From Jeotgalibacillus malaysiensis (lineage in GTDB: Bacteria > Bacillota > Bacilli > Bacillales > Jeotgalibacillaceae), in contig CP009417.1 in NCBI GenBank assembly GCA_000818095.1, positions 248,001 to 312,000 of the forward strand: a stretch of 64,000 nt of DNA, read 5' to 3'. The notes beneath the pieces are model-generated. The model did not search any database. It was not told the origin of the DNA and was given only the letters and a program-made list of their open reading frames with translations. Below, one piece after another: positions 1-64,000 of this stretch (its first letter is position 1; each line of letters opens with the position of its first letter). Both the position numbers and the translations under genes were made by a program.

Positions 1-87
1 GCGAATGTTGTGTATACAGTCGTTGCATTTGTCGCTGTGATTCCAATTGTAACCATTGCCTTGATTATGGGCATTGCAAGCGTCTAA
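1..87 (+). CDS. C-terminal end of a membrane protein (5' end outside window)
   Basis: An open frame runs from the first base to a TAA at 85-87 and gives 28 residues, almost all hydrophobic (Val, Ile, Ala), ending in GIASV. This is a transmembrane helix at the end of a protein that starts before the window. The next gene follows 24 bp later on the same strand and is also a small membrane protein, so the two are probably co-transcribed. The family cannot be told from this fragment. Confidence 0.6.
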   Translation, partial: ANVVYTVVAFVAVIPIVTIALIMGIASV

Positions 88-111
88 AACAGAAAAGAGA
101 GGATGATGAAG

Positions 112-441
112 ATGGAAAAAAGTTTTAAACGGGTCTCCCGATTCGGTAAAATCCTGGGTGTCCTCATGATGGTTTCAGGAGTATTGTCTGCACTATCCGG
201 AATTATGACGATTGTCGGAGCGATTCCTGGTGCTATCACCGTCTGGTTGGGCTACTTGATTTTTCAATCCGGAAAAGAAGCGGATGAATATCTAACGCAT
301 CAGACCGAAGAACATAAAGAAAAAATCATTGTGAGCTTCTCGAAATATCTCTATATTTCAGGAATCATGTTGGTAGTCAGTTTGGCACTATTGATTCCAG
401 CGATTCTATTTATGGGATTACTCGGAGCGTTTGCGGTATAA
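112..441 (+). CDS. small membrane protein, DUF5362-like
   Basis: A 109-residue protein with a charged N-terminus, two closely spaced hydrophobic helices (about residues 12-50, with a GAIPG turn), a charged cytosolic loop and a third hydrophobic segment at the C-terminus. The layout resembles DUF5362 membrane proteins of Bacillota; that assignment is from memory of the family pattern. I prefer the ATG at 112 because the GAGAGG at 97-102 is 9 bases upstream; the ATGs at 103 and 106 are too close to it. A terminator directly follows. Confidence 0.65.
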   Translation: MEKSFKRVSRFGKILGVLMMVSGVLSALSGIMTIVGAIPGAITVWLGYLIFQSGKEADEYLTHQTEEHKEKIIVSFSKYLYISGIMLVVSLALLIPAILFMGLLGAFAV

Positions 442-444
442 GAA

Positions 445-470
445 AAGAGCCTTTAAGGGGCTCTTTTTTC
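445..470. terminator. bidirectional terminator between convergent genes
   Basis: Stem AAGAGCC/GGCTCTT followed by six T on the plus strand and preceded by A residues that serve the minus strand. It sits between the stop of the plus-strand gene ending at 441 and the stop of the minus-strand gene at 471. Confidence 0.75.
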
Positions 471-917
471 TTATACAAATAAATCGAAAATCTGAAAGAT
501 ACTATAAATCCACACTGCAAACAAGAATGGGGAAAGTATCAAGTAAGACTTGAGAATACTGGCGTACCGCTCCATCAATGCTGATTCATCAAGCTCTGTT
601 TGATTTAAAAGTGGCTTTACAATAAAAGGAATGCTTTTAACGATATCATCCTCGCTGTTTTCCCCGTTCTCATACATCAGGTTTTCTGCTATTCTCGCAG
701 ACCGCTTGACTTTGATTCCAGGTGAACAAAATAAGACAACCGCTCCAGGCAATAAAACCATCATCAATAGTTCATTCTCTCCTCGTGATGCCCAGCCAGA
801 AGCAAACCCTATCAGCAAACCACTTATCACAGCCAACCATAGACCGGTCAACATGAAGTTCCCTAATAGACTTCCCCAAAACATGATTTTCTGATAACTT
901 TCTTTTTCTTTACTCAT
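471..917 (-). CDS. hypothetical four-helix membrane protein
   Basis: A 148-residue protein I do not recognise. It has two hydrophobic segments in the first 65 residues, a third segment containing VVLFCSPG, a charged region (about 75-110) and a C-terminal helix rich in Phe, Ile and Trp. The start at 917 (MSKEKESY) is chosen because a GGGGA lies about 8 bases upstream; an upstream in-frame ATG at 932 has no spacing for it. It converges on the preceding gene and shares its terminator. Confidence 0.6.
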   Translation of the reverse strand: MSKEKESYQKIMFWGSLLGNFMLTGLWLAVISGLLIGFASGWASRGENELLMMVLLPGAVVLFCSPGIKVKRSARIAENLMYENGENSEDDIVKSIPFIVKPLLNQTELDESALMERYASILKSYLILSPFLFAVWIYSIFQIFDLFV

Positions 918-972
918 TCTGTTCATCCCCATTTCTCATCGAAATAATAGATGAGCCCTTAAAGGGCTCTTT

Positions 973-1146
973 TTAATAGTCTTTTGGACGTTGAATCGGG
1001 TCAATGATTCGAATCTGTCCGAATCCGCCACCATAATCTTTCATGATGTAACGATTATGAACATCTTGCATCTCTTCCAGTTCTTTTACGTCCTCTAAAG
1101 AACGCTCATCTTCGACCACGACATCGGCTTGTTTCTTCCAGAACAT
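973..1146 (-). CDS. small acidic hypothetical protein (57 aa)
   Basis: A 57-residue frame starting MFWKKQADVVV and ending RPKDY. It has an excellent AGGAGG 8 bases before the ATG at 1146, and a hairpin (GAGCCC/GGGCTC, 953-969) directly after the stop. The middle is a short acidic helix. No family is recognised. The good ribosome binding site and the tight fit between the hairpin and the neighbouring promoter region make it likely to be real. Confidence 0.6.
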   Translation of the reverse strand: MFWKKQADVVVEDERSLEDVKELEEMQDVHNRYIMKDYGGGFGQIRIIDPIQRPKDY

Positions 1147-1374
1147 GCACATCGCCTCCTGATTTCAATAAATACTTACGTCTTATCATATTCTCTTCCC
1201 CTCTTCTTTACGCCTTCCATAGACCCCATCAGACATTGATACGACAGCGTTTCAAAGGAATATTTAAGCAAGCATAATAGTAGGATAATCTTGTATTTAC
1301 AAAACTGTTGTGCACCTTCGCACAAACAAAAAGGAGAATGTGTATCGATAAGTGAATAAAGTGTGACAAATCTA

Positions 1375-1404
1375 TTGACTATTGTCAAAATTTATTGTAT
1401 GCTT
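1375..1404 (+). promoter_or_regulatory. palindromic operator-promoter upstream of nadV
   Basis: TTGACTATTGTCAA (1375-1388) provides a -35 box TTGACT, followed by an 18-bp spacer and the -10 box TATGCT at 1399-1404. The near-perfect palindrome covers the -35 box and part of the spacer, so a protein bound there would block polymerase. The same palindrome occurs at other promoters in the window. The rest of the 325-bp gap (1147-1472) contains no credible gene; a TAGGATAAT at about 1280 may be another promoter element. Confidence 0.75.
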
Positions 1405-1472
1405 TACTTGTTAAGAATTACACAAACTATTTACCCTACCGGGGTGACTACTTTAAAAGGAGATGTTCCCAC

Positions 1473-2984
1473 ATGAACACACAGACAACTATCAACCAAT
1501 ATCCAGCTAACACACTTCCACTCTTGCTTTGCGACTACTACAAATTATCGCACCGTGCCCAGTATCCAAAAGGTACAGAAGTCGTCTACTCGACTTGGAC
1601 ACCACGTAAGAGCTTGATGCCTGGTATTAACGGAGCGGTCGCATTTGGCTTCCAATCGTTCATCCAAGAGACACTTGTTGAGTATTTCAACCGTGAGTTC
1701 TTCCAACGTGATATCAATGAGATTACTGCGGAATACACACGTATTGTCAAACACACACTCTTTGTTGAAAATGTAGATGTTTCTCACTTAGAAGCACTTC
1801 ACAAATTGGGTTACTTGCCGATTCGTATGAAGGCTGTACCTGAAGGAACGCTTGTACCACTCAACACACCGATGTTGACACTTGAAAACACGAAGCCTGA
1901 ATTCTTCTGGTTGACGAACTTCTTAGAGACGATGATGTCTTCTGAACTTTGGCAGTCATCGACTTCTGCGACGATTTCACGTGATTACAAACGTATCCTC
2001 ACAAAATTTGCGATGGAAACAAACGGCAATGCTGACCACGTTCCGTTCCAGGCTCATGACTTCTCATTCCGTGGAATGGTTGGTATCGATGGAGCAACAA
2101 AGTCAGGTGCCGCTCACTTAACATCATTCGTTGGAACAGACACGATTCCGGCTATCTCATTCCTCGAACGCCACTACGGTGCGAACGTTGAAAAGGAATT
2201 GGTCGGTACTTCTATCCCGGCTACTGAGCACTCAGTTATGTGTGCACATGGTCATGATGAGCGTGAATCATTCCGTAAACTCATTCAAGAAATCTACCCT
2301 GCCGGTTTCGTTTCAATCGTATCGGACACATGGGATTTCTGGAATGTAATCGAAAACGTTATTCCTTCGCTGAAAGAAGAAATTCTGGCTCGTGATGGAA
2401 AAGTCGTTATTCGTCCGGATTCTGGTAACCCGGTTAAAATCATCGTTGGCGATGAAAACGGTGCGACAGAACTCGAACGTAAAGGACTCGTGGAAGCTCT
2501 CTGGGATATCTTTGGTGGAGAGGTCAACGAATTAGGTTACAAAGTTCTTGACCCACACATTGGAGCTATCTATGGTGACTCCATTACTCGTGAACGTGCA
2601 GAACAAATTCTTCAAGGATTGAAAGATAAAGGCTTTGCCGCTTCAAACATTGTGTTCGGTGTAGGTTCCTTTTCTTTCCAATTCACAACACGAGATTCTC
2701 TAGGATTCGCAATGAAAGCCACATGGACACTCCGTTCAGACGGCGAATTCATGATTTTCAAAGCTCCTAAAACGGATGCTTCGAAGAATTCACAACGTGG
2801 ACGTGTTGTCGTATTTGAAGAAGATGGCGAAATCAAATTCCGTGATGGCTTAACGCTTGAAACGGAAGCTGAATTTGTACAAACAGTTACACCACTCTTC
2901 CAAACTATCTTTGAAGATGGTCAGGTTCAAAACTTGACTACACTCAATGAAGTTCGTGAACGTGTAACAGCTTCACTTGCTTAA
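1473..2984 (+). CDS. nadV: nicotinamide phosphoribosyltransferase homologue (NadV/NAMPT; possibly Namat)
   Basis: A 503-residue protein of the usual NAMPT length. NAMPT joins nicotinamide to the PRPP ribose to make NMN. Visible family motifs are DYYKLSH near residue 20 (the conserved N-terminal Tyr), HDFSFRG near 200, GTDT near 221 (the nicotinamide-contacting Asp), TEHS near 252 (the phosphorylated His) and RPDSGNP near 314 (phosphate binding). The start at 1473 has AAAAGGAGA 9 bases upstream; the open frame extends to 1395 without a ribosome site. The PRPP-synthetase homologue follows 81 bp downstream. In phages such pairs rebuild NAD+ destroyed by host defences; in one version (NARP1) the NAMPT homologue uses ADP-ribose pyrophosphate and makes NAD+ directly. 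I cannot tell from sequence alone which substrate this enzyme uses. Confidence 0.93.
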   Translation: MNTQTTINQYPANTLPLLLCDYYKLSHRAQYPKGTEVVYSTWTPRKSLMPGINGAVAFGFQSFIQETLVEYFNREFFQRDINEITAEYTRIVKHTLFVENVDVSHLEALHKLGYLPIRMKAVPEGTLVPLNTPMLTLENTKPEFFWLTNFLETMMSSELWQSSTSATISRDYKRILTKFAMETNGNADHVPFQAHDFSFRGMVGIDGATKSGAAHLTSFVGTDTIPAISFLERHYGANVEKELVGTSIPATEHSVMCAHGHDERESFRKLIQEIYPAGFVSIVSDTWDFWNVIENVIPSLKEEILARDGKVVIRPDSGNPVKIIVGDENGATELERKGLVEALWDIFGGEVNELGYKVLDPHIGAIYGDSITRERAEQILQGLKDKGFAASNIVFGVGSFSFQFTTRDSLGFAMKATWTLRSDGEFMIFKAPKTDASKNSQRGRVVVFEEDGEIKFRDGLTLETEAEFVQTVTPLFQTIFEDGQVQNLTTLNEVRERVTASLA

Positions 2985-2992
2985 TCAAGAAT

Positions 2993-3022
2993 AACCCTGC
3001 CGTAAAAAGCGGGGTTTTCTTT
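2993..3022 (+). terminator. terminator or attenuator between nadV and prs
   Basis: AACCCTGC pairs with GCGGGGTT around an eight-base loop and is followed by a T-rich run. It stands 8 bp after the nadV stop and about 40 bp before the prs start. No strong promoter is visible after it, so prs probably depends on read-through, and the hairpin would set the ratio of the two proteins. Confidence 0.75.
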
Positions 3023-3065
3023 CTACTATAGGACAAAACAAACATTCAAAAAGGAGAGTGACGAC

Positions 3066-3893
3066 ATGCTCGTACTCAATGGACAACAACTTAATCTGGT
3101 TACCTTCCCAAATGGAGAAACAAAACTTGATGGACATCAAATCAAGGAACTCGCAAAAGAAGAGAACGTCATTACCATGCGTTTTGAATCTGATGCCGAT
3201 TTCATCCACCTTCTTTTCTTGAAGAACCACCTCGATGATATTCTTCGTGTCAAATCGACGAAGCTCATTCTTCCGTATATCCCGTACTCACGTATGGACA
3301 GAACAGAAGGAACCGGTGTGTTCACTTTAAAGAGTGTGGCAAAGCTCATTAACAGCTTAGACTTTAAATCAGTCGAAGTATTTGAAGCCCATTCGGAAGT
3401 ATCGCTTGCTCTTATCGACCGTGTTCAAGCTCACATGATGACCTCAATCGGAATGATTGATAACGTCAAAGAAGCCATTGGATTTGATGAGTCAAAAGAC
3501 TTCATCTTCTACCCGGACGCAGGTGCAGAGAAGCGTTACCAGAGTTCTACCAAAGGAAAACACCTCTTCGGAATCAAACATCGTGATTTTGAAACAGGTC
3601 AAATCAAGTCCCTTGAAATTGCAGGACAGGTAACAGATAAAGATGTATTTGATAAGGTATTGATTGTCGATGACCTTTCTTCTTATGGCGGAACCTTCCA
3701 CTTCGGTGCACAGGCTCTTAAAGAGAAGTTTGGCTTCAAAGAAATCTACCTCGTAGTAGGTCATGCTGAAAACAACATTGTGAAAGGCAAGATTCCAACT
3801 GAGGGGCTTATTCAGAAAGTCTTCACAACAGACAGTATTTACACGGAAGATAACGACATCGTTCAGGTGTATCCGTATTTCTTCCCGGAGTAA
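3066..3893 (+). CDS. prs: ribose-phosphate pyrophosphokinase homologue (Prs; possibly ADPR-PP synthetase, Adps)
   Basis: A 275-residue PRPP-synthetase-family protein, shorter than the usual 310-320. Seen: FPNGE (residues 14-18, ATP site), IPYSRMDR (72-79, matching the family YxRQDR), DAGAEKRY (151-158) and VDDLSSYGGT (201-210) at the ribose-phosphate loop, where typical Prs has a DDxxxTAGT or TGGT form. Usual reaction: ATP plus ribose 5-phosphate gives PRPP and AMP, supplying the NAMPT homologue next door. The altered loop and short length fit either a divergent phage Prs or an enzyme that pyrophosphorylates ADP-ribose, as in the NARP1 pathway; this is an inference. The ATG at 3066 has AAAGGAGA 8 bases upstream. 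Confidence 0.88.
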   Translation: MLVLNGQQLNLVTFPNGETKLDGHQIKELAKEENVITMRFESDADFIHLLFLKNHLDDILRVKSTKLILPYIPYSRMDRTEGTGVFTLKSVAKLINSLDFKSVEVFEAHSEVSLALIDRVQAHMMTSIGMIDNVKEAIGFDESKDFIFYPDAGAEKRYQSSTKGKHLFGIKHRDFETGQIKSLEIAGQVTDKDVFDKVLIVDDLSSYGGTFHFGAQALKEKFGFKEIYLVVGHAENNIVKGKIPTEGLIQKVFTTDSIYTEDNDIVQVYPYFFPE

Positions 3894-3897
3894 CAAA

Positions 3898-3925
3898 AAA
3901 GACCAGTCAATGACTGGTCTTTTTC
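3898..3925. terminator. bidirectional terminator after prs
   Basis: GACCAGTCA (3901-3909) pairs with TGACTGGTC (3911-3919), with A residues before and T residues after. It separates the plus-strand prs from the convergent minus-strand zinc-ribbon gene. Confidence 0.8.
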
Positions 3926-4333
3926 TTATTGATTCAGTTGGATGACCTGTTGTAACAGTTCTTCCAATTCCGTTTCATTTACTTCTTTCTTCATTAAGAA
4001 TACATCGAGCAACTCAACTTCTTCATTCTGAAACTCTTTTTTGTGGATAAAGAACTTGCGGAGTAGCCCTAGAATAATTTGTTGTGTGACAACATCATCC
4101 GGAACCTCATTCCCCTCATAACTGATTCGTGTCGCTCCATATGCAAACTCTTCGACTAAACCGCATGCATGACAAATATCACACGACTCACTCATCACAT
4201 TGGCAACAGAATCCGAATACTCGTTCTTGATTTTCGCTCCGCAAGAGGGACATCTCTCCCCTAATTCCATCGTCTGATGTTCATTTTCTAAATACATAAG
4301 CATCACCTGGTGCAACTCATTTAAATGATTCAT
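3926..4333 (-). CDS. zinc-ribbon paralogue 1
   Basis: A 135-residue protein, one of five related proteins encoded between 3.9 and 7.3 kb. It has a four-cysteine ribbon, CPSCGAK then about 24 residues then CDICHACGL, which should bind one zinc ion, followed by an aromatic strand (YGATRISYEG) and a helical C-terminus. The start at 4333 has GAGGAGAG about 8 bases upstream. The preceding gene ends 14 bp away, so the two are in one transcript. Function unknown. Confidence 0.7.
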   Translation of the reverse strand: MNHLNELHQVMLMYLENEHQTMELGERCPSCGAKIKNEYSDSVANVMSESCDICHACGLVEEFAYGATRISYEGNEVPDDVVTQQIILGLLRKFFIHKKEFQNEEVELLDVFLMKKEVNETELEELLQQVIQLNQ

Positions 4334-4347
4334 TTTTAACTCTCCTC

Positions 4348-4884
4348 TCAAATCGATAGCCCGTTGAACCAGACATCCTCCAGGTTCTTAACCGACCAAT
4401 CCTCAATCATATCCTCTGATACCGTTGACTTGATAACGATATAACCCTCGTGTCCGTCTCCGTAAATACAGCGTGTGTATCTACCGGTATAGCCTCCTTG
4501 AATGAGAAGAATTTCCTCTTCATCATCTTCAAGAGCGGCTTCTAAATAGTCCAGGAGGTTCTCCAGAGCCTCTGTGTCGTCTTCATCAACCACGTAGACC
4601 CCGTAGCCTAAATCGCCAACATAGCCGTCCTCAGAAGGTTTTAAGCCGTGTTCCTGAATCGAATCCAAATGTTCCGGGTTTGACACATGGATGAACGTAA
4701 AACTTCCTTCCTCTTCCTTTGAAATAAAATCCACCTCGTGGGTTTTTGCCAGCTCTTCCAATTCTTCCTTCGAATATTCTTTTTCATCAGAAAGAATTAA
4801 ATGGTGAAAAAGAAAATCCTCCGGGTCAAACATAACTTCAGGATTACCACCTGTTGCTTCAATTTCATACATTTTCGTTTTCAT
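4348..4884 (-). CDS. acidic protein with possible ADP-ribosyltransferase-like fold
   Basis: A 178-residue, very acidic protein. The central region reads FIHVSN, then IQEHGLKP, then GDLGYGVYVV, and later HEGYIVIK. The order His-x-Ser, 'I..GL.P', Gly-x-Gly-x-Tyr, and a C-terminal Glu before a strand is the order of the H-Y-E catalytic elements in PARP and tRNA 2'-phosphotransferase-like folds. Compare the definite PARP at 38895-40166, with FHGSR, IMQSGLKI, GSGIYFAS and DEYIVY. This is pattern similarity only; no catalytic activity is shown. It is co-oriented with the zinc-ribbon genes on both sides and is preceded by the TGCATAGGAT-type motif at 4941-4951. Confidence 0.6.
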   Translation of the reverse strand: MKTKMYEIEATGGNPEVMFDPEDFLFHHLILSDEKEYSKEELEELAKTHEVDFISKEEEGSFTFIHVSNPEHLDSIQEHGLKPSEDGYVGDLGYGVYVVDEDDTEALENLLDYLEAALEDDEEEILLIQGGYTGRYTRCIYGDGHEGYIVIKSTVSEDMIEDWSVKNLEDVWFNGLSI

Positions 4885-4940
4885 CGTAAACGCTCCTTTT
4901 TAATAGATGATGCTCCATACCTTTGATTTGATACTCTTTC

Positions 4941-4951
4941 ATCCTATGCAT
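4941..4951 (-). promoter_or_regulatory. ATGCATAGGAT motif upstream of the ART-like gene
   Basis: On the minus strand this reads ATGCATAGGAT followed by GAAAG, about 57 bp before the ATG at 4884. Near-identical copies precede genes at 10.6, 11.8 and 18.6 kb. TAGGAT is a possible -10 box. A second shared element, GATGCTCCAT on the plus strand, lies at about 4908 and again at about 11758, between motif and start codon in both cases. Confidence 0.45.
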
Positions 4952-4979
4952 CAGAACGGTCATCCATCAAAGAATAGAA

Positions 4980-5004
4980 AAAGACCCCGAATATCGAGGT
5001 CTTC
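4980..5004 (-). terminator. terminator of the 5005-7326 gene run
   Basis: On the minus strand AGACCTCGA pairs with TCGGGGTCT and is followed by a T-run. It lies directly after the stop codon of the gene at 5005-5616. Confidence 0.75.
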
Positions 5005-5616
5005 TTATTGAAGATGATTCTCTGAATAGAAATGTTGTTGTAGCTCTTTTAACTTCTTCGTTGTTTCATCCGTCTGGCTTTCCTTGCCTGATAAGATACT
5101 TCGATACAATCGAATGACATCAATCTGATGACGCTTGACCTTTGTCATATAATCGATATCGGAAAACTTTCCAAATGGGATAAACCAAGAAAACCCTTCT
5201 AATTCCGCTCTGTAGTCCCCTCTGATTTCACAAAAACTACAATCTAAACCACATGCATGACACGTTCGTTGGTACTTCCAATCGTCAACGTGAGAAGCAG
5301 TCGTTTTGCTGTTTCCACAAATGGTACAGTTCTCACCATCATTGAAAAGGAGGTTCTCTCGTGCACGTTTAACCAAATAGTCTGTTTCTCTCACCATATA
5401 CTCCAAATCATGAATATCGATGTCATTTAAATGGACTCCGTATTGTAATTCTAAAACGGTCATGACTTGATAAGGAGTCACCTCAACATCGTAATATTTC
5501 GGACTCAACAGAATATTGTCTATCATTTTCTCGATATCGAAATAACTAATGTTATCGAGTAAACAATCGATGTATTCCTCAAAGTCTTCGAATTCTTCAT
5601 ATCCTACTTCATTCAT
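5005..5616 (-). CDS. zinc-ribbon paralogue 2
   Basis: A 203-residue protein with an acidic N-terminus (EEFEDFEEYID) and a zinc ribbon CTICGN then about 18 residues then CHACGLDCSFC. The ribbon is followed by an aromatic strand (LEGFSWFIPFG) and a helical C-terminus, as in its paralogues. The ATG at 5616 has GAGGAG 8 bases upstream; a GTG at 5625 overlaps that site and is unlikely. It begins 12 bp after the previous gene ends, so it is in the same operon. Confidence 0.7.
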   Translation of the reverse strand: MNEVGYEEFEDFEEYIDCLLDNISYFDIEKMIDNILLSPKYYDVEVTPYQVMTVLELQYGVHLNDIDIHDLEYMVRETDYLVKRARENLLFNDGENCTICGNSKTTASHVDDWKYQRTCHACGLDCSFCEIRGDYRAELEGFSWFIPFGKFSDIDYMTKVKRHQIDVIRLYRSILSGKESQTDETTKKLKELQQHFYSENHLQ

Positions 5617-5628
5617 GTTGTCCACTCC

Positions 5629-6246
5629 TCATCGCCATGCCTCAATCCATTCTTCAATTGAATCATGTAAATCCTCGTTACGTTTAAGCTCTTCCTTTTT
5701 TTTCTCCTTACGCTCGAAAGCGACCTTTAGACGTTCTGCCTGTTCGACTAGTGTTTCGCTTTGATTGCTTAATTCGATAGGAAATGCCTGCAATTCCTCT
5801 TTCAAGGTTTTTAACTTCTTCTCTGCCTCCGTAGAATCTCCTCCATTAAAGACGTCTTGATAGATGGAAAACACTGCTTTTTGATTTTCCGTCATCTTGA
5901 TAAGCAGGTCTAAATCTGTTTCAGCTTGTTTCTTACTCACCTTCCACACCATCTCGTCGAGTACAACATGATAGGTCTCGTTCGTAGAGTGACTTTCAAG
6001 TCCACAGGCATGACAGACAAGCCCTTTTCGTTTCCCTTCAATTTGCGTCAGATTGTTCTTACATGCTGGACAACTACTATTCTTTGCTCCTATGAACAAT
6101 TGACCAAATGAATGGGGTTCTTCCTTCATGAGTGTTTTCATGACTTTCATCATCGCATCGTCTTTCGGCAAGTACGTATCAAACATGTCGTCCGTCATAT
6201 ATTCTTTACTGAATAGCTCTAAGTCCTTTAACAAATCTGGATGCAT
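5629..6246 (-). CDS. zinc-ribbon paralogue 3
   Basis: A 205-residue member of the same family. The ribbon is CPACKNN then CHACGLESHS, followed by the shared aromatic strand (VVLDEMVWKV) and then a long charged coiled-coil-like tail rich in Lys and Glu. The ATG at 6246 has AAGGAG 8 bases upstream. The gene lies between two paralogues with 12-15 bp gaps. Function unknown; the coiled coil suggests oligomerisation or partner binding. Confidence 0.7.
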   Translation of the reverse strand: MHPDLLKDLELFSKEYMTDDMFDTYLPKDDAMMKVMKTLMKEEPHSFGQLFIGAKNSSCPACKNNLTQIEGKRKGLVCHACGLESHSTNETYHVVLDEMVWKVSKKQAETDLDLLIKMTENQKAVFSIYQDVFNGGDSTEAEKKLKTLKEELQAFPIELSNQSETLVEQAERLKVAFERKEKKKEELKRNEDLHDSIEEWIEAWR

Positions 6247-6261
6247 CGTATCCACTCCTTT

Positions 6262-6723
6262 TTAGATGTGTGCCAGAAGTTTTTCTGACCGCTTTTGCAA
6301 TAGTGAAACATAGCTCTTTTCTTCTTCAGATAAAGCAACTCCCTTGAAGACCTTTCCAAGAATACCGGAAACAATTCGTGTTTCCTTTTCCCGCTCTTTG
6401 AAGGAATCATCCTCCATTTTTTCTGTGTACGAGTAGTACCAGCCCATATTCTCGATGGTAATCGTCGTATGCCCATAAAGATATTCTTTGTGATAACCAC
6501 AACTATGACACGTTTCGTGTTGCTCCTCTGCAAACTCACCATAACGTTCTTTTTCAATCCCATTTACATTTCCACAAACTCCACAGCGTTGCTGGTTGTT
6601 CGAGTCATAAACGAGTCCCATTGTTCTCAATGATTTCTCGTTCTCCATCTTTTCAAACAGCATTTCCGTCAATGGTGATATCTGCTTGTTCCAAATTTCT
6701 TCCCAGTCTTTCTCCTCATTCAT
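6262..6723 (-). CDS. zinc-ribbon paralogue 4
   Basis: A 153-residue member of the family. The ribbon is CGVCGN then about 20 residues then CHSCGYHKEY, followed by the aromatic strand (TITIENMGWYYSYTEK) and the helical tail. The ATG at 6723 has AAAAGGAGA upstream. It is 117 bp downstream of paralogue 5; that gap holds a terminator-like hairpin at 6804-6833, so paralogue 5 may be partly uncoupled from the genes below. Confidence 0.7.
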   Translation of the reverse strand: MNEEKDWEEIWNKQISPLTEMLFEKMENEKSLRTMGLVYDSNNQQRCGVCGNVNGIEKERYGEFAEEQHETCHSCGYHKEYLYGHTTITIENMGWYYSYTEKMEDDSFKEREKETRIVSGILGKVFKGVALSEEEKSYVSLLQKRSEKLLAHI

Positions 6724-6803
6724 ATCAATCTTCTCCTTTTAAAATAAATGGTGTTAAAAACACAACTGCATTGTCTTGATAGAATATGATATGCAAATTC
6801 TCA

Positions 6804-6833
6804 AAGAAAAAAAAGAAGAGAATGCCTCTTCTT
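6804..6833 (-). terminator. terminator after zinc-ribbon paralogue 5
   Basis: On the minus strand AAGAAGAG pairs with CTCTTCTT and runs into eight or more T. It stands between two zinc-ribbon paralogues, so it either ends the first transcript or lowers expression of the downstream genes. Confidence 0.7.
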
Positions 6834-6840
6834 TTCTTAC

Positions 6841-7326
6841 TTACGAACCCTTGGAATGATATTCGACCAACAGCTCTCCAAGAATTTTCGTATTTTCATC
6901 TACATTTACGCCTTGAAGCAATTCATTGTACAAGGCAAAGACTTGTTTCTGTTGTTCCCCTACTTTCTGTACAAGGGTTTCATCCAGCAACTCGTCTCGG
7001 TTTAGGTGCCATCGAAAATCATCAAGCGTCATGGTGTAACTATAGTCGTTCCAATTGAAATCAGCATACGCACCGCAAACGGTACATCCGTTATTCCATG
7101 ACAATTCATCTGGATGAGAAAGGAAAGATGGATTATTTGCGTTGCAAACCTTGCACACTTTCTCATTATCTTGGACATACAGATACTGATTCATGAAACG
7201 TTCACGAGTCGCCTTCGCTTCCTTTTCTTCCGGTGTTTCTTCTTTAGAAGAGTATTCAGCAGACAAGTCGTCCCATAGCGACCTGTCTAAAAAATCCAAA
7301 TCAATCAGTTCTAATTCGTTTTTCAT
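6841..7326 (-). CDS. zinc-ribbon paralogue 5
   Basis: A 161-residue member of the family with an acidic N-terminus, the ribbon CKVCNAN then about 18 residues then CTVCGAYADF, the aromatic strand (TMTLDDFRWHL) and a helical tail. Start chosen at 7326 because GGAGGAG lies about 10 bases upstream; the frame could begin at 7371, but that would overlap the -10 box. It is first in the run and is read from the operator-promoter at 7363-7391. Confidence 0.7.
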   Translation of the reverse strand: MKNELELIDLDFLDRSLWDDLSAEYSSKEETPEEKEAKATRERFMNQYLYVQDNEKVCKVCNANNPSFLSHPDELSWNNGCTVCGAYADFNWNDYSYTMTLDDFRWHLNRDELLDETLVQKVGEQQKQVFALYNELLQGVNVDENTKILGELLVEYHSKGS

Positions 7327-7362
7327 GCCATCACACTCCTCCATTCGGACTTTCTTTCCTTT

Positions 7363-7391
7363 ATCATACATTTTTTATTGACTATTGTCAA
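7363..7391 (-). promoter_or_regulatory. palindromic operator-promoter of the zinc-ribbon genes
   Basis: On the minus strand: TTGACA, 17-bp spacer, TATGAT, close to the sigma-A consensus. The -35 box is half of the palindrome TTGACAATAGTCAA (7378-7391). The site lies inside the last codons of the upstream hydrolase gene, so the two genes overlap regulation and coding. Confidence 0.85.
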
Positions 7392-8175
7392 TAATAGTTG
7401 ACTGTTGAATCAGGAACGAAATCGCACGCTCATTGAATTCCTTGTGACGTTCGATGTTGCAGACATGTCCACACCGGTCAATGACCTGGAGGCATTCGTT
7501 CTTCGCACGGTCAATGCTCTCTTCTACACTTGGGAGGAACATATAATCCTCACTTCCCATGATATAGAGTTTTGGCGTATGGGACGTACCCGACTTTGCT
7601 CTTTGAACGGTTTTCTCTACTTCCTTGTGAAGCCTCATCCAGTTTAAAAACTCCTTTTTCCCTAGCTTATAGGCTTCCTTTACAAAGGCTAATCGGGACT
7701 CTGTATGATGCTTCCTCGGCATCAAGATGCGAGCAGAAATTTTATATAGCCACATGTACGGAACAAATCGTTTTAAGACTTCTGCCGCTCCGATAATGAT
7801 TCGAGCTGACACATTAAACTTTTCGACTGCACCACCAAGTACCATGCTCTTGACCCGCTCCGGATACTGTTCGTTCAAATGCTGGATGACAATCGTCCCT
7901 AGTGAAATCCCGACGAAATGAGCGGATGCTATCTGTTCCTGGTTGAGAACCTTCACCACCTCTTCAACAATGCCATTGAAAGATGCTTCTTCCATGTCTT
8001 CAAGTCCATACGTCGAGTCTCCGTGTCCCGGGAGGTCGATAAAAAGTAGATGGAAATGTTTTCGGAAGGCTCGTAATTGCCGTGACCAGATATTTGACCC
8101 GCCTCCGATTCCATGGATAAAAACGACGGTGTCGGCTTCTTTATTTGTATGGTGAATTTTTGTGTAGTGTAACAT
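7375..8175 (-). CDS. alpha/beta-fold hydrolase
   Basis: A 266-residue cytosolic alpha/beta hydrolase. Seen: the oxyanion motif HGIGG (21-25), LPGHGDS (48-54), the nucleophile elbow GISLG with Ser91, a likely acidic residue in MGSEDYMF near 210 and the catalytic His in CGHVCNIE near 238. All three catalytic positions are present, so it should be active. The substrate cannot be read from sequence; esterase, lactonase and C-C hydrolase activities all occur in this family. The ATG at 8175 has GGGGGA upstream. Confidence 0.85.
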   Translation of the reverse strand: MLHYTKIHHTNKEADTVVFIHGIGGGSNIWSRQLRAFRKHFHLLFIDLPGHGDSTYGLEDMEEASFNGIVEEVVKVLNQEQIASAHFVGISLGTIVIQHLNEQYPERVKSMVLGGAVEKFNVSARIIIGAAEVLKRFVPYMWLYKISARILMPRKHHTESRLAFVKEAYKLGKKEFLNWMRLHKEVEKTVQRAKSGTSHTPKLYIMGSEDYMFLPSVEESIDRAKNECLQVIDRCGHVCNIERHKEFNERAISFLIQQSTIIDNSQ

Positions 8176-8233
8176 TTTAGTTCCCCCTTTACATACTGCG
8201 TGTACTATCCTAATCGGAACAAGGGGAAAACAT

Positions 8234-8266
8234 AAAAGCCCTCCGCCAATTAATGGTGGAAGGCTT
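8234..8266 (-). terminator. terminator of the Uma2 gene
   Basis: On the minus strand AAGCCTTCCACC pairs imperfectly with GGCGGAGGGCTT and is followed by a short T-run, directly after the stop of the gene ending at 8271. Confidence 0.7.
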
Positions 8267-8270
8267 CCTT

Positions 8271-8810
8271 CTACTTAATTAAACTGTTTACATTCACACT
8301 GAATCCTTTGAACAAAGAAGATTGTATCTCCTCTTCACTTGACCAAACCCTTTCGGTACCTGCAATAAAATCATATTGCTCGATGAATGGATGAGCTGGG
8401 TCAATTATCCAAAGCTCTTTCACTCCATGCTTTTGATAGAGTGGTCTCTTTTGATTCCTATCCTTAATGGCGGTCGAAGGTGAGACAATTTCAACAATAA
8501 AGTCAGGTGCACCCTTCACACCTTTATCCATAAGCTTGTTCTCATCACATACGACCAAAATATCTGGCTGAACAACCGTATCCGGATTAGCGTACTCGTC
8601 GGTCTCCCTAAGAAAGACATCTGTAGGAGCACTGTATACTCTACAACCATCCTCCTTGAAGAAGTTTCTTAACTGATAGAAAAGCTCTCCGCTGATTTCC
8701 TGATGGATGCGAGAAGGTGCAGGTGTCTTAAATGGGACACCATCAATAAGCTCCCAACGACCTTCCCAAGTTTTGATGTCAGAGTAGATATATAGTTTAT
8801 CTCTTTTCAT
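8271..8810 (-). CDS. Uma2-family endonuclease-like protein
   Basis: A 179-residue protein with the Uma2 (DUF820) pattern: WELIDGVP at the N-terminus, HQEISGELF, then VVQPDILVV, PDFIVEIVSPST, a Lys in the following helix and ELWIIDP. These residues form the PD-(D/E)XK-type site of the family, whose cellular role is unclear. The ATG at 8810 is preferred over 8816, which sits too close to the AGGAG. Uma2 genes are abundant in cyanobacteria and also scattered in Bacillota and mobile elements. Confidence 0.88.
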   Translation of the reverse strand: MKRDKLYIYSDIKTWEGRWELIDGVPFKTPAPSRIHQEISGELFYQLRNFFKEDGCRVYSAPTDVFLRETDEYANPDTVVQPDILVVCDENKLMDKGVKGAPDFIVEIVSPSTAIKDRNQKRPLYQKHGVKELWIIDPAHPFIEQYDFIAGTERVWSSEEEIQSSLFKGFSVNVNSLIK

Positions 8811-8984
8811 GAACATTCTCCTTTACATCAAATCTTATCATCAAAACTACTCCCTTCTTTTTGTGTATGTACTCGAACCACGAAATCGTGATAAAAGATG
8901 TTGAACCTTCTATAATAGAAAGAAAACGGATGAACCCGTATCGGTTCTCCGCTAATAGTAACCATTCAAAACTTTATATAGCCC

Positions 8985-9036
8985 ATAAAAAAGAAAAGAG
9001 CCATCGGAATTGGCGTTCCAATGACTCTAGCTTCAA
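8985..9036 (-). terminator. minus-strand terminator-like hairpin
   Basis: On the minus strand an interrupted stem (AGAG, CAT, TGG against CCA, ATG, CTCT, loop AACG) is followed by TTTTCTTTTTT. No minus-strand gene precedes it within 1.4 kb, so it may end an unrecognised transcript or insulate the Uma2 gene. Confidence 0.5.
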
Positions 9037-9079
9037 CAAAATCGCTCTTTGTGAAGCCGTTTATGTAGATATAATATCA

Positions 9080-9965
9080 TCCTTTGGGGGATATTACTAC
9101 CTTTTCCTGTCTTAGCATCTGCTGAATCAAGAAAGTTTTTCTACATCTTCTGGTACCCTCATTTAAGTAGACTTGTTCAAGTTAGAGACATGACGTTTCT
9201 GATTGGAAGAAGTCTATTTTTATGGTTTTCCCACCCGATATGAGAGGTGGAAGTGAGGTGTAGCTACCGTAGTAAGAGGGAAAGGCTCGGTGATGAAGGT
9301 GATTTCTACCATCTTTGTCAACGTCAGAAGGTAAAGGGAGCAAGCCTTCCGCCTACCGACAGGGTACGACTGTCCATGGCAAAGAGCTCCGGGGGGTGAA
9401 ACACGACCTCTCTGTACGACTGTAGACAGTCCTGCGATGAACTGCAGAGAATTTTCTAGTAAGCGGCACAGAGGTAACGGATTCATGAGAACGTCAGGGA
9501 AACCTGGCAAAGATTATGTAACGACAATGCGAAAGCTGACGATTCTGGATATGCACACGAATCGGAACCGGTAAAGGGTATAAAACCCTGGATAGGTAAC
9601 AGTTACATGTGGTTTTGACGAGCCACCGTCGTAGAAGACAGCATACGTATACGAACGAGCGACCGACCGAAAAGTTGATTGCAAGCTGAACAGACGAAGA
9701 CAACCTTGCATAGGGATTCGTCTGCCTCAACCACCGTGCCGCCTCGCTCCCTCCCAAAAAGCTGTGTTAAAAACATAAAATCAACACACACAAGCCATTT
9801 GGCTCGAACCATTGACTCAACGAAACGATACATAAATAAAATTAAAAAACAGAAAACGGCAGATTCAATCACTCCATAGCGAGCGAAGATTCTTACCACT
9901 ACGTCGTATCATCAAACGTCAGTTTGTGGTGCGACAGGGCAACGAAGTGCCCCGGTGCTCTTTTA
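9080..9965 (+). ncRNA. candidate giant structured RNA (GOLLD/ROOL-like size)
   Basis: About 0.9 kb with no believable protein frame, higher GC than its surroundings and many local helices. Seen: CCACC/GGTGG (9231-9250); GACTGTC (9368) with GACAGTC (9425); a six-pair stem around a GAAA tetraloop (9493-9508); AGGGT/ACCCT (9575-9589); GACG/CGTC near 9617; CAGACGAA (9691) with TTCGTCTG (9717), which could interlock with GCAAG/CTTGC as a pseudoknot; TGTGTT/AACACA (9763-9788); a long imperfect stem at 9903-9935; GGGCA/TGCCC (9937-9952) followed by TTTT. The purine-rich strand with the GNRA loop and two TAGTAAG segments is the plus strand. A TATAAT at 9070-9075 could start it. Size and style resemble GOLLD and ROOL RNAs of phages and mobile elements; class and exact ends are inference. 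Helices may continue to about 10110. Confidence 0.6.
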
Positions 9966-10122
9966 TTAACGAACCAATAGGATGTGCAGATACAACGAGA
10001 GGCGGTTGATTCGAATCGTGACAATAGGCAACATTTGGAGCGATGCTTTATCAGCTATATCCAGCAAACAGGCGGATGTCACAGGTTGTTCAAAAAAGAT
10101 TGACTGATTCGTAATTTATTTA

Positions 10123-10152
10123 TTGACTATAGTCAATAATATAGTGTAATAT
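10123..10152 (+). promoter_or_regulatory. palindromic operator-promoter of the small RNA
   Basis: The perfect 14-bp palindrome TTGACTATAGTCAA (10123-10136) supplies the -35 box TTGACT; an 18-bp spacer leads to the -10 box TAATAT at 10147-10152. No protein gene follows on this strand before the terminator at 10396-10425. Confidence 0.75.
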
Positions 10153-10157
10153 AGGAT

Positions 10158-10428
10158 TACAGAGAGAAACAAGCACCTTGTTTCACCACTACGCTTTCGA
10201 ACATTTGATTCGAAACAAATAAGCAACACCCCCATATCGCAACATCTTATACCTCCAGGACACCTCTTGTCTGACATAGGTGTTGCGATTTCAATGTTTT
10301 TCATTGATTTTAATTCTTTTACCTACCTCTTATAGCCTCATTCCTTCATTATACCCCGACTGTCCCACTAGCGTTCAGTCAAAACCCTCCTTTCGAGACC
10401 TGGCTCCCACAGCTAGGTCTTTTTCAAT
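10158..10428 (+). ncRNA. candidate regulated small RNA, about 270 nt
   Basis: The interval between a clear promoter and a clear terminator has no credible coding frame but contains strong hairpins: GAAACAAG/CTTGTTTC (10166-10184, three-base loop), TTTCGAA/TTCGAAA (10195-10215) and ATCGCAACA (10236) with TGTTGCGAT (10281). ACACCT (10260) can pair with AGGTGT (10278), which overlaps and excludes the last stem, so two alternative folds are possible. The RNA shares the palindromic operator with nadV and other genes. Its targets are unknown; boundaries are inferred from promoter and terminator. Confidence 0.55.
10396..10425 (+). terminator. strong terminator of the small RNA
   Basis: A ten-base stem AGACCTGGCT/AGCTAGGTCT with a CCCAC loop is followed by TTTTT on the plus strand. 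Confidence 0.85.
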
Positions 10429-10451
10429 GCAACAAAAAAAGACCGGTATCA

Positions 10452-10580
10452 TTACACAGTCTTTTGTCCAGCTTTGAGCAGAGCATGTACATCTTTCAAA
10501 ACATCGTTCGTCGCCGTTTGAACCATCTCTCGAATTTCTGCACGCAATGCATCTAACTCTTGTTTAATATTCTTTTCCAA
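10452..10580 (-). CDS. small helical protein, TTG start (42 aa)
   Basis: A 42-residue frame reading (TTG)EKNIKQELDALRAEIREM and onward to GQKTV. The TTG at 10580 has a TGGAGG 8 bases upstream; the in-frame ATG at 10616 has none, so I prefer the TTG. The sequence is a single amphipathic, coiled-coil-like helix. Its stop overlaps a terminator stem (10429-10460) that ends in TTTTTTT on the minus strand. A TGCATAGGATAAG motif lies about 90 bp upstream. Function unknown. Confidence 0.55.
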   Translation of the reverse strand: MEKNIKQELDALRAEIREMVQTATNDVLKDVHALLKAGQKTV

Positions 10581-10669
10581 AATCGTTTCCTCCAGTAATA
10601 AGAGAGTCTGGGACATAGGTTGTGGCAATCCACTTAACGCCCCGTTGACTTCCTGTTTTTTAAGTATGT

Positions 10670-10682
10670 CTTATCCTATGCA
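10670..10682 (-). promoter_or_regulatory. TGCATAGGATAAG motif
   Basis: Minus-strand TGCATAGGATAAG upstream of the 42-residue gene, preceded by GTTTCAC as at the other copies. TAGGAT is the likely -10 box. Confidence 0.45.
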
Positions 10683-10705
10683 GTGAAACGAAAAGTATAA
10701 ACGAA

Positions 10706-10730
10706 AAAGACCTGAGTATTCAGGTCTTCA
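10706..10730 (-). terminator. terminator of the 10720-11034 gene
   Basis: On the minus strand AAGACCTGA pairs with TCAGGTCTT and is followed by TTTTT; the first half overlaps the stop codon. Confidence 0.75.
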
Positions 10731-11034
10731 GTTGCTTCTTCTTTTCTTGTTTGGTGAAAATGAAATAGAAGATGCCCAATACCGTTGCATGAGCAACATA
10801 GATGGAACCGGCAAGCATCAGAATTCCAGCCAACATACCAAATACAACGATATCGAATACCGCATGGGTACTGAAAAACGTATACTCAAACCATTCCTTG
10901 TTTTCGAATAAGAACACGAAAGCGGGAGCTAGTGGCAATAAGCCTATTCCTAGTAAACGCCCTCTCTTTTCTTTTACCTTCCATAGAATAATCGAATACG
11001 CTGTCAAACTAACCAACAACCAAATCAACCACAT
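10720..11034 (-). CDS. hypothetical small membrane protein
   Basis: A 104-residue protein with three or four hydrophobic helices (about 2-19, 27-43, 56-92), a short basic loop (KVKEKRGR) after the first and a Lys-rich C-terminal tail (KQEKKKQLKT). A GGGCG sequence precedes the ATG. No family is recognised. It is followed immediately by a terminator and preceded by another at 11066-11090, so it is probably its own unit. Confidence 0.6.
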   Translation of the reverse strand: MWLIWLLVSLTAYSIILWKVKEKRGRLLGIGLLPLAPAFVFLFENKEWFEYTFFSTHAVFDIVVFGMLAGILMLAGSIYVAHATVLGIFYFIFTKQEKKKQLKT

Positions 11035-11096
11035 CTTTCATCACGCCCTTTTTCCAAATAAGAAAAACCTCTATATCACAGAGGCTATTCTTAAAA

Positions 11097-11423
11097 TCAA
11101 CCATGTTGGACATAATCCATCATAACTTCTGTAGATTTTACATACATTAGACTACCTTTGTAGCGGACGAGCTTTAATTTACCCCCATTTGGAGTAACCT
11201 TATCCTTTTGTTTCATGTCAACAATATAGATGTCACCCCTCTTGATAAGTTTGTTCTTAACGATATTCCCTTTGTAATCATAAACAACACGGTTTTGTTT
11301 CGCTTTGATATACTCACTCTTTGCTTGTACCTGTTCGACCGGCAATTGTGCAGTCGTTCCGACAACTCCTAATGCCATCGCTGTAGCGATTCCAATCGCT
11401 GTCATTTTTCTAGTTTTGTTCAT
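11097..11423 (-). CDS. hypothetical secreted protein
   Basis: A 108-residue protein whose first 34 residues form a signal peptide (MNKTRKM, hydrophobic core, VQAKS cleavage region). The mature part is small, basic and rich in Lys, Val and Tyr with a likely all-beta fold. The ATG at 11423 has GAGGAG 10 bases upstream; an in-frame start 33 bases earlier would spoil the signal peptide. No family is recognised. Confidence 0.6.
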   Translation of the reverse strand: MNKTRKMTAIGIATAMALGVVGTTAQLPVEQVQAKSEYIKAKQNRVVYDYKGNIVKNKLIKRGDIYIVDMKQKDKVTPNGGKLKLVRYKGSLMYVKSTEVMMDYVQHG

Positions 11424-11521
11424 TCCTATCATCTCCTCAATTTTGTTGTCTAGCACTTTATGCTATTCAATATTTCAGAAAATAAATCTTTGAAAAAGAA
11501 AAAGACCCGAGTAATCGAGTC

Positions 11522-11734
11522 TTAGTTCACTGAAATATTGACCTTTAATGCAACGAAAGGTTGTCCATTTTTCGCTGTATAGGTATCGATATGGTAGAGG
11601 TACTGTTCTACTTCCCGACCGTCCTCAAGCTTTGCGACCTGTTCTCCAATAATCGTAACCGGTTCACCTGAAAATACAGAATACCCTTTCTTTGTTTCTT
11701 CATACATCTTAACTGACAATATTTCCTGTTCCAT
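11522..11734 (-). CDS. hypothetical small protein (70 aa)
   Basis: A 70-residue acidic protein, predicted beta-rich, with no recognised family. AAGGAGG lies 8 bases before the ATG. A terminator (AAGACTCGA with TCGGGTCTT, 11497-11522) overlaps its stop, and a TGCATAGGATAAG motif precedes it at 11786-11799, about 50 bp from the start. Confidence 0.6.
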   Translation of the reverse strand: MEQEILSVKMYEETKKGYSVFSGEPVTIIGEQVAKLEDGREVEQYLYHIDTYTAKNGQPFVALKVNISVN

Positions 11735-11785
11735 AGGAACGCCTCCTTGATGTCATGGATGCTCCATGCCTGATTTTAGTTCTAG

Positions 11786-11799
11786 CTTATCCTATGCAT
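11786..11799 (-). promoter_or_regulatory. ATGCATAGGATAAG motif
   Basis: Minus-strand ATGCATAGGATAAG upstream of the 70-residue gene. The leader also contains GATGCTCCAT (plus strand, about 11758), shared with the leader of the ART-like gene at 4884. Confidence 0.5.
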
Positions 11800-11819
11800 G
11801 AAGCACATTCCATTACAAC

Positions 11820-12812
11820 TTATTTTTCGATTGGGAGCTTATGCATATTTCGTGCCGCTACAATCGTACTCATAGCATCATCCTTTTTGTATTCTGCTTG
11901 ATAGCGAGCTTTCTCTTCCTCTGTCTTTGCGAGGATTTCTTTTACGGTATCCATTGCATACATACGAAGAGATTCTTCCACCGTTGGGTCGTTCGCAAGT
12001 TTTAATAGTTCCTCGATAGCAGGAGAGACCTGTTCGTTCGAAACTGATACCGGCATTGTTTGAACTTCTTTCTTCTCAAACTCTTTATTCAAGAAATCGA
12101 TACCAGGTTGCTCAAGAACCCCAATGCTATACTTCCAGACTTTGTCCACATCGAACAATTCATTTTTGAGTTCCTCGTAGCGTTCCTCGTGCTTTTTCAC
12201 CATCTCACGATGTTCTTCTTTTTTCTCATTACTTAACGTTAGGATATTTTGATACCGTGTGGCTTCCAGTGTCTCTCTCAATTTCACGAATTGAATCGCT
12301 AAATCGGAGAAAGCATCGAGCTCCTTTAGATAGTCTGAGCGAGTCAAGGGCATCTTCATATACTTATCAAAGTCTTCCTCCGTTAGTTCCCAGTTCATTA
12401 CGCCCAGTGAAGGGTATTCGCTGACAACGACTAATGCTTTTTCATCAATGAGCATGTACGTGCGGATATGCTTCGAGAAGAGATGTTTGAGGATAAAGGG
12501 GATTTGATAGAGAAGATAAAAGAAAATGAGTAGCAACAACGGCTTCCATGTCATTGCCATAAACGAGCCAAGCACAATCATTACCATTGGGGGTATAATA
12601 ATACTAGCGATGACACCATTTGCTTGGTCAACTTCCACAATCTTTTTGATGTAGTTTTTCTTTTGCTCCTTTACCCGCTTTCGGTACGTCGATACCGTGC
12701 GGTCAACACCGTATCCTTTTAAACGATATTTAATCACGACTGGAGTCAACCAGTTTAATCCTGCTGTAATGAACGCCGAAGCGATTAAGACAATCCAAAA
12801 TGTGTGCATCAT
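11820..12812 (-). CDS. membrane-anchored coiled-coil protein
   Basis: A 330-residue protein with an N-terminal transmembrane helix, a basic loop, two further hydrophobic segments (about 70-110), then a long soluble, highly charged region with probable coiled coil (about 175-225). The C-terminal segment EELLKLANDPTVEESLRMYA suggests a short helical repeat. The plan (N-terminal membrane helices, large helical cytosolic domain, same relative C-terminal position of a 'leucine-rich helix, EES, helix') is shared with the protein at 17153-18013. No family recognised. AAAGGAG precedes the ATG; the promoter at 12850-12878 carries the perfect palindrome. Confidence 0.65.
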   Translation of the reverse strand: MMHTFWIVLIASAFITAGLNWLTPVVIKYRLKGYGVDRTVSTYRKRVKEQKKNYIKKIVEVDQANGVIASIIIPPMVMIVLGSFMAMTWKPLLLLIFFYLLYQIPFILKHLFSKHIRTYMLIDEKALVVVSEYPSLGVMNWELTEEDFDKYMKMPLTRSDYLKELDAFSDLAIQFVKLRETLEATRYQNILTLSNEKKEEHREMVKKHEERYEELKNELFDVDKVWKYSIGVLEQPGIDFLNKEFEKKEVQTMPVSVSNEQVSPAIEELLKLANDPTVEESLRMYAMDTVKEILAKTEEEKARYQAEYKKDDAMSTIVAARNMHKLPIEK

Positions 12813-12849
12813 AACACTCCTTTAATTTTTTATAAGGTATTATACTCTT

Positions 12850-12878
12850 ATTATCCTCAAAATATTGACTATAGTCAA
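12850..12878 (-). promoter_or_regulatory. palindromic operator-promoter
   Basis: On the minus strand: TTGACT, 17-bp spacer, GATAAT. The -35 box lies in the perfect palindrome TTGACTATAGTCAA (12865-12878). It reads into the membrane coiled-coil gene starting at 12812. Confidence 0.8.
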
Positions 12879-12923
12879 TAAAAAGACAACCGTGGGATTT
12901 GAATCCGTTGGTTGCCTCATGTC

Positions 12924-13211
12924 TTATTTTACAAATAAGGTAAAACAGTCCGGATAGATGTCATTGAGCATCATAAGGGTACTCTCTGCATCTTCTTCCT
13001 CATAGAAGATAACTGCTTCTGACTCTAATGGTGTGTACTCGACAACACCATTGTGTTCATTTTTTAGATATTGCTTTCTAGTACCGTTAAAAATTAAGGA
13101 TTCATAACGGACACAGCCACACGGCTCGACATCGTTATCATCAATGGCGTTGTAATATGTTCCAACAAGCCCTTCCCCTTTACATTCTGGACAATTTTTA
13201 TCTGCTTTCAT
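12924..13211 (-). CDS. small zinc-finger protein (DnaJ-type CxxCxGxG motif)
   Basis: A 95-residue protein. CPECKGEG near residue 7 and CGC near 32 form a DnaJ-like zinc motif; the rest is acidic and unrecognised. It is the last gene of a minus-strand run; a terminator (GGCAACC...GGTTGTC, 12880-12915) follows. The ATG at 13211 has AGGAGG-like sequence upstream. Function unknown. Confidence 0.65.
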   Translation of the reverse strand: MKADKNCPECKGEGLVGTYYNAIDDNDVEPCGCVRYESLIFNGTRKQYLKNEHNGVVEYTPLESEAVIFYEEEDAESTLMMLNDIYPDCFTLFVK

Positions 13212-13228
13212 CAGAATCCCTCCTTAAA

Positions 13229-13771
13229 TTAAAAAGAAAATACATCTTTATCATAATGATTTTGAATGGCGTTTTTGTAGAAAAGAACGGTCTCTAAATC
13301 GATTGGTGTGAATTGATGGCAATCAACGCCTACGTTCAAAGCATTCTGTTTGACCATTTGTAGCTTGTGAATATGACCAAACAGCGTAAAGAACGCCATA
13401 TTTCGATTTGTGGGTTCGTGGACAAGCTGTATGAGCTCATTATTAAACGACAACGAGACTCTCTGTTCTTCGTCCACACTTTTAAAATTGAATTTTGACG
13501 TCAAATCGTCTAATGAGACAATTCCTTTTTCGATATCATTTCTCTCGTAATTGCCTAAAATCAAGTGAATCTCACCGTTGAGTTGATGGCTGATTTCATA
13601 ATTGCCAAAGTCCCCAATATGAAAGACGATATCATCCGGTTGAACGACTTGGTTCCAGTTTCGAACAATCTCCGCATCCATTTCTTTTACAGTGGAGAAT
13701 GGTCTTCGGGAAAGTTCTAATGTTCTCTGATTACCGAAATGTGTATCACCGGTAAACCAATGGTTTGGCAT
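13229..13771 (-). CDS. calcineurin-like metallophosphoesterase
   Basis: A 180-residue small phosphoesterase. Metal-binding motifs in order: GDTHFG (near 8), GDFGN (near 53), GNYE (near 74), HEP (near 112) and GHIH (near 130). The family hydrolyses phosphodiesters or phosphomonoesters with two metal ions. The third motif is usually GNHD or GNHE; here His is replaced by Tyr, which removes the usual proton donor, so activity may be altered. Start at the ATG of 13771, which overlaps the TGA of the upstream gene and indicates translational coupling. Confidence 0.85.
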   Translation of the reverse strand: MPNHWFTGDTHFGNQRTLELSRRPFSTVKEMDAEIVRNWNQVVQPDDIVFHIGDFGNYEISHQLNGEIHLILGNYERNDIEKGIVSLDDLTSKFNFKSVDEEQRVSLSFNNELIQLVHEPTNRNMAFFTLFGHIHKLQMVKQNALNVGVDCHQFTPIDLETVLFYKNAIQNHYDKDVFSF

Positions 13772-14151
13772 CAAATCATCTCCATTTCTTCATCACTCAA
13801 AAACTCATTCAGCATATTAAGTTGCGTTTCCGAGAGCTTGTCTTTATTGGACTTAAACCAATCAAGTTGAGCTTCGGTGATGCCAACATCGAACTTGACA
13901 AAAAGATAATCTTTTTGTGGCTGGCTTCCCCAATCGGGAACACCCATCGGAATCCACCTCATGCTTGCTAGGCTGTCTCGTTCTCCGACGTATCCATCTT
14001 TACTCTTGAAGACCTCTTGTCTTTCTTGATGAAGGCGTTCACGTTCTTCGTGTTCATCAAAAATGTCTTGAGCAAGTTGATAATGTTCACCGTACTTGCA
14101 AGAATGGAAGACTCCCTCTGGAGAGAGCCATCCCGTTAGACCTGTTTTCAT
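13771..14151 (-). CDS. hypothetical protein (126 aa)
   Basis: A 126-residue protein with no recognised family: an N-terminal segment with WLSPEG and FHSC, a charged central helix (EEHEERERLHQERQE-like) and a C-terminal helix ending SDEEMEMI. It overlaps the upstream 41-residue gene by four bases (ATGA) and its TGA overlaps the ATG of the phosphoesterase, so all three are translationally coupled. Confidence 0.65.
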   Translation of the reverse strand: MKTGLTGWLSPEGVFHSCKYGEHYQLAQDIFDEHEERERLHQERQEVFKSKDGYVGERDSLASMRWIPMGVPDWGSQPQKDYLFVKFDVGITEAQLDWFKSNKDKLSETQLNMLNEFLSDEEMEMI

Positions 14152-14273
14152 TTGGATTCCTCCTTAAGATTTTCCTCTTCCGAATGGATTGCGTGAAGGA
14201 AGATTTGTTCCCACTCTTCTTTAGTAAATAAATTTTCCGCATCCCCGAGGACTTCTTGAAGCTTGATTGTCAT
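14148..14273 (-). CDS. small helical protein (41 aa)
   Basis: A 41-residue acidic protein (MTIKLQEVLGDAENLF to EEESK region), too short for routine ORF calling. An AGGAGTGGG lies about 10 bases before the ATG at 14273, and its stop overlaps the next ATG (ATGA), carrying that gene's AAGGAGG. The coupling supports it as a real gene. No family recognised. Confidence 0.6.
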   Translation of the reverse strand: MTIKLQEVLGDAENLFTKEEWEQIFLHAIHSEEENLKEESK

Positions 14274-14290
14274 TCAACACCCACTCCTAT

Positions 14291-14650
14291 TCAAGGTTTT
14301 AGAAATACATTCTGATACTGTTCTTTGTGCATAATGATGACGTTCCGGTCTTCTCTACCTTCTTTGATGATAGATATCACTTCTTCTTCAGAAATGTTCC
14401 GTTTGTTGCATAGTGCAACCATTTCCATCGTGGGAACACCGGCTACGGTTCTCGTGAACTCCACCATTATAATGTTTTCTGCGTCAATTCGATTGGGTGC
14501 TTGGCTATCATCTTTATTCGGTATCGTGCAAGTTCCATCCACATGCTCATCCCAGTTCTCTGCTTCATACATCGAGATATGAAGACCACACTGTTCACAT
14601 GCCATCGAATGCCCTTCTGTGTCCGTTGGTTCCCATTTGTGTTGATTCAT
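14291..14650 (-). CDS. small zinc-binding protein (119 aa)
   Basis: A 119-residue protein starting MNQHKWEP at the ATG of 14650, which has a perfect TAAGGAGG 9 bases upstream; the frame extends further but the extension would overlap the previous gene. CEQCG near 16, then HVDGTC near 37 could hold a zinc ion. A C-terminal alpha/beta part (VEFTRTVAGVPTMEMV, helix, NVIIMHK) is unrecognised. Confidence 0.65.
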   Translation of the reverse strand: MNQHKWEPTDTEGHSMACEQCGLHISMYEAENWDEHVDGTCTIPNKDDSQAPNRIDAENIIMVEFTRTVAGVPTMEMVALCNKRNISEEEVISIIKEGREDRNVIIMHKEQYQNVFLKP

Positions 14651-14663
14651 TATGAATGCCTCC

Positions 14664-15230
14664 TTAGTAATTGTAATAACCATGAATAATGAGACTGTTT
14701 TCTTCAAAATCAATCGTCTTGAGTAGTCGAACTAGCTCGAAAATCGCATATTCTTTCGACCATGAATTGGTTAGAGCTTCTGAATCTAACGCTGTATTTA
14801 ACACCAACCCTAAACGCCAGCTTCGATGTTTCTGTTCGATAAATTCGAGCATTTTTTCTTGTGCTGTCGCTCCCCCGCCAAACTCTTCATCTGCAGGTTC
14901 ATCCTTCATCAACATCTCAATATAGGCGACAACCTCTTTCCGGTAGTACTCAATGATGGTTACTAGACCTTCACGACCAATATCGAGTAGCAATTCACCC
15001 GACAACTCTTTTTGAATCGTTCCATTTGAAAATAAGCACTCGTGCTTCTCACAGAGGTCTGCATCAAAGTCGATGTATTTACCCAAGTCATAGATTTCTT
15101 TCATCGGCAATTTCCAAATCGAAAAATCGTCCCAGGTTTTCATCGAAAGCTTTTGCATCAATTCTTCCTCTGTCATCTCTTTAAGCTTAGATACATCTTG
15201 CTTATTCATCACATATAGTCCGAAGCTCAT
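14664..15230 (-). CDS. hypothetical helical protein (188 aa)
   Basis: A 188-residue, mostly helical, acidic protein with no recognised family. A Gly-rich turn (EEFGGGAT) near residue 120 separates two helical halves. Its ATG overlaps the stop of the upstream gene by four bases, so the two are coupled. It ends 13 bp before the next gene's start. Confidence 0.65.
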   Translation of the reverse strand: MSFGLYVMNKQDVSKLKEMTEEELMQKLSMKTWDDFSIWKLPMKEIYDLGKYIDFDADLCEKHECLFSNGTIQKELSGELLLDIGREGLVTIIEYYRKEVVAYIEMLMKDEPADEEFGGGATAQEKMLEFIEQKHRSWRLGLVLNTALDSEALTNSWSKEYAIFELVRLLKTIDFEENSLIIHGYYNY

Positions 15231-15616
15231 TTTTTCTTCCCTCCGAATTCTGTGACGGTCTCTAGCAATCGTTCTAATACTTCTACATTGTCGATGCCAG
15301 CAAGCCCATTAGCGACTTCTAAACGGAGTTCACGAAGACGTTCCGCTTTATCCAATGCGGCAAAATAGGCTACAGGGTCAGCGATAATCCGAGAGGCACT
15401 ACGTAAGATATCCTTTTCTGACATTAACGTTCGTCGATTGAATCGGATTGGCTTATGTTGCGGGAACTTATCATCTACCGGTCTAAGATAGACACTCGAC
15501 CCGTTATACGAATCGACTTTGTACTTGACGAGTTCTCGTGGATTGACTTCTTGTCGATATCCGGCACCTTCTAATACGTCAACGATTTGTCCTGTTGTAA
15601 ACTCTACTTTTGCCAT
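15227..15616 (-). CDS. hypothetical protein (129 aa)
   Basis: A 129-residue basic protein. The N-terminal half is a likely small beta barrel with RPVDDKFPQHKPIRF; the C-terminal half is helical. GAGGAGG lies 8 bases before the ATG. It is coupled to the downstream gene by a four-base overlap. No family recognised. Confidence 0.6.
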   Translation of the reverse strand: MAKVEFTTGQIVDVLEGAGYRQEVNPRELVKYKVDSYNGSSVYLRPVDDKFPQHKPIRFNRRTLMSEKDILRSASRIIADPVAYFAALDKAERLRELRLEVANGLAGIDNVEVLERLLETVTEFGGKKK

Positions 15617-15697
15617 GAAAAGCTCCTCCTCTAAATAGCCTCAACCGGGCTTCCTTTGGTTTAACTAACCTTGTATTCTACTTTATCCAGATGCTTG

Positions 15698-16069
15698 TTA
15701 TGCACCAAAGGTATCCTTTTTGAATTCAGCGACCACTGACTCTGCGTTCAAGAGATTAGATTTGATTTCCTCCAGTTTTCCCTCTATAAATCGAAGCATC
15801 TCTTTCTTCAGGGGCAAAATATTTGTTTCATCCAATGTGTAGCCATAGACCATCATATTATTCATGGTTTGACCAAATGGAAGCGGACGAGCTTTGTCCA
15901 GCTCTGACTTCTTCTTCTCGATGAAAATCCCACCATCTGAATGGGGGCTGTCTTCTTTCCACGCTTTGACAATGTTTTCATCTTCATGTAATACCTTTGC
16001 CTTCGTAACAACAAAGGACAGATGGTCTTCACTTTTTTTCAAACTAATCAGATGCAATGTTTTTTTCAT
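15698..16069 (-). CDS. hypothetical protein (123 aa)
   Basis: A 123-residue protein, N-terminal beta-strands and C-terminal helices, no family recognised. I choose the ATG at 16069: the GAGGAGG is 9 bases from it but only 3 from the ATG at 16075. It follows the 78-residue gene by about 15 bp, so the two are in one transcript. Confidence 0.6.
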   Translation of the reverse strand: MKKTLHLISLKKSEDHLSFVVTKAKVLHEDENIVKAWKEDSPHSDGGIFIEKKKSELDKARPLPFGQTMNNMMVYGYTLDETNILPLKKEMLRFIEGKLEEIKSNLLNAESVVAEFKKDTFGA

Positions 16070-16083
16070 TTTCATCTACCTCC

Positions 16084-16320
16084 TCAATAACTTCTAGACT
16101 CAAAGTCAACCATTCCCAGCACGCCGTCTGTCCCGATATAACCCACCGCATAGCAATTAATATCGAGACCTGTGCTGTCGAATCCACCAACATAAATGCA
16201 CATGCATTGAACTCCGAACTTTTCTCGAACAGCTTCACAAATTGCTTCTACTTCTTCTGTATCAAAGCACTCTTCCAGCTCATCTCGTTTTTCTGCAATA
16301 AATAATTCGACTTCGTTCAT
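16084..16320 (-). CDS. hypothetical small protein (78 aa)
   Basis: A 78-residue protein with an acidic helix, then alternating Cys and strands (VQCMCIYVGGF, NCYAVGYIG). It may be a small alpha/beta domain. GGTGGAG precedes the ATG. It is divergent from the SLOG gene and 50 bp from the operator at 16371-16384; whether that operator also acts on this side is unknown. Confidence 0.55.
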   Translation of the reverse strand: MNEVELFIAEKRDELEECFDTEEVEAICEAVREKFGVQCMCIYVGGFDSTGLDINCYAVGYIGTDGVLGMVDFESRSY

Positions 16321-16370
16321 CTCATCTCCACCTTTTCCGTTGTTTTCTTATCTTTATTATCTCTCTATTT

Positions 16371-16399
16371 TTGACTATTGTCAATAATTTGCGTATAAT
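16371..16399 (+). promoter_or_regulatory. palindromic operator-promoter of the SLOG gene
   Basis: TTGACT, 17-bp spacer, TATAAT (16394-16399): a near-consensus sigma-A promoter. The palindrome TTGACTATTGTCAA (16371-16384) overlaps the -35 box. Confidence 0.88.
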
Positions 16400-16456
16400 A
16401 AAGTATATACAAAATCAGGTTTCCGAAAGGAACCATTTACAAGGAGGAATAACTTT

Positions 16457-17035
16457 ATGCAGACAATCACAGTGACAGGACATCGTCCGAACCGGTTAAA
16501 TAACGCTTATGACCTGTTACATCCAGTCAATATCAAGATGGGGCGTGTCATGCGAGAATTTATTTTAAATCAGGCAGGATACAACAAGGAGACCAACGCC
16601 TTTACCGGAGAAACGCCGGTGCGTCTCGTCAGTGGCATGGCACTAGGAGCCGATACCGTATGGGCAATGGTGGCTTTAAAACTCAAGCGGGAGTTCCCGG
16701 GCGTGTTCGAGCTTGAATGTGCCATTCCTTGTGCAAATCATTCCTCACGTTGGAAATCGGAAGACCAGAAACGCTATCAAATGATTCTGGACAATGCGGA
16801 TGTCGTGACACATGTTTCCAAACAGCCATATAAAGGATGGTTGATGCAGAAGCGGAATGAGTACATGGTGGACATCTCCCCAACCGTCTTTGCGATTTGG
16901 AACGGTGTGGAGAACGGCGGAACATACAACTGTGTACAATACGCACAGAAAAAAGAACGTACTATCTACCGATTTTTCCCATTGGAAGATGAGACATGGG
17001 AGTTGTACCAGGAAGGACGTATCACATCTTCATAA
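16457..17035 (+). CDS. SLOG-family protein (DUF1273/YpsA-like)
   Basis: A 192-residue Rossmann-like protein. Seen: VTGHRPNRL (6-14), VSGMALGADTVWAM (about 57-70), AIPCANHSSRW (about 92-102), VSKQPYKG, QKRNEYMVD and VFAIWNGVENGGT (about 146-158). This is the DUF1273/SLOG pattern, a superfamily proposed or shown in some members (for example the SLOG domain of ThsA) to bind nucleotides including NAD-derived signals. This member has no fused effector. AAGGAGG lies upstream of the ATG. It stands alone between its own operator-promoter and terminator. Confidence 0.85.
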   Translation: MQTITVTGHRPNRLNNAYDLLHPVNIKMGRVMREFILNQAGYNKETNAFTGETPVRLVSGMALGADTVWAMVALKLKREFPGVFELECAIPCANHSSRWKSEDQKRYQMILDNADVVTHVSKQPYKGWLMQKRNEYMVDISPTVFAIWNGVENGGTYNCVQYAQKKERTIYRFFPLEDETWELYQEGRITSS

Positions 17036-17043
17036 GATAAAAA

Positions 17044-17079
17044 GGCATCGACAAAGAACTTTCCTTGTCGGTGCTTTTT
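17044..17079 (+). terminator. terminator of the SLOG gene
   Basis: GCATCGACAA pairs with TTGTCGGTGC and is followed by TTTTTG on the plus strand. Confidence 0.8.
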
Positions 17080-17152
17080 GTTTTGAGTCTTCTATAATTT
17101 TCTCTTCACTAAAATAGAATAAAGGAACGATTTTTAGAAAGGTTGTGATAGA

Positions 17153-18013
17153 TTGTTAGATTTTTGGATGGATTATAGTAAATATGTATTGCTTAGCATG
17201 CTGATATCGCCAGCCATTTTCTTATTGATGAATCAGCTTTGGCTAAAGAGGGAAACCAGGAAAGTGACACAATATTGGAGAAAGCGGGAAAAAGAATTGA
17301 CGAAACCGTGGAAACAATCGGAGTTCAGCCCTGTCGATACGCTTGTAAAAGCACATGCCAAGCGACAGACTCAAGGAAATGAACTGCTTCTGGTACTGTT
17401 CATTCTAAATATGTTGGCTCAACCTTTTGTCGCTCTCTTTACATTAGGATTGGCTCCTTTCACACTTTGGGTGGTGACACTACTCTATCTTGGATTACGG
17501 ATGCAAAAACGAAGAAAGCGTCTGATAGAAAAGGGACTTCATCAAGCGAACATCGTACACCATGAAGGGTTGCAGAGAAGCCTTCAAGAGTTCTCTGAAT
17601 TTCGCCCCTACATTTCACTTCCGTATAGTTTCCTTTATCATTACACTCGATTGCAGACGATTCCAAACCAATTAAATGAGGTCATCCGTAGCAGTAAAGA
17701 TTCAAAGAGTGCAAAGGAAGAAACGGAGATTTTAGCGGAAGAAGAACGCTGGTTGATTTCAGAATTAATCCTGGCGTTTACAGGAAGAGCCCGTTATTAC
17801 AATGAAGAGCTTTCGAGTGAGAGTCTCGATGCGATGAATACCATGTTGCGTCACGCTCAAAATAGTGAGCTTCCGGTATCTGTCCGAAAACGTTCAATGG
17901 AGTTAGCTAAGAAATTGCAATCAAAGGCAGAGTTCTCATCCATTGAAGAAGCGAAAAAGCTTGATGCGTTGCTCGACATTGAAACCGTAGAGCGATATTA
18001 CATTAAAGATTGA
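17153..18013 (+). CDS. membrane-anchored helical protein, TTG start
   Basis: A 286-residue protein with an N-terminal transmembrane helix (about 8-28), a basic loop, two adjacent hydrophobic helices (about 80-115) and a helical cytosolic domain with charged C-terminus. Its plan matches the protein at 11820-12812; they may be distant paralogues. The TTG at 17153 has GAAAGG 10 bases upstream; an ATG at 17168 is the alternative. No family is recognised. Confidence 0.6.
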   Translation: MLDFWMDYSKYVLLSMLISPAIFLLMNQLWLKRETRKVTQYWRKREKELTKPWKQSEFSPVDTLVKAHAKRQTQGNELLLVLFILNMLAQPFVALFTLGLAPFTLWVVTLLYLGLRMQKRRKRLIEKGLHQANIVHHEGLQRSLQEFSEFRPYISLPYSFLYHYTRLQTIPNQLNEVIRSSKDSKSAKEETEILAEEERWLISELILAFTGRARYYNEELSSESLDAMNTMLRHAQNSELPVSVRKRSMELAKKLQSKAEFSSIEEAKKLDALLDIETVERYYIKD

Positions 18014-18017
18014 ATAA

Positions 18018-18046
18018 AAAAAGACAACCATCATGGTTGTCTTTTA
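18018..18046. terminator. bidirectional terminator between convergent genes
   Basis: AAGACAACCA pairs with TGGTTGTCTT with A and T tracts on the two sides, between the stops at 18013 and 18044. Confidence 0.8.
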
Positions 18047-18562
18047 GCATGTTTCCCGGATACTGAGTTCACTTTCATCCTTCATCCATTGAGGCAAAGA
18101 GAACGTCTTCTCTAAATACTCAATCGCTGAAGTTAAGCGGCTCTTTTCACAGGCGAATTGTAACCCGTAATAATCCACTCCGGCACGCTCTTTAATCGTT
18201 TGGAATTCCTTACATTCTTCTGGAGGAAATCCTAATAAAATCCCCATTTCCAAGTGACGGAAAAAGAGTTTTCCATCCTTTTCGAACAAGATATTGCTTA
18301 CATCCGTTCCTTTTCGTACAATCAGATTTGGAATCGTTTCATACATTTCCTCCCAGTCGTCTCCCATAGAAGGAGCTGTTTCTGGATATACTTCATAAAC
18401 ATCAAACGCCTTGTCGAAAAATAGTGCGTGTTTCGTAGGTGACGTGACAAGACAAGCGTTTCGTGCTCCCACAAGTACGAAATTAAATGCTCGTTGGTCA
18501 GCCTGGAATGACGTTTTGATTCCTACTAAGTTTTGAAGTCCTTTGAATACGATTTTGTTCAT
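18044..18562 (-). CDS. hypothetical protein (172 aa)
   Basis: A 172-residue alpha/beta protein with no recognised family (MNKIVFKGLQN at the start, RETC at the end). AAGAGGAG precedes the ATG. The leader includes a hairpin (GTCAT/ATGAC) and, about 95 bp upstream, the ATGCATAGGATAAG motif, so it belongs to that promoter group. Confidence 0.6.
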   Translation of the reverse strand: MNKIVFKGLQNLVGIKTSFQADQRAFNFVLVGARNACLVTSPTKHALFFDKAFDVYEVYPETAPSMGDDWEEMYETIPNLIVRKGTDVSNILFEKDGKLFFRHLEMGILLGFPPEECKEFQTIKERAGVDYYGLQFACEKSRLTSAIEYLEKTFSLPQWMKDESELSIRETC

Positions 18563-18651
18563 GATGAACAGCTCCTCTTAAATAAATTGTCTTTCGACTT
18601 TTTCCTATCTATATCAAGGTCATCTTCATGACACCAATTTTCTATATAATG

Positions 18652-18665
18652 CTTATCCTATGCAT
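18652..18665 (-). promoter_or_regulatory. ATGCATAGGATAAG motif
   Basis: Exact 14-bp copy of the motif at 11786-11799, preceded by TTTCATGC as in other copies; upstream of the gene starting at 18562. Confidence 0.5.
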
Positions 18666-18710
18666 CTTGCATGAAACTCATAAGAAAAAGAAGGATACTC
18701 GTATCCTTCC

Positions 18711-19484
18711 TTAGAATCGGTAGCTGACTTTATAGTCCGTTGCCTTTTTATATGGTGTTTTTACTCTCTGTTGTAAATCAAAGGTTGTGTCGATAACGAG
18801 CCACTTTCCGTTCACATAGACCTCGTTCCATGCGTGATACCCATAATTTTTAGGATATCCCATGACAAGTCGTGTCGGAACACCCATTTCTCTTAACAAA
18901 GAACCTGACAAGGATGCCATGTCGTAGCATGTTCCCATCCGATTTTTCATGAATCGGCTATAATCTGGCACATACCACGCACCTTGATTATTTTCACGAG
19001 CATAATCATAGGAGAAGTTCTTGGTGACGTACTCATGGACTTTCCGCACTTTCTGGTCAGAGTTCCATTTTTTCCACCCGATGAACTTTGTATCCAAAGT
19101 ATATTTCACGTGCGGTGCTTTGCTCCCGGGCGTTAACACGGTTCGTTGTAACGCTTGTGTTTTCTCATTCGCTTTCATGGTCACTTGTTTGTGTTCGATG
19201 ATTTGGTAGCTTCCCTTTTTATTTACTGCTAGATAGATGTCTACCTTTCCATTTCCAAATGGATTCGGAAAGGTATCTTTCTTGTTTAATTTGTAATTAT
19301 AGGATGCATCGCCTTTTTTAATTTGGACGACGGCAAACTCCCCCTTTTGAAGCGGAGGCATATTCGCCTCGAATGTCCCCTTGCTTGAATGACCACTAAG
19401 ATATGACGAAGTCGCTTCTGTTGAGAAGGGAAACATCATGAGTAGAAGAATCGTTAAAGCCGATAGTAGCCATTTTTTCTTCAT
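18711..19484 (-). CDS. secreted transglutaminase-like protein
   Basis: A 257-residue protein with a signal peptide (about 1-24), a beta-rich N-terminal domain (about 30-125) and a transglutaminase-like domain. The catalytic triad is visible: Cys186 in GTCYD, His217 in YHAWNEV and Asp232 in IDTTFD. Such domains act as cysteine proteases or peptide cross-linkers outside the cell. Its ATG overlaps the stop of the M50-like gene by four bases, so the two proteins are made together. A terminator (GGATAC/GTATCC, 18686-18708) follows. Confidence 0.85.
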   Translation of the reverse strand: MKKKWLLSALTILLLMMFPFSTEATSSYLSGHSSKGTFEANMPPLQKGEFAVVQIKKGDASYNYKLNKKDTFPNPFGNGKVDIYLAVNKKGSYQIIEHKQVTMKANEKTQALQRTVLTPGSKAPHVKYTLDTKFIGWKKWNSDQKVRKVHEYVTKNFSYDYARENNQGAWYVPDYSRFMKNRMGTCYDMASLSGSLLREMGVPTRLVMGYPKNYGYHAWNEVYVNGKWLVIDTTFDLQQRVKTPYKKATDYKVSYRF

Positions 19485-20314
19485 TGAGGTGTCCCCTTCA
19501 CGACGTTCCGAATTTTATACAGGATGAAAGCAATGCCTGTTGCAACACCGGAAAAAAGAAGGGCAATCAGCGATACAGAATAGATAAAGAGGTTGTAATC
19601 GTTGATGAACAGGTCTGAAACGTTGACATCATACATATGGGGAACATAAAACATGTTAATCAGTGTCCCAATGATGAAGATAAAGAATAGACCTGAACGG
19701 GCTCCTTTAATGTCTGGCGGGCTGAGTGTCATGTGAGAGGCGACAGCAATCGAGAAGCCTAAGAATAGATATAGAGAAAGACTGCTCAGATTGTCACCCG
19801 TGAAAAGACTTGGAACAACGGAGAATGTTGCCAATAAAGATTCCGTTGCCGTGTCTGATTTCGTGATTTTCTCCCACCACAATTCAAATGATTCCGGAAG
19901 CAATAACCGGTATGCCACGGTAATGCTGAAAATCCCCATCATGATAGGTGCGACACCGATGAAGAACATCCCGATACGATGAAACAGGTTCTTCGGGTCA
20001 TATGAATGATTAACATAGCCCATCGTGCCATGAGGGTCTCCAAACTGTACGAATTTGATTTTATCGACATGATGACCGAATACAAGGCACATGATGGCAT
20101 GTCCCAGTTCGTGGATTGGCACGCCAATCAAAGCGGTCGTGTAGATACCTTTTACTCCAACTGATGCTCGAATCCATCGATTTCGTTTTTCTTCCATTTT
20201 CGCAATCGCAAATCCGATAATTAAAAAGATGCTTAAATAAGAAAACATCTGAGTAAGCGTCAGTAGTGAGCTGACAAAAAGAGTGTCTAAGAACTCTTGT
20301 CCATTTGATAACAT
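19481..20314 (-). CDS. M50-like membrane metalloprotease
   Basis: A 277-residue membrane protein with about six hydrophobic helices. PIHELGHAIMCLVFGHHV (67-84) contains the zinc-binding HExxH (His68, Glu69, His72) in a membrane segment, the mark of site-2-type intramembrane proteases. I do not see a clear LDG motif for the third ligand; Asp residues in the second half are candidates, so it may be a divergent or inactive member. It is translationally coupled to the secreted transglutaminase. GGAGGGGG precedes the ATG. Confidence 0.7.
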   Translation of the reverse strand: MLSNGQEFLDTLFVSSLLTLTQMFSYLSIFLIIGFAIAKMEEKRNRWIRASVGVKGIYTTALIGVPIHELGHAIMCLVFGHHVDKIKFVQFGDPHGTMGYVNHSYDPKNLFHRIGMFFIGVAPIMMGIFSITVAYRLLLPESFELWWEKITKSDTATESLLATFSVVPSLFTGDNLSSLSLYLFLGFSIAVASHMTLSPPDIKGARSGLFFIFIIGTLINMFYVPHMYDVNVSDLFINDYNLFIYSVSLIALLFSGVATGIAFILYKIRNVVKGTPQ

Positions 20315-20387
20315 GGGGATTCCCCCTCCTTTGGTTTGACTTTTTCTTATTATAGCATGTTTTTCTTAAATAAAGTCATATTTTTAT

Positions 20388-20417
20388 TTGACTATTGTCA
20401 TATTTTAGCGGTACGAT
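20388..20417 (+). promoter_or_regulatory. palindromic operator-promoter of pth2
   Basis: TTGACT, 18-bp spacer, TACGAT (20412-20417). The palindrome TTGACTATTGTCAT (20388-20401) has one outer mismatch. Confidence 0.75.
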
Positions 20418-20439
20418 AAAAGAAAAAGGACGTGATGAA

Positions 20440-20793
20440 ATGGACATCAAGCAATATTTGCTCGTAAACAAAGAAGTCGAACTCTCTCCAGGGAAATTAG
20501 CCGTACAAACTGCTCACACAGCGGCACGTTTTGAACGTGCGGTTGCAAAAGGAATCTATCCACCTCTCTTCTCCACCGATTCCTATGAAGCATGGGTATC
20601 CGGTGAAGAAAAAAAGATTGCGGTTCGAGCATCTCAAAAGCAGATGGAAAAACTCGAAGCAGAAGGCTGGATTTGTGTACGTGACAACGGGCACACCGAA
20701 GTGGAAGCCGGTACATTGACCGTCGTGATTTCTCCCCCTCTCTCCCCGGAAGAGCTCCCGGGTTGGCTGAAACGTCTCCAACTCTACAAATAA
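20440..20793 (+). CDS. pth2: peptidyl-tRNA hydrolase, type II (Pth2 family)
   Basis: A 117-residue protein matching the Pth2 length and pattern: KQYLLVNKEVELSPGKLAVQ with AVQTAHTA (about 17-30), then AVRASQKQMEKLEAEG and TVVISPPL. Pth2 releases tRNA from peptidyl-tRNA. It is usual in archaea and eukaryotes and sporadic in bacteria and phages, which usually carry the unrelated Pth1. The ATG at 20440 has AAAAAGGA 9 bases upstream; the frame could start at 20395 but that lies inside the promoter. Controlled by the palindromic operator. Confidence 0.85.
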   Translation: MDIKQYLLVNKEVELSPGKLAVQTAHTAARFERAVAKGIYPPLFSTDSYEAWVSGEEKKIAVRASQKQMEKLEAEGWICVRDNGHTEVEAGTLTVVISPPLSPEELPGWLKRLQLYK

Positions 20794-20895
20794 CCCAAAA
20801 GCAATCGTTATAGTGTTGACTAGTAAACTGTATCATAAAGAAACAAACAAAAAGGTGTTCTTATATTAAGAACCATTCAAAAGGAGATAATTTCT

Positions 20896-21921
20896 ATGAA
20901 CAAATTAGGCACATTATATGACTCGGTCGCTAAGATGGATTACTCGTTGTACGCTATGCCTTATCAGGAACTAAAAACATTGGTTGTTAGCGGGATGACA
21001 CTTAGTGAAGAACAAGTCATTCGATTTGACTCGCAAAGTGAATTTTTCCGACCGGATTCGAGGGGGGAACGTGCCCTCGAAATGAAGAAAACAACACGCA
21101 TTCGACATGCTGAAATTGGGCTTGAACAAATGCCATTTATTCTTTCTTATCAATCAGAGAAAGAACGATATGTTTTGCTTGATGGTTTCAACCGTCTCTT
21201 TGGGTCTCATGGAACGTTCACACAGGATGTACTTGTGAAGGTTTATGAAGATATTACACCGAAAGATTGGGTAAATATCATGACGCATGCAAACGCTTGG
21301 AAGGGTGCTGGTGTTGCGATGATGGATAGAGGGTTCAAGCTTAGCCTCTTCGAACACTATGGAATTGACCTTGCGATTTCTCCAATTGGGGATGAGCAAG
21401 AAGAGCCACTTCGTTATCAGGGTGCATTTTCGACTTACTTTAACCGAGAACCGTTTGACACGTTGCTTAATAGTGAACGGTTCCTGGATGATGCCCGGCT
21501 ACTCATTCAGCTGTTAATGACAGAGTTAACGTTCCACAACAAGACAAAAAAAGTCGATGAGTGGATTAAGAGCGATGAGTACGACATGAAGCGTTATGCT
21601 CATTCGTTCGAACAATTAAAGATAATTTTAGTACTGGTGCTAGGTTCGATTCGACGGAAAGAGATTCGTGAAGGATGGACGCAGGCTAAGCTGTCGATGG
21701 AAGATGTGCTCGCATTCTATCAGCGTGAAGACTTACAAAAGCATTTTGTTAAAGCGACGCAGATGCAAGTCTCGGGTCATATTGAGAACTATATCAAAAA
21801 GCATTTGAAAGTTGAAGTAGAATCTTTCTTGATGGAGAAAATGGGGCATGCGTACACGCCTCCCGCTCCAAAAGAAAAAACTGTGACAGGCAGTTTTAAA
21901 ATCACGGACGACATGGTTTAA
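20896..21921 (+). CDS. ParB/DGQHR-like protein
   Basis: A 341-residue protein. The N-terminal half contains a strand followed by RYVLLDGFNRLFG (near 96), resembling the D-G-x-x-R core of ParB/sulfiredoxin-type domains; the C-terminal half is helical. In ParB the N-terminal domain binds CTP and partners; whether this protein does so is unknown. AAAGGAG precedes the ATG. A 72-residue gene follows after 12 bp with its own AAGGAGG, so the two form an operon. Confidence 0.55.
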   Translation: MNKLGTLYDSVAKMDYSLYAMPYQELKTLVVSGMTLSEEQVIRFDSQSEFFRPDSRGERALEMKKTTRIRHAEIGLEQMPFILSYQSEKERYVLLDGFNRLFGSHGTFTQDVLVKVYEDITPKDWVNIMTHANAWKGAGVAMMDRGFKLSLFEHYGIDLAISPIGDEQEEPLRYQGAFSTYFNREPFDTLLNSERFLDDARLLIQLLMTELTFHNKTKKVDEWIKSDEYDMKRYAHSFEQLKIILVLVLGSIRRKEIREGWTQAKLSMEDVLAFYQREDLQKHFVKATQMQVSGHIENYIKKHLKVEVESFLMEKMGHAYTPPAPKEKTVTGSFKITDDMV

Positions 21922-21933
21922 GGAGGATATAAT

Positions 21934-22152
21934 ATGAACGTTCAAATGGGGATTTCCTGTGAATGCGGGAACACAGAAAATGTTTCTCTCAAGAGAATAA
22001 CTGAAGAACATGATGGGCGAATCTATTATGAAGCACTCGCAATTGAAGATACGTTTGAGAATAGCACTCAGTTTCGGGTTAGCCAGACTCAACCTGACGA
22101 GACAACTCTTATCTGTCTTCATTGTTCCAAAACACAGAGTATCAGCCTTTAA
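21934..22152 (+). CDS. small zinc-ribbon-like protein (72 aa)
   Basis: A 72-residue protein with CECGN (10-14) at the start and CLHCSK (62-67) at the end, spaced by an acidic middle; the four cysteines could bind one zinc ion. AAGGAGG precedes the ATG. Second gene of the operon with the ParB-like protein; followed by the terminator GAGACC/GGTCTC at 22163-22192. Confidence 0.6.
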   Translation: MNVQMGISCECGNTENVSLKRITEEHDGRIYYEALAIEDTFENSTQFRVSQTQPDETTLICLHCSKTQSISL

Positions 22153-22212
22153 TATTACAAAAAGAGACCTTTAATTTAGGTCTCTTTTTTTATATTTCCC
22201 GCTCCCCCTCAG

Positions 22213-22221
22213 TAGGATAAG
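22213..22221 (+). promoter_or_regulatory. TAGGATAAG element on the plus strand
   Basis: AGTAGGATAAGG, about 77 bp upstream of the ATG at 22298, matches the core of the motif seen at four minus-strand genes. A second element, ATGCTATGCATCC, follows at about 22240. Confidence 0.4.
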
Positions 22222-22297
22222 GCATATCAAAAACATTGGTGTGTTTTATGTGATGCTATGCATCCTACACAACTGAATAGGAAGGGGAGATTGCTCT

Positions 22298-22879
22298 ATG
22301 AAGCAGTTACCAAAGAAGCTGTATCACGTTTCACTTGACCTCAACCACCCTGGGATTTTTGACCTTCGTGTGCCTGAAAGCCGTATGAAGGATGAAGATT
22401 CTGTAACACCACGTATTTGCGTGTCGGATAGCATCGAGGGATGCCTGACCGCTTCTGCTTTTGGTGCTCATTACCTGGGTGAGAGTTTGATGGAAACCGA
22501 TGACCTCATGAAGGTGTTCGTGATTGATACAGAGAAATTGGGGCTGACTTCATCAGATGTCATTTTCCCAACAGAACTCTATCAATCAGGAAAAGTAGAC
22601 GATGCCAATCTAACCAATGAGTATTGGATTCTAAAAGACTTTGTTGTCCCTCAAGAAGACCAACTGGTCGTGAAAGTAACAGGATTCGATGATGGAAATT
22701 GGGAACCATTTTGGAGCTACGAAGAACGACAGTATATGGACAGTCTCGATATTGACCGTTCCGATTACGATGTCGTAGAAGAAGCATACTATGAAAAGTA
22801 TCAGACGGAATTTCCGTCATTCTGCATCATCAAAGATGTCACATTCGATATTGTTTCGAATGAATTGGCGTCCGCCTAA
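22298..22879 (+). CDS. possible ART-fold protein (193 aa)
   Basis: A 193-residue acidic protein. The start KKLYHVSLD, the middle RICVSDSIEGCLTA and the later TNEYWILKD are ordered like the His, Ser/Tyr and Glu elements of ADP-ribosyltransferase-like folds, a pattern also seen in small phage and plasmid proteins. This is inference from motif order; no substrate can be named. AGGAAGGGG precedes the ATG. A terminator (AGAACCGA/TCGGTTCT with seven T) follows at once. Confidence 0.55.
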   Translation: MKQLPKKLYHVSLDLNHPGIFDLRVPESRMKDEDSVTPRICVSDSIEGCLTASAFGAHYLGESLMETDDLMKVFVIDTEKLGLTSSDVIFPTELYQSGKVDDANLTNEYWILKDFVVPQEDQLVVKVTGFDDGNWEPFWSYEERQYMDSLDIDRSDYDVVEEAYYEKYQTEFPSFCIIKDVTFDIVSNELASA

Positions 22880-22940
22880 AGAACCGAAAACTCGGTTCTT
22901 TTTTTTACATACAAAAAAGACACTTATTTCAGTGTCTTCA
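22880..22940. terminator. two back-to-back terminators
   Basis: AGAACCGA/TCGGTTCT with a T-run (about 22880-22906) ends the plus-strand gene; AGACAC/GTGTCT (about 22917-22938) with a T-run on the other strand ends the exonuclease gene. Confidence 0.8.
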
Positions 22941-23463
22941 TGAATTCGTCCGGATATTTTGCATAGATGCGAGCGATGTTTTTTGCATCATCAATTCCCC
23001 GGTGAGCGGTTCCCTCAAACGTCATCCCCTCACGCTTCAATGCTTTTTGCACACCGCATGGTCGTTTCAGATGGTTGAATTCAGCATAGGCATGTTTAAG
23101 GCTGGTATGTGGGTTCAGCCAATCCGTATCCATATTGCATTCCGAAAGCTGTTTCTGGAGTTGCTTCTTATCATAGAACCCCCATGAACCAAGACCATAT
23201 GCTTCATCCCCAATCCATTCCTGGAATGACTGAATTGCTTCCTGGAAGGTCGGTGCAGAGTCCACATCGGATTGTTGAATTGAGGTCAAGTTTTTACAGA
23301 AATCTGTCAGCACGGGATTTTCGTCCGGCTTTACAAACGTCGTAAACGTATCTAAGATTTCTCCGGTTTCATTCACCTTGACTGCCCCAATTTCAATGAC
23401 CTCATGTTCAATACTTCCATCGTGTTCACATGTTGCTTCTAAATCAAATAGAATCATCTTCAT
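22924..23463 (-). CDS. DEDDh 3'-5' exonuclease
   Basis: A 179-residue DnaQ-like exonuclease. Seen: ILFDLEATCE (first Asp and Glu), VIEIGAVKV, a third Asp in the middle (GFYDKKQL) and HRGIDDAKNIARI (the His and last Asp of the DEDDh class). EATC and HRGIDDA resemble the Eri1/KapD subgroup, which acts on RNA or structured 3' ends. The ATG at 23463 has GGGAGG upstream; an in-frame ATG 48 bases earlier has no ribosome site. The target cannot be told from sequence. Confidence 0.9.
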   Translation of the reverse strand: MKMILFDLEATCEHDGSIEHEVIEIGAVKVNETGEILDTFTTFVKPDENPVLTDFCKNLTSIQQSDVDSAPTFQEAIQSFQEWIGDEAYGLGSWGFYDKKQLQKQLSECNMDTDWLNPHTSLKHAYAEFNHLKRPCGVQKALKREGMTFEGTAHRGIDDAKNIARIYAKYPDEFMKTLK

Positions 23464-23561
23464 TGTACTCCCTCCCTTTTTCTGATTTTTTCTATCATTT
23501 TGTTTATTCATTTATTAACATCCTCCTATTTTCTCATTTTTCAACTGTCTATTTTTATCCA

Positions 23562-23643
23562 TTGAAAGAAGTCAGACCTCTCTTGTATAATCAAGTTTGA
23601 TGGAACTGACTGAGACACATGTCATGGATTCTGTCTCTTTTTT
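23562..23643 (+). promoter_or_regulatory. promoter followed at once by a terminator: attenuator or short RNA
   Basis: TTGAAA (23562), 18-bp spacer and TATAAT (23586-23591) form a strong promoter. About 20 bases after the expected start, GAGACA pairs with TGTCTC and is followed by seven T (23612-23643). The product would be about 45 nt unless polymerase reads through to the DNA-binding protein gene at 23823. The rest of the 358-bp gap (23464-23822) is AT-rich and shows no gene. Confidence 0.6.
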
Positions 23644-23822
23644 ATTGACAAAGTGTGGTTCTTTTTACTTCTCTTTTTGTTATGTTATGGAAATTAGATA
23701 AAGCATTCAGGTCAACTTACGTTATTTACATATTTGGTTAAAATTTCTCTTCTTAGATGAATTGGATTAAGATGTGATTATCCATTTTTATGAAGGGTAA
23801 AGAAAATTATGGGGGTGGATAT

Positions 23823-24530
23823 ATGGAAGAGAGAGAACCTGAACTCCCGGATAACCCTGAACGTCCTGAGCGTCCCGAGCGTCCCAAACGTTGGACGGAG
23901 GAGGAAATCGATTACCTGAAAGAAAATGTAGGGTATCGACGAATCAAGGATATTGCTGAGACATTAGGTAGAACGGAAACAGCTGTAACACTCAAATTCA
24001 AGCGATTAAAACTAGGGAAAACCAGGTCTTTATCAGGTAAAATTACATCTGGGGAGCTGGCTCAACTCCTTCAAGTAGACCGCAATACGGTGAAGGGCTG
24101 GATACGTTCTCACGGGTTGCCAGCTTCGAAAAAAGTAACAGGTCATACCCGAAAATATATTTTGATTTCACCGGAATCGTTTTGGAAATGGGCAGAATCT
24201 CATCGAGAACGAATTGATTTTCAGAAACTAGAACGCAATGCTCTTCCTCCAGAGCCGAGTTGGGTCGATGAAGAACGGCGGAATCCGAGTTATTGTCCAC
24301 GAATCTATCAAGAATGGACAACGAAAGAAGATAAACTTCTTGCTGAACTGATAGATAAGGGGCTTTCCTATCGGGACATTGCGAAACAGTTGCGAAGAAG
24401 TCCTTATAGTGTTGAGAAACGTTATCATCGAATTAAACATGATACAAATTATTATAAAGGAACGAAACCGTATGCCATCAAGAAAGGTGAACGGCTCTGT
24501 TTACGCAGGGATACTCTATCAGGGGATTAA
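23823..24530 (+). CDS. SANT-HTH-SANT DNA-binding protein
   Basis: A 235-residue protein with a PERPERPERPKR linker at the N-terminus, a SANT/Myb-like helix bundle (about 23-62, RWTEEEIDYL to FKRL), a MerR/AlpA-like helix-turn-helix (about 75-130, SGELAQLLQVDRNTVKGWI) and a second SANT-like bundle (about 170-210, WTTKEDKLLAEL to RIK). It should bind DNA and is the only clear DNA-binding regulator here, but nothing links it to the palindrome. Start at 23823 because GGGGGTGG lies about 6 bases upstream. Confidence 0.75.
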   Translation: MEEREPELPDNPERPERPERPKRWTEEEIDYLKENVGYRRIKDIAETLGRTETAVTLKFKRLKLGKTRSLSGKITSGELAQLLQVDRNTVKGWIRSHGLPASKKVTGHTRKYILISPESFWKWAESHRERIDFQKLERNALPPEPSWVDEERRNPSYCPRIYQEWTTKEDKLLAELIDKGLSYRDIAKQLRRSPYSVEKRYHRIKHDTNYYKGTKPYAIKKGERLCLRRDTLSGD

Positions 24531-24535
24531 CTCTT

Positions 24536-24928
24536 TTAGAGTGTCCCATTATATTTAGTTAGAACCTCACGTGCCAATTTGGAGCTGTACTCTGTACCTC
24601 TCTTTTCAATCTCTTGCAACGTATGTTCATACGCTGATAGTTTTGCAGAAGCATCGATGATTTCTTCCACTAATCCGTCCATATCATCAATGGGAACAAC
24701 AACGACCTGACCATTTTTCGTCATATACGTCTCAGCTTTTTCCATGTGCAACTCCGTCCACTCATACAATGTCATCGGTTCGCTTTCCTCTGAATGAAGT
24801 TGCCCCATGACCTTATCATATAAATCTCCTAACTCTTCATCGCTTGCACGGGGAATTTCCAGTGGATTTCGATTCCCGAAAAGTGGAATCACCTGCCCCA
24901 TTTGCTTTTTATTCTTTTCATCACTCAT
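24536..24928 (-). CDS. hypothetical protein (130 aa)
   Basis: A 130-residue acidic, mostly helical protein; the N-terminus contains GQVIPLFGNRNP, a short motif seen in various small phage and plasmid proteins. No function known. It converges on the SANT gene with only 5 bp between stops. Its promoter carries the palindrome (24981-24994). Confidence 0.6.
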   Translation of the reverse strand: MSDEKNKKQMGQVIPLFGNRNPLEIPRASDEELGDLYDKVMGQLHSEESEPMTLYEWTELHMEKAETYMTKNGQVVVVPIDDMDGLVEEIIDASAKLSAYEHTLQEIEKRGTEYSSKLAREVLTKYNGTL

Positions 24929-24964
24929 GAGAAAACACCTCGCTTTTCTTACATCATTTTCTCC

Positions 24965-24994
24965 ATTGTATCAATTAAAATTGACTATTTTCAA
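24965..24994 (-). promoter_or_regulatory. palindromic operator-promoter
   Basis: On the minus strand TTGAAA, 18-bp spacer, TACAAT. The site reads TTGACTATTTTCAA on the plus strand (24981-24994), one mismatch from the symmetric form. It reads into the gene starting at 24928. Confidence 0.7.
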
Positions 24995-25027
24995 ATTTCC
25001 AAGGGTCTATAAAGGTATAAATCAAAA

Positions 25028-25063
25028 TAAAAAGACTGTATCGGGATTCTCCGACAAGTCTTT
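25028..25063 (-). terminator. terminator of the 25062-25508 gene
   Basis: On the minus strand AAAGACTTGTCGG pairs imperfectly with CCGATACAGTCTTT and runs into T. Confidence 0.7.
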
Positions 25064-25508
25064 AAGATGTTTTCCAGTTGTAGACAACTTGTTGATTCAT
25101 TTTCGAAGGAAACTCGATTTCCTTTTCACAATATGGGCAATATCCTTTTCCGCCATCTATTCCATCATTCGTCGGGAAAATTCCTAACACATGTTTTTGA
25201 GGACATTTTGCAAGGTGTGACCGTTCGAAATAGCGGTCTTGGTTTTCTTTGATGAATAGGAGTACATGTTTCACATTGATATGTAGTTTTCGGAATGTAA
25301 AAACCATATCTTCCATGGTGATGTCCATCCAATAAGCCATTTCATCTGCTAATGTTTTTGCATACAGGTCTGCTGTTAATCCCTCTGCGACCAAATACGT
25401 AACAAAATCATTTGTAGAGGTTCTAGAAGAGATGCTTTTACCTACATATTCTTTTTCCCATACAGAAAAATCCTGAATAAAACGTCGAATAATAAAATGT
25501 GTGTCCAT
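25062..25508 (-). CDS. hypothetical protein with C-terminal zinc-finger-like cysteines
   Basis: A 148-residue protein: helical first two thirds, then CPQKH (about 108-112) and CPYCEKE (about 130-136), which with the His could bind zinc. No family recognised. GGAGGGG precedes the ATG at 25508; a terminator follows. Confidence 0.6.
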   Translation of the reverse strand: MDTHFIIRRFIQDFSVWEKEYVGKSISSRTSTNDFVTYLVAEGLTADLYAKTLADEMAYWMDITMEDMVFTFRKLHINVKHVLLFIKENQDRYFERSHLAKCPQKHVLGIFPTNDGIDGGKGYCPYCEKEIEFPSKMNQQVVYNWKTS

Positions 25509-25624
25509 GCATTCCCCTCCTTTTCCATTTCTTTCCCCTATTCTACCAGCAGTTTCTCTTTTTGTCTATAATACCGTTATCTTTTACACTATATTACAAA
25601 AAAAAGAAGGCATACGCCCTCTTT

Positions 25625-26026
25625 TCAAAATTCTTCTGCAAATTTAATTGTTCGAACACCTCGAATTGTTTTTTCGACCATTCTCCGCTTCAACTCTTCA
25701 GCAATTGCATAGATGTCACGTTCTAAGCAGACTGCCTCTGCTTTTGTCAGGATGAACGTTTGTCCATTTACCGGCAATCTCATCTGTTGACGTTCATCAT
25801 CTTGGATAAATGCCAACAGTTTTTGATGAATCGCAATCATGACTCCAGGATTATCTCCCCAAACATGTAGTTTCTTTCCATCTGCCGCCGTCCGGAAAAG
25901 AATCGTATTGCCAAACGAAACAATTTTGGATTTCTTTTTAGGAACAAAGAGGATGACTTCATCATTCACAAGTTCTGCATAAACCGTTACATTTTCACAA
26001 ATTGAAAGTTTTCCAAATTTCATCAT
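25625..26026 (-). CDS. hypothetical protein (133 aa)
   Basis: A 133-residue protein with beta-strands in the first half and a C-terminal helix (LERDIYAIAEELKRRM). No family recognised. The ATG at 26026 overlaps the stop of the 85-residue gene (ATGATGA), so translation is coupled. A terminator (GGGC/GCCT type) follows at about 25600-25624. Confidence 0.6.
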   Translation of the reverse strand: MMKFGKLSICENVTVYAELVNDEVILFVPKKKSKIVSFGNTILFRTAADGKKLHVWGDNPGVMIAIHQKLLAFIQDDERQQMRLPVNGQTFILTKAEAVCLERDIYAIAEELKRRMVEKTIRGVRTIKFAEEF

Positions 26027-26280
26027 TCATTCCCCTTCTCTGCTTCTGATACGTAACAGATGTCATCTAAATCCAACAACGCATGCTTCTCATCCTTTAA
26101 GAATGATGAAACAGCATCAATTGGAACCTGAATCCCAATCAGACGTTTCTGTGTTGGAATGAGTGAGACCTTAATCGTTCCTTCACTGGTCATCTGTCGA
26201 TGCGGAAGGCTCTGAATGTGACGAATCCCTTGAACAGTCGTGTACACGGTAATCGTGATATCTTTTCGTTTAATTTTCAT
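26023..26280 (-). CDS. hypothetical small protein (85 aa)
   Basis: An 85-residue basic protein, likely a small beta domain (KRKDITITVYTTVQG at the start). First gene of a two-gene coupled unit. AAAGGAGAG precedes the ATG at 26280. No family recognised; no palindrome upstream. Confidence 0.6.
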   Translation of the reverse strand: MKIKRKDITITVYTTVQGIRHIQSLPHRQMTSEGTIKVSLIPTQKRLIGIQVPIDAVSSFLKDEKHALLDLDDICYVSEAEKGNE

Positions 26281-26384
26281 GCTAACGCTCTCCTTTAAAG
26301 TAAAATGTGGAATGCCACTCCTTTTGTTTAATACGACTTATGTTATTCAAGCCACTTCTGAAATATTTCCTAAAAAAGCCCCTC

Positions 26385-27176
26385 TTATGAGAGGAGCCCT
26401 GCTTGTTGTTGCATATATCGATACCCTTGAATCATCATGGAAGGAAGACGTTGGTAATCGGCAAATCCATATAGCCCACAAGAAACAAATGGATGAGCTT
26501 CAATCAAAAAGCTACCGGATTCATTGACTGCGATATCAAGGGTATAGCTCAGAGGAAAAGCATATCCATCATATCGTGCTCGTTCGATGGTCTTGACCAT
26601 ATCCAAGACCTGCTTTTTATCAACCGGGAGCGGAAACACGTTCTCTGCTCCGTAGTTCTTCACACCGACGACTTCATCCATCTGAACAAATACCCGCCAC
26701 TCGCTCTGGATATCAATGACCTCGGATATATCGTAATCAACGTCCGGCAACATTTCTACATCTTCTTTTGATGAAATGATGTCCGTAATCCCCTTATATC
26801 GTGCTGATTCCTTTACGAATAATGGAAGTTCGTATGCTTCCATCTCTATCTTCCTCATATTCTTTCGGTATGTTCTTCCTGTGAACTGCTCCACATTGAG
26901 CACATCTGGAACATTCAATGGTGTTACCTTCTGAACGTTATCAAGGTGCTTGAGTACAAATGGTAGTGAGCCAATCGGAATCTTGTCCGCTATTTCCGCT
27001 ATTTTCGCTACGTCCGCTCCATCCGCTCTGTCCGTTTCATCTCCGAATGAATACTGAATCGCAAAAGAGCTTCTTCCATACTTCCATTCGTGAAACGCTA
27101 CAGCTTGAACCAAATGAAAGCTAAAATCATGTAATGGTTTCCCCTCTAAATCTGTTTCGATAAAAAATGTGGTCAT
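26385..27176 (-). CDS. R2K-type ATP-grasp protein
   Basis: A 263-residue protein. The C-terminal half has LPLFVKESARYKG (a lysine strand), SEWRVFVQM (Arg), YTLDIAVNES and FLIEAHPFVSCGLYGF (Glu ligand and Asn/Ser loop), in the order of ATP-grasp domains of the R2K group found in phages and conflict-related loci. Such enzymes link carboxylates to amines or tag proteins; the substrate is unknown. The ATG at 27176 has AAGAAGG 8 bases upstream; a GTG at 27185 is the alternative. Promoter with palindrome at 27204-27232. Confidence 0.7.
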   Translation of the reverse strand: MTTFFIETDLEGKPLHDFSFHLVQAVAFHEWKYGRSSFAIQYSFGDETDRADGADVAKIAEIADKIPIGSLPFVLKHLDNVQKVTPLNVPDVLNVEQFTGRTYRKNMRKIEMEAYELPLFVKESARYKGITDIISSKEDVEMLPDVDYDISEVIDIQSEWRVFVQMDEVVGVKNYGAENVFPLPVDKKQVLDMVKTIERARYDGYAFPLSYTLDIAVNESGSFLIEAHPFVSCGLYGFADYQRLPSMMIQGYRYMQQQAGLLS

Positions 27177-27203
27177 CGTTTTCACCTTCTTCCTTTTTCA
27201 ATT

Positions 27204-27232
27204 AATATATCATTTAATTTGACATTAGTCAA
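27204..27232 (-). promoter_or_regulatory. palindromic operator-promoter of the ATP-grasp gene
   Basis: On the minus strand TTGACT, 17-bp spacer, TATATT. Palindrome TTGACATTAGTCAA on the plus strand at 27219-27232, with inner positions varied and outer arms kept. Confidence 0.75.
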
Positions 27233-27258
27233 AAATAAAAAAGAGGATTTCTCCTCTT

Positions 27259-30045
27259 TTAGTTATTCGTGACTTTGATATCAATCGGAATATCTCTGTT
27301 GACCCAATCCGTAGGGGTTGTCAATTCAACAAGTGGTGTCTTTTTATCAATGTTCTTCACAACGACCGTTTGATACCCTAGTTTTCCGAGAGCATCTTTT
27401 GCGACAAACGTATACATGCCATTCTCAGAAATCGTATAATTGAAGTTTGTGAGATTAGAAGTTGTATTGTCTGGTAATGTCGTTGAAACAATAGGTGTTC
27501 CGCCGATTGAATAGACCGAAAGATTTAAAACAACATTTTTATTTGTCCATTTTTTGTCATAGGTTACATCAATTTGCGGAAGTGATAGTGTGAAGAAATT
27601 GTCTACGACAAACGTCACTTCATCGGACAATACTCCACCATCATTGGTTTGGAATGTGAAAATATCGTCCTTTGTTACAGGAACACGGAAGGATTTAGAA
27701 TTCCATGTTTGAAGCGTTTCTTTCCTCTTCGTAACCGGTTCTGCTGTGTAATTACTTGTTACCGTAACGACCAGTTCTAACTTGTCACGAACAACGCTGA
27801 CACGAGGTGAATCAACAACAGCTGTCAACGTCTTTCGGTTTCCAGCCTTATCTTCAACGATGAAATCATAGCTTCCGCCTTTTTTAACAGAGAAATCTGC
27901 CTTTGAAGCAGATACGATACGTCCGTCCGGTAATGTGATTTCTTTAATTCCTGACATGTCATCGGTCGCATTTAAATTGATGATAAGTCCATCACTTGGT
28001 TTGGATGTGTCATAGACGAACGTTCCAGCAGGCAAGTTTTTATCGATGTTTGTAACCGATTGATTCAATACCGTGATGTTTCCAGCATTATCTTCAATGC
28101 GATAGGTGTAGACCCCATTTTTATCGACAACGTATCGATACGTTTCAGATGCATTATGATTTTTCCACGTCCCATCTGGAAGCTGAACACGTTTCACACC
28201 GGTTTCATCGTCCTTAACGTCAATCAATTCGAGACCGAATGATTGATTTGTCCATGCGGTTGTATCTAGTTTAACCTTTCCTAATGGCAACTCTTTGTCA
28301 ATGTTTGTTACGTTCACGGTCTCTGTCCATCTATTACCGGCGTTATCTTCTACCAGGAATGTATAGACTCCATTTTCCGTCACGGTATACGTGGCAGATG
28401 TCCCTGTCACAAGATTTCCATTTGGGAGTGTAATTCCTTTTAAACCAGAAACTCCATTATCTTGGACATTCGAGATGGTAAAGATGACATTTTGGTTTGT
28501 CAGATTGGTCGTAGATGGTGTAAGAGTAGCAGTAGGAGCTGATTTATCAATGTTATTCACATTAATCGTTTTTACCGTTTTATTCCCGGCATTGTCCCAG
28601 ATTTCAAATGAATAAGTTCCATTCTCAGATACGGTGAACATCTTATTCTCAAAAGAAGTCTCAATTTTCCCATCAGGCATGACAACTTGTTTCAAATCCG
28701 AACCACCTGCATCAAGAATGTTTGATAAGCTTAATACAACATTTTGATTGGTGAAATTTGTAGGGGATTGTGTCAACGTAGCTGTTGGAAGCGTCTTGTC
28801 GATGTTTCCAATTGAAATGCTCTTCGTGGTTCGGTTTCCAACTTTATCTTCAATGATAAAGCTATAGGTTCCATTTGTTGAAACCGTATACGGAATGGAG
28901 CTTCCTGTGACGAAGTTTCCATTTGGAAGATAGACCCCTTTCACCCCGGCGATACCAAAATCTTTGATATCCGACAACGTAATGGTTACATCTCCATTCG
29001 TCCAGTTTGTTGGATTCGCACTAAGCGACCCGTCAGGATTCTCACTATCGGTATCATAGTTAATGGTTGCCGTGTATTGGTAGTAACTATCATATCCTCC
29101 GGCATAAGCGTATCCACTGTAATTCTGTGCCCAGATGCGGGTATCAGAAGACGGACGAGTGACCGTTCCGGAATAGTTTACTGTCCAAACACGAGTGTCG
29201 GCAGAAGCGGGTTTTGTTACCGTACCGGAATAGTTGATGGTCGTGTAACCAGCGTTACTATTTCGTCTTTCTCCATTGTAGCTTCCTGATAGAGATGGAG
29301 CAGGGGCACTACAAGAGGACAGAACGCCTCCTTGATATAAGGTTCCGCTATATCCACCGCTGTTATAAGGAATAGAACTTGCAATGGAATCTATGGCGTA
29401 TGTTCCACCATATGACCAAGAACGGGATGAATCACTCCATACATAACTATTTCCACATCGATAGGTTCGACTATCACTTTGGCTTCTCGAATCAGCTGGA
29501 GAATAGCTTCCGCTTGAAACGTAAGCTCCTCCTCCATATAGTGTTCCAGAATACCCTCCAGAGTTATAAGGAATACTCGATGGCAACGAGCCTGAGCTTC
29601 CCCCAGGTGACGTGGAGCGAGAATCTGTTTGGGTGCGACTGTCAGATGGCGTATACGTCCCGCTGTACACGTAGCTACTCCCGTCTTTGTAATATGTCCC
29701 GGAATAGGTTCCATCATTATAGGAATCTGATGAAGGGAATGAGTTTGAACTACTTGTCATTGTTTTGGAGATATATTTGGAGTACTTTGAGGAATTATAA
29801 CGAGATGAACTAACTGAACCGTTGGTGAGATATAACAACAACTGGCTTCCATTTTGAGAGTGTGAGACATTACCTGTGTTAACGGTCACATTGTTGACCA
29901 GTGCATTTGAAGGAACCGTTACCGTTCGATTCTGAGTTTGGCTCATGCTTTCTGGTAGAGTAATAACCATGCTCTCAGCGAGTGCATTCACAGGCACTAA
30001 AGTTGTCAGAAGAACTATCGCTAGTAGTTTACGTTTCTTTTTCAT
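27259..30045 (-). CDS. giant secreted Ig-like repeat surface protein (928 aa)
   Basis: Signal peptide 1-22 (cleavage near ALA-ES). Residues 40-330 are a Ser/Tyr/Gly-rich stalk with repeated 'SIPYNSGGYSGTLY' type units and two Cys-containing segments. From about 345 come Ig-like repeats of about 83 residues with the consensus 'PT.WTN..V.L.L..I.D.G.SG....LPNG', then 'NGTYTF.I.DNAGN.T', then 'NIDK'. No LPxTG and no C-terminal membrane helix. The last repeat is cut after its first half (ending DIKVTNN). The ATG at 30045 is used because the longer frame from 30093 would bury the signal peptide. The neighbour at 30160-32766 is a close paralogue. Confidence 0.85.
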   Translation of the reverse strand: MKKKRKLLAIVLLTTLVPVNALAESMVITLPESMSQTQNRTVTVPSNALVNNVTVNTGNVSHSQNGSQLLLYLTNGSVSSSRYNSSKYSKYISKTMTSSSNSFPSSDSYNDGTYSGTYYKDGSSYVYSGTYTPSDSRTQTDSRSTSPGGSSGSLPSSIPYNSGGYSGTLYGGGAYVSSGSYSPADSRSQSDSRTYRCGNSYVWSDSSRSWSYGGTYAIDSIASSIPYNSGGYSGTLYQGGVLSSCSAPAPSLSGSYNGERRNSNAGYTTINYSGTVTKPASADTRVWTVNYSGTVTRPSSDTRIWAQNYSGYAYAGGYDSYYQYTATINYDTDSENPDGSLSANPTNWTNGDVTITLSDIKDFGIAGVKGVYLPNGNFVTGSSIPYTVSTNGTYSFIIEDKVGNRTTKSISIGNIDKTLPTATLTQSPTNFTNQNVVLSLSNILDAGGSDLKQVVMPDGKIETSFENKMFTVSENGTYSFEIWDNAGNKTVKTINVNNIDKSAPTATLTPSTTNLTNQNVIFTISNVQDNGVSGLKGITLPNGNLVTGTSATYTVTENGVYTFLVEDNAGNRWTETVNVTNIDKELPLGKVKLDTTAWTNQSFGLELIDVKDDETGVKRVQLPDGTWKNHNASETYRYVVDKNGVYTYRIEDNAGNITVLNQSVTNIDKNLPAGTFVYDTSKPSDGLIINLNATDDMSGIKEITLPDGRIVSASKADFSVKKGGSYDFIVEDKAGNRKTLTAVVDSPRVSVVRDKLELVVTVTSNYTAEPVTKRKETLQTWNSKSFRVPVTKDDIFTFQTNDGGVLSDEVTFVVDNFFTLSLPQIDVTYDKKWTNKNVVLNLSVYSIGGTPIVSTTLPDNTTSNLTNFNYTISENGMYTFVAKDALGKLGYQTVVVKNIDKKTPLVELTTPTDWVNRDIPIDIKVTNN

Positions 30046-30159
30046 TGTTATTTCCCCCTTTCTATTTTTTTCTTTTATGTTATCTAACATCATGTCGCTT
30101 TATAATCTTTTAAGCCCCATTTCATTAAATAAAACAAGAGAGTCCGTGAAGAACTCTCT

Positions 30160-32766
30160 TTATTTTTTGAGATTAACATCCCGAATTTTGATAATTGCTT
30201 TCACATTATCATTCGTTTTGTCTTTCTCCTGAATCTCGACCATTGGTTTTTCTTTATCGATATTCTCAATTACCACATCCATTGTGTTTACATTTCCTAC
30301 ATTATCAAAAACATCAAACGAGTAAATCCCATTTTCTCGAACGGTAAAGATTGCTGTATTCCCTGTCATTATGACTCCATTTGGCAACACGGTATGACTG
30401 TAACCAGCTGTTCCAGCATCCTTAAAATCGCTCAATTCAATAATAACATCCTCATTCGTCCAATCTTTTCTCCAATCGATTTTGGCGGTTGGCTTTTCGT
30501 TGTCAATATTCGAAATCTCTAACGTTTTTGTTTTTACGTTCCCAGCATGGTCTCGAACAGTAAAGGTGAACACCCCGTTGCCATTAACCATAAATTGGTA
30601 ATCAGGCTGTGGTGGGGATACACCAAACATATTCGAGGAAAGCTCTTTGACGCCAGAAACTCCATTATCTCGAACATTACTTAAGCTAATCTTCACAGGT
30701 CCCTTATTTAATAATTTAGGAGAATAGTCAATATCGAAATCAGGTTGTTGCTTATCAATATTTTCGACATTGTATTCTTTCGAAGTGATATTACCAGCGT
30801 TATCTTGAATTTCAAATCGATACAATCCATTTTTATCAACCTCATATGAAATGTCTTCAAATGTTTTTTTGATAGTTCCATTCGGCAATTTGATAGACTG
30901 TAAACCTGAGACCCCGGAATCTTCAATTTCAGTCAAAAATAAGAGAATATTCTTGTTTGTAAAATCATTATGTTCAGCTGAAATATTAGCGGTTGGATTC
31001 ACTTTGTCAATGTTCTTCACTTCAATCGTTTTGATGGTTTGGTTTCCAGCATTATCTTCAACAATAAACTCATACACTCCGTTTTCTGTAACACTGTAAG
31101 TGGTAATGGCAGGAGCAACCTGCGTTCCATTAGGAAGAATGATTCGTTTTAATCCAGACACCCCTGTATCCTGAATATTATCCAAAGTCAATACAACATT
31201 TCCGTTTGTAAAGTCATTTGGAGATTGCGTCAGAGAAGCGGTTGGAGCTGTTTTGTCAATATTGGAAACGGTCATCGTTCGTGTTGATTCGTTTCCGGCA
31301 TTGTCACGAATCTTAAAAGTGTACAAGCCATTTTCAGATACTTTGAATGACTTGTCTTCAAAAGTTTGAACACTTTCACCATCTGGCAACAGAATTTCTT
31401 TCAATCCAGAGACTCCAATATCTGTAATATTCGTCAACTCGACAAAAACATCTCCATTGGTGTAATTCATTGGAGTTTGACTGATTGTTGCAGTTGGAGC
31501 GGACTTGTCAATGTTTCCTATCGTAATGGATTTCGTTGTACGGTTTCCCACATTGTCTTCAATAATAACGCTATACTCCCCATTTGAAGAAACGACGTAT
31601 GGAATACTTGACCCTTTCACAAACGTACCGTTTGGAAGAAATACGCCATTGATTCCTGATTCTCCATAATCTTTGATGTCTGAAAGGGTAATCGTTACAT
31701 TCCCGTTTGTCCAGTCAGTAGGGGAAGCTGTCAAGATACCATCAGGCATTTCTGTATCTAGTCCGTAGTCAATTGTCACGTTGTACTTATAAAGAGAGTC
31801 ATATCCGCCTGCATAGGCAGTACCACTATAGTCCTGAGCCCAAACACGAGTATCGGATGAAGGTCGAGCAACGGTTCCGGAATAATAGACTGTCCAAACA
31901 CGAGTATCGGCAGAAGGTGGTTTAGTAGCAGTTCCACGATAGTTCAGCGTTGTATACCCTGCGTTACTATTTCGTCTTTCTCCATTGTAACTACCTGCTA
32001 ATGTTGGAGCTGGAGCGGAACACGATTGTATGACACCCGCTCGATACAGCGTGCCTGTATATCCATTATTGCTGTAAGAAATGGAACTTGGAATATAGTC
32101 GATATCATATGTTCCTCCGTATGACCAACTTCTAGAGCTATCACTCCAAATATAGCTGTTCCCACATCGAAACGTTCTTGTGTCTACAGCATTAATCGGG
32201 TCATATGTCTCATAGTTTCCCCCAGTCTGAACAGCACTGCCGCCATAAAGTGTCCCGGAGTATCCTCCGGAATTATACGGAATACTAGAAGGTAATGAAC
32301 TTGCACTTCCTCCAGGAGATGTTGAACGTGAGTCAGTGGCTGTTTTTTCATCGTAAGGAGTATAGATTCCAGAGTAAACATAACTATTGCCATTTTTATA
32401 ATAGGTTCCGCTATATCCAGCTCCGTCGGAGTATGACTCAGAATAAGGGAAAGAGTTTGAGCTATTTGTCAGCGTTTTTGAGATGTATTTAGAGTATTTT
32501 GTAGAGTTATACTGACTAGATACTGCCGTCCCACCTGACACATTCAACGTTACACGTCGCCCGTTTTGCGTATATGAAACCCCACCTGTATCCACGGTGA
32601 CGCCTTTAATAAAGGCTTGGTTGGGCAAATCAATCGTTTTACTTGTGGATTGGTTCGTGCTTTCTGGAAAAGGGACGTCCATTGTTTCAGCCATTACACT
32701 CATCGGCATCAATGAAGTTATCAAGGCAACTCCCAAGATAGTTCTTATTTTTTTCTTGTTTTTCAT
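30160..32766 (-). CDS. giant secreted Ig-like repeat surface protein (868 aa)
   Basis: Paralogue of the 27259-30045 product with the same order: signal peptide 1-26 (VMA-ET), Ser/Tyr stalk to about 330 with the same YSGTLY units and RCGNSY cysteine region, then about six Ig-like repeats. It ends in half a repeat (KAIIKIRDVNLKK) with no anchor motif. The two genes arose by tandem duplication and share much of the stalk nearly word for word. This copy alone has the palindromic operator-promoter (32842-32870). Confidence 0.85.
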   Translation of the reverse strand: MKNKKKIRTILGVALITSLMPMSVMAETMDVPFPESTNQSTSKTIDLPNQAFIKGVTVDTGGVSYTQNGRRVTLNVSGGTAVSSQYNSTKYSKYISKTLTNSSNSFPYSESYSDGAGYSGTYYKNGNSYVYSGIYTPYDEKTATDSRSTSPGGSASSLPSSIPYNSGGYSGTLYGGSAVQTGGNYETYDPINAVDTRTFRCGNSYIWSDSSRSWSYGGTYDIDYIPSSISYSNNGYTGTLYRAGVIQSCSAPAPTLAGSYNGERRNSNAGYTTLNYRGTATKPPSADTRVWTVYYSGTVARPSSDTRVWAQDYSGTAYAGGYDSLYKYNVTIDYGLDTEMPDGILTASPTDWTNGNVTITLSDIKDYGESGINGVFLPNGTFVKGSSIPYVVSSNGEYSVIIEDNVGNRTTKSITIGNIDKSAPTATISQTPMNYTNGDVFVELTNITDIGVSGLKEILLPDGESVQTFEDKSFKVSENGLYTFKIRDNAGNESTRTMTVSNIDKTAPTASLTQSPNDFTNGNVVLTLDNIQDTGVSGLKRIILPNGTQVAPAITTYSVTENGVYEFIVEDNAGNQTIKTIEVKNIDKVNPTANISAEHNDFTNKNILLFLTEIEDSGVSGLQSIKLPNGTIKKTFEDISYEVDKNGLYRFEIQDNAGNITSKEYNVENIDKQQPDFDIDYSPKLLNKGPVKISLSNVRDNGVSGVKELSSNMFGVSPPQPDYQFMVNGNGVFTFTVRDHAGNVKTKTLEISNIDNEKPTAKIDWRKDWTNEDVIIELSDFKDAGTAGYSHTVLPNGVIMTGNTAIFTVRENGIYSFDVFDNVGNVNTMDVVIENIDKEKPMVEIQEKDKTNDNVKAIIKIRDVNLKK

Positions 32767-32841
32767 AATCCATCCTCCTTTCTTAATTCATACTATCTAT
32801 CATTCTATTGTTTACGATATCAAATATAAGTCTTCTATTTC

Positions 32842-32870
32842 ATTCTAGTTATTATTTTGACTATAGTCAA
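32842..32870 (-). promoter_or_regulatory. palindromic operator-promoter of the 868-aa surface protein
   Basis: On the minus strand TTGACT, 17-bp spacer, TAGAAT. Perfect palindrome TTGACTATAGTCAA at 32857-32870. Confidence 0.8.
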
Positions 32871-32894
32871 ATAAAGACGGTTTAAATCTAAATG

Positions 32895-32922
32895 AAAAAG
32901 ACCTTGAAATTTCAAGGTCTTT
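32895..32922 (-). terminator. terminator of the 1900-aa surface protein
   Basis: On the minus strand AAGACCTTGAAA pairs with TTTCAAGGTCTT and is followed by T. Confidence 0.8.
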
Positions 32923-35900
32923 TAATCAAGAGTAATCGTAACAGCACTGTTAATTGGATTGGACTTATCAATTTTGACTTGTCTTACCACATTGTTTAGA
33001 TTTCCAGCTACATCCTCTGCCACCACTTCAATCGTTGTCACCCCTTCATTTGAAATTTCAAATGGAGTTGTATAAATTGACCATTCTTGAGTAGTTGCTC
33101 CTGACAATCGGTAACGAATGGATTTCATTGGGGAAATCTCTTCCGTCTCTTCTGAGATTAAAAACGCACGCATTTTTAATTCAACGTTACCGGCATTATC
33201 GACAGCATGCACCGCAACATGTGTGACGCCAACTTTGTCGATAATGAGCTCTGTTCCATCTGGTGATGTAACAGCATCCAAATCCATTTCTGTCCAGTCT
33301 TGGTTCTTAGCACCGGTCATCTGATATTCGGCAAATTTAATTCCAGAGGCTTTATCTTCGCCGATGACCAAATTGTGTTCAAGGTTGTTCACGTGGTGAC
33401 TATATGAAGCTTCATTCCCCATTTTATCTCTGATGACGAAGACATATTTCCCGTTCTTCGTGACTGGATAATCAATGGATGTTGAGGCTCCCACCAATGT
33501 CCCGTTTGGCAGTTGGATAGATTCAATGCCTGAACCAAATCCATCTGTAATATTCATCAGACGTAATACTTCACGTCCTGCTTCTGGAACTGCAACTAAT
33601 TTTGCGACTGGTTCTTGTCGGTCAATGTTCATCACTTGTACGTCCAATGAATTAATGTTTCCTGCATTGTCCACCAATTCGAACGTATAGTTTCCATTTT
33701 CACTAACTTCGAAATTAGCAGATAAACTTGTACTCTTGGTTCCATCCGGCAAGATGACATGTTTGAAGCCAGACTGTTCGTCTGCGACATTCTCGATTGT
33801 CAGTGTAACATTCCCAATTGTAAAATCTGTTGGGGTTTTCTTCACATTTCCAACCGGCTTTGTTTTGTCAATTTTATCGATGATGAAGGTATGAGTTTTT
33901 TCATTCCCTACCATATCAACAAGCTTGAAGGTATACGAACCATTCTCTACCGCTTCATAGGTCGCATTGTTCGTTAAAACCTTACTACCGTCAGGCAATA
34001 AGATATGCTTAAACCCTGAACCCGCATCTGTAACAGATGAGACGGAAAGAATCACATTCTGATTTGTCCAGTTCGATGACACGGTATTGAAGTTACCTGT
34101 CGGAGCGGTCTTATCAATATTTGAAACCGTAACTGTTCGAACGGTAACGTTTCCAGCATAATCCACAATTTTGAACTCATAAGTCCCATTTTGCTTCACT
34201 GTATATACGCTATTTGGGTTCGTCGTGATATTCCCATCCGGCAAGACAATGTGTTTGAATCCAGAGCCACCAATATCAGCAATTCCTGATACTGTCAATT
34301 CTACATCACTAGAAGTCCATGTGATGGTTGAAGGCGTGACAACACCAGTTGGTGCAACTTTTTCATATTGGAATGCTTCGGATTTATCAACAAAGAGGTT
34401 TCCAGCTTTATCCGTTACTCTCACCCAGAGATAATACGTACCTTCTCCTGGTTGGGTCAATGTGCTTCCGGCTGAATAGCTTGTCCAAGAAGATGGTTGA
34501 ACTGTAGAGCTCAAACTCCATGCATATTGAATGGTGTTTACCCCTGAAAGGTTGTCATCCGCTAAAATTTGAGTTGTATGCGGAACATTCTTCCATTCTC
34601 CCCCATTAGATGAAAGCGAGAAGGTTGGCAAGGTCTTATCGATATTCTCAACCGTATACGTGTACTCCTGCTCATTTCCTGCTCTATCCAAGACCGTGAA
34701 CGTATAAACTCCATTTTCAGTAACCGTAAAGTTCGTGCTTGAGGTACCCGAGATGACCGTTCCATCAGGACGTACAATCTTATCGAGACCTGAATAGCTA
34801 TCTGAAATACTATTCAAGTACAAGACCACATTTCCTTTTGTATAGGAAGTTGTGCTGTATGACTGACTTGCAGTAGGCTTTGTCTTATCAATATAGAAAT
34901 ATTGACTCGATGGTGTTCCTATGTTATTTCCCGCTTTGTCATAGGCTTGTAGTCTCAAGAAATAGGAGCCCGATTGATTAAATGTCACAGTTTCACTCTC
35001 CGCAGTCCCTTTATTGACCCAGCTCCGATATCCATAGTTGGAATCGTAAATCTGATATTGCCAATAATTCATTCCGGCAACACCCGTATCTGAAACATTC
35101 ATTTCGACCGTTACATCATCCTTCGTATAACTTGTTCCGTTTACAACCGGTGTTCCATTCGGTGAGAAGGAATACGTCGGAGCAATACGGTCGATGTTTG
35201 TCACTTCGATGGTTTCAATTCGAACGTTTCCTGCGTTGTCATAGAACTCAAATGCATACGTTCCGTTTTCACTGATATAGAAATCAGAAGCGGTCGAATA
35301 CGTAAATGAACCATTCGGATTTTTAATCCGGCTGAATCCAGACTGAGAATCTGAACCACGAGCATAGATATAAACCGTTCCATTGGTTAAATTCGAGTTC
35401 GAGAGTGATAATGTTCCGTTCGGAATCGTCTTATCAATGTTCGATACAGTGCGAGTCAGCACACGTTCGTTTCCGGCGTTATCCACTAGTTTAAACGTGT
35501 ACGTCCCATTATCAGAAACGACATAACTTGCAGATGTCCCTGTCACGAGTTGTCCGTCAGGCAATTCGATATGACTAAGACCTGAACCACCCGAATCTGT
35601 CACTCCTGTAACATTCAACGTCACATCCCCTGTTGTCCAACTTGTTGTAGACGGAGATAACGAACCTGAAGGAATGGTTGTATCGATTTGGTACAATCCA
35701 CTTCTAACAGTTGACACGTTTCCTGCACGGTCATAAAGTTCCACTTCAATCATGTTTAAACCTTGGTATAGTGAGACATTTATAGCGGATGAGTAGTTTC
35801 CATTCCATCCTGACCAAGAAGCACCATTATTTGTGGATGTCCGATATCGGAAATAGCTGATTCCAGAAGCCCCTACATCCAATGGGTCGATTCGAACCGT

Positions 35901-38624
35901 TTGGTTGGTTTTTGCCCATCCGACCGTTTCATTTGGCGAGAAACTTGCCACGGCACCCTCTTTGTCAATGTTGCTTACAGTAACATTACGTTGTGTTTGG
36001 TTTCCGGCATTATCCTCATAGACCACTGTATAGGTTCCATTTTGAGAGATAGAGAAGGTCTTCCGATTTCCATTCACGAGTGGATTGCCGTTTTCACCAG
36101 TTGGGTCTCCAAGCAATGTGATATTCTTCAATCCTGAACCACCGGTATCTGAACCAGTTGCTGTAATCGTGACATTATTCTTCGTCCATGACGTTGTACT
36201 CACGCTTTCCGAGCCGGTTGGGGCATTCTTTTCAATGTTTGAAATCACGAGCATTTTTTCGTGACGATATCCATTTGCGTCAACAGCTGTGAATTTATAA
36301 GAGCCGTTTGCTGTGATTGGATACGTGAAGTTACGTGAGGTTGTTTCCGTTCCATTTGGAAGAATCATTTTCACGTATTCATATTCGCCATCGGCTGACA
36401 CATTGACGGTTGCATTGAATCCAGTGTTCGTCCAATCAAGAGTCGGAACATTGATACTGAACTCTGGAGGTGTGACAATGCGTGTGATTTTTACCGCACC
36501 GTTCCCGCTATTCCCTGTCTGAGTCCCAGTTCCGGCGAGGTTTGGCATGACTTCCCATCCACCTTTTGCAAATCCTTCTGCTCCAGTGAAATAAGAACCA
36601 CCACCGCCACCAGTATGGTAAGAGCCTGTATGCCCTGTACCGGCGTGACCACCTGTGTAGCCACCACCACCGCCTCCGACATAATTCGTACCGCCTCCGC
36701 CACCAAATCCACCGTGGACGCCAGAAGCATACCCTTTACCAGTTCCGCCTCCATTTACGAAAGCATAACCGGCAGAACCTCCACCTGAATAGCTATTTGC
36801 CATTCCGTCACCGTAGAATCCACCACCCGCTCCGGAAGTTGAAGGATATACCCAACCACTATATCCGGCAAATCCACCTTGTCCTTCTGGTTGTGATTGT
36901 GTATATGGCGAAAATTGAGCGACTTGACGTGTTGGCTGTCCATGATAATAGTTTCCGGAATAGGAGTTAGAATACGCTCCACCGCCACCTCCAGCCACAG
37001 CGATTGGTGTATTGTCAGCTTTCGCAACAAACGAACCACCGCCACCAGAACCGACTGAAGAACCATTGTTTAATCCCTGCTGACCAGCTAAAACTTTCAG
37101 CCAATCATTTTCATTTAAGTTTAAAACAGAAACCGCATAGGCACCTTTACCTGCGACGTATCCTCCAGTACCACGTCCGCCTTCTGCACCCCAGGTTTCG
37201 ATTTTGTATTTACCACTTCGTGGAATCGGAAACTCTTCGATGGCACCGCTATAAGCAAATGACCATTCTATCGTGGAATCATTTAAAGTTGTGACTTCAA
37301 TGCTTTTCACGGTCTGATTTCCGGCATTATCTGTAATGACAAATTCATAAATGCCGTTTTTCGATACCGAATAACTTGCGGTAGAACCGGTCGCAAGTAC
37401 TCCGTTAGGAAGTAAGATAGACTTGATGCCTGAACCTCCTGTATCGGCAATGGATGTCAAGTTGAGTTTGACACGATTTCCACTTGGAGAAGCGGCATTT
37501 AACGTTGCTGTTGGGGCAGATTTATCAATATTTGATACGTTTACCGTTTCAACGGTTTCGTTGCCCATCACATCAATGGCTTTAAACGTATACGTTCCAT
37601 TATTGGATACGGTATATGTCCGATTCGTATCGGTCGTTTTTGTCCCATCCGGTAAAACTAATTCTTTCAGGTCGTGTTCCCCTTTTTCCATCAGCACATT
37701 AAATGAGATGTTTTGGGTCGTCCATTGTGTGGTTGAAGGAGAAATCGTCAATTTGGGAGGTACAACGAGTTGAGTGATACGAGCGAATCCATTTCCGGAT
37801 TGTCCAGTTTGAGTACCGCCATTTGGGGCAGGCATACTTTCAGCACCTGAAAGCAATCTGGAATCACTTGTGAAGTATTTCGCTCCCAAAGCATATCCGG
37901 TAGGCTTGGAGGATGTCGCTGTTAACACATACCCTGAACCACCGGCACCAGAATCGTCGTCTGCATCATAGTAAGCAGAATAATCCGTTGAGCCACCTGC
38001 TCCACCGTACCATCCTCCGCCTCCTCCAGAAGCTCCGCCACCATAATAGGCGTTACCACCCTGTCCGAAGCTACCTGAAGACCCGTTTCGAGTACTGTAT
38101 CCAGCGGATGTCTGTGTCCCGCCATATTGAGTACCTCGGTTTGAAACATTTCCACCAGAAAGTCCACCACCAACACCCGGCAATCCGTAGAACTCACCGC
38201 CACCACCACCGGCAACAATAAAACGATGGTAAAGTGTATTTCCTTCTACACGAAGGTCAGTACCACCACCGCCATATCCACCAGCAAGGTTAGACGGGGC
38301 TCCGCCACCGTTAAACCCATTCTGTCCACCGACATTCACATAGAGTGTCGAATTGGCATCAAAATTGACAACAGATGAAGCATATCCACCTTTACCTCCA
38401 CCTGTACTTCGAGTGTATCCTTGTGCTCCCCATACCTCAACCAAATATTTCCCCGAAGATGGAGCAACCCAAGATTGTTGCGTTCCCGTGTAGTTGAAGT
38501 CCCATTTTTTCCCGTTTGCTTCTGCTACATCAGGAGAAAAAGAAAGAATGGAGAGCCCAATCGCAAAAGAAAGACCCATTTTCCATGGTTTATTCATTTG
38601 TAAAATCTTTTTCTTTTCTTTCAT
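32922..38624 (-). CDS. giant surface protein with two glycine-rich (ALK-type) domains and Ig-like repeats (1900 aa)
   Basis: Signal peptide about 1-36. Glycine-rich domain 1 about 38-290, two Ig-like repeats, glycine-rich domain 2 about 450-715, then about a dozen Ig-like and related repeats to the end. Both glycine-rich domains start with a strand ending VEVWGAQG or IETWGAEG, and continue with VGGQNG or LAGQQG and long Gly-Gly runs, like the glycine-rich domain (PF12810) of ALK/LTK receptors and bacterial surface proteins. It ends IDKSNPINSAVTITLD with no anchor. The penultimate unit matches the C-terminus of the protein cut by the window end (63668-64000). GGGGGTG precedes the ATG. Confidence 0.85.
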   Translation of the reverse strand: MKEKKKILQMNKPWKMGLSFAIGLSILSFSPDVAEANGKKWDFNYTGTQQSWVAPSSGKYLVEVWGAQGYTRSTGGGKGGYASSVVNFDANSTLYVNVGGQNGFNGGGAPSNLAGGYGGGGTDLRVEGNTLYHRFIVAGGGGGEFYGLPGVGGGLSGGNVSNRGTQYGGTQTSAGYSTRNGSSGSFGQGGNAYYGGGASGGGGGWYGGAGGSTDYSAYYDADDDSGAGGSGYVLTATSSKPTGYALGAKYFTSDSRLLSGAESMPAPNGGTQTGQSGNGFARITQLVVPPKLTISPSTTQWTTQNISFNVLMEKGEHDLKELVLPDGTKTTDTNRTYTVSNNGTYTFKAIDVMGNETVETVNVSNIDKSAPTATLNAASPSGNRVKLNLTSIADTGGSGIKSILLPNGVLATGSTASYSVSKNGIYEFVITDNAGNQTVKSIEVTTLNDSTIEWSFAYSGAIEEFPIPRSGKYKIETWGAEGGRGTGGYVAGKGAYAVSVLNLNENDWLKVLAGQQGLNNGSSVGSGGGGSFVAKADNTPIAVAGGGGGAYSNSYSGNYYHGQPTRQVAQFSPYTQSQPEGQGGFAGYSGWVYPSTSGAGGGFYGDGMANSYSGGGSAGYAFVNGGGTGKGYASGVHGGFGGGGGTNYVGGGGGGYTGGHAGTGHTGSYHTGGGGGSYFTGAEGFAKGGWEVMPNLAGTGTQTGNSGNGAVKITRIVTPPEFSINVPTLDWTNTGFNATVNVSADGEYEYVKMILPNGTETTSRNFTYPITANGSYKFTAVDANGYRHEKMLVISNIEKNAPTGSESVSTTSWTKNNVTITATGSDTGGSGLKNITLLGDPTGENGNPLVNGNRKTFSISQNGTYTVVYEDNAGNQTQRNVTVSNIDKEGAVASFSPNETVGWAKTNQTVRIDPLDVGASGISYFRYRTSTNNGASWSGWNGNYSSAINVSLYQGLNMIEVELYDRAGNVSTVRSGLYQIDTTIPSGSLSPSTTSWTTGDVTLNVTGVTDSGGSGLSHIELPDGQLVTGTSASYVVSDNGTYTFKLVDNAGNERVLTRTVSNIDKTIPNGTLSLSNSNLTNGTVYIYARGSDSQSGFSRIKNPNGSFTYSTASDFYISENGTYAFEFYDNAGNVRIETIEVTNIDRIAPTYSFSPNGTPVVNGTSYTKDDVTVEMNVSDTGVAGMNYWQYQIYDSNYGYRSWVNKGTAESETVTFNQSGSYFLRLQAYDKAGNNIGTPSSQYFYIDKTKPTASQSYSTTSYTKGNVVLYLNSISDSYSGLDKIVRPDGTVISGTSSTNFTVTENGVYTFTVLDRAGNEQEYTYTVENIDKTLPTFSLSSNGGEWKNVPHTTQILADDNLSGVNTIQYAWSLSSTVQPSSWTSYSAGSTLTQPGEGTYYLWVRVTDKAGNLFVDKSEAFQYEKVAPTGVVTPSTITWTSSDVELTVSGIADIGGSGFKHIVLPDGNITTNPNSVYTVKQNGTYEFKIVDYAGNVTVRTVTVSNIDKTAPTGNFNTVSSNWTNQNVILSVSSVTDAGSGFKHILLPDGSKVLTNNATYEAVENGSYTFKLVDMVGNEKTHTFIIDKIDKTKPVGNVKKTPTDFTIGNVTLTIENVADEQSGFKHVILPDGTKSTSLSANFEVSENGNYTFELVDNAGNINSLDVQVMNIDRQEPVAKLVAVPEAGREVLRLMNITDGFGSGIESIQLPNGTLVGASTSIDYPVTKNGKYVFVIRDKMGNEASYSHHVNNLEHNLVIGEDKASGIKFAEYQMTGAKNQDWTEMDLDAVTSPDGTELIIDKVGVTHVAVHAVDNAGNVELKMRAFLISEETEEISPMKSIRYRLSGATTQEWSIYTTPFEISNEGVTTIEVVAEDVAGNLNNVVRQVKIDKSNPINSAVTITLD

Positions 38625-38684
38625 ACGTTCACCCCCGTACTTTCTATTTCTACTATCCTATATGAAAAAAGTTCGTTTCATAAT

Positions 38685-38698
38685 TTGACTATAGTCAT
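38685..38698 (-). promoter_or_regulatory. palindrome upstream of the 1900-aa surface protein
   Basis: TTGACTATAGTCAT. Here it does not give a clean -35/-10 pair on the minus strand; the better -10 is TAGGAT near 38655-38660 with TTATGA 17 bp upstream. The palindrome then lies just upstream of the -35 box rather than over it, so its effect may differ. Confidence 0.5.
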
Positions 38699-38863
38699 TT
38701 TATCAACTTTCAACTAAAAGCATAAAGTTTTTTCTGTTTGAGCTTTGTTTTCAATTGAAAATTATAAATCTAAACGATTTATTCACCACTTTAGACAATG
38801 TCGTTTCTATGATAACTGCATTTGAAAACAAAAAATCAATTATCATAGTCGCTTGCCCTCATA

Positions 38864-38894
38864 AGAAAAGGGTGGTCAAATGACCACCCTTTTC
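38864..38894 (-). terminator. terminator of the PARP gene
   Basis: GGGTGGTCA pairs with TGACCACCC; T-rich on the minus-strand side. The 38699-38863 gap above it is AT-rich with no gene. Confidence 0.8.
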
Positions 38895-40166
38895 TTAATT
38901 CTTTTTGAATTCAACAATATATTTAATTTTGACCTGGTTGTCTTTATAGACAATGTACTCATCATGGTAAAGCGAACGACCTTTCACACCACGAACCGAG
39001 TTATATGGGCTTGGTGCTGAGCGAAGGTGGGACTGAGCCGAATCATAGTCTTTAATTTTCCCAGTGGCGACTTCGCAGATAAACATGTAATAGCTATCAT
39101 TTGAAGCGTTACCGAATCCCCAACAATAGTTCGCTGATTTCGTGACCTCACTTGCGAAATAGATTCCAGAACCAAACATCGAGCCGGTGTGAACCGCAGA
39201 CGATGGTTTGATTTTCAAACCGCTTTGCATGATGGAAAGAATGTTCTCGTTTCGTGAACCGTGAAACAGTTCCATTGTTTCGACATTGTAAGGGTTGAAC
39301 TCATTGTGTCCGACCATATCTTCCACTTCGAAGATTTCGGAAACGCCAACCTTGAAACGATGGTGTGAACTATGGCTGTTGTTTACCTTCTCCACTAGTC
39401 GTTTGTATTCTTTTGTACGACTGCTGAGCGGCTTTAATTTGATATTGAGCGATTCATACTTCTCTTGAAGCGTCTTTTCAAGCGTGTCCTGTGCTTGTAC
39501 GACCGAACTCATAACACCTAGCAAGTCTTTCTTGTCGTTTAGCTTTACATAGTCGTCAATCAAGAATCGCTTCACATCAACTCGACTTCCGAATGGCACC
39601 GGAATAACTGAGTAGAACTCATCGGACAATCGCTGAACTTGATGAATGCTAGGATTTCCCTTGTCTAACAATTCCTCAATCTGTTTGAGAACAGCAAGTC
39701 CTTTCGCAACCTGAGTGCCTGAAATTTTTCCTAAAGGCGTTTGAATCGAACTGACAAGGTAAGATGTTGCGGATTGATAAAGCTTCCCAATCAAACGATG
39801 AACCTTGTTTTTAATTTGAGAAACCTCTTTCGTGCGAGCGTCTTTCACTTCAACCTTTACCTGTCCCACCTGGTCTTGTACATCAACAACTTTGTAGCCC
39901 TTGCTTTCCTTTGAACGTTTGATTTTTTCGTACTCACGTTCAGCTCCATAAAGACTTGAGAAAAAGCGGTGCTTTTTCTGTGGGTTTGAACCAAGACGAC
40001 CATATTCACAGTAGACGGCAAAGGGTTCTTTCCCGATACCTTCCTGAATTTCTAAAATGTAAAATTTATTGGAGTTTGCTCCTAGTGAAGCATAGTTCAG
40101 AATGTCTTTCCGGTGTACTTTCTGCACCTGAAAATTACTGTATGACGCATTGACTGCAGTTGCCAT
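38895..40166 (-). CDS. WGR-PARP: poly(ADP-ribose) polymerase-like protein
   Basis: A 423-residue protein with a WGR domain (about 33-95; the signature Trp is replaced, reading EYGRLGSN), a helical regulatory domain (about 120-240) and a PARP catalytic domain (about 295-423). The H-Y-E triad is intact: His302 in LFHGSRNENIL, Tyr336 in GSGIYFAS and Glu403 in HDEYIVY; KSANYC (343-348) also matches eukaryotic PARP1-3. It should transfer ADP-ribose from NAD+ to protein or nucleic acid, probably activated by DNA ends through WGR and the helical domain. PARPs with this architecture are rare in bacteria and their elements. AGGGAGAGGG precedes the ATG. Promoter at 40201-40229. Confidence 0.93.
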   Translation of the reverse strand: MATAVNASYSNFQVQKVHRKDILNYASLGANSNKFYILEIQEGIGKEPFAVYCEYGRLGSNPQKKHRFFSSLYGAEREYEKIKRSKESKGYKVVDVQDQVGQVKVEVKDARTKEVSQIKNKVHRLIGKLYQSATSYLVSSIQTPLGKISGTQVAKGLAVLKQIEELLDKGNPSIHQVQRLSDEFYSVIPVPFGSRVDVKRFLIDDYVKLNDKKDLLGVMSSVVQAQDTLEKTLQEKYESLNIKLKPLSSRTKEYKRLVEKVNNSHSSHHRFKVGVSEIFEVEDMVGHNEFNPYNVETMELFHGSRNENILSIMQSGLKIKPSSAVHTGSMFGSGIYFASEVTKSANYCWGFGNASNDSYYMFICEVATGKIKDYDSAQSHLRSAPSPYNSVRGVKGRSLYHDEYIVYKDNQVKIKYIVEFKKN

Positions 40167-40200
40167 GAAACCCTCTCCCTTACGTTGTTTTCTTACTTTT

Positions 40201-40229
40201 ATTATACGTTATTTTTATACAATAGTCAA
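40201..40229 (-). promoter_or_regulatory. promoter of the PARP gene with partial palindrome
   Basis: On the minus strand TTGACT, 17-bp spacer, TATAAT: near consensus. The palindrome is only partial (TTGACTATTGTAT), with the second arm decayed, so binding would be weaker. The rest of the gap to 40457 holds no clear gene. Confidence 0.75.
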
Positions 40230-40457
40230 ATTTATATAATGTATATTGTCGTAAAAATTCATGGTGATATTCTGTTAGGTATCGCATAAAATAAGATTAC
40301 AAGACACAAAGCTGGAATGTCTTTTGACATAGATTTGAAGATGAAAAGAGTGCTAATCTGTCGAATCATTCGACCTGATTTCCGCTTCCAGGGCATAGAC
40401 CCTTTTCTCATATACGGAGTTGGTTACCAACATTTTATTTCAAAGGGGATTTTTAAC

Positions 40458-40718
40458 ATGAACAAGACAATTGAGTCAATTCTTGCAACAGGAGCATTCT
40501 TTATTTTGATTCGTTTATGCATGTTCGAAGCAACATTCGATACGGCTTTTGGAGAGATTCTTTTCCATTTGGCATTAGTCGTTGTTTCGATGGGATTTGG
40601 TGTATTTTACGACAAAGTAAAACCTTTCGAATGGCAGGAAGAAGATTGTGGGTATTGTGGAACGGCAAACGACCCAAATGTGATTTGCACAGATTGTTTT
40701 AACAACATTGGAAAATAA
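40458..40718 (+). CDS. small membrane protein with zinc-ribbon tail (86 aa)
   Basis: An 86-residue protein with two hydrophobic helices (about 8-20 and 29-46) and a cytosolic tail with CGYCG and CTDC (about 66-81), likely one zinc site. Start at 40458 because AAAGGGGA lies about 10 bases upstream; the longer frame from 40317 lacks one. Followed after 21 bp by a small gene. Divergent from the PARP gene. Confidence 0.55.
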   Translation: MNKTIESILATGAFFILIRLCMFEATFDTAFGEILFHLALVVVSMGFGVFYDKVKPFEWQEEDCGYCGTANDPNVICTDCFNNIGK

Positions 40719-40739
40719 ATTAAAAAGGAGCTGAGCAAG

Positions 40740-40958
40740 TTGAGAAGTCAGCCTTACACAAAGGGCGACATTATGGTCGTGGTTCAAAATGGAAAACAGA
40801 CGAACAGCTCGATGAATATTGACCGTGACAGAACGGTCTCGGTCGGAGAGGTGTTTGATTGGAAACCGCATCCAAACTTTGAACCGGTGAAAATCAAGGT
40901 CGTTTCAATCGGCTACCCGATGATGGTGGAAGAGGTTGAGATGGAAACTGCCGAATAA
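40740..40958 (+). CDS. hypothetical small protein, TTG start (72 aa)
   Basis: A 72-residue protein starting at a TTG with AAAAAGGAG 9 bases upstream. Likely a small beta domain (KGDIMVVVQNG, VFDWKPHPNFEPVKIKVV). Co-transcribed with the 86-residue membrane protein and ended by the bidirectional terminator at 40964-40990. Confidence 0.55.
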   Translation: MRSQPYTKGDIMVVVQNGKQTNSSMNIDRDRTVSVGEVFDWKPHPNFEPVKIKVVSIGYPMMVEEVEMETAE

Positions 40959-40963
40959 TAAGA

Positions 40964-40990
40964 AAAGCATGGTCAATGACCATGCTTTTT
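40964..40990. terminator. bidirectional terminator
   Basis: AAAGCATGGTCA pairs with TGACCATGCTTT with A and T tracts on the two sides, between convergent genes. Confidence 0.8.
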
Positions 40991-40996
40991 GTGTTC

Positions 40997-41413
40997 TTAT
41001 CCTTTTTTGTTGCCGTCAAATACAATCACATGATGGTGTTCTCCATCGACAGATAGTGCGGCGTGACCATGATAATAGGATTGGATGGTTCTAAAATCTT
41101 CATCCGTCACACTTCCAAAATCTTCGCCTGTACGCCTTGTGATAAAGGCATTCCCCGCTACAAAGTCTACCACTTCTCTATCCTTTACATACGCTATCGT
41201 TGGCGGAAGTTGTTTCATTTTTCCCTCATCATTCAATACCATTAGCAAGTCAACAGCATTAGAATCATCTGAGCCGGGAATCGCCACCGTCACTTCAATG
41301 TATCCCCCAACGAATTTCTGTAACGACTCCAAATCATGTTCCAACTCTTCCTGAGCAACAACTGTTTTCGTTCCTTCTTTTTTAATCGTAATCACGTTTA
41401 TTGTTTTCGTCAT
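40997..41413 (-). CDS. DUF3846-like protein
   Basis: A 138-residue protein. LESLQKFVGGYIEV (about 28-41), VLNDEGKMKQLPP and FVAGNAFI follow the pattern of DUF3846, a family common on phages, plasmids and conjugative elements and of unknown function. GGGGTGG precedes the ATG. It is followed by a terminator shared with the convergent 72-residue gene. Confidence 0.65.
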   Translation of the reverse strand: MTKTINVITIKKEGTKTVVAQEELEHDLESLQKFVGGYIEVTVAIPGSDDSNAVDLLMVLNDEGKMKQLPPTIAYVKDREVVDFVAGNAFITRRTGEDFGSVTDEDFRTIQSYYHGHAALSVDGEHHHVIVFDGNKKG

Positions 41414-41500
41414 ACGTTATCCACCCCGCCTATATTTCTATTTTTATGTAAGAAAAAAGAGGGCTTCCCCCCTGATTTCATTGTAACATTTTCTTGAAAC

Positions 41501-42718
41501 TTACATGTTGATAATTGGTAAATAACCATCATAGTCAAAAATGACTTCAATCGTTGAACGGTTTACCACGACATATCCCTTTTTACCACCAATTGTGATA
41601 TTGATAAGTTTTTCCTTCGAGAATGTCATATTGTCTTTAACCACTTTCACAAGCTGAGACGTTTCAGGCGTGCCTTTCCCAAAGAATCCGGATAGACCAA
41701 GTTCGAGAGCTTGCATCCCATTCTTTTGAGCTGAAGGATATTGATTGTATCGGCTCATGACAAACGTCATAGCTGATAGCTTCTTAGAGTCATATTGACC
41801 AATCACAAAGAGATAATTTTCCTTTGCAGAGTTAGAAGCTCCTACAAGGTAAGAATTTACATATTGCTCTCCATATTCTTTCTTTGGTTCAAAAATCTTT
41901 CGTGAGTCATTGGCAAATGTCGGAGTCGTCAACAACTTCAAGGAGTCAGCTTTACTGATAAATCCTTTTTGAACGACTGGGGCAGACTTAACCTCTTTCA
42001 AATGTGAACCTAGCACCCAACCCGTTTTTCCGCCATACGTGACCTTGTAAAAGCCAGATAGTTTAGAGGAAGAAGATACGACCTTACCTTTTGGAATCGT
42101 GACAAGCTTCTTCTTCGAGGATGTCGTAGAAGAATAAAGCGTTGTTGTCGTCGTCGTTGTAAATTTCTTCGTAGCAAACTTCTCTTCTTTTGGTAAAGAA
42201 ACAGTTGTCTTTTTTAAATATTTTGAACTGACATAACCCGTCTTATTGGCATAGGACACTTTAGACCACGACGTCCCATAGCTGAGCATTTGAACCGCTT
42301 TACCTTTTGGAATCGTAAGGATGGTCTTATGCTTCGTAGAAGCTCCGGTACGCAAATTCAAAGAGGCTGTTGTCGTGTAAACGACTTGACTTGATGCAGG
42401 CGGTTTTGGTGCCACAATTGTCGGCGACTTTGTTACATGGCTCGGACTAACATACCCTGTCTTTGAACCGTATTTAACTTTGTACCAACTTCCGCTTTTC
42501 CCAACATACGTCATTTCTTTTCCTTTTTTGATGACGGTCAACGATTTTGCTGACCATGAAGCCGTAGCACGAAGATTGATATCTGTTTTTGCTTGATACT
42601 TCACAACCTGAGCGGCTTCAACCGTTGTTAATTCCTGAACCGGATTCTGAACAACGGTACCTGCCATCAACATCACACAAAGAGAGAGACTAATTTTCTT
42701 TAAAAACTGTTTATTCAT
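41501..42718 (-). CDS. secreted protein with three SH3b domains
   Basis: A 405-residue protein with a signal peptide (about 1-35), then three bacterial SH3 domains of about 60 residues (starting near KTDINLRATAS, TASLNLRTGAS and TTTTTLYSSTT), each ending GYVS or GWVL plus a short basic strand, then a C-terminal domain of about 150 residues I do not recognise. SH3b domains usually bind cell-wall peptidoglycan, so the protein is probably held in the wall without sortase. The ATG at 42718 has AAGGAG 8 bases upstream. Promoter: TTGACT (minus strand of 42796-42801), 18 bp, TATAAT (42772-42777), without the palindrome. Confidence 0.8.
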   Translation of the reverse strand: MNKQFLKKISLSLCVMLMAGTVVQNPVQELTTVEAAQVVKYQAKTDINLRATASWSAKSLTVIKKGKEMTYVGKSGSWYKVKYGSKTGYVSPSHVTKSPTIVAPKPPASSQVVYTTTASLNLRTGASTKHKTILTIPKGKAVQMLSYGTSWSKVSYANKTGYVSSKYLKKTTVSLPKEEKFATKKFTTTTTTTLYSSTTSSKKKLVTIPKGKVVSSSSKLSGFYKVTYGGKTGWVLGSHLKEVKSAPVVQKGFISKADSLKLLTTPTFANDSRKIFEPKKEYGEQYVNSYLVGASNSAKENYLFVIGQYDSKKLSAMTFVMSRYNQYPSAQKNGMQALELGLSGFFGKGTPETSQLVKVVKDNMTFSKEKLINITIGGKKGYVVVNRSTIEVIFDYDGYLPIINM

Positions 42719-42847
42719 GTGATTCACTCCTTTTTTGTTTATAATCAATATTTATTTATTCTATTGTCTTTATTATACTATTCCCACTACCTGTTAGTCA
42801 ATTATAATTTACAATAACAAAAATAAAAAGAGGTATTTTACCTCTTT

Positions 42848-45800
42848 TCAGTCTTTTTTATCTCCTTTGTCTCCTATCTTTATATTGACAGTTATCTTTT
42901 TCCCGTCCTGATTATTACCGTCTATCTCTACCACCGGACGAACACGGTCAAAATTAATAACGGTGATAGACTTGCTGTCAAGAATCCCTCCGTCATTCAC
43001 TTCAAACGTATACACGCCATTCGATTGAATAACTTGATTGAATTCATCGGTTGAGACCCAGACACTATTCGTACCGAACGTTCTTACCAGAACTTCCTCT
43101 CCGTATTTTGGGTTTCCTGTTGCAAGCAAAGGATATCCTTGTCGGTTTGTCCATTGATTTATTTCTTGATGAAGGCTAACGTCAGGATTTTCGATTTTAG
43201 TTGAAAAACTTGATTTGTTCCCAGCTTTATCTATTACAGATACCGAATATGAACCTGATTGTGTTGTCACGAAGTCAGCTGTTGTACCACTTACAACTAG
43301 ATGATTTGGAAGAACAATCGAGTGAACTTCTCCTAATTCGTCATATCCTGTAAAACGCATCGTCAGTCCATTTACACCAGGAATTAACTGTGCTATCAAT
43401 TTTGGCATGACTCGGTCGATATTCTGGACATTAACAGCTATCTCCTTTGAATTTCCAGCTTTATCATAAATGGTAAACCGATACACGCCATTTTCTGATA
43501 CAGGATAATGAACCGTGTTACTTTGACTCTTCGTTCCATCCGGTAATTTAATCTGTGAGATACCTGCTCCACCGGTATCGGTCACATTGCTTAGTGTGAT
43601 AACAACTGACTCATTCGTCCAGACTGTTGCCACGGGTGATTGTGACGTCATACCATTTGGCTTCTCCACGTCTATATTCGTGATTTTAACTATTCTTACA
43701 GTTTGGTTTCCAACCATATCTTCTGTGACAAAACGATAGTCACCGTTTTGGGATACCGTATAGTTCGCACTTGCACCCATTGTAATGGTTCCGTTTGGAA
43801 GTTCGATAGATTTAACCCCTGATTGGGCATCGGTTGCCATAAGAGTAATGGTGACTGGTTGATTCGTCCATGTTGTTTTAGATAGTGTCTCTTGTGTGAC
43901 AGGGGCAGTAGAGTCCACATTCGTGATAGTAATCTTTTGTGACGTTGTGTTTCCCGCATAATCTTCTACGAGAAAAGTGTAGTCTCCATTCTCAATAATA
44001 TTGTAATCAACAATAAGAGACTGTCCTTCTTGTTCAGCTGTCCGATATTCGCCATTGGGAAGACGAATCCGTTTGACCCCACTCGTTCCGTCACGTCCTT
44101 CAATTCGTAACATTTGGTTTTTGACAATTTGTGATTGAACGCCCGTAATCGATACGGTCGGTTTGACAACATCTACCGCAACCTGAATCGTTTTCGATGT
44201 TACTTTCCCCCGGCTATCCTTCGCTGAGAAGGTGTAAGAACCATTTTCTGTAATGACATAAGAGGCGGTATCCGAATTGATTTTGCTTCCATCTGGGAAA
44301 GTAATCTCTTCAATTTTCAAATCATCTTTGTCCAGAATTTCATAGGTGAAGTCTGAAATCCAGTAATTATAAGGCGATTTCATATACGCCGTATTACTGT
44401 CCATCATACTAACGTTTGAGTAATATCCTTGATAGATATCGCTTGGCATGATAACGACCTCATCTACTTCGATTTCCTTCTTTTCATAGAGTTCTTTAAG
44501 AGAGAACTCTTTCAGGACAGGATACGTCATTCCTCGTTGTGAGCTCGTATATCGGGTGTAATTTCCACGAATCCGTACCTTTGCATTGGGGTCTACTTGT
44601 GAAAACTCCGCTTCTGAAAGAGCATTCCGAACGGTTCCTTTAATGTGCAGTCTCTTTCCACCTAATGGCATCCACGCTGGGAAGGTTCCAGTAGAAGCAG
44701 AAGAATAGCCCATTTCACGGTTTCCTCTCAACAGCAAATTGTATACCCCGTTATTAGAGGCTGAAATATTAACCGTGACAGGCTTATTCGTCCATTTTGA
44801 ACTTTCGTCCTTATTGGTAGTGATGTTGACAACTGCCGGTGTGTTAATCGCTTTTGTAATGAAGTGCTTGACGCTCAAAACACCCTGACCATTTTCAACG
44901 AAAATATCATATTCCCCATTATTGCTGAATGTCCAACTTGCTTCTCCCCCTGCGACCACATTTCCATCCGGTAAAATCATTTTTCGAATCCCATACTTGG
45001 AATCCGTCGCCTTGATTTGTAAGGTAATCGATGTGTCATTGGTAGGCGTTGTCAACACACTCTCATTCAAGAATGAAATGGTAGTCGTTGAATCTATCGC
45101 CTGTTGGGTTTCTCTCGACTTCGCCTGTCCGTTACCTGCGTAAATATCCACATCATAGGAAGGATAATTGATATAACTAGATGTTGACGGGTTAATATCT
45201 CCATCCTTGTCATACTCTTTCGTCGTCAAAATCTTGGTTGACCAAAGAAGTGGATATCCGGCATCTGATTTGTTAATCACTTCCCATTCAATCGGCTCTC
45301 CGTTATATGTTCCAAAAGTCACAACCTCTCCTACAAGCAACGCATTTGCTTTCTTCCCATTTGAAAACGTGTAGCTAGGCTTTAAAGAAAGTGCTGGGAC
45401 AATATCCTGCTTGTCACGGGCATTGACCTGCCTCAAAGCACTTGTATATTGAACCGATACGTTCGCATAACCTGAGTTGTAATAGCCACTGTTTACGAGA
45501 TAATCATATTTATCACGCTTGTTCGTCTGTGATTGCATATACGTTGAATAGTTTTTCTTGTATCTATCCATGAGTAAGTTATTTTTTTCGATATAGTTAA
45601 CCAAATCCGTATAGTGCAAGATAAAGACTTTGTCATTTGATACATAATCATTGTGAGCAAGACTTCTCTGTGAATAATAGAGCGTATCATTTGTATTCCC
45701 GCCAAGAGAATACTGCCATCCATGTCCGTGCCGAGTAACAGCGATTCCCTCTCTTTCATTATTAGAAAAGTTCTGTGAAGATAAAAATCCTGGTTCATCT

Positions 45801-46024
45801 TTATAGGATGGAGGCAGTGCCGTATAATCAACACTCACACTCTCACTATTCAGCCATTCTCTTAGGCTTGTAGACTGCCAATCTCTTGATGTAGCTCCAA
45901 GCATCCTGTTTTTATCCACGGTGCTCATTTCAGCATTTACCCGTTCATATGGTGTGACGAACGGAACCGTTAAAATTCCTATAAGTCCTGTTAAAATCAT
46001 TTTTCTCTTCCATATCTTTTTCAT
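42848..46024 (-). CDS. giant surface protein: DUF6273-like domain plus Ig-like repeats (1058 aa)
   Basis: Signal peptide about 1-31. Residues 35-300 resemble DUF6273: SLREWLN and VFILHYTDLVNYI first, and GEVVTFGTYNGEPIEWEV later. In the usual order the 'VTFG..NG.PIEW.V' part comes first, so this copy looks circularly permuted. Ig-like repeats of about 83 residues follow, some with irregular insertions. The C-terminus is half a repeat (VNIKIGDKGDKKD) with no anchor. Terminator AGAGGT/ACCTCT at 42826-42848. Confidence 0.75.
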   Translation of the reverse strand: MKKIWKRKMILTGLIGILTVPFVTPYERVNAEMSTVDKNRMLGATSRDWQSTSLREWLNSESVSVDYTALPPSYKDEPGFLSSQNFSNNEREGIAVTRHGHGWQYSLGGNTNDTLYYSQRSLAHNDYVSNDKVFILHYTDLVNYIEKNNLLMDRYKKNYSTYMQSQTNKRDKYDYLVNSGYYNSGYANVSVQYTSALRQVNARDKQDIVPALSLKPSYTFSNGKKANALLVGEVVTFGTYNGEPIEWEVINKSDAGYPLLWSTKILTTKEYDKDGDINPSTSSYINYPSYDVDIYAGNGQAKSRETQQAIDSTTTISFLNESVLTTPTNDTSITLQIKATDSKYGIRKMILPDGNVVAGGEASWTFSNNGEYDIFVENGQGVLSVKHFITKAINTPAVVNITTNKDESSKWTNKPVTVNISASNNGVYNLLLRGNREMGYSSASTGTFPAWMPLGGKRLHIKGTVRNALSEAEFSQVDPNAKVRIRGNYTRYTSSQRGMTYPVLKEFSLKELYEKKEIEVDEVVIMPSDIYQGYYSNVSMMDSNTAYMKSPYNYWISDFTYEILDKDDLKIEEITFPDGSKINSDTASYVITENGSYTFSAKDSRGKVTSKTIQVAVDVVKPTVSITGVQSQIVKNQMLRIEGRDGTSGVKRIRLPNGEYRTAEQEGQSLIVDYNIIENGDYTFLVEDYAGNTTSQKITITNVDSTAPVTQETLSKTTWTNQPVTITLMATDAQSGVKSIELPNGTITMGASANYTVSQNGDYRFVTEDMVGNQTVRIVKITNIDVEKPNGMTSQSPVATVWTNESVVITLSNVTDTGGAGISQIKLPDGTKSQSNTVHYPVSENGVYRFTIYDKAGNSKEIAVNVQNIDRVMPKLIAQLIPGVNGLTMRFTGYDELGEVHSIVLPNHLVVSGTTADFVTTQSGSYSVSVIDKAGNKSSFSTKIENPDVSLHQEINQWTNRQGYPLLATGNPKYGEEVLVRTFGTNSVWVSTDEFNQVIQSNGVYTFEVNDGGILDSKSITVINFDRVRPVVEIDGNNQDGKKITVNIKIGDKGDKKD

Positions 46025-46099
46025 TCCTAACCACCTGCCTCAACTCTTTTTTCTTACCTTATACAAAAATAGCCAAAAAAATAAGAGGGCATCGCCCTC

Positions 46100-49000
46100 C
46101 TATTTTGTATCTCCGATATCTTCCACTTTGATGTTTACGTCTACCGATGTCTCTGTTCTTGATTTCTCTTGAATATTGACTATTGGAAGAGCACGGTCAA
46201 AGTTATCGATAACAATGGTTGCTGTTCCTGGAATTCCACCGTCATTCACATTGAACGTATACGTGCCATTCTTCGTGATTCGTGCAGAAAGAGTATTTTG
46301 ACTCATCCAGGCTCCACCCGTAAATGGGCTTTGAAGTTTCAAACTTGACCCGTATCGTGGCGAGCCACTTGCGGTCAGATTGTAACCGGATACGTTTGTC
46401 CATCCATTCTTTTCACGAGCAATCGTGATGGAAGGAGATTCAATACGAATGCTTACATCCTTTCTGTTTCCTGCTCTATCTACAATGGTTGCCATATATA
46501 GACCAGGAGCCGTTACGGAATAATCACCTGTTAAAGCCGACACCTGGACTCCATTTGGAAGAATAATGAAGTCTACCCCACTACTATCGTCCGCTCCAAC
46601 AAAACGAAGCGTCAATTGTGTTGTGCCAGCAATCGTAGAAACACTTCCTGACGGATTGACTTTATCAATGTTCGTCACATTCAATGTCTTCTGTGTGACG
46701 TTTCCAGCGATATCCTCAATTTCAAACGAATAAGAGCCGTTCGATGTCACAACAAACGATTTGTTGCCAATCGTCGTTTCCACTTTTCCATTTGGAAGTT
46801 TGATAGACTTCAATCCGCTTCCTCCTGTATCTGCCACATTGGAAAGGTTCAACGTCACATTGCCATTTGTCCAAGTGGTTGGCGTCTGTGAAAGTGTAGC
46901 TGTCGGTAAAGCCTTGTCAATATTATTTACCGAGATTGACTTCACCGTCTCGTTGCCAGCAGTATCAAGAATTTTAAACACATACGTTCCATTCGCTGAA
47001 ACATTTTGCGTTGCACTGCTTCCGGTCACGATGCTTCCGTTTGGAAGGATAATGTGTTTAAGACCCGAACCACCTGTATCTGCGGCTCCTGTCAGAGACA
47101 AGATGACGTCTCCGTTCGTCCAAGATGTTGGCGTTGCCACAATCGCATTGGCTGTTGGAGCGGTTTTGTCAATATTTGTGACCGAAATGGTTTTCACTGT
47201 TTCGTTCCCTGCGTTATCTTCCACTTTGAACGAATAGGTTCCGTTTGATGCTACCACATAGCTCTTATTCGTGAATGTTGTTTCCACTGTTCCATCCGGA
47301 TACGTCACCGATTTAAGAGCAGAGCCTCCGGTATCGCCAATAGAAGAGAGCGTCAGTGTGACACTTCCATTTGTCCAGGTCGTTGGAGCCTGTGTCAATG
47401 TGGCTGTTGGTGCCACTTTCTCAATATTCGACACCGTAATCGAGCGAGAGGTCGTGTTCCCTGCATAATCTAGAATCTCAAATGTGTACGTACCGTTAGC
47501 TGTCACAATATGTGAAGCAGATGTTCCGGTTACGATGGCACCATCTGGTTTTTTGATATGCTTGAGTCCCGAACCGCCTGAATCAGAAACACCTGTTAGA
47601 TTGATGGTCACTGTTTGATTTGTCCACGTCAAAGGTGTTTGAGAAATGGTTCCAGTCGGAGCCGATTTATCAATGTTCGTCACATTAATGGTTTTCAACG
47701 TGATATTTCCTGCGTGGTCATGGATTTCAAAGACATAACTTCCGTTTGTGGTCACCACTTGAGAAGTCGTTGTATTCGAAACCATTACACCATCCGGTCG
47801 CTTGATGTGTTTGAACCCTGAGCCACCACCATCTGTATCCGCCACGATTGTTAAGGTGACGTTTCCATTCGTTGGAGTACTTGGGTTTTGACTAAGTGTT
47901 CCTGTTGGAGAAGTTTTGTCAATATTGGCTACCGTAATAGAACGAGTCGTAACATTCCCTGCATTGTCCTGGATTTCAAACGTATATGTCCCGTTTGCTG
48001 TGACGACATGCGATGCAGTTGGTGTGGTAACGATATTGCCATTCGGCAGTTCAAGCTGTTTTACGCCGCTACCCCCAGTGTCTGATACTCCTGTCAAATT
48101 CAAGGTGACATTTCCATTTGTCCACGTTGTCGGAGTTTGTGCCACGGTTCCTGTTGGAGCGGATTTGTCAATATTTGAGACCGTAATAGAACGAGTCGTA
48201 ACATTCCCTGCATTGTCCTGGATTTCAAACGTATATGTCCCGTTTGCTGTGACGACATGCGATGCAGTTGGTGTGGTAACGGTATTGCCGTTCGGTAATT
48301 CGATGTGTTTTACGCCACTACCACCTGTGTCCGACACGCCTGTTAGGTTTAAGGTAACGTTTCCGTTTGTCCAGGTCGTTGGTGTTTGAGACAGAATTGC
48401 TGTAGGATTCGATTTATCAATATTCGTCACAACAATTGACTTACTCGTCTCGTTCCCCGCATTATCTTCTATTCTAAACACGTATGTGCCGTTAGCAGAA
48501 ACTGCCTGAGAAGCGGATGTCCCGGTCACTACCGTACCATTTGGAAGAGTAATCTGTTTAAGACCCGAACCACCTGTATCTGCCACACCGGTCAAATTCA
48601 AGGTGACATTTCCGTTCGTCCATGCCGTCGTATTTTGATTTAGCGTTCCAGTAGGGGCAACTTTATCAATATTCGATACGGTAATGGAGCGAGTTGATTC
48701 GTTTCCGGCATGGTCTTCAATCACGAAGGAATACGTGCCGTTTGTCGAAACCACAACTGATTTATTCGAGAAAGTCGTTTCAGTCGTTCCATTTGGAAGC
48801 GTCACTGATTTCAGTCCAGAGCCACCTGTATCTGCAATGGCGGATAACGTCAAGGTAACGTTTCCGTTGGTTGGAGTAGTTGGACTTTGCGTAAGTGTCG
48901 CTGTTGGAGCTACTTTTTCAATATTTGATACGGTAATACTCCGTGTACCGATGTTTCCTGCATGGTCATGCATCTCGAAAGTGTATGTTCCGTTGGATGT

Positions 49001-52000
49001 GACAGCTTGGGAAGCAGATGTGCCGGTTACAATTGTACCGTTTGGCAACTTGATAGATTTAAGACCACTTCCGCCCGTGTCGGCAACTCCGGTCAGATTC
49101 AACGTGACATTTCCATTCGTCCATGCCGTTGGTGTCTGAGTCAGTGTTCCCGTAGGAGCAATCTTCTCGATATTTGTCACCGTAATATTCTCCAGCGTGA
49201 CATTCCCTACATTATCTTCAATCGTGAACGTGTACGTTCCATTAGCTGTTACACCGTAAGATGCTGACGAAGTAGAACTCGCCACCACTCCATTCGGCAA
49301 AAGGATACGTTTTACGCCTGTTCCGTTGTGCCAAATATTATTGAGATTTAGCGTCACGGTACCGTTCGTCCATGATGTCGGAGTTTGAACAATGTCTCCA
49401 CTTGGCTTCGCCTTGTAGATATTTGTAACAACAATGGTCTTGGTCGAAATATTCCCGGCATTATCATGAATTTCAAACGTATAGGAACCGTTATCTGTTA
49501 CGATTTGAGAAGCAGAGGTTGTCGTGACGACTGTTCCGTTTGGCAATTCAATATGCTTGAACCCTGAACCACCTGTATCCGTCGCTCCACTTAAAGAAAT
49601 GGTGACATTCCCGTTTGTTGGAGCCGTTGGCGTTTGTGTTGGGTTATTTGATGTTGGAACAATCTTATCAATGTTTCCGACCGTAATCGATTTTGATGTT
49701 TCATTGCCTGCATTATCGACTGCTTTGAACGTATAGGTACCGTTCGCCGTTACGACTTGCGATGCGGATGTTGCAGTCGTGATTGTCCCATTTGGTAAGA
49801 CAATATGCTTAAATCCTGAACCACCTGTATCGGTTGCACCCGACACATTGACTGTAACGCTATTATTCGTCCATGTCGTTGGTGTTTGGGTTGGATTGTT
49901 TAAGGACGGAGCTGTTTTATCGATATTCGAAACCGTAATCGAGCGGGTTGTGGTATTCCCTGCATTATCCACAATATCAAACTCATACGTACCATTTGTG
50001 GATACGACTTGACTCGCACTAGAATTTGTTGAGACCGTGCCGTTTGGCAGTACGACATGCTTGAATCCTGAACCACCCGTATCCGACACTCCAGAGAGGT
50101 TCAGTGTCACATTCCCATTTGTCCAAGAAGTCGGTGTTTGGCTAAGCGTTCCAGAAGGAGCCGCTTTGTCAATATTGGAAACTGTAATGGAGCGGGTTGT
50201 CATGTTTCCGGCATCATCTTCAAGTCCGAAGCTGTACGTGCCATTTGCTGTAACCGGATAGGTATAGCTTGTTCCAGGATTCACGGTGTTTCCATTTGGC
50301 AAACGTAACGATTGAATACCTGAACCACCTGTATCTGAAATCGAAGTTACATTAAGCGTAACTGTACCATTCGTCCACGACGTCGGGTTTTGAGAAAGCG
50401 AGAAGCTTGGAGCTGTTTTATCAATATTGGTCACGGTGATAGACTTTGTTGTCTTATTCCCAGCATTATCCGAAATCACAAAAGAATAGGAGCCGTTTGA
50501 TGTGACAACATATGCTTTATTCTCAAAGCTCGTCTGTACCGTTCCGTTTGGAAGTCTTACGCTTGCAAGTCCCGAACCGCCTGTGTCGGAAATTGAGGTC
50601 AAGTTAAGCGTAACATTTCCGTTTGTCCAGCTCGTCGGTGTCTGGCTCAGACTTGCGGTTGGGGCAATCCCATCAATCGATGTAACCGTGATGGAACGAT
50701 TTGTTGTATTTCCGGCATTATCCTCAATGGTAAAGGTGTACGTTCCGTTTGATGTCACGGAATACGTTTTGTTGGATGTACCGGATTGAATCGTACCATT
50801 CGGAAGTTCAACAGAACGAACGCCACTTCCAACATCTGTAATAGAGGAAAGCGTTAATAATACACTGCTTCCAGAAGGAGATTGTGTAAGTGTTCCCGTT
50901 GGGGCTACCTTATCGATATTTGATACTGTAATCGAAAGGCTCTTGTCGTTCCCGGCATTATCATAAAGGGTAAACGTGTACGTCCCATTCGTTGACACAC
51001 TCTGAGAGACGTTTGATGTCGAGGAATGAATGGTACCATTCGGAAGTCTCACATAATCAAATCCAGAGCCACCCGAATCTGAAATCGAGGTTAAATTCAG
51101 TGTTACGTTTCCGTTTGTCCAGCTGGTCGGCGTTTGACTCAAGTTTGCTGTCGGGTCAGTTTTATCAATGTTTGCCGTTACAGTTTTGGTTGTGGTATTT
51201 CCTGCATTATCATAGGCTGTAAAGGAGTAGGTTCCTGAGCTTGTAGCCGTATAGCTCCCTGAACTCGAAGTCGTCGTCGTTCCATTTGGAAGACGAATAT
51301 AATCAAATCCACTTCCCCCAGTATCGCTCGCACTGTAGGAAATGCTGACATTTCCATTTGTCCAGCCAGACGGTGATGCAGTCGCACTCAAGGTTGGGTC
51401 AATTTTATCGATATTGATTTCCCAATCTGCTGTCGTTGTATTCCCGACATTATCCGTCATAATTGCCCGGTATGTTTGACTGCTCGTTGCCGTCTGGCTG
51501 TTTAGCGTATAAGCTGTATCCCGGGATGATGGTGACACTTCTTGAATTAAGGTCGAACCACGATAGTATTTAATATTCTTAATACCCGAGCCTGGGTCTT
51601 GGACAACGGCAGAGAACGTTCCATCTGTGTTTCTCCAGGTAGCAGGCAATCGTCCTCCAATTGTTGGAGCTGTTCCATCAGGGTAGAGCGTATATAAATG
51701 ACGATAATCCGCCACGTCTCCTCCCTCGTAAACATTGACTTCGTTTCGAGCTTCTGATTGAACGTACCATGTCCCCCCTTCTCTATCGAATTCGAAAACG
51801 TAGTTTGCAGAACTTGTGGTGTCTGCATTCGGTCTTCTTTTACCAGAACTGTCGCCACCATGCCAAGTAACATTTCCACTTGTGTTCAGCGAGAAGGTTC
51901 CGCTTCCATGATTCCATGTCGCAATGAAATCATCAACGGCATTCGCTGAGCCTTGCAAATCTCCAACTAATAATGGCTGAGTGACAAGGTCAACGTTGTT

Positions 52001-52807
52001 TCCTCGATATTGCGTATTGATTTTCACTTTTTTATTGAGGTTCACATAGTAAGTAGAACCACTTGAATTGTAACCGCCTCCATTTGGAAACGAAATACCT
52101 TTGTTGACATAGTCAACGGTTGGCAATTCTGATTTTGAAACCGTAAATCGAATGTCATAGTTCCAATCTAAAATATTGATATCGATATCATGATGGCTTC
52201 CCCATGAATCGTTTTTAGATAGATGGTTCTGAGCATTGTAATCCCGGAACATTTGCTGGGTGTCTGCTTTTGTATATTTAGGACCGAAGATACGACGGTT
52301 GCCATCAGCCTTGTCCAAATAAATCTCCGAAATGCCATCGAATTCGAATTGAACATCATAGTCCCCCGAAGCCAATCGACTGGCAACAGTAGCGTTTTTC
52401 GCCCGGGCGTTTGCAACAAGCTGGTCAAAATCAAACACATATACAACGTACTCATATCCAGAATACTGAGCTTCAATAGTACGGAACCCATTTGTTCTCA
52501 CATTGAAAGGAGCGGTACTGTATCCACCTGAATAATCTACAGATGTACTTGCACCTCCGACCGTCATCGTGACTCGATATCCCATGACACGGGTCATAAC
52601 CTGATATTCACCGGTCGTATATCTCTCCGCATACCGTATTGTTCCATCAGAGAAATATTTGATTTGCTCTCCATACGTATTGTAGTGTGTGCGTGCATTC
52701 GTAATCGGAGACGGTGCCGCTTCACTTTTTGTTGGTAGTCCCGTTAAAACTCCTAAAACGAGCAACATCCCTAACATAATTAAACTGATTTTTTTATAAA
52801 TTTTCAT
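46100..52807 (-). CDS. giant surface protein with about 20 Ig-like repeats (2235 aa)
   Basis: Signal peptide about 1-31 (SEA-AP). An N-terminal domain of about 350 residues of unknown fold (YGEQIKYFSDGTIRYAERYTT at its start), a region with an Asn- and Gly-rich linker, then about 20 consecutive Ig-like repeats of about 83 residues and a C-terminal region like that of the 42848-46024 product, ending in a half repeat (VDVNIKVEDIGDTK). No LPxTG, no membrane helix. If each repeat spans about 4 nm, the rod would be roughly 70-80 nm, a general estimate. Neighbouring repeats differ little, which points to expansion by unequal recombination. Confidence 0.85.
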   Translation of the reverse strand: MKIYKKISLIMLGMLLVLGVLTGLPTKSEAAPSPITNARTHYNTYGEQIKYFSDGTIRYAERYTTGEYQVMTRVMGYRVTMTVGGASTSVDYSGGYSTAPFNVRTNGFRTIEAQYSGYEYVVYVFDFDQLVANARAKNATVASRLASGDYDVQFEFDGISEIYLDKADGNRRIFGPKYTKADTQQMFRDYNAQNHLSKNDSWGSHHDIDINILDWNYDIRFTVSKSELPTVDYVNKGISFPNGGGYNSSGSTYYVNLNKKVKINTQYRGNNVDLVTQPLLVGDLQGSANAVDDFIATWNHGSGTFSLNTSGNVTWHGGDSSGKRRPNADTTSSANYVFEFDREGGTWYVQSEARNEVNVYEGGDVADYRHLYTLYPDGTAPTIGGRLPATWRNTDGTFSAVVQDPGSGIKNIKYYRGSTLIQEVSPSSRDTAYTLNSQTATSSQTYRAIMTDNVGNTTTADWEINIDKIDPTLSATASPSGWTNGNVSISYSASDTGGSGFDYIRLPNGTTTTSSSGSYTATSSGTYSFTAYDNAGNTTTKTVTANIDKTDPTANLSQTPTSWTNGNVTLNLTSISDSGGSGFDYVRLPNGTIHSSTSNVSQSVSTNGTYTFTLYDNAGNDKSLSITVSNIDKVAPTGTLTQSPSGSSVLLTLSSITDVGSGVRSVELPNGTIQSGTSNKTYSVTSNGTYTFTIEDNAGNTTNRSITVTSIDGIAPTASLSQTPTSWTNGNVTLNLTSISDTGGSGLASVRLPNGTVQTSFENKAYVVTSNGSYSFVISDNAGNKTTKSITVTNIDKTAPSFSLSQNPTSWTNGTVTLNVTSISDTGGSGIQSLRLPNGNTVNPGTSYTYPVTANGTYSFGLEDDAGNMTTRSITVSNIDKAAPSGTLSQTPTSWTNGNVTLNLSGVSDTGGSGFKHVVLPNGTVSTNSSASQVVSTNGTYEFDIVDNAGNTTTRSITVSNIDKTAPSLNNPTQTPTTWTNNSVTVNVSGATDTGGSGFKHIVLPNGTITTATSASQVVTANGTYTFKAVDNAGNETSKSITVGNIDKIVPTSNNPTQTPTAPTNGNVTISLSGATDTGGSGFKHIELPNGTVVTTTSASQIVTDNGSYTFEIHDNAGNISTKTIVVTNIYKAKPSGDIVQTPTSWTNGTVTLNLNNIWHNGTGVKRILLPNGVVASSTSSASYGVTANGTYTFTIEDNVGNVTLENITVTNIEKIAPTGTLTQTPTAWTNGNVTLNLTGVADTGGSGLKSIKLPNGTIVTGTSASQAVTSNGTYTFEMHDHAGNIGTRSITVSNIEKVAPTATLTQSPTTPTNGNVTLTLSAIADTGGSGLKSVTLPNGTTETTFSNKSVVVSTNGTYSFVIEDHAGNESTRSITVSNIDKVAPTGTLNQNTTAWTNGNVTLNLTGVADTGGSGLKQITLPNGTVVTGTSASQAVSANGTYVFRIEDNAGNETSKSIVVTNIDKSNPTAILSQTPTTWTNGNVTLNLTGVSDTGGSGVKHIELPNGNTVTTPTASHVVTANGTYTFEIQDNAGNVTTRSITVSNIDKSAPTGTVAQTPTTWTNGNVTLNLTGVSDTGGSGVKQLELPNGNIVTTPTASHVVTANGTYTFEIQDNAGNVTTRSITVANIDKTSPTGTLSQNPSTPTNGNVTLTIVADTDGGGSGFKHIKRPDGVMVSNTTTSQVVTTNGSYVFEIHDHAGNITLKTINVTNIDKSAPTGTISQTPLTWTNQTVTINLTGVSDSGGSGLKHIKKPDGAIVTGTSASHIVTANGTYTFEILDYAGNTTSRSITVSNIEKVAPTATLTQAPTTWTNGSVTLTLSSIGDTGGSALKSVTYPDGTVETTFTNKSYVVASNGTYSFKVEDNAGNETVKTISVTNIDKTAPTANAIVATPTSWTNGDVILSLTGAADTGGSGLKHIILPNGSIVTGSSATQNVSANGTYVFKILDTAGNETVKSISVNNIDKALPTATLSQTPTTWTNGNVTLNLSNVADTGGSGLKSIKLPNGKVETTIGNKSFVVTSNGSYSFEIEDIAGNVTQKTLNVTNIDKVNPSGSVSTIAGTTQLTLRFVGADDSSGVDFIILPNGVQVSALTGDYSVTAPGLYMATIVDRAGNRKDVSIRIESPSITIAREKNGWTNVSGYNLTASGSPRYGSSLKLQSPFTGGAWMSQNTLSARITKNGTYTFNVNDGGIPGTATIVIDNFDRALPIVNIQEKSRTETSVDVNIKVEDIGDTK
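46440..51412 (-). repeat. tandem array of about 20 Ig-like coding repeats, unit about 249 bp
   Basis: Each unit encodes the pattern 'PTW TNGNVTLNLTGVSDTGGSG', then LPNGT, then 'NGTYTFEI DNAGN' and NIDK. Copy number counted by the NIDK or NIEK junctions is about 20. The segment 47931-48032 is repeated without change at 48180-48281, offset exactly 249 bp. Confidence 0.85.
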
Positions 52808-53147
52808 CTCCTTCCACCTCTTCTCACATTGTCCTTATTCCGCACTTATTAACATTAGCGTGGAATAAATTATCCATATTTTTCATCTTTTTTACCATTT
52901 GAACTGCGACAATCCTTGCTTGATTCATTACATTTTCATCTGTTTTATTATTTTTCTTAGTCTCTTAAACACGTCGATTTGAAGCAAATTGCTTCGTTCA
53001 TTTTGATTCTCCACCGTATTCAATGAGAGACATTTGCACCTTCTTTCTTCTAGAAAATATCGTTTTTATCTTATATCTGATTTTTCAGACACTTACAACT
53101 ACTCGCTATATGAATATAAAAAAAGAACCCAATTTGGGTTCTTTTCA
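52808..53147. other. intergenic region before the 2235-aa gene
   Basis: 340 bp, AT-rich, no credible protein frame, no palindromic operator and no clear -35/-10 pair for the minus-strand gene. A GAAGCAAATTGCTTC inverted repeat is near 52980. At 53118-53145 a stem AAGAACCC/GGGTTCTT with flanking T-run ends the neighbouring 155-residue gene on the minus strand. Confidence 0.5.
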
Positions 53148-53615
53148 TTAACGAGGTTCACTAATCCAGCTAATCCAAAAATTGGAAGTTGAACTTGCGA
53201 TTTTTGCATAATCGGTTTTATCGTTTAAGTTGAGCTGACGACCATTCTGATAGAAGAACACAATGGTAGTAACTCCCCCACCGGAGATACCTGTTGTGAT
53301 GTTTCGAGCAGAAAGACTCTCATCTGGGTCTGCTGATACAGAAACAATCGCATCCATCGTGTCACGTGTTACTCGGATACCACCTGTACGTGAATCAATG
53401 CTGACTGCTTTAATCCCACGAGAATGATGTGTGTCATTTGTGTGCAAATAGACACCTTTTGATGGGTCGATTCGAATGACGCCACCAGAGAACGTTGTCC
53501 CATCTGCAAGTTTGATAGAAGGTTTCTCATATGTTGAAAATGCATATCCAACACCTGCTCCACCTGAAATCAAAACCAAACCAACCAATACCGCTGTAAA
53601 CCATTTTTTCATCAT
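53148..53615 (-). CDS. secreted 155-aa protein, copy 1
   Basis: A 155-residue protein with a signal peptide or anchor helix (about 1-25) and a mature part that opens KPSIKLADGTTFSGGVIRID. It is closely similar along its whole length to the gene at 53744-54211; the central segment with GVYLHTNDTHHSRGIK is identical. Predicted beta-rich, with a Gly-Gly-Gly loop near 110. No family recognised. AGGAGG precedes the ATG. Confidence 0.7.
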   Translation of the reverse strand: MMKKWFTAVLVGLVLISGGAGVGYAFSTYEKPSIKLADGTTFSGGVIRIDPSKGVYLHTNDTHHSRGIKAVSIDSRTGGIRVTRDTMDAIVSVSADPDESLSARNITTGISGGGVTTIVFFYQNGRQLNLNDKTDYAKIASSTSNFWISWISEPR

Positions 53616-53743
53616 GTTAAATTCCTCCTGTTAAATAAATTGTCGTTTTACGACTCCTATTTTTAAATACTTTTCATTCTATTTATGGTCTCAACATTAT
53701 ATTCCAAAAGATAAACCCTTCAAGACGAAGGGTTTAAAAGCGA

Positions 53744-54211
53744 TTATCGAGGCTCACTAATCCATTGAACCCAAAGGTTCGCATAAGGACTCGCAACCAA
53801 TTTATAATCATTCTTATTGTTCAAGTTGAGCTTGCGACCATCTTTATACAAGAAAATAATCGTTGTTACTCCACCGCCTGAAATGCCCGCTACAATTTTC
53901 CGCTCAGAAAGCGTTTCGTCCGCATCTGCTGAAACGGAAATAATTGCATCCATCTTATCACGTGTTACCCGGATACCACCTGTTTTTGAATCAATTCGAA
54001 CCGATTTAATCCCACGAGAATGGTGTGTGTCATTTGTGTGCAAATAGACACCTTTTGACGGGTCAATTCGAATAACACCGCCTGAGAAAGTTGTTCCATC
54101 TGCGAGTCTGATAGAAGGTTTCTTATAAGAATTCGCATACCCTACCGTCAATCCTGTCATCATCAAACACATTGCCATCAATAAAACAAACGCTTTTTTT
54201 GAAATGTTCAT
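53744..54211 (-). CDS. secreted 155-aa protein, copy 2
   Basis: Tandem paralogue of the 53148-53615 product, same length, with the same core and the same C-terminal W-I-SEPR. The signal peptide and the last third have diverged most. Separated from copy 1 by 128 bp including a terminator (AAACCCTTC/GAAGGGTTT, 53716-53739). It lies next to the LPQTG-anchored Asp-box protein. Function unknown. Confidence 0.7.
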   Translation of the reverse strand: MNISKKAFVLLMAMCLMMTGLTVGYANSYKKPSIRLADGTTFSGGVIRIDPSKGVYLHTNDTHHSRGIKSVRIDSKTGGIRVTRDKMDAIISVSADADETLSERKIVAGISGGGVTTIIFLYKDGRKLNLNNKNDYKLVASPYANLWVQWISEPR

Positions 54212-54324
54212 ATCATTTCCTCCTTTAAAGTAAAGTGTGCAGTATCAATTGTGCACGCCATTTTTTGTTTACCGTTTATTATAGATTTTTGTGAGGAAAA
54301 TATAAGAACGCTATTTGATAGTAC

Positions 54325-54352
54325 AAAAAAGAACCCAAAATGGGTTCTTTTT
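54325..54352 (-). terminator. terminator of the LPQTG adhesin gene
   Basis: AAGAACCC pairs with GGGTTCTT, T-run on the minus strand. Confidence 0.8.
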
Positions 54353-54362
54353 GTGACATCCT

Positions 54363-57300
54363 TTATTTCTTTTTGAAAAGTCTTTTCTTGGTGAGGAGGA
54401 AGATTCCCGCCAAAATAGATAAGAGACCGAATCCTGTGGAAATAGGATTGATTGGGTCACCGGTTTGTGGAAGGGTATCTTCTTTTTCAGAAGATGTATC
54501 ATCCATCTCATCCGTTTGATTATCCATTGAAAATTCTCCACTTTCATTTTTCACCTCTTCTCCAAGAGCTGTGGAATCTTTGGAGGCATCACTTTCTTTT
54601 TCATTAATTTCCGTTTCAGATTGATTCTTATCTCCAGGTGAAACTTCTTCACTATCTGAGTCTAAATCTGAATCTGTTTTACCGTTGCTTTCTCCGGTTT
54701 CAGGATTTTCAATATCGAATTCACCATCTTCCGTTTTTTCTGATTCATCCTTTTCACCTGTGTTATCTCCATTCGAATTAGAATCAGCAGGTTCTTCCGG
54801 TGTATCCGGTGTGTCCGGTGTGTCCGACTCTGGCTCACCAGGCACTGGCTCTGGCGTCTCTGATTCAGGTGGTTCAGTAGGGTCTACTGGGTTTGGTGTT
54901 TCTGGTTTTTCAGGAGTTGGCTCTGGTGTCACGACTGGATTTTCTGGAGGTTCTGGAGTTGGAGTAATAGGAGATTCAGGGGTTGGCTTAGTCGGGATTT
55001 CAGGCTCTTCAACAGGTGGCTTTGGTGTTGGGTCAACCGGTGGTGCCACTGGAGGTTCCGTTACAGGTGGGTTAATGGTTGTTTCCTCTTCGATGGTTGT
55101 CACCTCATAAGAAAAGTTCGAAACGTTACCCGATTTATCACGAACTGCAAAGGTGTAAAGACCATTTTTAGAGACCTTGAATGATACGGTTTCTGCTTCA
55201 ACAACATCTCCATTTGGCAAGGTGATGGATTCAATACCTGATTCTCCATCCTCTGCTTTTACGGATAACGTGACCTCATCCTTATTATCAGAACTGTCGT
55301 CCACTTCAATGATAGCCGTTGCTGGAGTATTGTCAATTGAACTCACATCCATTACGTATTCCTGCATATTTCCAGCCTTGTCATAGAGTTTAAACGAATA
55401 GGAACCATTTTCGGTCACGACGAAACTGATGTTTTGTTCTTTTGAAATTGTTCCATCCGGAAGAACCATATAATCAAACCCTTCACCTTCATCTTTAATG
55501 TCAGACACCTCAATGGTCGCATGACTATTTGTCCAGTCTTCAGAAGAGATAGCGACACTTGCTGTTGGTGCGGACTCATCTTTTACTTCAGGCACGCTTG
55601 GCATGTCCGGCGAATTGTTTTGCCAGTCGTTTTTCGGAATTCCGACATCTGAAAGTGAATCCGATGTAATATTTAGGTTCAAGAGGTTGTATGAATACTT
55701 GCTATAATTCCCATTTTCAAATAGCTTGTGGTTGTGAACCAATAGTTCACGCCAGTTTTCTCCATCTTTTGAAACCCCAATATAGTTTTGACCAATTAAA
55801 ACGAATGCATCTTTGACCGGGTCGTATTTGACATCGTTTCTATTTGGGGAGTTATTAATGCTACCCCCTGAGACAACCGGCGTCCAGTTAACAAGGTCAG
55901 TCGAACGGTATGGTTTCACATTGTTCCAAATGTAGACGCCATCTCGATATGCCACATCATGTTTCCCACTAAGGTTTGTATGCACATGGCTTTTTCCAAT
56001 CGTTTGAATGTCTGCTACATTTTCGAATGTTTCGCCATCATCTGTCGATACCGAAATAAACGGTTGCCCTGATGCGAATTTCTTATCACCGAAAAGAACA
56101 ATCTTACCGTCTTCCGTGACGACGACATCTGCGACCCGACCTTCCACTTCATTTGAAGCGTTCCATGTTTTCCCCTCATCCTTGCTGATAAAGGCTTGGG
56201 TATACGTTACGTTGTTAAGCGTTCTTATAGCTGTTACCCCCATAAAGCCGTCCCCAGAGAAGGAAAGGGTAGGAGAGGCACCTGGTGCAACAGGCAATGC
56301 TTGAATTTCTACAGGAAGGACTTCTTTCTGCACAGGACTATCTTCCAGTAAGTCTTCCTTATTGAAAATCGCAATACCATTTGTCACACCTTGATAACTC
56401 TCTTTAAAGGTTGTGAGAATCTTGTCAGTGCCGACCAACGTCCCACTGGTCATTTTTAAATTTCCTGTGTGAATATTTGTGCGAGTATTGGTGTAGTAGT
56501 TTAAGCTTGGATTATCATTTTCCTTCCACACCTGTAATCCCGAGTTGTTTAAATATCCATTAATCAATTTTCCTCCGGTACGGAGAAAGAAATCATCTGG
56601 GTTCCCAATCAACGTATGGTTTTTCTTCATCTCCATTGGGAATTGAAGTGGTCGAGGAGAGTATTTGAACAAATAGTGAGAGATATCCGTTTCCCATGCT
56701 TTTTTGCCAAGTGGAAGAGAATCGTTTGGCGTAACAAGGGGCTGTTTATTTTCTACAATTTTGTTCTGACGTAATTCATCATCAAAAACAATGTCTGTTA
56801 CTTCGAATGGTAAGTTCATATCAAGTGAAGTCCATGTATTGGCATCCTCTGAAATCGAAACATATCCTTTCGATAACGCAATGAATCGTTTGCCAATCGG
56901 GTCTGCATAGATTTTTCGGACATCCAACGCTGACTCAGTTGCCTTTTCCCAGTTTTTCGCATCCTCACTGTAGAGAATGTCATCTTGTACAAATGTTACA
57001 AACTTACCATCCATATAAACAGGCTTAGCGGCTCCAGTAGGCAAGGCTTGTTGAGAGAACGTACTTCCACCATCTTCTGAAATGTAGACGGTACTGTTGA
57101 TAAATGCAACAATCCGGCTGTCTGTTTCATGGATGTCAAAACCCATATAAGGTGAAGAAATCGCATATTTATCTGTCCAGCTCAATCCGTCAGTCGATTC
57201 AGACATGATGGTTTTTCCACCCGCTACACGTTGAGCCGTCAATTTGTTATCAGTTAATGTGATTTTCTCAAAATGTCCTAACGATTTCATTTGGTCAGAG

Positions 57301-57890
57301 ATGTTTTCCCAAGTCTCTCCGTTATCCCGTGAAATCGAATAGTATTGAGCACTACTACCAGGTGTTCCTGTCGTTGCGATTAACACTCCATTGATTTCTG
57401 CCATTTGATTAATGGCGTTATAACGGTGTCGGTTTGTAGCAGGGTCTGAATAATAAACAGTGTTTAAAAAGCCAAACGGGTGCTTCTCAACCGTAGGAAA
57501 TTTCTCTACTAATCCTGTTTCCTGATTAAAGACACCTTCTAAAGCATCCTGTTTCAATCCATAAGCAAAGATTTTACCTGACTCTGTTTTCAGCTTTTTA
57601 AAAGGAATCCCTGTCTTCGACTGACGTTTATCTTCATTCATTTTTTCTCCATCGTAATACGCATCGACAAGTTCAACGTTTTGATTTAATCCTGTAAATG
57701 CGACATGCCATGGGTTGTATTTATCCTGCCAGAAAGACTCTCCATCTACATAGTTTTCACTTTGCACAGATGGGCTCGCCTCTTCTGCTTGCACCTTTTG
57801 CACCACACTTTCTTGTCCTAATGGAAGGACAAGACCTGTCGCAAGCATCGGTACCGTTGCAGTCGCTAACATCATTTGTTTCTTCTTCAT
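54363..57890 (-). CDS. sortase-anchored Asp-box/Ig-like surface protein (1175 aa)
   Basis: Signal peptide about 1-36. Residues 60-760 contain many Asp-box (BNR) motifs of the S-x-D-x-G-x-x-W type (SRDNGETW, SEDGGSTF, SKDEGKTW, STDDGETF, SKDGENW), as in sialidase-type beta-propellers; no sialidase catalytic arginines can be identified, so binding rather than catalysis is more likely. Two to three Ig-like repeats follow (about 775-925), then a Pro/Glu/Ser/Thr wall-spanning region to about 1135. The C-terminus is LPQTGDP, a hydrophobic helix and KKRLFKKK: a complete sortase signal, the only one seen here. Confidence 0.88.
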   Translation of the reverse strand: MKKKQMMLATATVPMLATGLVLPLGQESVVQKVQAEEASPSVQSENYVDGESFWQDKYNPWHVAFTGLNQNVELVDAYYDGEKMNEDKRQSKTGIPFKKLKTESGKIFAYGLKQDALEGVFNQETGLVEKFPTVEKHPFGFLNTVYYSDPATNRHRYNAINQMAEINGVLIATTGTPGSSAQYYSISRDNGETWENISDQMKSLGHFEKITLTDNKLTAQRVAGGKTIMSESTDGLSWTDKYAISSPYMGFDIHETDSRIVAFINSTVYISEDGGSTFSQQALPTGAAKPVYMDGKFVTFVQDDILYSEDAKNWEKATESALDVRKIYADPIGKRFIALSKGYVSISEDANTWTSLDMNLPFEVTDIVFDDELRQNKIVENKQPLVTPNDSLPLGKKAWETDISHYLFKYSPRPLQFPMEMKKNHTLIGNPDDFFLRTGGKLINGYLNNSGLQVWKENDNPSLNYYTNTRTNIHTGNLKMTSGTLVGTDKILTTFKESYQGVTNGIAIFNKEDLLEDSPVQKEVLPVEIQALPVAPGASPTLSFSGDGFMGVTAIRTLNNVTYTQAFISKDEGKTWNASNEVEGRVADVVVTEDGKIVLFGDKKFASGQPFISVSTDDGETFENVADIQTIGKSHVHTNLSGKHDVAYRDGVYIWNNVKPYRSTDLVNWTPVVSGGSINNSPNRNDVKYDPVKDAFVLIGQNYIGVSKDGENWRELLVHNHKLFENGNYSKYSYNLLNLNITSDSLSDVGIPKNDWQNNSPDMPSVPEVKDESAPTASVAISSEDWTNSHATIEVSDIKDEGEGFDYMVLPDGTISKEQNISFVVTENGSYSFKLYDKAGNMQEYVMDVSSIDNTPATAIIEVDDSSDNKDEVTLSVKAEDGESGIESITLPNGDVVEAETVSFKVSKNGLYTFAVRDKSGNVSNFSYEVTTIEEETTINPPVTEPPVAPPVDPTPKPPVEEPEIPTKPTPESPITPTPEPPENPVVTPEPTPEKPETPNPVDPTEPPESETPEPVPGEPESDTPDTPDTPEEPADSNSNGDNTGEKDESEKTEDGEFDIENPETGESNGKTDSDLDSDSEEVSPGDKNQSETEINEKESDASKDSTALGEEVKNESGEFSMDNQTDEMDDTSSEKEDTLPQTGDPINPISTGFGLLSILAGIFLLTKKRLFKKK

Positions 57891-58070
57891 TCACATCACT
57901 CCTTAAATTTTTTTCAATATAATAAATTAAAGTTTTTTATCAATGTTTGTTTGTTTTCTTTGTTTGATTAAGCTTTATAACTATAACAAGTTCTTCAACT
58001 ACACGTCTTCTTTAGGGGTGTCGAGCATGTTCGAGCCTAAAATAAAAAGAGCCGCCGAAGCGACTCTCTC

Positions 58071-61000
58071 TTATCGTCCAATCAATCCTTTTGGCGGAGT
58101 TGGTGCTTTACCTTTCCAAACCTTACCATTCGGGAGATAGATAACTTCTCCAGTTGGGTCTTGTTTTGCACGGTAAGCATTCCCCTTAAGGTTGTTGACT
58201 TCTTGTGTAACTGTCCATGCATTTCCGGCACGGTCGAGTACAACAAATGTGTATTCGCCATTTGCGTGTACGTGATAGTTCGCTGTGTCACCCGAAATGA
58301 CCACACCGTTCGGAAGGATGATGAACTCCACTCCAGATTGGGCGTCTTTTGCCTCAATGGAGAGCGTTACACCAAACTTCGCATTTGTCGATTTGGTTGT
58401 AGATGGCGTTACTTTAGCTGTTCCAACCGTTCGGTCAATGTTTGTCACTGAAATACTTTCAGTCCATTCATTCCCAGCCTTATCGACTGTTGTGAACGTG
58501 TATACACCGTTATCAGATGCTTCAAAGACGAATTTATCCGCTTCTACTTTATCACCATCAGGTGTCACGATATAGTCAACGCCAGAACCCTTATCACTTG
58601 CTTGAACTTCAATAGCAGAGAATTCATTTGTCCATCCGGATGTCAGGTTTGTGAGTGTCGTCTCACCTGGTTCACGGTCAATATTCTTGACTTCATGCGT
58701 GAACGTGGATTCGTTACCGGCTTTATCTTTTACGATAAAGGTGTACACACCATTTTCAGTTGCTTTCACCTCTGCCATATCTCCCTCTACGATTTCACCA
58801 GATGGTAATGTGATAGAAGCTACACCCGATTCCTCATCGCTCGCTTTGATGGATAGGACAACATCTTCTTTTGTTGGAGAAGTAATATCTGATTCAACGA
58901 CAGCAGTTGCTGGAGTATTATCAATGTTGTTTACTTCGTAACGGTATTCAAGCTCGTTTCCGGCTTTATCGACCGCTTTAAACGTGTACTCTCCGTTTTG
59001 AGAGACCTCGTACTCAGCTTTTTCAGCTTCAACCTTTTCACCATTTGGCAGTTCAATATAAGAAATCCCTGATTGGGTATCAGAAGCTGTTACACTCAAG
59101 CTTACGCCATTTTTTGTCCAATCAGCTGTCGATGGTGTGACTTCGACCCTAGCCGGAGTCTTATCAATGGTCTTAACGTCCATGATATACTCTTGCATAT
59201 TCCCAGCTTTGTCATAAAGCTTGAATGAATAGGAACCATTCTCTGTCACAATGAAGCTGATGCCTTGCTCTTTTGAAATCGTCCCATCCGGAAGAACCAT
59301 ATAGTCGAATCCTTCGCCTTCATCTTCAATGCCAGACACCTCAATGGTCGCATGACGGTTTGTCCAGTCATCAGAACCAATCGATACACTTGCCGTTGGA
59401 GCAGACTCATCTTTTACTTCCGGCACATCTGGTGTTTTGTTTTGCCAGTCGTGCTTTGGAATTTCAATATCTGAAAGGTAATCGGACGTAATCGTCAGAT
59501 TCAAGAGGCTGTATGCATATTTGCTGGAACCACCATTTTCAAACAATTTGTGGTTATGAACCAACAGCTCACGCCATTTTTCTCCATCTTTTGAAAGACC
59601 AATATAGTTTTGACCAATTAAAATGAATGCATCCTTGACCGGGTCGTATTTGACATCATTTTTATTTGGAGAGCCATCAATGCTTCCGGTTGCGACAATA
59701 GGTGTCCAATTGACAAGGTCAGTCGAACGATACGGTTTTACATTATTCCAAATGTAGACACCATCTCGATACGCCACGTCATGTTTTCCACTGCGGTTAG
59801 TGTGTTCAAAGGTCTTACCGATAGTTTGAATATCTGTTACATTTTCAAACGTTTTTCCACCATCTTCTGAAACAGAGATGAATGGTTGTCCTGATGCCCA
59901 TTGTGTGTCACCGAAAAGAACAATCTTACCATCTTCCGTGACGACGACATCTGCGACCCGACCTTCCACTTCATTTGAAGCTTCCCACGTTTTCCCCTCG
60001 TCCTTGCTGATAAAGGCTTGAGTATACGTTTTATTATTTGAAGTTCTTACGGCAGTCACAGCCATAAAACCGTCTCCAGAGAAAGAAAGGGTTGGAGAAG
60101 CACCTAGTGCAACAGGTAATGGCTGAACCTCTACCGGGAGGACTTCTTTCATGACGGAATTATCCTCTAACAAATCTTCCTTATCAAAGATGGCAATACC
60201 ATTTGTGACGCCTTGATAGCTCTCTTTAAAGGTTGTCAGAATCTTATCGGTGCCGACCAACGTCCCACTCGTCATTCTCAAGCTCCCTGTGTGAACGTTC
60301 GAACGAGTATTGGTGTAGTAGTTTAAGCTTGGATTGTCGTTTTCTTTCCAGACTTGTAAACCGGAATTGTTTAAATATCCGTGAATCAATTTTCCACCGG
60401 AACGAAGGAAGAAGTCCTGATAGTTCCCAAGCAACGTATGATTTTCCTTCATCTCCATTGGGAATTGAAGTGGACGAGCTGTATATCTGAATAAATACTG
60501 TGAAATATCTGTTTCCCATGCTTTTTTGCCCAATGGAAGAGAATCATTCGCAGTGACAATCGTTTTCTTGTTTTCAAGAGTTTTATTCTGCCTTAACTCA
60601 TCATCAAAAACAATGCCTGTAGGTTCAAACGATAAATTCATATCAAGTGAAGTCCATGTATCAGCATCCTCCGAAACGGAAACGTATCCTTTCGATAACG
60701 CAATGAATCGTTTACCAATCGGGTCTGCATAAATCTTCCGAACATCTAATGCTGGTTCAGTTGCTTTCTTCCACGTCTTTCCATCTTCACTATAGAGGAT
60801 GTCATCCTGAACAAATGTTACAAACTTGCCATTCATAAAGACCGGTTTAGCGGCTCCAGTAGGCAAGGCTTGTTGAGAGAATGTGCTTCCACCATTTTCT
60901 GAAATGTAGACCGTGCTGTTGATAAATGCAACAATTCGGCTTTCGGTTTCATAGATGTCGAATCCGATATATGGTGAAGAAATCGCATATTTATCTGACC

Positions 61001-61715
61001 AGGTCAATCCGTCAGTCGATTCAGACACGATGGTTTTCCCACCCGCCACACGTTGAGCAGTTAATTTACCATCAGTTAAGGTGATTTTTTCAAAATAGCC
61101 TAACGATTTCATTTGGTCAGAAATATTCTCCCATGTTTCCCCATTGTCTCGTGAAATCGAATAATATTGCGTGCTACTACCAGGGTTTCCGGTCGTTGCG
61201 ATTAACACTCCGTTGATTTCCGCCATCTGGTTGATAGCATTATAGCGAGAGAGGTTAGTCGTAGGATTTGAGTAATAAAGTGTATTTAAAAACCCGAATG
61301 GGTGTTTCTCAGCTGAAGGAAACTTCTCTACTAATCCTGTTTCTTGATTGAAGACACCTTCTAAGGCATCCTGTTTCAATCCGTAAGCAAAGATTTTACC
61401 AGATTCTGTCTTCAGCTTTTTAAAAGGTACGCCAGTCTTTGATTGGCGTACATCTTCCACCATCTTTTGCCCATCATAATACGTATCAACCAGTTGAAAT
61501 TCTTTATTTAAACCGGTAAACGCCATATGCCAAGGGTTGTATTTGTCTTGCCACAAAGACTCCCCATCTTTATAAACGTCCGCTTGATTTTGAACTTCAT
61601 TCGTTCCTTCTGCTTGCACCTTCTGTACAACACTTTCATTGCCCATTGGAAGGACAAGACCTGTCGCAAGCATCGGCACGGTTGCCGTCGCTAACATCAT
61701 TTGTTTCTTTTTCAT
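58071..61715 (-). CDS. Asp-box/Ig-like surface protein without anchor (1214 aa)
   Basis: Paralogue of the 54363-57890 product: the first 790 residues, signal peptide included, are mostly identical, with the same Asp-box motifs. After that it has about six Ig-like repeats instead of the Pro-rich region and ends with LPNGKVWKGKAPTPPKGLIGR, with no LPxTG and no membrane helix. It is either released or bound non-covalently. Tandem duplication followed by exchange of the C-terminal half explains the pair. Terminator (AGAGTCGC/GCGGCTCT type) at about 58040-58068. Confidence 0.87.
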   Translation of the reverse strand: MKKKQMMLATATVPMLATGLVLPMGNESVVQKVQAEGTNEVQNQADVYKDGESLWQDKYNPWHMAFTGLNKEFQLVDTYYDGQKMVEDVRQSKTGVPFKKLKTESGKIFAYGLKQDALEGVFNQETGLVEKFPSAEKHPFGFLNTLYYSNPTTNLSRYNAINQMAEINGVLIATTGNPGSSTQYYSISRDNGETWENISDQMKSLGYFEKITLTDGKLTAQRVAGGKTIVSESTDGLTWSDKYAISSPYIGFDIYETESRIVAFINSTVYISENGGSTFSQQALPTGAAKPVFMNGKFVTFVQDDILYSEDGKTWKKATEPALDVRKIYADPIGKRFIALSKGYVSVSEDADTWTSLDMNLSFEPTGIVFDDELRQNKTLENKKTIVTANDSLPLGKKAWETDISQYLFRYTARPLQFPMEMKENHTLLGNYQDFFLRSGGKLIHGYLNNSGLQVWKENDNPSLNYYTNTRSNVHTGSLRMTSGTLVGTDKILTTFKESYQGVTNGIAIFDKEDLLEDNSVMKEVLPVEVQPLPVALGASPTLSFSGDGFMAVTAVRTSNNKTYTQAFISKDEGKTWEASNEVEGRVADVVVTEDGKIVLFGDTQWASGQPFISVSEDGGKTFENVTDIQTIGKTFEHTNRSGKHDVAYRDGVYIWNNVKPYRSTDLVNWTPIVATGSIDGSPNKNDVKYDPVKDAFILIGQNYIGLSKDGEKWRELLVHNHKLFENGGSSKYAYSLLNLTITSDYLSDIEIPKHDWQNKTPDVPEVKDESAPTASVSIGSDDWTNRHATIEVSGIEDEGEGFDYMVLPDGTISKEQGISFIVTENGSYSFKLYDKAGNMQEYIMDVKTIDKTPARVEVTPSTADWTKNGVSLSVTASDTQSGISYIELPNGEKVEAEKAEYEVSQNGEYTFKAVDKAGNELEYRYEVNNIDNTPATAVVESDITSPTKEDVVLSIKASDEESGVASITLPSGEIVEGDMAEVKATENGVYTFIVKDKAGNESTFTHEVKNIDREPGETTLTNLTSGWTNEFSAIEVQASDKGSGVDYIVTPDGDKVEADKFVFEASDNGVYTFTTVDKAGNEWTESISVTNIDRTVGTAKVTPSTTKSTNAKFGVTLSIEAKDAQSGVEFIILPNGVVISGDTANYHVHANGEYTFVVLDRAGNAWTVTQEVNNLKGNAYRAKQDPTGEVIYLPNGKVWKGKAPTPPKGLIGR

Positions 61716-61874
61716 TTACATCACTCCTATAGTATTTATTGCGAAACCCTTTATCATAGATAGTTTGAATTCAAAATATTACTACTCAAACCCTTAGTTC
61801 CTACTTTAATATAGTGATTTCACCCAAATTTATCGTCTTTTTTATGTCGGAATACTGTCTTAGCAAGCGAAAAC

Positions 61875-61901
61875 AAAAAAGAGTCGCTTAAGCGACTCTC
61901 T
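61875..61901 (-). terminator. terminator of the macrodomain operon
   Basis: GAGTCGCTT pairs with AAGCGACTC, T-run on the minus strand. Confidence 0.8.
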
Positions 61902-62342
61902 TTACTTTTTGATACATACGACAATTTCCATTTCTTCATTGGCAAACACGGTCTGAACAATGCCACTCACCTGTTTCCAATCGAGCTTGTCCAACCCGCT
62001 TCCAATCAACGGAATCGCAATATGCGTAAAACGATGTTTTTTCATATACTCACGGAACGAAATGAGAGACATTGTGAGCGTCTCATACGTTGGCTTGTGA
62101 TTGTACTTTGCCTTCGTAAACAAGTTCACCACAATTCGTCCACCTTTCGTTATATATGGAATCGCATCGCCGATTTTCGGATTCTGTGCCTTTACGATGT
62201 CCGGCATCTCTGGAATGCGTTTACGGAACTCCAGGGCAATACCAGCTCCCATTGCACAGTCTTCACTGACGCAATGAGCCAGCACATAATGCTTATCCAT
62301 TAAGAATAAATCCTGTTCTTTCTCCACATACTGTAGCTTCAT
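61902..62342 (-). CDS. macrodomain protein, TARG1/OARD1-like ADP-ribosyl hydrolase
   Basis: A 146-residue single macrodomain. Seen: LAHCVSEDCAMGAGIALEF (21-39), VVNLFTKAKYNHKPTYETL (71-89) and PLIGSGLDKLDW (111-122). The HCVSEDC, TK..HKPTYE and GLDxLxW motifs match human TARG1 (OARD1), which cleaves ADP-ribose from Glu/Asp and hydrolyses O-acetyl-ADP-ribose; the lysine after LFT (77 or 79) and Asp118 are the likely catalytic pair. It could reverse the action of the PARP encoded 22 kb away. The ATG overlaps the stop of the upstream gene (ATGA). Confidence 0.9.
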   Translation of the reverse strand: MKLQYVEKEQDLFLMDKHYVLAHCVSEDCAMGAGIALEFRKRIPEMPDIVKAQNPKIGDAIPYITKGGRIVVNLFTKAKYNHKPTYETLTMSLISFREYMKKHRFTHIAIPLIGSGLDKLDWKQVSGIVQTVFANEEMEIVVCIKK

Positions 62343-62686
62343 TCTGCTTCCTCCTTATACTTACGAGCTTGTCGTAGGATGAACCCATGATTTCGAACGA
62401 CCGCCGCTTCAAAATCTTCATCAGAGGTATAATCCAGCTCATGGGCATGCAACACGATTTTCCCATCGTTTGCGTACACATATCCATTCACATACCCTTC
62501 CTGATGTTCATTGTCTGCTCCCACCTGAATCGACAGGGTCACATCTTGCTCCCCTTCTGGAATTGAAAAATCAATAGAGAATCCGTCTCCATCGACAAAT
62601 CCACCTTGTCCTGCGTCCGGGAACTTCCGGGAAAGCTTCTTGAGGATGAACTCATATTTTTCGTCTACAGTCATTTTCGGTTTCAT
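62339..62686 (-). CDS. hypothetical protein coupled to the macrodomain gene (115 aa)
   Basis: A 115-residue acidic alpha/beta protein with no recognised family: helical N-terminus, a beta-rich middle (VTLSIQVGAD), and a C-terminal helix. TAAGGAGG lies upstream of the ATG at 62686. Four-base overlap with the macrodomain gene, so the two are made together; a role in ADP-ribose handling is possible but unsupported. Confidence 0.65.
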   Translation of the reverse strand: MKPKMTVDEKYEFILKKLSRKFPDAGQGGFVDGDGFSIDFSIPEGEQDVTLSIQVGADNEHQEGYVNGYVYANDGKIVLHAHELDYTSDEDFEAAVVRNHGFILRQARKYKEEAE

Positions 62687-62783
62687 AAAAGAAACGCCTC
62701 CTTAAAAGTAAATGGTCTAACAAGACTCCTTTGTTTCGTGCTTACCTTATTTTAGATTTCTAAGCAAGAACTTATAACCAGAC

Positions 62784-62807
62784 AAAAAGCAGGGGGTTCC
62801 CTGCTCT
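62784..62807 (-). terminator. terminator of the 62810-63235 gene
   Basis: AGCAGGG pairs with CCCTGCT, T-run on the minus strand. Confidence 0.75.
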
Positions 62808-62809
62808 TA

Positions 62810-63235
62810 TCATTGAACCAACATTTGATTGTAGCCGTTCATAAATAGATTGGTTGCTTCTGCCATCAAGAACGCTTCATCACGCAATAGACAAGCGAAA
62901 TGATAAGGCGTCGCATTACCTCGAATACCAAAGGATTCAAACTCATCAAGTCCGTTAAATAGGTTTTGTGCAAGCAAGAACACAATGGCATCACGTTCAT
63001 CTAACTCACCGATGACAAAACGAGAAACCGCAACATCAACCTTTGGATAGCATCCTTTCGGTTCAAACAGCTCTTCTGGACTATCATAATGAAGTGCCGA
63101 CACCAGATACATCACAGCAATCTCCCGGTTAAAAATCTTTGTTCGGGTCAACATCTGAATCTTCATCAACTCATCAAAACGTGCTTTGTGTTGTTCACTG
63201 ATAAATGTGGTCGTTTCAGCAATTACTGTATTCAT
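62810..63235 (-). CDS. hypothetical protein (141 aa)
   Basis: A 141-residue, mostly helical protein. The N-terminus TTFISEQHKARFDELM, then a helix with AVMYLVSAL, resembles small DUF families of phage and mobile elements in Bacillota (DUF6075 or DUF2538 type); I cannot choose between them. TAGGAGG precedes the ATG. Its upstream region has two copies of the palindrome. Confidence 0.6.
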   Translation of the reverse strand: MNTVIAETTTFISEQHKARFDELMKIQMLTRTKIFNREIAVMYLVSALHYDSPEELFEPKGCYPKVDVAVSRFVIGELDERDAIVFLLAQNLFNGLDEFESFGIRGNATPYHFACLLRDEAFLMAEATNLFMNGYNQMLVQ

Positions 63236-63280
63236 GCTTCAAACCTCCTAGTTTTTTGTAGTTATAGTTTATCATACTTA

Positions 63281-63316
63281 TTGACTCTTGTCATTATTCA
63301 TTTTACCTATTGTCAA
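63281..63316 (-). promoter_or_regulatory. two tandem palindrome copies
   Basis: TTGACTCTTGTCAT (63281-63294) and TTACCTATTGTCAA (63303-63316), 22 bp centre to centre, about two helical turns, which would suit cooperative binding. A TATGAT at 63271-63276 is a likely -10 box, but the spacing to either -35-like arm is not standard. Confidence 0.55.
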
Positions 63317-63330
63317 ATTTTTAAACCTTT

Positions 63331-63546
63331 TCACCGTTCATTTGAGTAATGTCCAAGTCGAATCAAATCATTCCGAATTTCAGCAATCATCAGCTTGCTT
63401 TCCTCCATCTCTTCCACGCACCCTTTTTCTTGAGCCATATGGAGAGCCATCAAGTAATAGTCCATTGAAAACAATGCCAGGTTAATCGCCTTTTGCTTTT
63501 GTTCCGCTTCTGCCTTTGCTAGTCTTGATTGTAATCGATTCATCAT
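63331..63546 (-). CDS. hypothetical helical protein (71 aa)
   Basis: A 71-residue helical protein (MMNRLQSRLAKAEAEQK at the start) with a coiled-coil-like first half. AGAAGGAG precedes the first ATG. No family recognised. It stands alone, with a terminator-like GC-poor gap behind it. Confidence 0.55.
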   Translation of the reverse strand: MMNRLQSRLAKAEAEQKQKAINLALFSMDYYLMALHMAQEKGCVEEMEESKLMIAEIRNDLIRLGHYSNER

Positions 63547-63667
63547 TATCCACTCCTTCTTAATTTTCTGAATATTTTGATTTTATTATAGATGCTCTTC
63601 AAAAGATTATCAATCTTGAAAGGTTCGAGCAAGAAAAAAGAAAAGACCCGAATGTTCAGGTCTTTAC

Positions 63668-64000
63668 TTACTGTAGGGTGATAGTGACACCGTTATTAAT
63701 AGGAGACGATTTGTCGATTTTCACTTCCCGGGTCATCGTCACAGTGTTTCCAGCCATATCTTCCGCTGTAATGTGAACCGTTGTTTTGCCTTCATTCTTA
63801 ACTGTAAATGGAGCCGTATAATCGGTCAACCCTTGAGTTGTTGCTCCGGATAATCGATATTGAATATTTTTCATTGGAGAGGGAGTATTCGTTCCGTCAT
63901 TTCCCACATAGAAAACCTTCATCTCCATCGCTATGTTACCAGCGTTGTCCGTAGCCGCAACCAAAACGTGTGTCGCCCCTTCTTCCGTCAGTTTTAAATC
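63668..64000 (-). CDS. C-terminus of another giant Ig-like surface protein (5' part outside window)
   Basis: The frame is open from the stop at 63668 to the window end, 110 codons. The C-terminal portion, SPMKNIQYRLSGATTQGL onward to INNGVTITLQ, is closely similar to the last 100 residues of the 1900-aa protein (MKSIRYRLSGATTQEW to INSAVTITLD). A further giant surface gene therefore lies beyond the window. Terminator AAGACC/GGTCTT at about 63640-63663. Confidence 0.85.
   Translation of the reverse strand, partial: DLKLTEEGATHVLVAATDNAGNIAMEMKVFYVGNDGTNTPSPMKNIQYRLSGATTQGLTDYTAPFTVKNEGKTTVHITAEDMAGNTVTMTREVKIDKSSPINNGVTITLQ

Follow-up and report, generated by a model that had tools for sequence, protein, structure and literature searches.

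RK2/RP4 (IncP) encodes the global repressors KorA and KorB, which have 7 and 12 operators on RP4, and Kor repression is described as being lifted for a time when the plasmid arrives in a new cell (PMC7314908). Rco, the conjugation repressor of the Bacillus subtilis plasmid pLS20, is outlined as an XRE-type protein with an N-terminal HTH, which controls itself at a divergent promoter and recognizes a single locus whose two operators consist of direct repeats (PMC9986798, PMC4207663). Mycobacteriophage stoperators are depicted as asymmetric sites at which one repressor, acting at many places over one mobile genome, ends elongation (PMC9283540).

We analyzed a 64,000-nt stretch of DNA (hereafter, the window, i.e., that whole stretch) inside C2, a 603,070-bp replicon that is a conjugation-type megaplasmid and is syntenic with plasmids. 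C2 carries about 150-170 copies of a near-palindrome, nearly all of them intergenic and often built into a promoter. Judging from the number, placement and symmetry of the sites, their occurrence in a plasmid family and the linkage of the candidate regulator, we consider TTGACTATWGTCAA to be the operator of a plasmid-encoded, two-fold-symmetric repressor that would control much of the 603-kb megaplasmid, with the XRE protein g436 as its most likely reader; the probability of this reading is roughly 0.65. C2 resembles RK2/RP4 in having a (putative) plasmid-borne repressor regulon with dispersed operators at replication and maintenance promoters; many operator copies stand at promoters of unrelated functions, and they are confined to the plasmid, the 3.5-Mb chromosome having 13 of the 162 genome-wide copies (<=2 mismatches), which is a background level. 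It differs from RK2/RP4 in having approximately ten times more sites, in the XRE/Rco-like nature of the candidate reader, and in that repression is a prediction from sequence. C2 is also about ten times larger than RP4. Like Rco, g436 has an XRE-type HTH and lies at a divergent promoter, and is predicted to control itself; however, C2 has single near-palindromes across the replicon rather than direct repeats at a single locus, and g436 has a long N-terminal extension. The comparison to stoperators holds for one repressor (putative in C2) with many sites over one mobile genome, whereas C2 does not look like a phage in the proteins scanned and its near-palindromic sites are located at promoters (85 of 149 have a -10 box at 16-18 bp). 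The motif string was not found in the literature searched, and there was no precedent for a replicon-wide plasmid operator of such size among the titles and abstract openings of the matches listed.

All 13 sites that the earlier note had reported in the window are present at their positions, and they are given here together with one weak match, at 42735:

1375..1388: operator TTGACTATTGTCAA, 1 mismatch, upstream of the nadV-like gene 1473-2984 (+); -10 TATGCT at 17 bp
7378..7391: operator TTGACTATTGTCAA, 1 mismatch, 52 bp upstream of gene 6841-7326 (-); -10 TATGAT at 17 bp
10123..10136: perfect operator amid 1.6 kb free of called genes, with none closer than 700 bp in either direction; weak -10 TAATAT at 18 bp on the + strand
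12865..12878: perfect operator, 53 bp upstream of gene 11820-12812 (-), which has no Pfam match; -10 GATAAT at 17 bp
16371..16384: two-way operator, 1 mismatch, between the divergent genes 16084-16320 (-) and 16457-17035 (+), the latter SLOG/YpsA (PF06908)
20388..20401: operator, 2 mismatches, between the divergent genes 19481-20314 (-) and 20440-20793 (+), the latter PTH2 (PF01981); -10 TACGAT at 18 bp on the + strand
24981..24994: operator, 2 mismatches, 53 bp upstream of gene 24536-24928 (-); -10 TACAAT at 18 bp
27219..27232: operator, 2 mismatches, 34 bp upstream of the ATP-grasp (R2K) gene 26385-27185 (-), PF18299; -10 TATATT at 17 bp
32857..32870: perfect operator, 91 bp upstream of gene 30160-32766 (-); -10 TAGAAT at 17 bp
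38685..38698: operator, 1 mismatch, 61 bp upstream of gene 32922-38624 (-) for a 1900-aa glycine-rich/Ig-like protein; no -10 at 16-18 bp
40216..40229: half-degenerate operator, 3 mismatches, 50 bp upstream of the PARP gene 38895-40166 (-)
42735..42748: weak site, 3 mismatches, 17 bp upstream of the SH3-repeat protein gene 41501-42718 (-); no -10 toward the gene; doubtful as a member of the operator set
63281..63294: weak operator, 3 mismatches, 46 bp upstream of gene 62810-63235 (-); -10 TAAACT at 17 bp
63303..63316: another weak operator, 3 mismatches, likewise before gene 62810-63235 (-), at 68 bp; no -10 at 16-18 bp

The most frequent form departs from perfect symmetry; TTGACTATTGTCAA, or its complement TTGACAATAGTCAA, corresponds to a TTGACA -35 box plus the second arm. 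A -10-like hexamer (<=2 mismatches to TATAAT) follows one arm at 16-18 bp in 11 of the 13 sites (7 with <=1 mismatch), in agreement with the proposal that one arm is the -35 box of a promoter. At 16371..16384, each arm is a -35 box, with TATAAT at 17 bp on the + strand and GATAAT at 17 bp on the - strand; at 40216..40229, the -35 arm is intact with TATAAT at 17 bp, and the second arm is not kept. The TTGACT promoter at 42772-42801, adduced as one without the palindrome, is indeed present in the sequence; the weak site at 42735 stands before the gene that this promoter precedes. Site 7378..7391 falls in the last codons of the upstream ORF as called here. An extra 2-mismatch copy at 2934, absent from the earlier list, is intragenic and looks like a chance occurrence.

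On the whole of C2, there are 149 operator copies at <=2 mismatches, of which 141 are fully intergenic, 2 partly so and 6 within genes, the non-coding share being 17.8%. A site lies <=300 bp away from 85 of the 138 divergent gene heads. Among 500 well-scoring genes with an upstream gap of at least 40 nt, 172 have a site within 300 bp; thus, many C2 genes may escape the operator or lie inside operons. The earlier note had suggested scanning the replicon and the host chromosome, and had held that a motif equally common in coding regions or host promoters would speak against it; the sites proved to be rare both in coding DNA and on the chromosome, and exact TTGACAATAGTCAA was absent from 10 of 11 other genomes of the genus and occurred once in the remaining one. 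Two of the 13 chromosomal copies belong to a prophage repressor. This pair stands at a 206-residue protein that was at first suspected to be LexA (SOS), but is actually a weak HTH_3 protein; it lies beside an IrrE/ImmA-like protein and an apparent integrase, which is indicative of a prophage.

The placement of the sites relative to promoters was analyzed on C2 and in W03 and W04, two of the related plasmids labeled W02, W03, W04 and W05 in the comparison. On C2, the -10 box (<=1 mismatch) stands 16-18 bp to one side or the other of 85 of the 149 sites, compared to 9 of 298 places shifted by 101 bp; seven of the 149 are two-way promoter sites. The oriented counts left out sites that are intragenic, that have no clear direction or that lie >200 bp from a gene, and retained 106/149 sites on C2, 42/60 in W03 and 36/44 in W04. 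In the oriented C2 sites, conservation is 0.94-1.0 in the first arm and 0.92-0.99 in the second; it should be noted that these sites were chosen by likeness to the palindrome, and the fair test of symmetry is given by 139 C2 promoters chosen by TTGAC and a -10 box alone. In W03 and W04, a -10 box is found at +22..24 in 26% (n = 42) and 19% (n = 36) of oriented sites and just upstream of the site in 43% and 39%; control windows of 17 bp reach 0.14-0.29 in these plasmids, so the mode downstream of the -10 box is just about 1.5- to 3-fold above background. This variable placement suggests that the motif is an operator rather than a promoter element.

Five relatives are rich in the operator: Bacillus sp. 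M6-12 (155 sites versus 28 in the reversed control, whole genome), Aneurinibacillus, Brevibacillus and two Paenibacillus (the other four having 82/4, 55/5, 60/4 and 60/4). Outside genes are 55 of 60 sites in W03 (23.8% non-coding) and 43 of 44 in W04 (in 410 of 510 kb; 25.7% non-coding). A small Geobacillus relative has 2 sites versus 1 in the control, and 11 of its 13 three-mismatch sites are intergenic; a variant operator from a free motif search there (longer, TTTGTTGAC...) was rejected because the reversed control was too high (59 vs 23 at 10 bits), and serves as a lead only. Four distant megaplasmids have 3/1, 5/3, 0/0 and 0/0. The megaplasmid pSC2 of Paenibacillus polymyxa SC2 and others of its family have in common with C2 VirB4 (65-67% identity), the Tad ATPase operon and a g436 orthologue, and the operator is common to the larger members. 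A search with VirB4 at E 1e-150 in 398 genomes of the class returned its own genome and one other, with coordinates equal to those of the Aneurinibacillus plasmid; the VWA protein, at E 1e-20 in 397 genomes of the order, returned its own only. pSC2 has been described as 98% strain-specific, with mostly hypothetical genes, and the part of that account considered here has no mention of an operator (PMC4209062).

The possibility that C2 is a phage or phage-plasmid was set aside when its large proteins had been scanned against PHROGs and Pfam, and in view of the synteny with plasmids. Among the 27 of 718 C2 proteins scanned against PHROGs, no capsid or portal was found; the tape-measure, minor-head and endolysin models match only an SLT+M23 protein, via those domains, and the terminase model phrog_2666 matches two transfer-type ATPases, g518 and g542. 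In viral contigs, the 18-base form of the operator occurred in 11, none with more than two sites; no g436-like protein was found (tblastn, 1e-3), nor were relatives of VirB4 and SecA, and g592 gave one 31-residue match. Megablast of two 24-kb parts of the window, one against phages and one against plasmids, gave no matches. Matches of SecA and ValRS in the phage collection, most of them to unannotated records, were left out of account.

The best candidate regulator, chosen by linkage, is most likely g436, an XRE protein (C2:344163-345125, minus strand) located before the Tad-type ATPase operon, with an HTH matching PF01381 (E 8.4e-16). Orthologues are present in all five operator-rich relatives; those of Brevibacillus and M6-12, outside the query alignment, were recovered at E 1.8e-74 and 6e-60, and matches in the four distant megaplasmids were no better than E 3.1e-9 or were absent. 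The divergent region of g436 contains a site with 1 mismatch in W02, W03 and W04, 2 in C2 and M6-12, and 3 in Geobacillus, which has an orthologue, yet only 2 sites; the Aneurinibacillus orthologue has no operator in the 300 bp upstream (best 7 mismatches). A PDB search with the family profile, which took in the chromosomal prophage repressor, gave as the first of 26 matches 8bny (E 2.9e-16), which is Rco (PMC9986798). The HTH is similar in sequence to that of Rco, and the profile alignment extends over the C-terminus, where Rco-type repressors have a p53-like tetramerization domain; in a model of one g436 orthologue, the C-terminal strand and helices have low confidence (pLDDT about 50-60), and a g436 tetramer is unsupported by structure. 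The prophage repressor matched the query profile by construction, having been included; a seven-orthologue profile without it gave no match to this protein at E<1. g436 does not appear to belong to the KorA, KorB or TrbA families: the TrbA model scored 19.5 bits against it (cut-off 96), and no KorA or KorB model was among its 12 NCBIfam hits at E 0.01, in a library that may not contain such models.

A chance origin, i.e., AT-rich promoter DNA or a simple repeat favoring TTGAC..GTCAA, would fit the 3-mismatch matches, of which 27 of 67 on C2 are inside genes. However, the window has 21 matches at <=3 mismatches, a number reached in none of 100 dinucleotide shuffles (mean 4.28, sd 1.86, largest 10), a weight matrix from C2 sites finds 174 at 10 bits (171 intergenic) versus none in reversed C2, the reversed pattern has 29 matches in the whole genome, and the distant megaplasmids have only 0-5 sites; the shuffles and reversed controls refute this explanation, which is next to impossible. 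A narrower scope would be that of NAD+/ADP-ribose and defense genes; the earlier note had spoken of NAD+/ADP-ribose genes and unknown genes. This narrower reading draws on the sites of nadV, SLOG and, weakly, PARP in the window, and on a site in front of prs in the prs-nadV pairs of P. thiaminolyticus and P. polymyxa, for which a replicon-wide operator would also account. The nadV-like gene does have its site, whereas PARP has only the weak, half-degenerate one, and its relatives in W03 and W04 (61% identical) have none within 300 bp (best 4 mismatches). Sites span the whole replicon and precede genes of many kinds, including gyrase A, Pol III alpha, primase, SecA, RecD2, a sigma factor, a PrgI-like conjugation gene and unknowns; these whole-replicon counts refute the narrow regulon as a description of scope, and we regard it as very improbable. 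Treating genes singly, without regard to operons (60% coverage, one C2 gene per target gene), we detected no conservation between plasmids of which genes carry sites: both members had a site in 10 of 95 orthologue pairs with W03 (p=0.15) and 8 of 93 with W04 (p=0.36).

Reading the motif as a promoter element, recognized by a plasmid-encoded sigma factor or by an activator, instead of as a repressor site appears improbable. The sigma factor g422, of the sigma-70 family and closest to SigK/SigE models, is present in the six related plasmids or contigs at 41-49% identity and absent from the four distant megaplasmids at E 1e-10, and C2 sites with a recognizable -10 box mostly stand at -35. Nevertheless, an exact second arm (GTCAA), which a sigma factor would not read, is found in 86 of the 139 C2 promoters, compared to 1 of 25 in a chromosomal sample that includes the prophage operator (0 of 21 without that piece), which bears out the claim that symmetry is selected beyond the -35 box. 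In addition, the -10 box is an ordinary TATAAT at 17 bp, sites in W03 and W04 are often elsewhere relative to it, and conserved bases are not limited to -35 and -10 at fixed spacing. A center between -35 and -10 boxes at normal spacing is unusual for activators. A predicted dimeric repressor is the best reading of the symmetry. The reader of the operator could be another protein of the plasmid (XRE g446 or g592, or an unrecognized one) or of the host, with g436 controlling only the pilus operon, which we consider rather unlikely. Also conserved in the family are g446 (C2:357130-357738; 27-31% in W02-W05) and g422; g592 (C2:509691-510104) likewise has an HTH of the same type, with a site in the gap to its divergent neighbor, and there are further XRE-like matches on W02, W03 and M6-12. 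However, g446 has no upstream site at <=2 mismatches on C2, the sole matches of g592 in the relatives' stretches are g436 orthologues, and a host reader would be expected to have chromosomal sites beyond the background numbers found.

One arm doubles as the -35 box of a near-consensus sigma-A-type promoter in somewhat over half of the sites, and a dimer bound there would cover this box and silence the promoter; both arms serve divergent promoters in a few cases, and in W03 and W04 the operator lies over the -35 box or just downstream of the -10 box. Located at an operator-bearing divergent promoter, g436 would also repress its own gene and, by likeness to Rco, may be a tetramer bridging operators. 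Here we infer binding, repression, the tetramer, a signal and the purpose, which would be that of a whole-replicon dimmer limiting the cost of a giant plasmid, with joint release after transfer or on a signal. A more tentative extension, which we hold to be possible although on the doubtful side, is that these 0.36-0.74-Mb megaplasmids are prophage-like: one immunity-type repressor bridging operators would keep most of the replicon dormant, a signal or transfer would free nearly all of it together, with the DNA polymerase, gyrase and transfer machinery that the plasmid encodes, and newly captured genes would be tamed by gaining an operator, not by retaining their previous regulation.

The tolerance of very large plasmids is still to be explained, and one operator at a large share of promoters offers a concrete, testable answer. 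The operator persists throughout a plasmid family of at least four named genera, with a changing set of genes behind it; this suggests that a single repressor encoded on such a plasmid could lower the expression of much of it simultaneously. It would also make plasmids of this family recognizable by a sequence tag, and supply a repressor-operator pair usable in Gram-positive hosts.

The operator, a 14-bp near-palindrome with TTGAC and GTCAA arms, is found throughout the 603,070-bp replicon C2, in which the window occupies positions 248001-312000. C2 has 12 exact copies, 89 with one mismatch and 48 with two; fully intergenic are 12/12, 85/89 and 44/48 of these, respectively. A symmetric weight matrix with 4-base flanks, trained on the C2 sites themselves, gave 174 sites at 10 bits, 171 of them intergenic, and none in the reversed C2 sequence; at 11 bits, 169 intergenic sites remained, whose spacing is 2.8 kb in the median and 23 kb at most. 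A site lies at most 300 bp upstream of 172 of the 500 well-scoring genes with an upstream gap of at least 40 nt, and in 85 of 138 divergent heads. The sites therefore cover much of the replicon, but far from all gene starts have one. These counts refer to 718 genes called by a home-made coding-potential script, and therefore the gene starts are approximate.

As judged from its gene content, C2 is a conjugation-type megaplasmid (the chromosome, C1, has 3,516,439 bp). Family scans identified a wall hydrolase with SLT and M23 domains, SecA, valyl-tRNA synthetase, Pol III alpha, primases, gyrase A, ribonucleotide reductase and LPXTG surface proteins; a VirB4-like ATPase, a PrgI-like protein, Tad/Flp-type pilus proteins and a topoisomerase were named by match to annotated relatives. 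The plasmid-borne full-length valyl-tRNA synthetase and SecA are located in two C2 stretches, at L009:4086-6716 and L029:4711-7077.

All 13 sites of the earlier note were recovered in the window where it had placed them (3 exact, the rest 1-3 bases off), and the window contains 21 matches at up to three mismatches, compared to 4.28 expected. Two further stretches of the window were observed:

Window 9200-9780, plus strand: outside called genes, possibly a large structured RNA; near the perfect operator at 10123.
Window 40216-63281: the longest operator-free stretch of C2 (23 kb at 11 bits), a block of surface proteins encoded past the PARP gene, of which several are very large and have BNR, Ig-like, SH3 or LPXTG features.

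The folding of the former is better than that of 100/100 shuffles (z -2.65), and 62 of its bases are repeated at C2:99704-99765 (87%); the Rfam scan of the window had no match at the gathering score, and no recurrence was detected in the eight other records searched.

One arm often serves as the -35 box. A -10 box (at most one mismatch) is found 16-18 bp from either side of 85/149 C2 sites versus 9/298 shifted places, and seven sites, including window 16371, are two-way, with a -10 box on both sides. C2 sites most often have the form TTGACTATTGTCAA or its complement, which, read as a promoter, is the consensus -35 box TTGACA followed by the second arm; thus, the operator centre is usually not symmetric. 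We selected C2 promoters by TTGAC and a -10 box at 16-18 bp upstream of genes, leaving the second arm free. An exact GTCAA occupied the mirror place in 86 of 139, and the next commonest second arms included GTCTA (8), GGCAA (3) and GTCAT (3), each one base from GTCAA. In the chromosomal sample that served as control, the second arm was found in 1/25 promoters with the prophage piece and in 0/21 without it. This comparison bears out the earlier proposal that the symmetry is selected beyond the -35 box. It should be noted that the sigma factor g422 also tracks the plasmid family; however, as the reader of the motif it cannot explain the second arm.

The VWA protein and VirB4 served as tblastn queries for finding relatives of C2, and Bacillus sp. 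M6-12 was added by a scan of genome contigs.

Operator sites and reversed-pattern matches in related replicons (at most two mismatches, whole record)
Aneurinibacillus plasmid, 722 kb: 82 and 4
Brevibacillus halotolerans plasmid, 414 kb: 55 and 5
Paenibacillus thiaminolyticus plasmid, 360 kb: 60 and 4
P. polymyxa SC2 plasmid pSC2, 510 kb: 60 and 4
Geobacillus plasmid, 127 kb: 2 and 1
Bacillus sp. M6-12, 739-kb contig: 155 and 28 for the whole genome; places listed on its contigs C1 and C24
More distant megaplasmids: Priestia 3 and 1, Cytobacillus 5 and 3, Planococcus 0 and 0, Peribacillus 0 and 0

Sites with at most two mismatches are outside genes in 55/60 cases in P. thiaminolyticus and in 43/44 cases in 410 of the 510 kb of pSC2. 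In these Paenibacillus plasmids, the sites are less bound to the -35 box than on C2: a -10 box at +22 to +24 accompanies 26% of 42 and 19% of 36 oriented sites, respectively (control 4% and 3%), and one just upstream of the site accompanies 43% and 39% (controls 14-29%), a modest excess over background. The site shifts its position relative to the promoter, as a repressor operator would. The Aneurinibacillus plasmid also has two VirB4 copies (L060:156-1121 and 20115-22040), a partial one lying upstream of the complete one at a distance of about 20 kb, and a second sigma-factor copy that is equally far away.

We suggest, from sequence comparison, that a plasmid-encoded repressor, most likely the XRE protein g436 (C2:344163-345125), reads the operator across C2 (probability about 0.65). 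It is one of three HTH_3 matches above the cut-off on C2, and precedes the conserved Tad ATPase genes g435-g432, opposite the small conserved protein g437. Orthologues occupy the same place in the relatives, with the upstream side rearranged in Aneurinibacillus. In the divergent region, Brevibacillus and the two Paenibacillus plasmids have TTGCCTATAGTCAA; the site there has two mismatches in C2 and M6-12 and three in Geobacillus, and Aneurinibacillus has no operator site. The four distant plasmids yielded weak HTH matches or none in the search for g436 relatives. Another reader, e.g., a different XRE protein, is rather unlikely, and the further XRE proteins of the family leave room for it. For g436, the family profile had Rco of pLS20 as its best match among solved structures; a structure model of the Aneurinibacillus orthologue, made without alignment, is confident for the predicted HTH only.

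A chromosomal locus carries similar sites:

L039:8439-8500 and 8529-10808 (C1:2553439-2555808): operator-like sites TTAACTATTGTCAA and TTGACTCTAGTCAA, 48 bp apart, preceding an HTH repressor-like gene.

This gene is adjoined by an IrrE/ImmA-like protein and, by reading, an integrase-like gene. The locus reads as a prophage, and cross-control between it and the plasmid is possible.

The earlier note had assigned the sites to a regulon of NAD+/ADP-ribose and unknown genes. The relevant genes are:

Window 1473-3893, W03:122259-124684 (P. thiaminolyticus) and W04:216294-218738 (pSC2): nadV next to a gene that the P. thiaminolyticus annotation names ribose-phosphate pyrophosphokinase; the pair is conserved across three megaplasmids.
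Window 38895-40166: PARP protein with WGR, regulatory and catalytic domains.
W03:24504-25811 and W04:59803-61110: PARP relatives, 61% identical, whose upstream 300 bp contain no operator.

The NAD+/ADP-ribose assignment did not hold: the sites span many functions. They coincide in 10/95 gene pairs between C2 and the P. thiaminolyticus plasmid (Fisher p=0.15) and in 8/93 between C2 and pSC2 (p=0.36), no significant excess over chance, in a weak test that does not model operons. Regulon membership thus shows no detectable conservation between plasmids, which, along with the range of functions, favours control of the replicon over a pathway regulon.

Among the literature matches listed, no plasmid with such an operator system was found. 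Rco of pLS20 is tetrameric, contains a p53-like domain and has been reported to loop DNA (PMC9986798, PMC4207663), and RP4 has 7 KorA and 12 KorB operators (PMC7314908). The C2 system is provisionally likened to the IncP Kor regulon, with roughly ten times as many sites, and to phage immunity.
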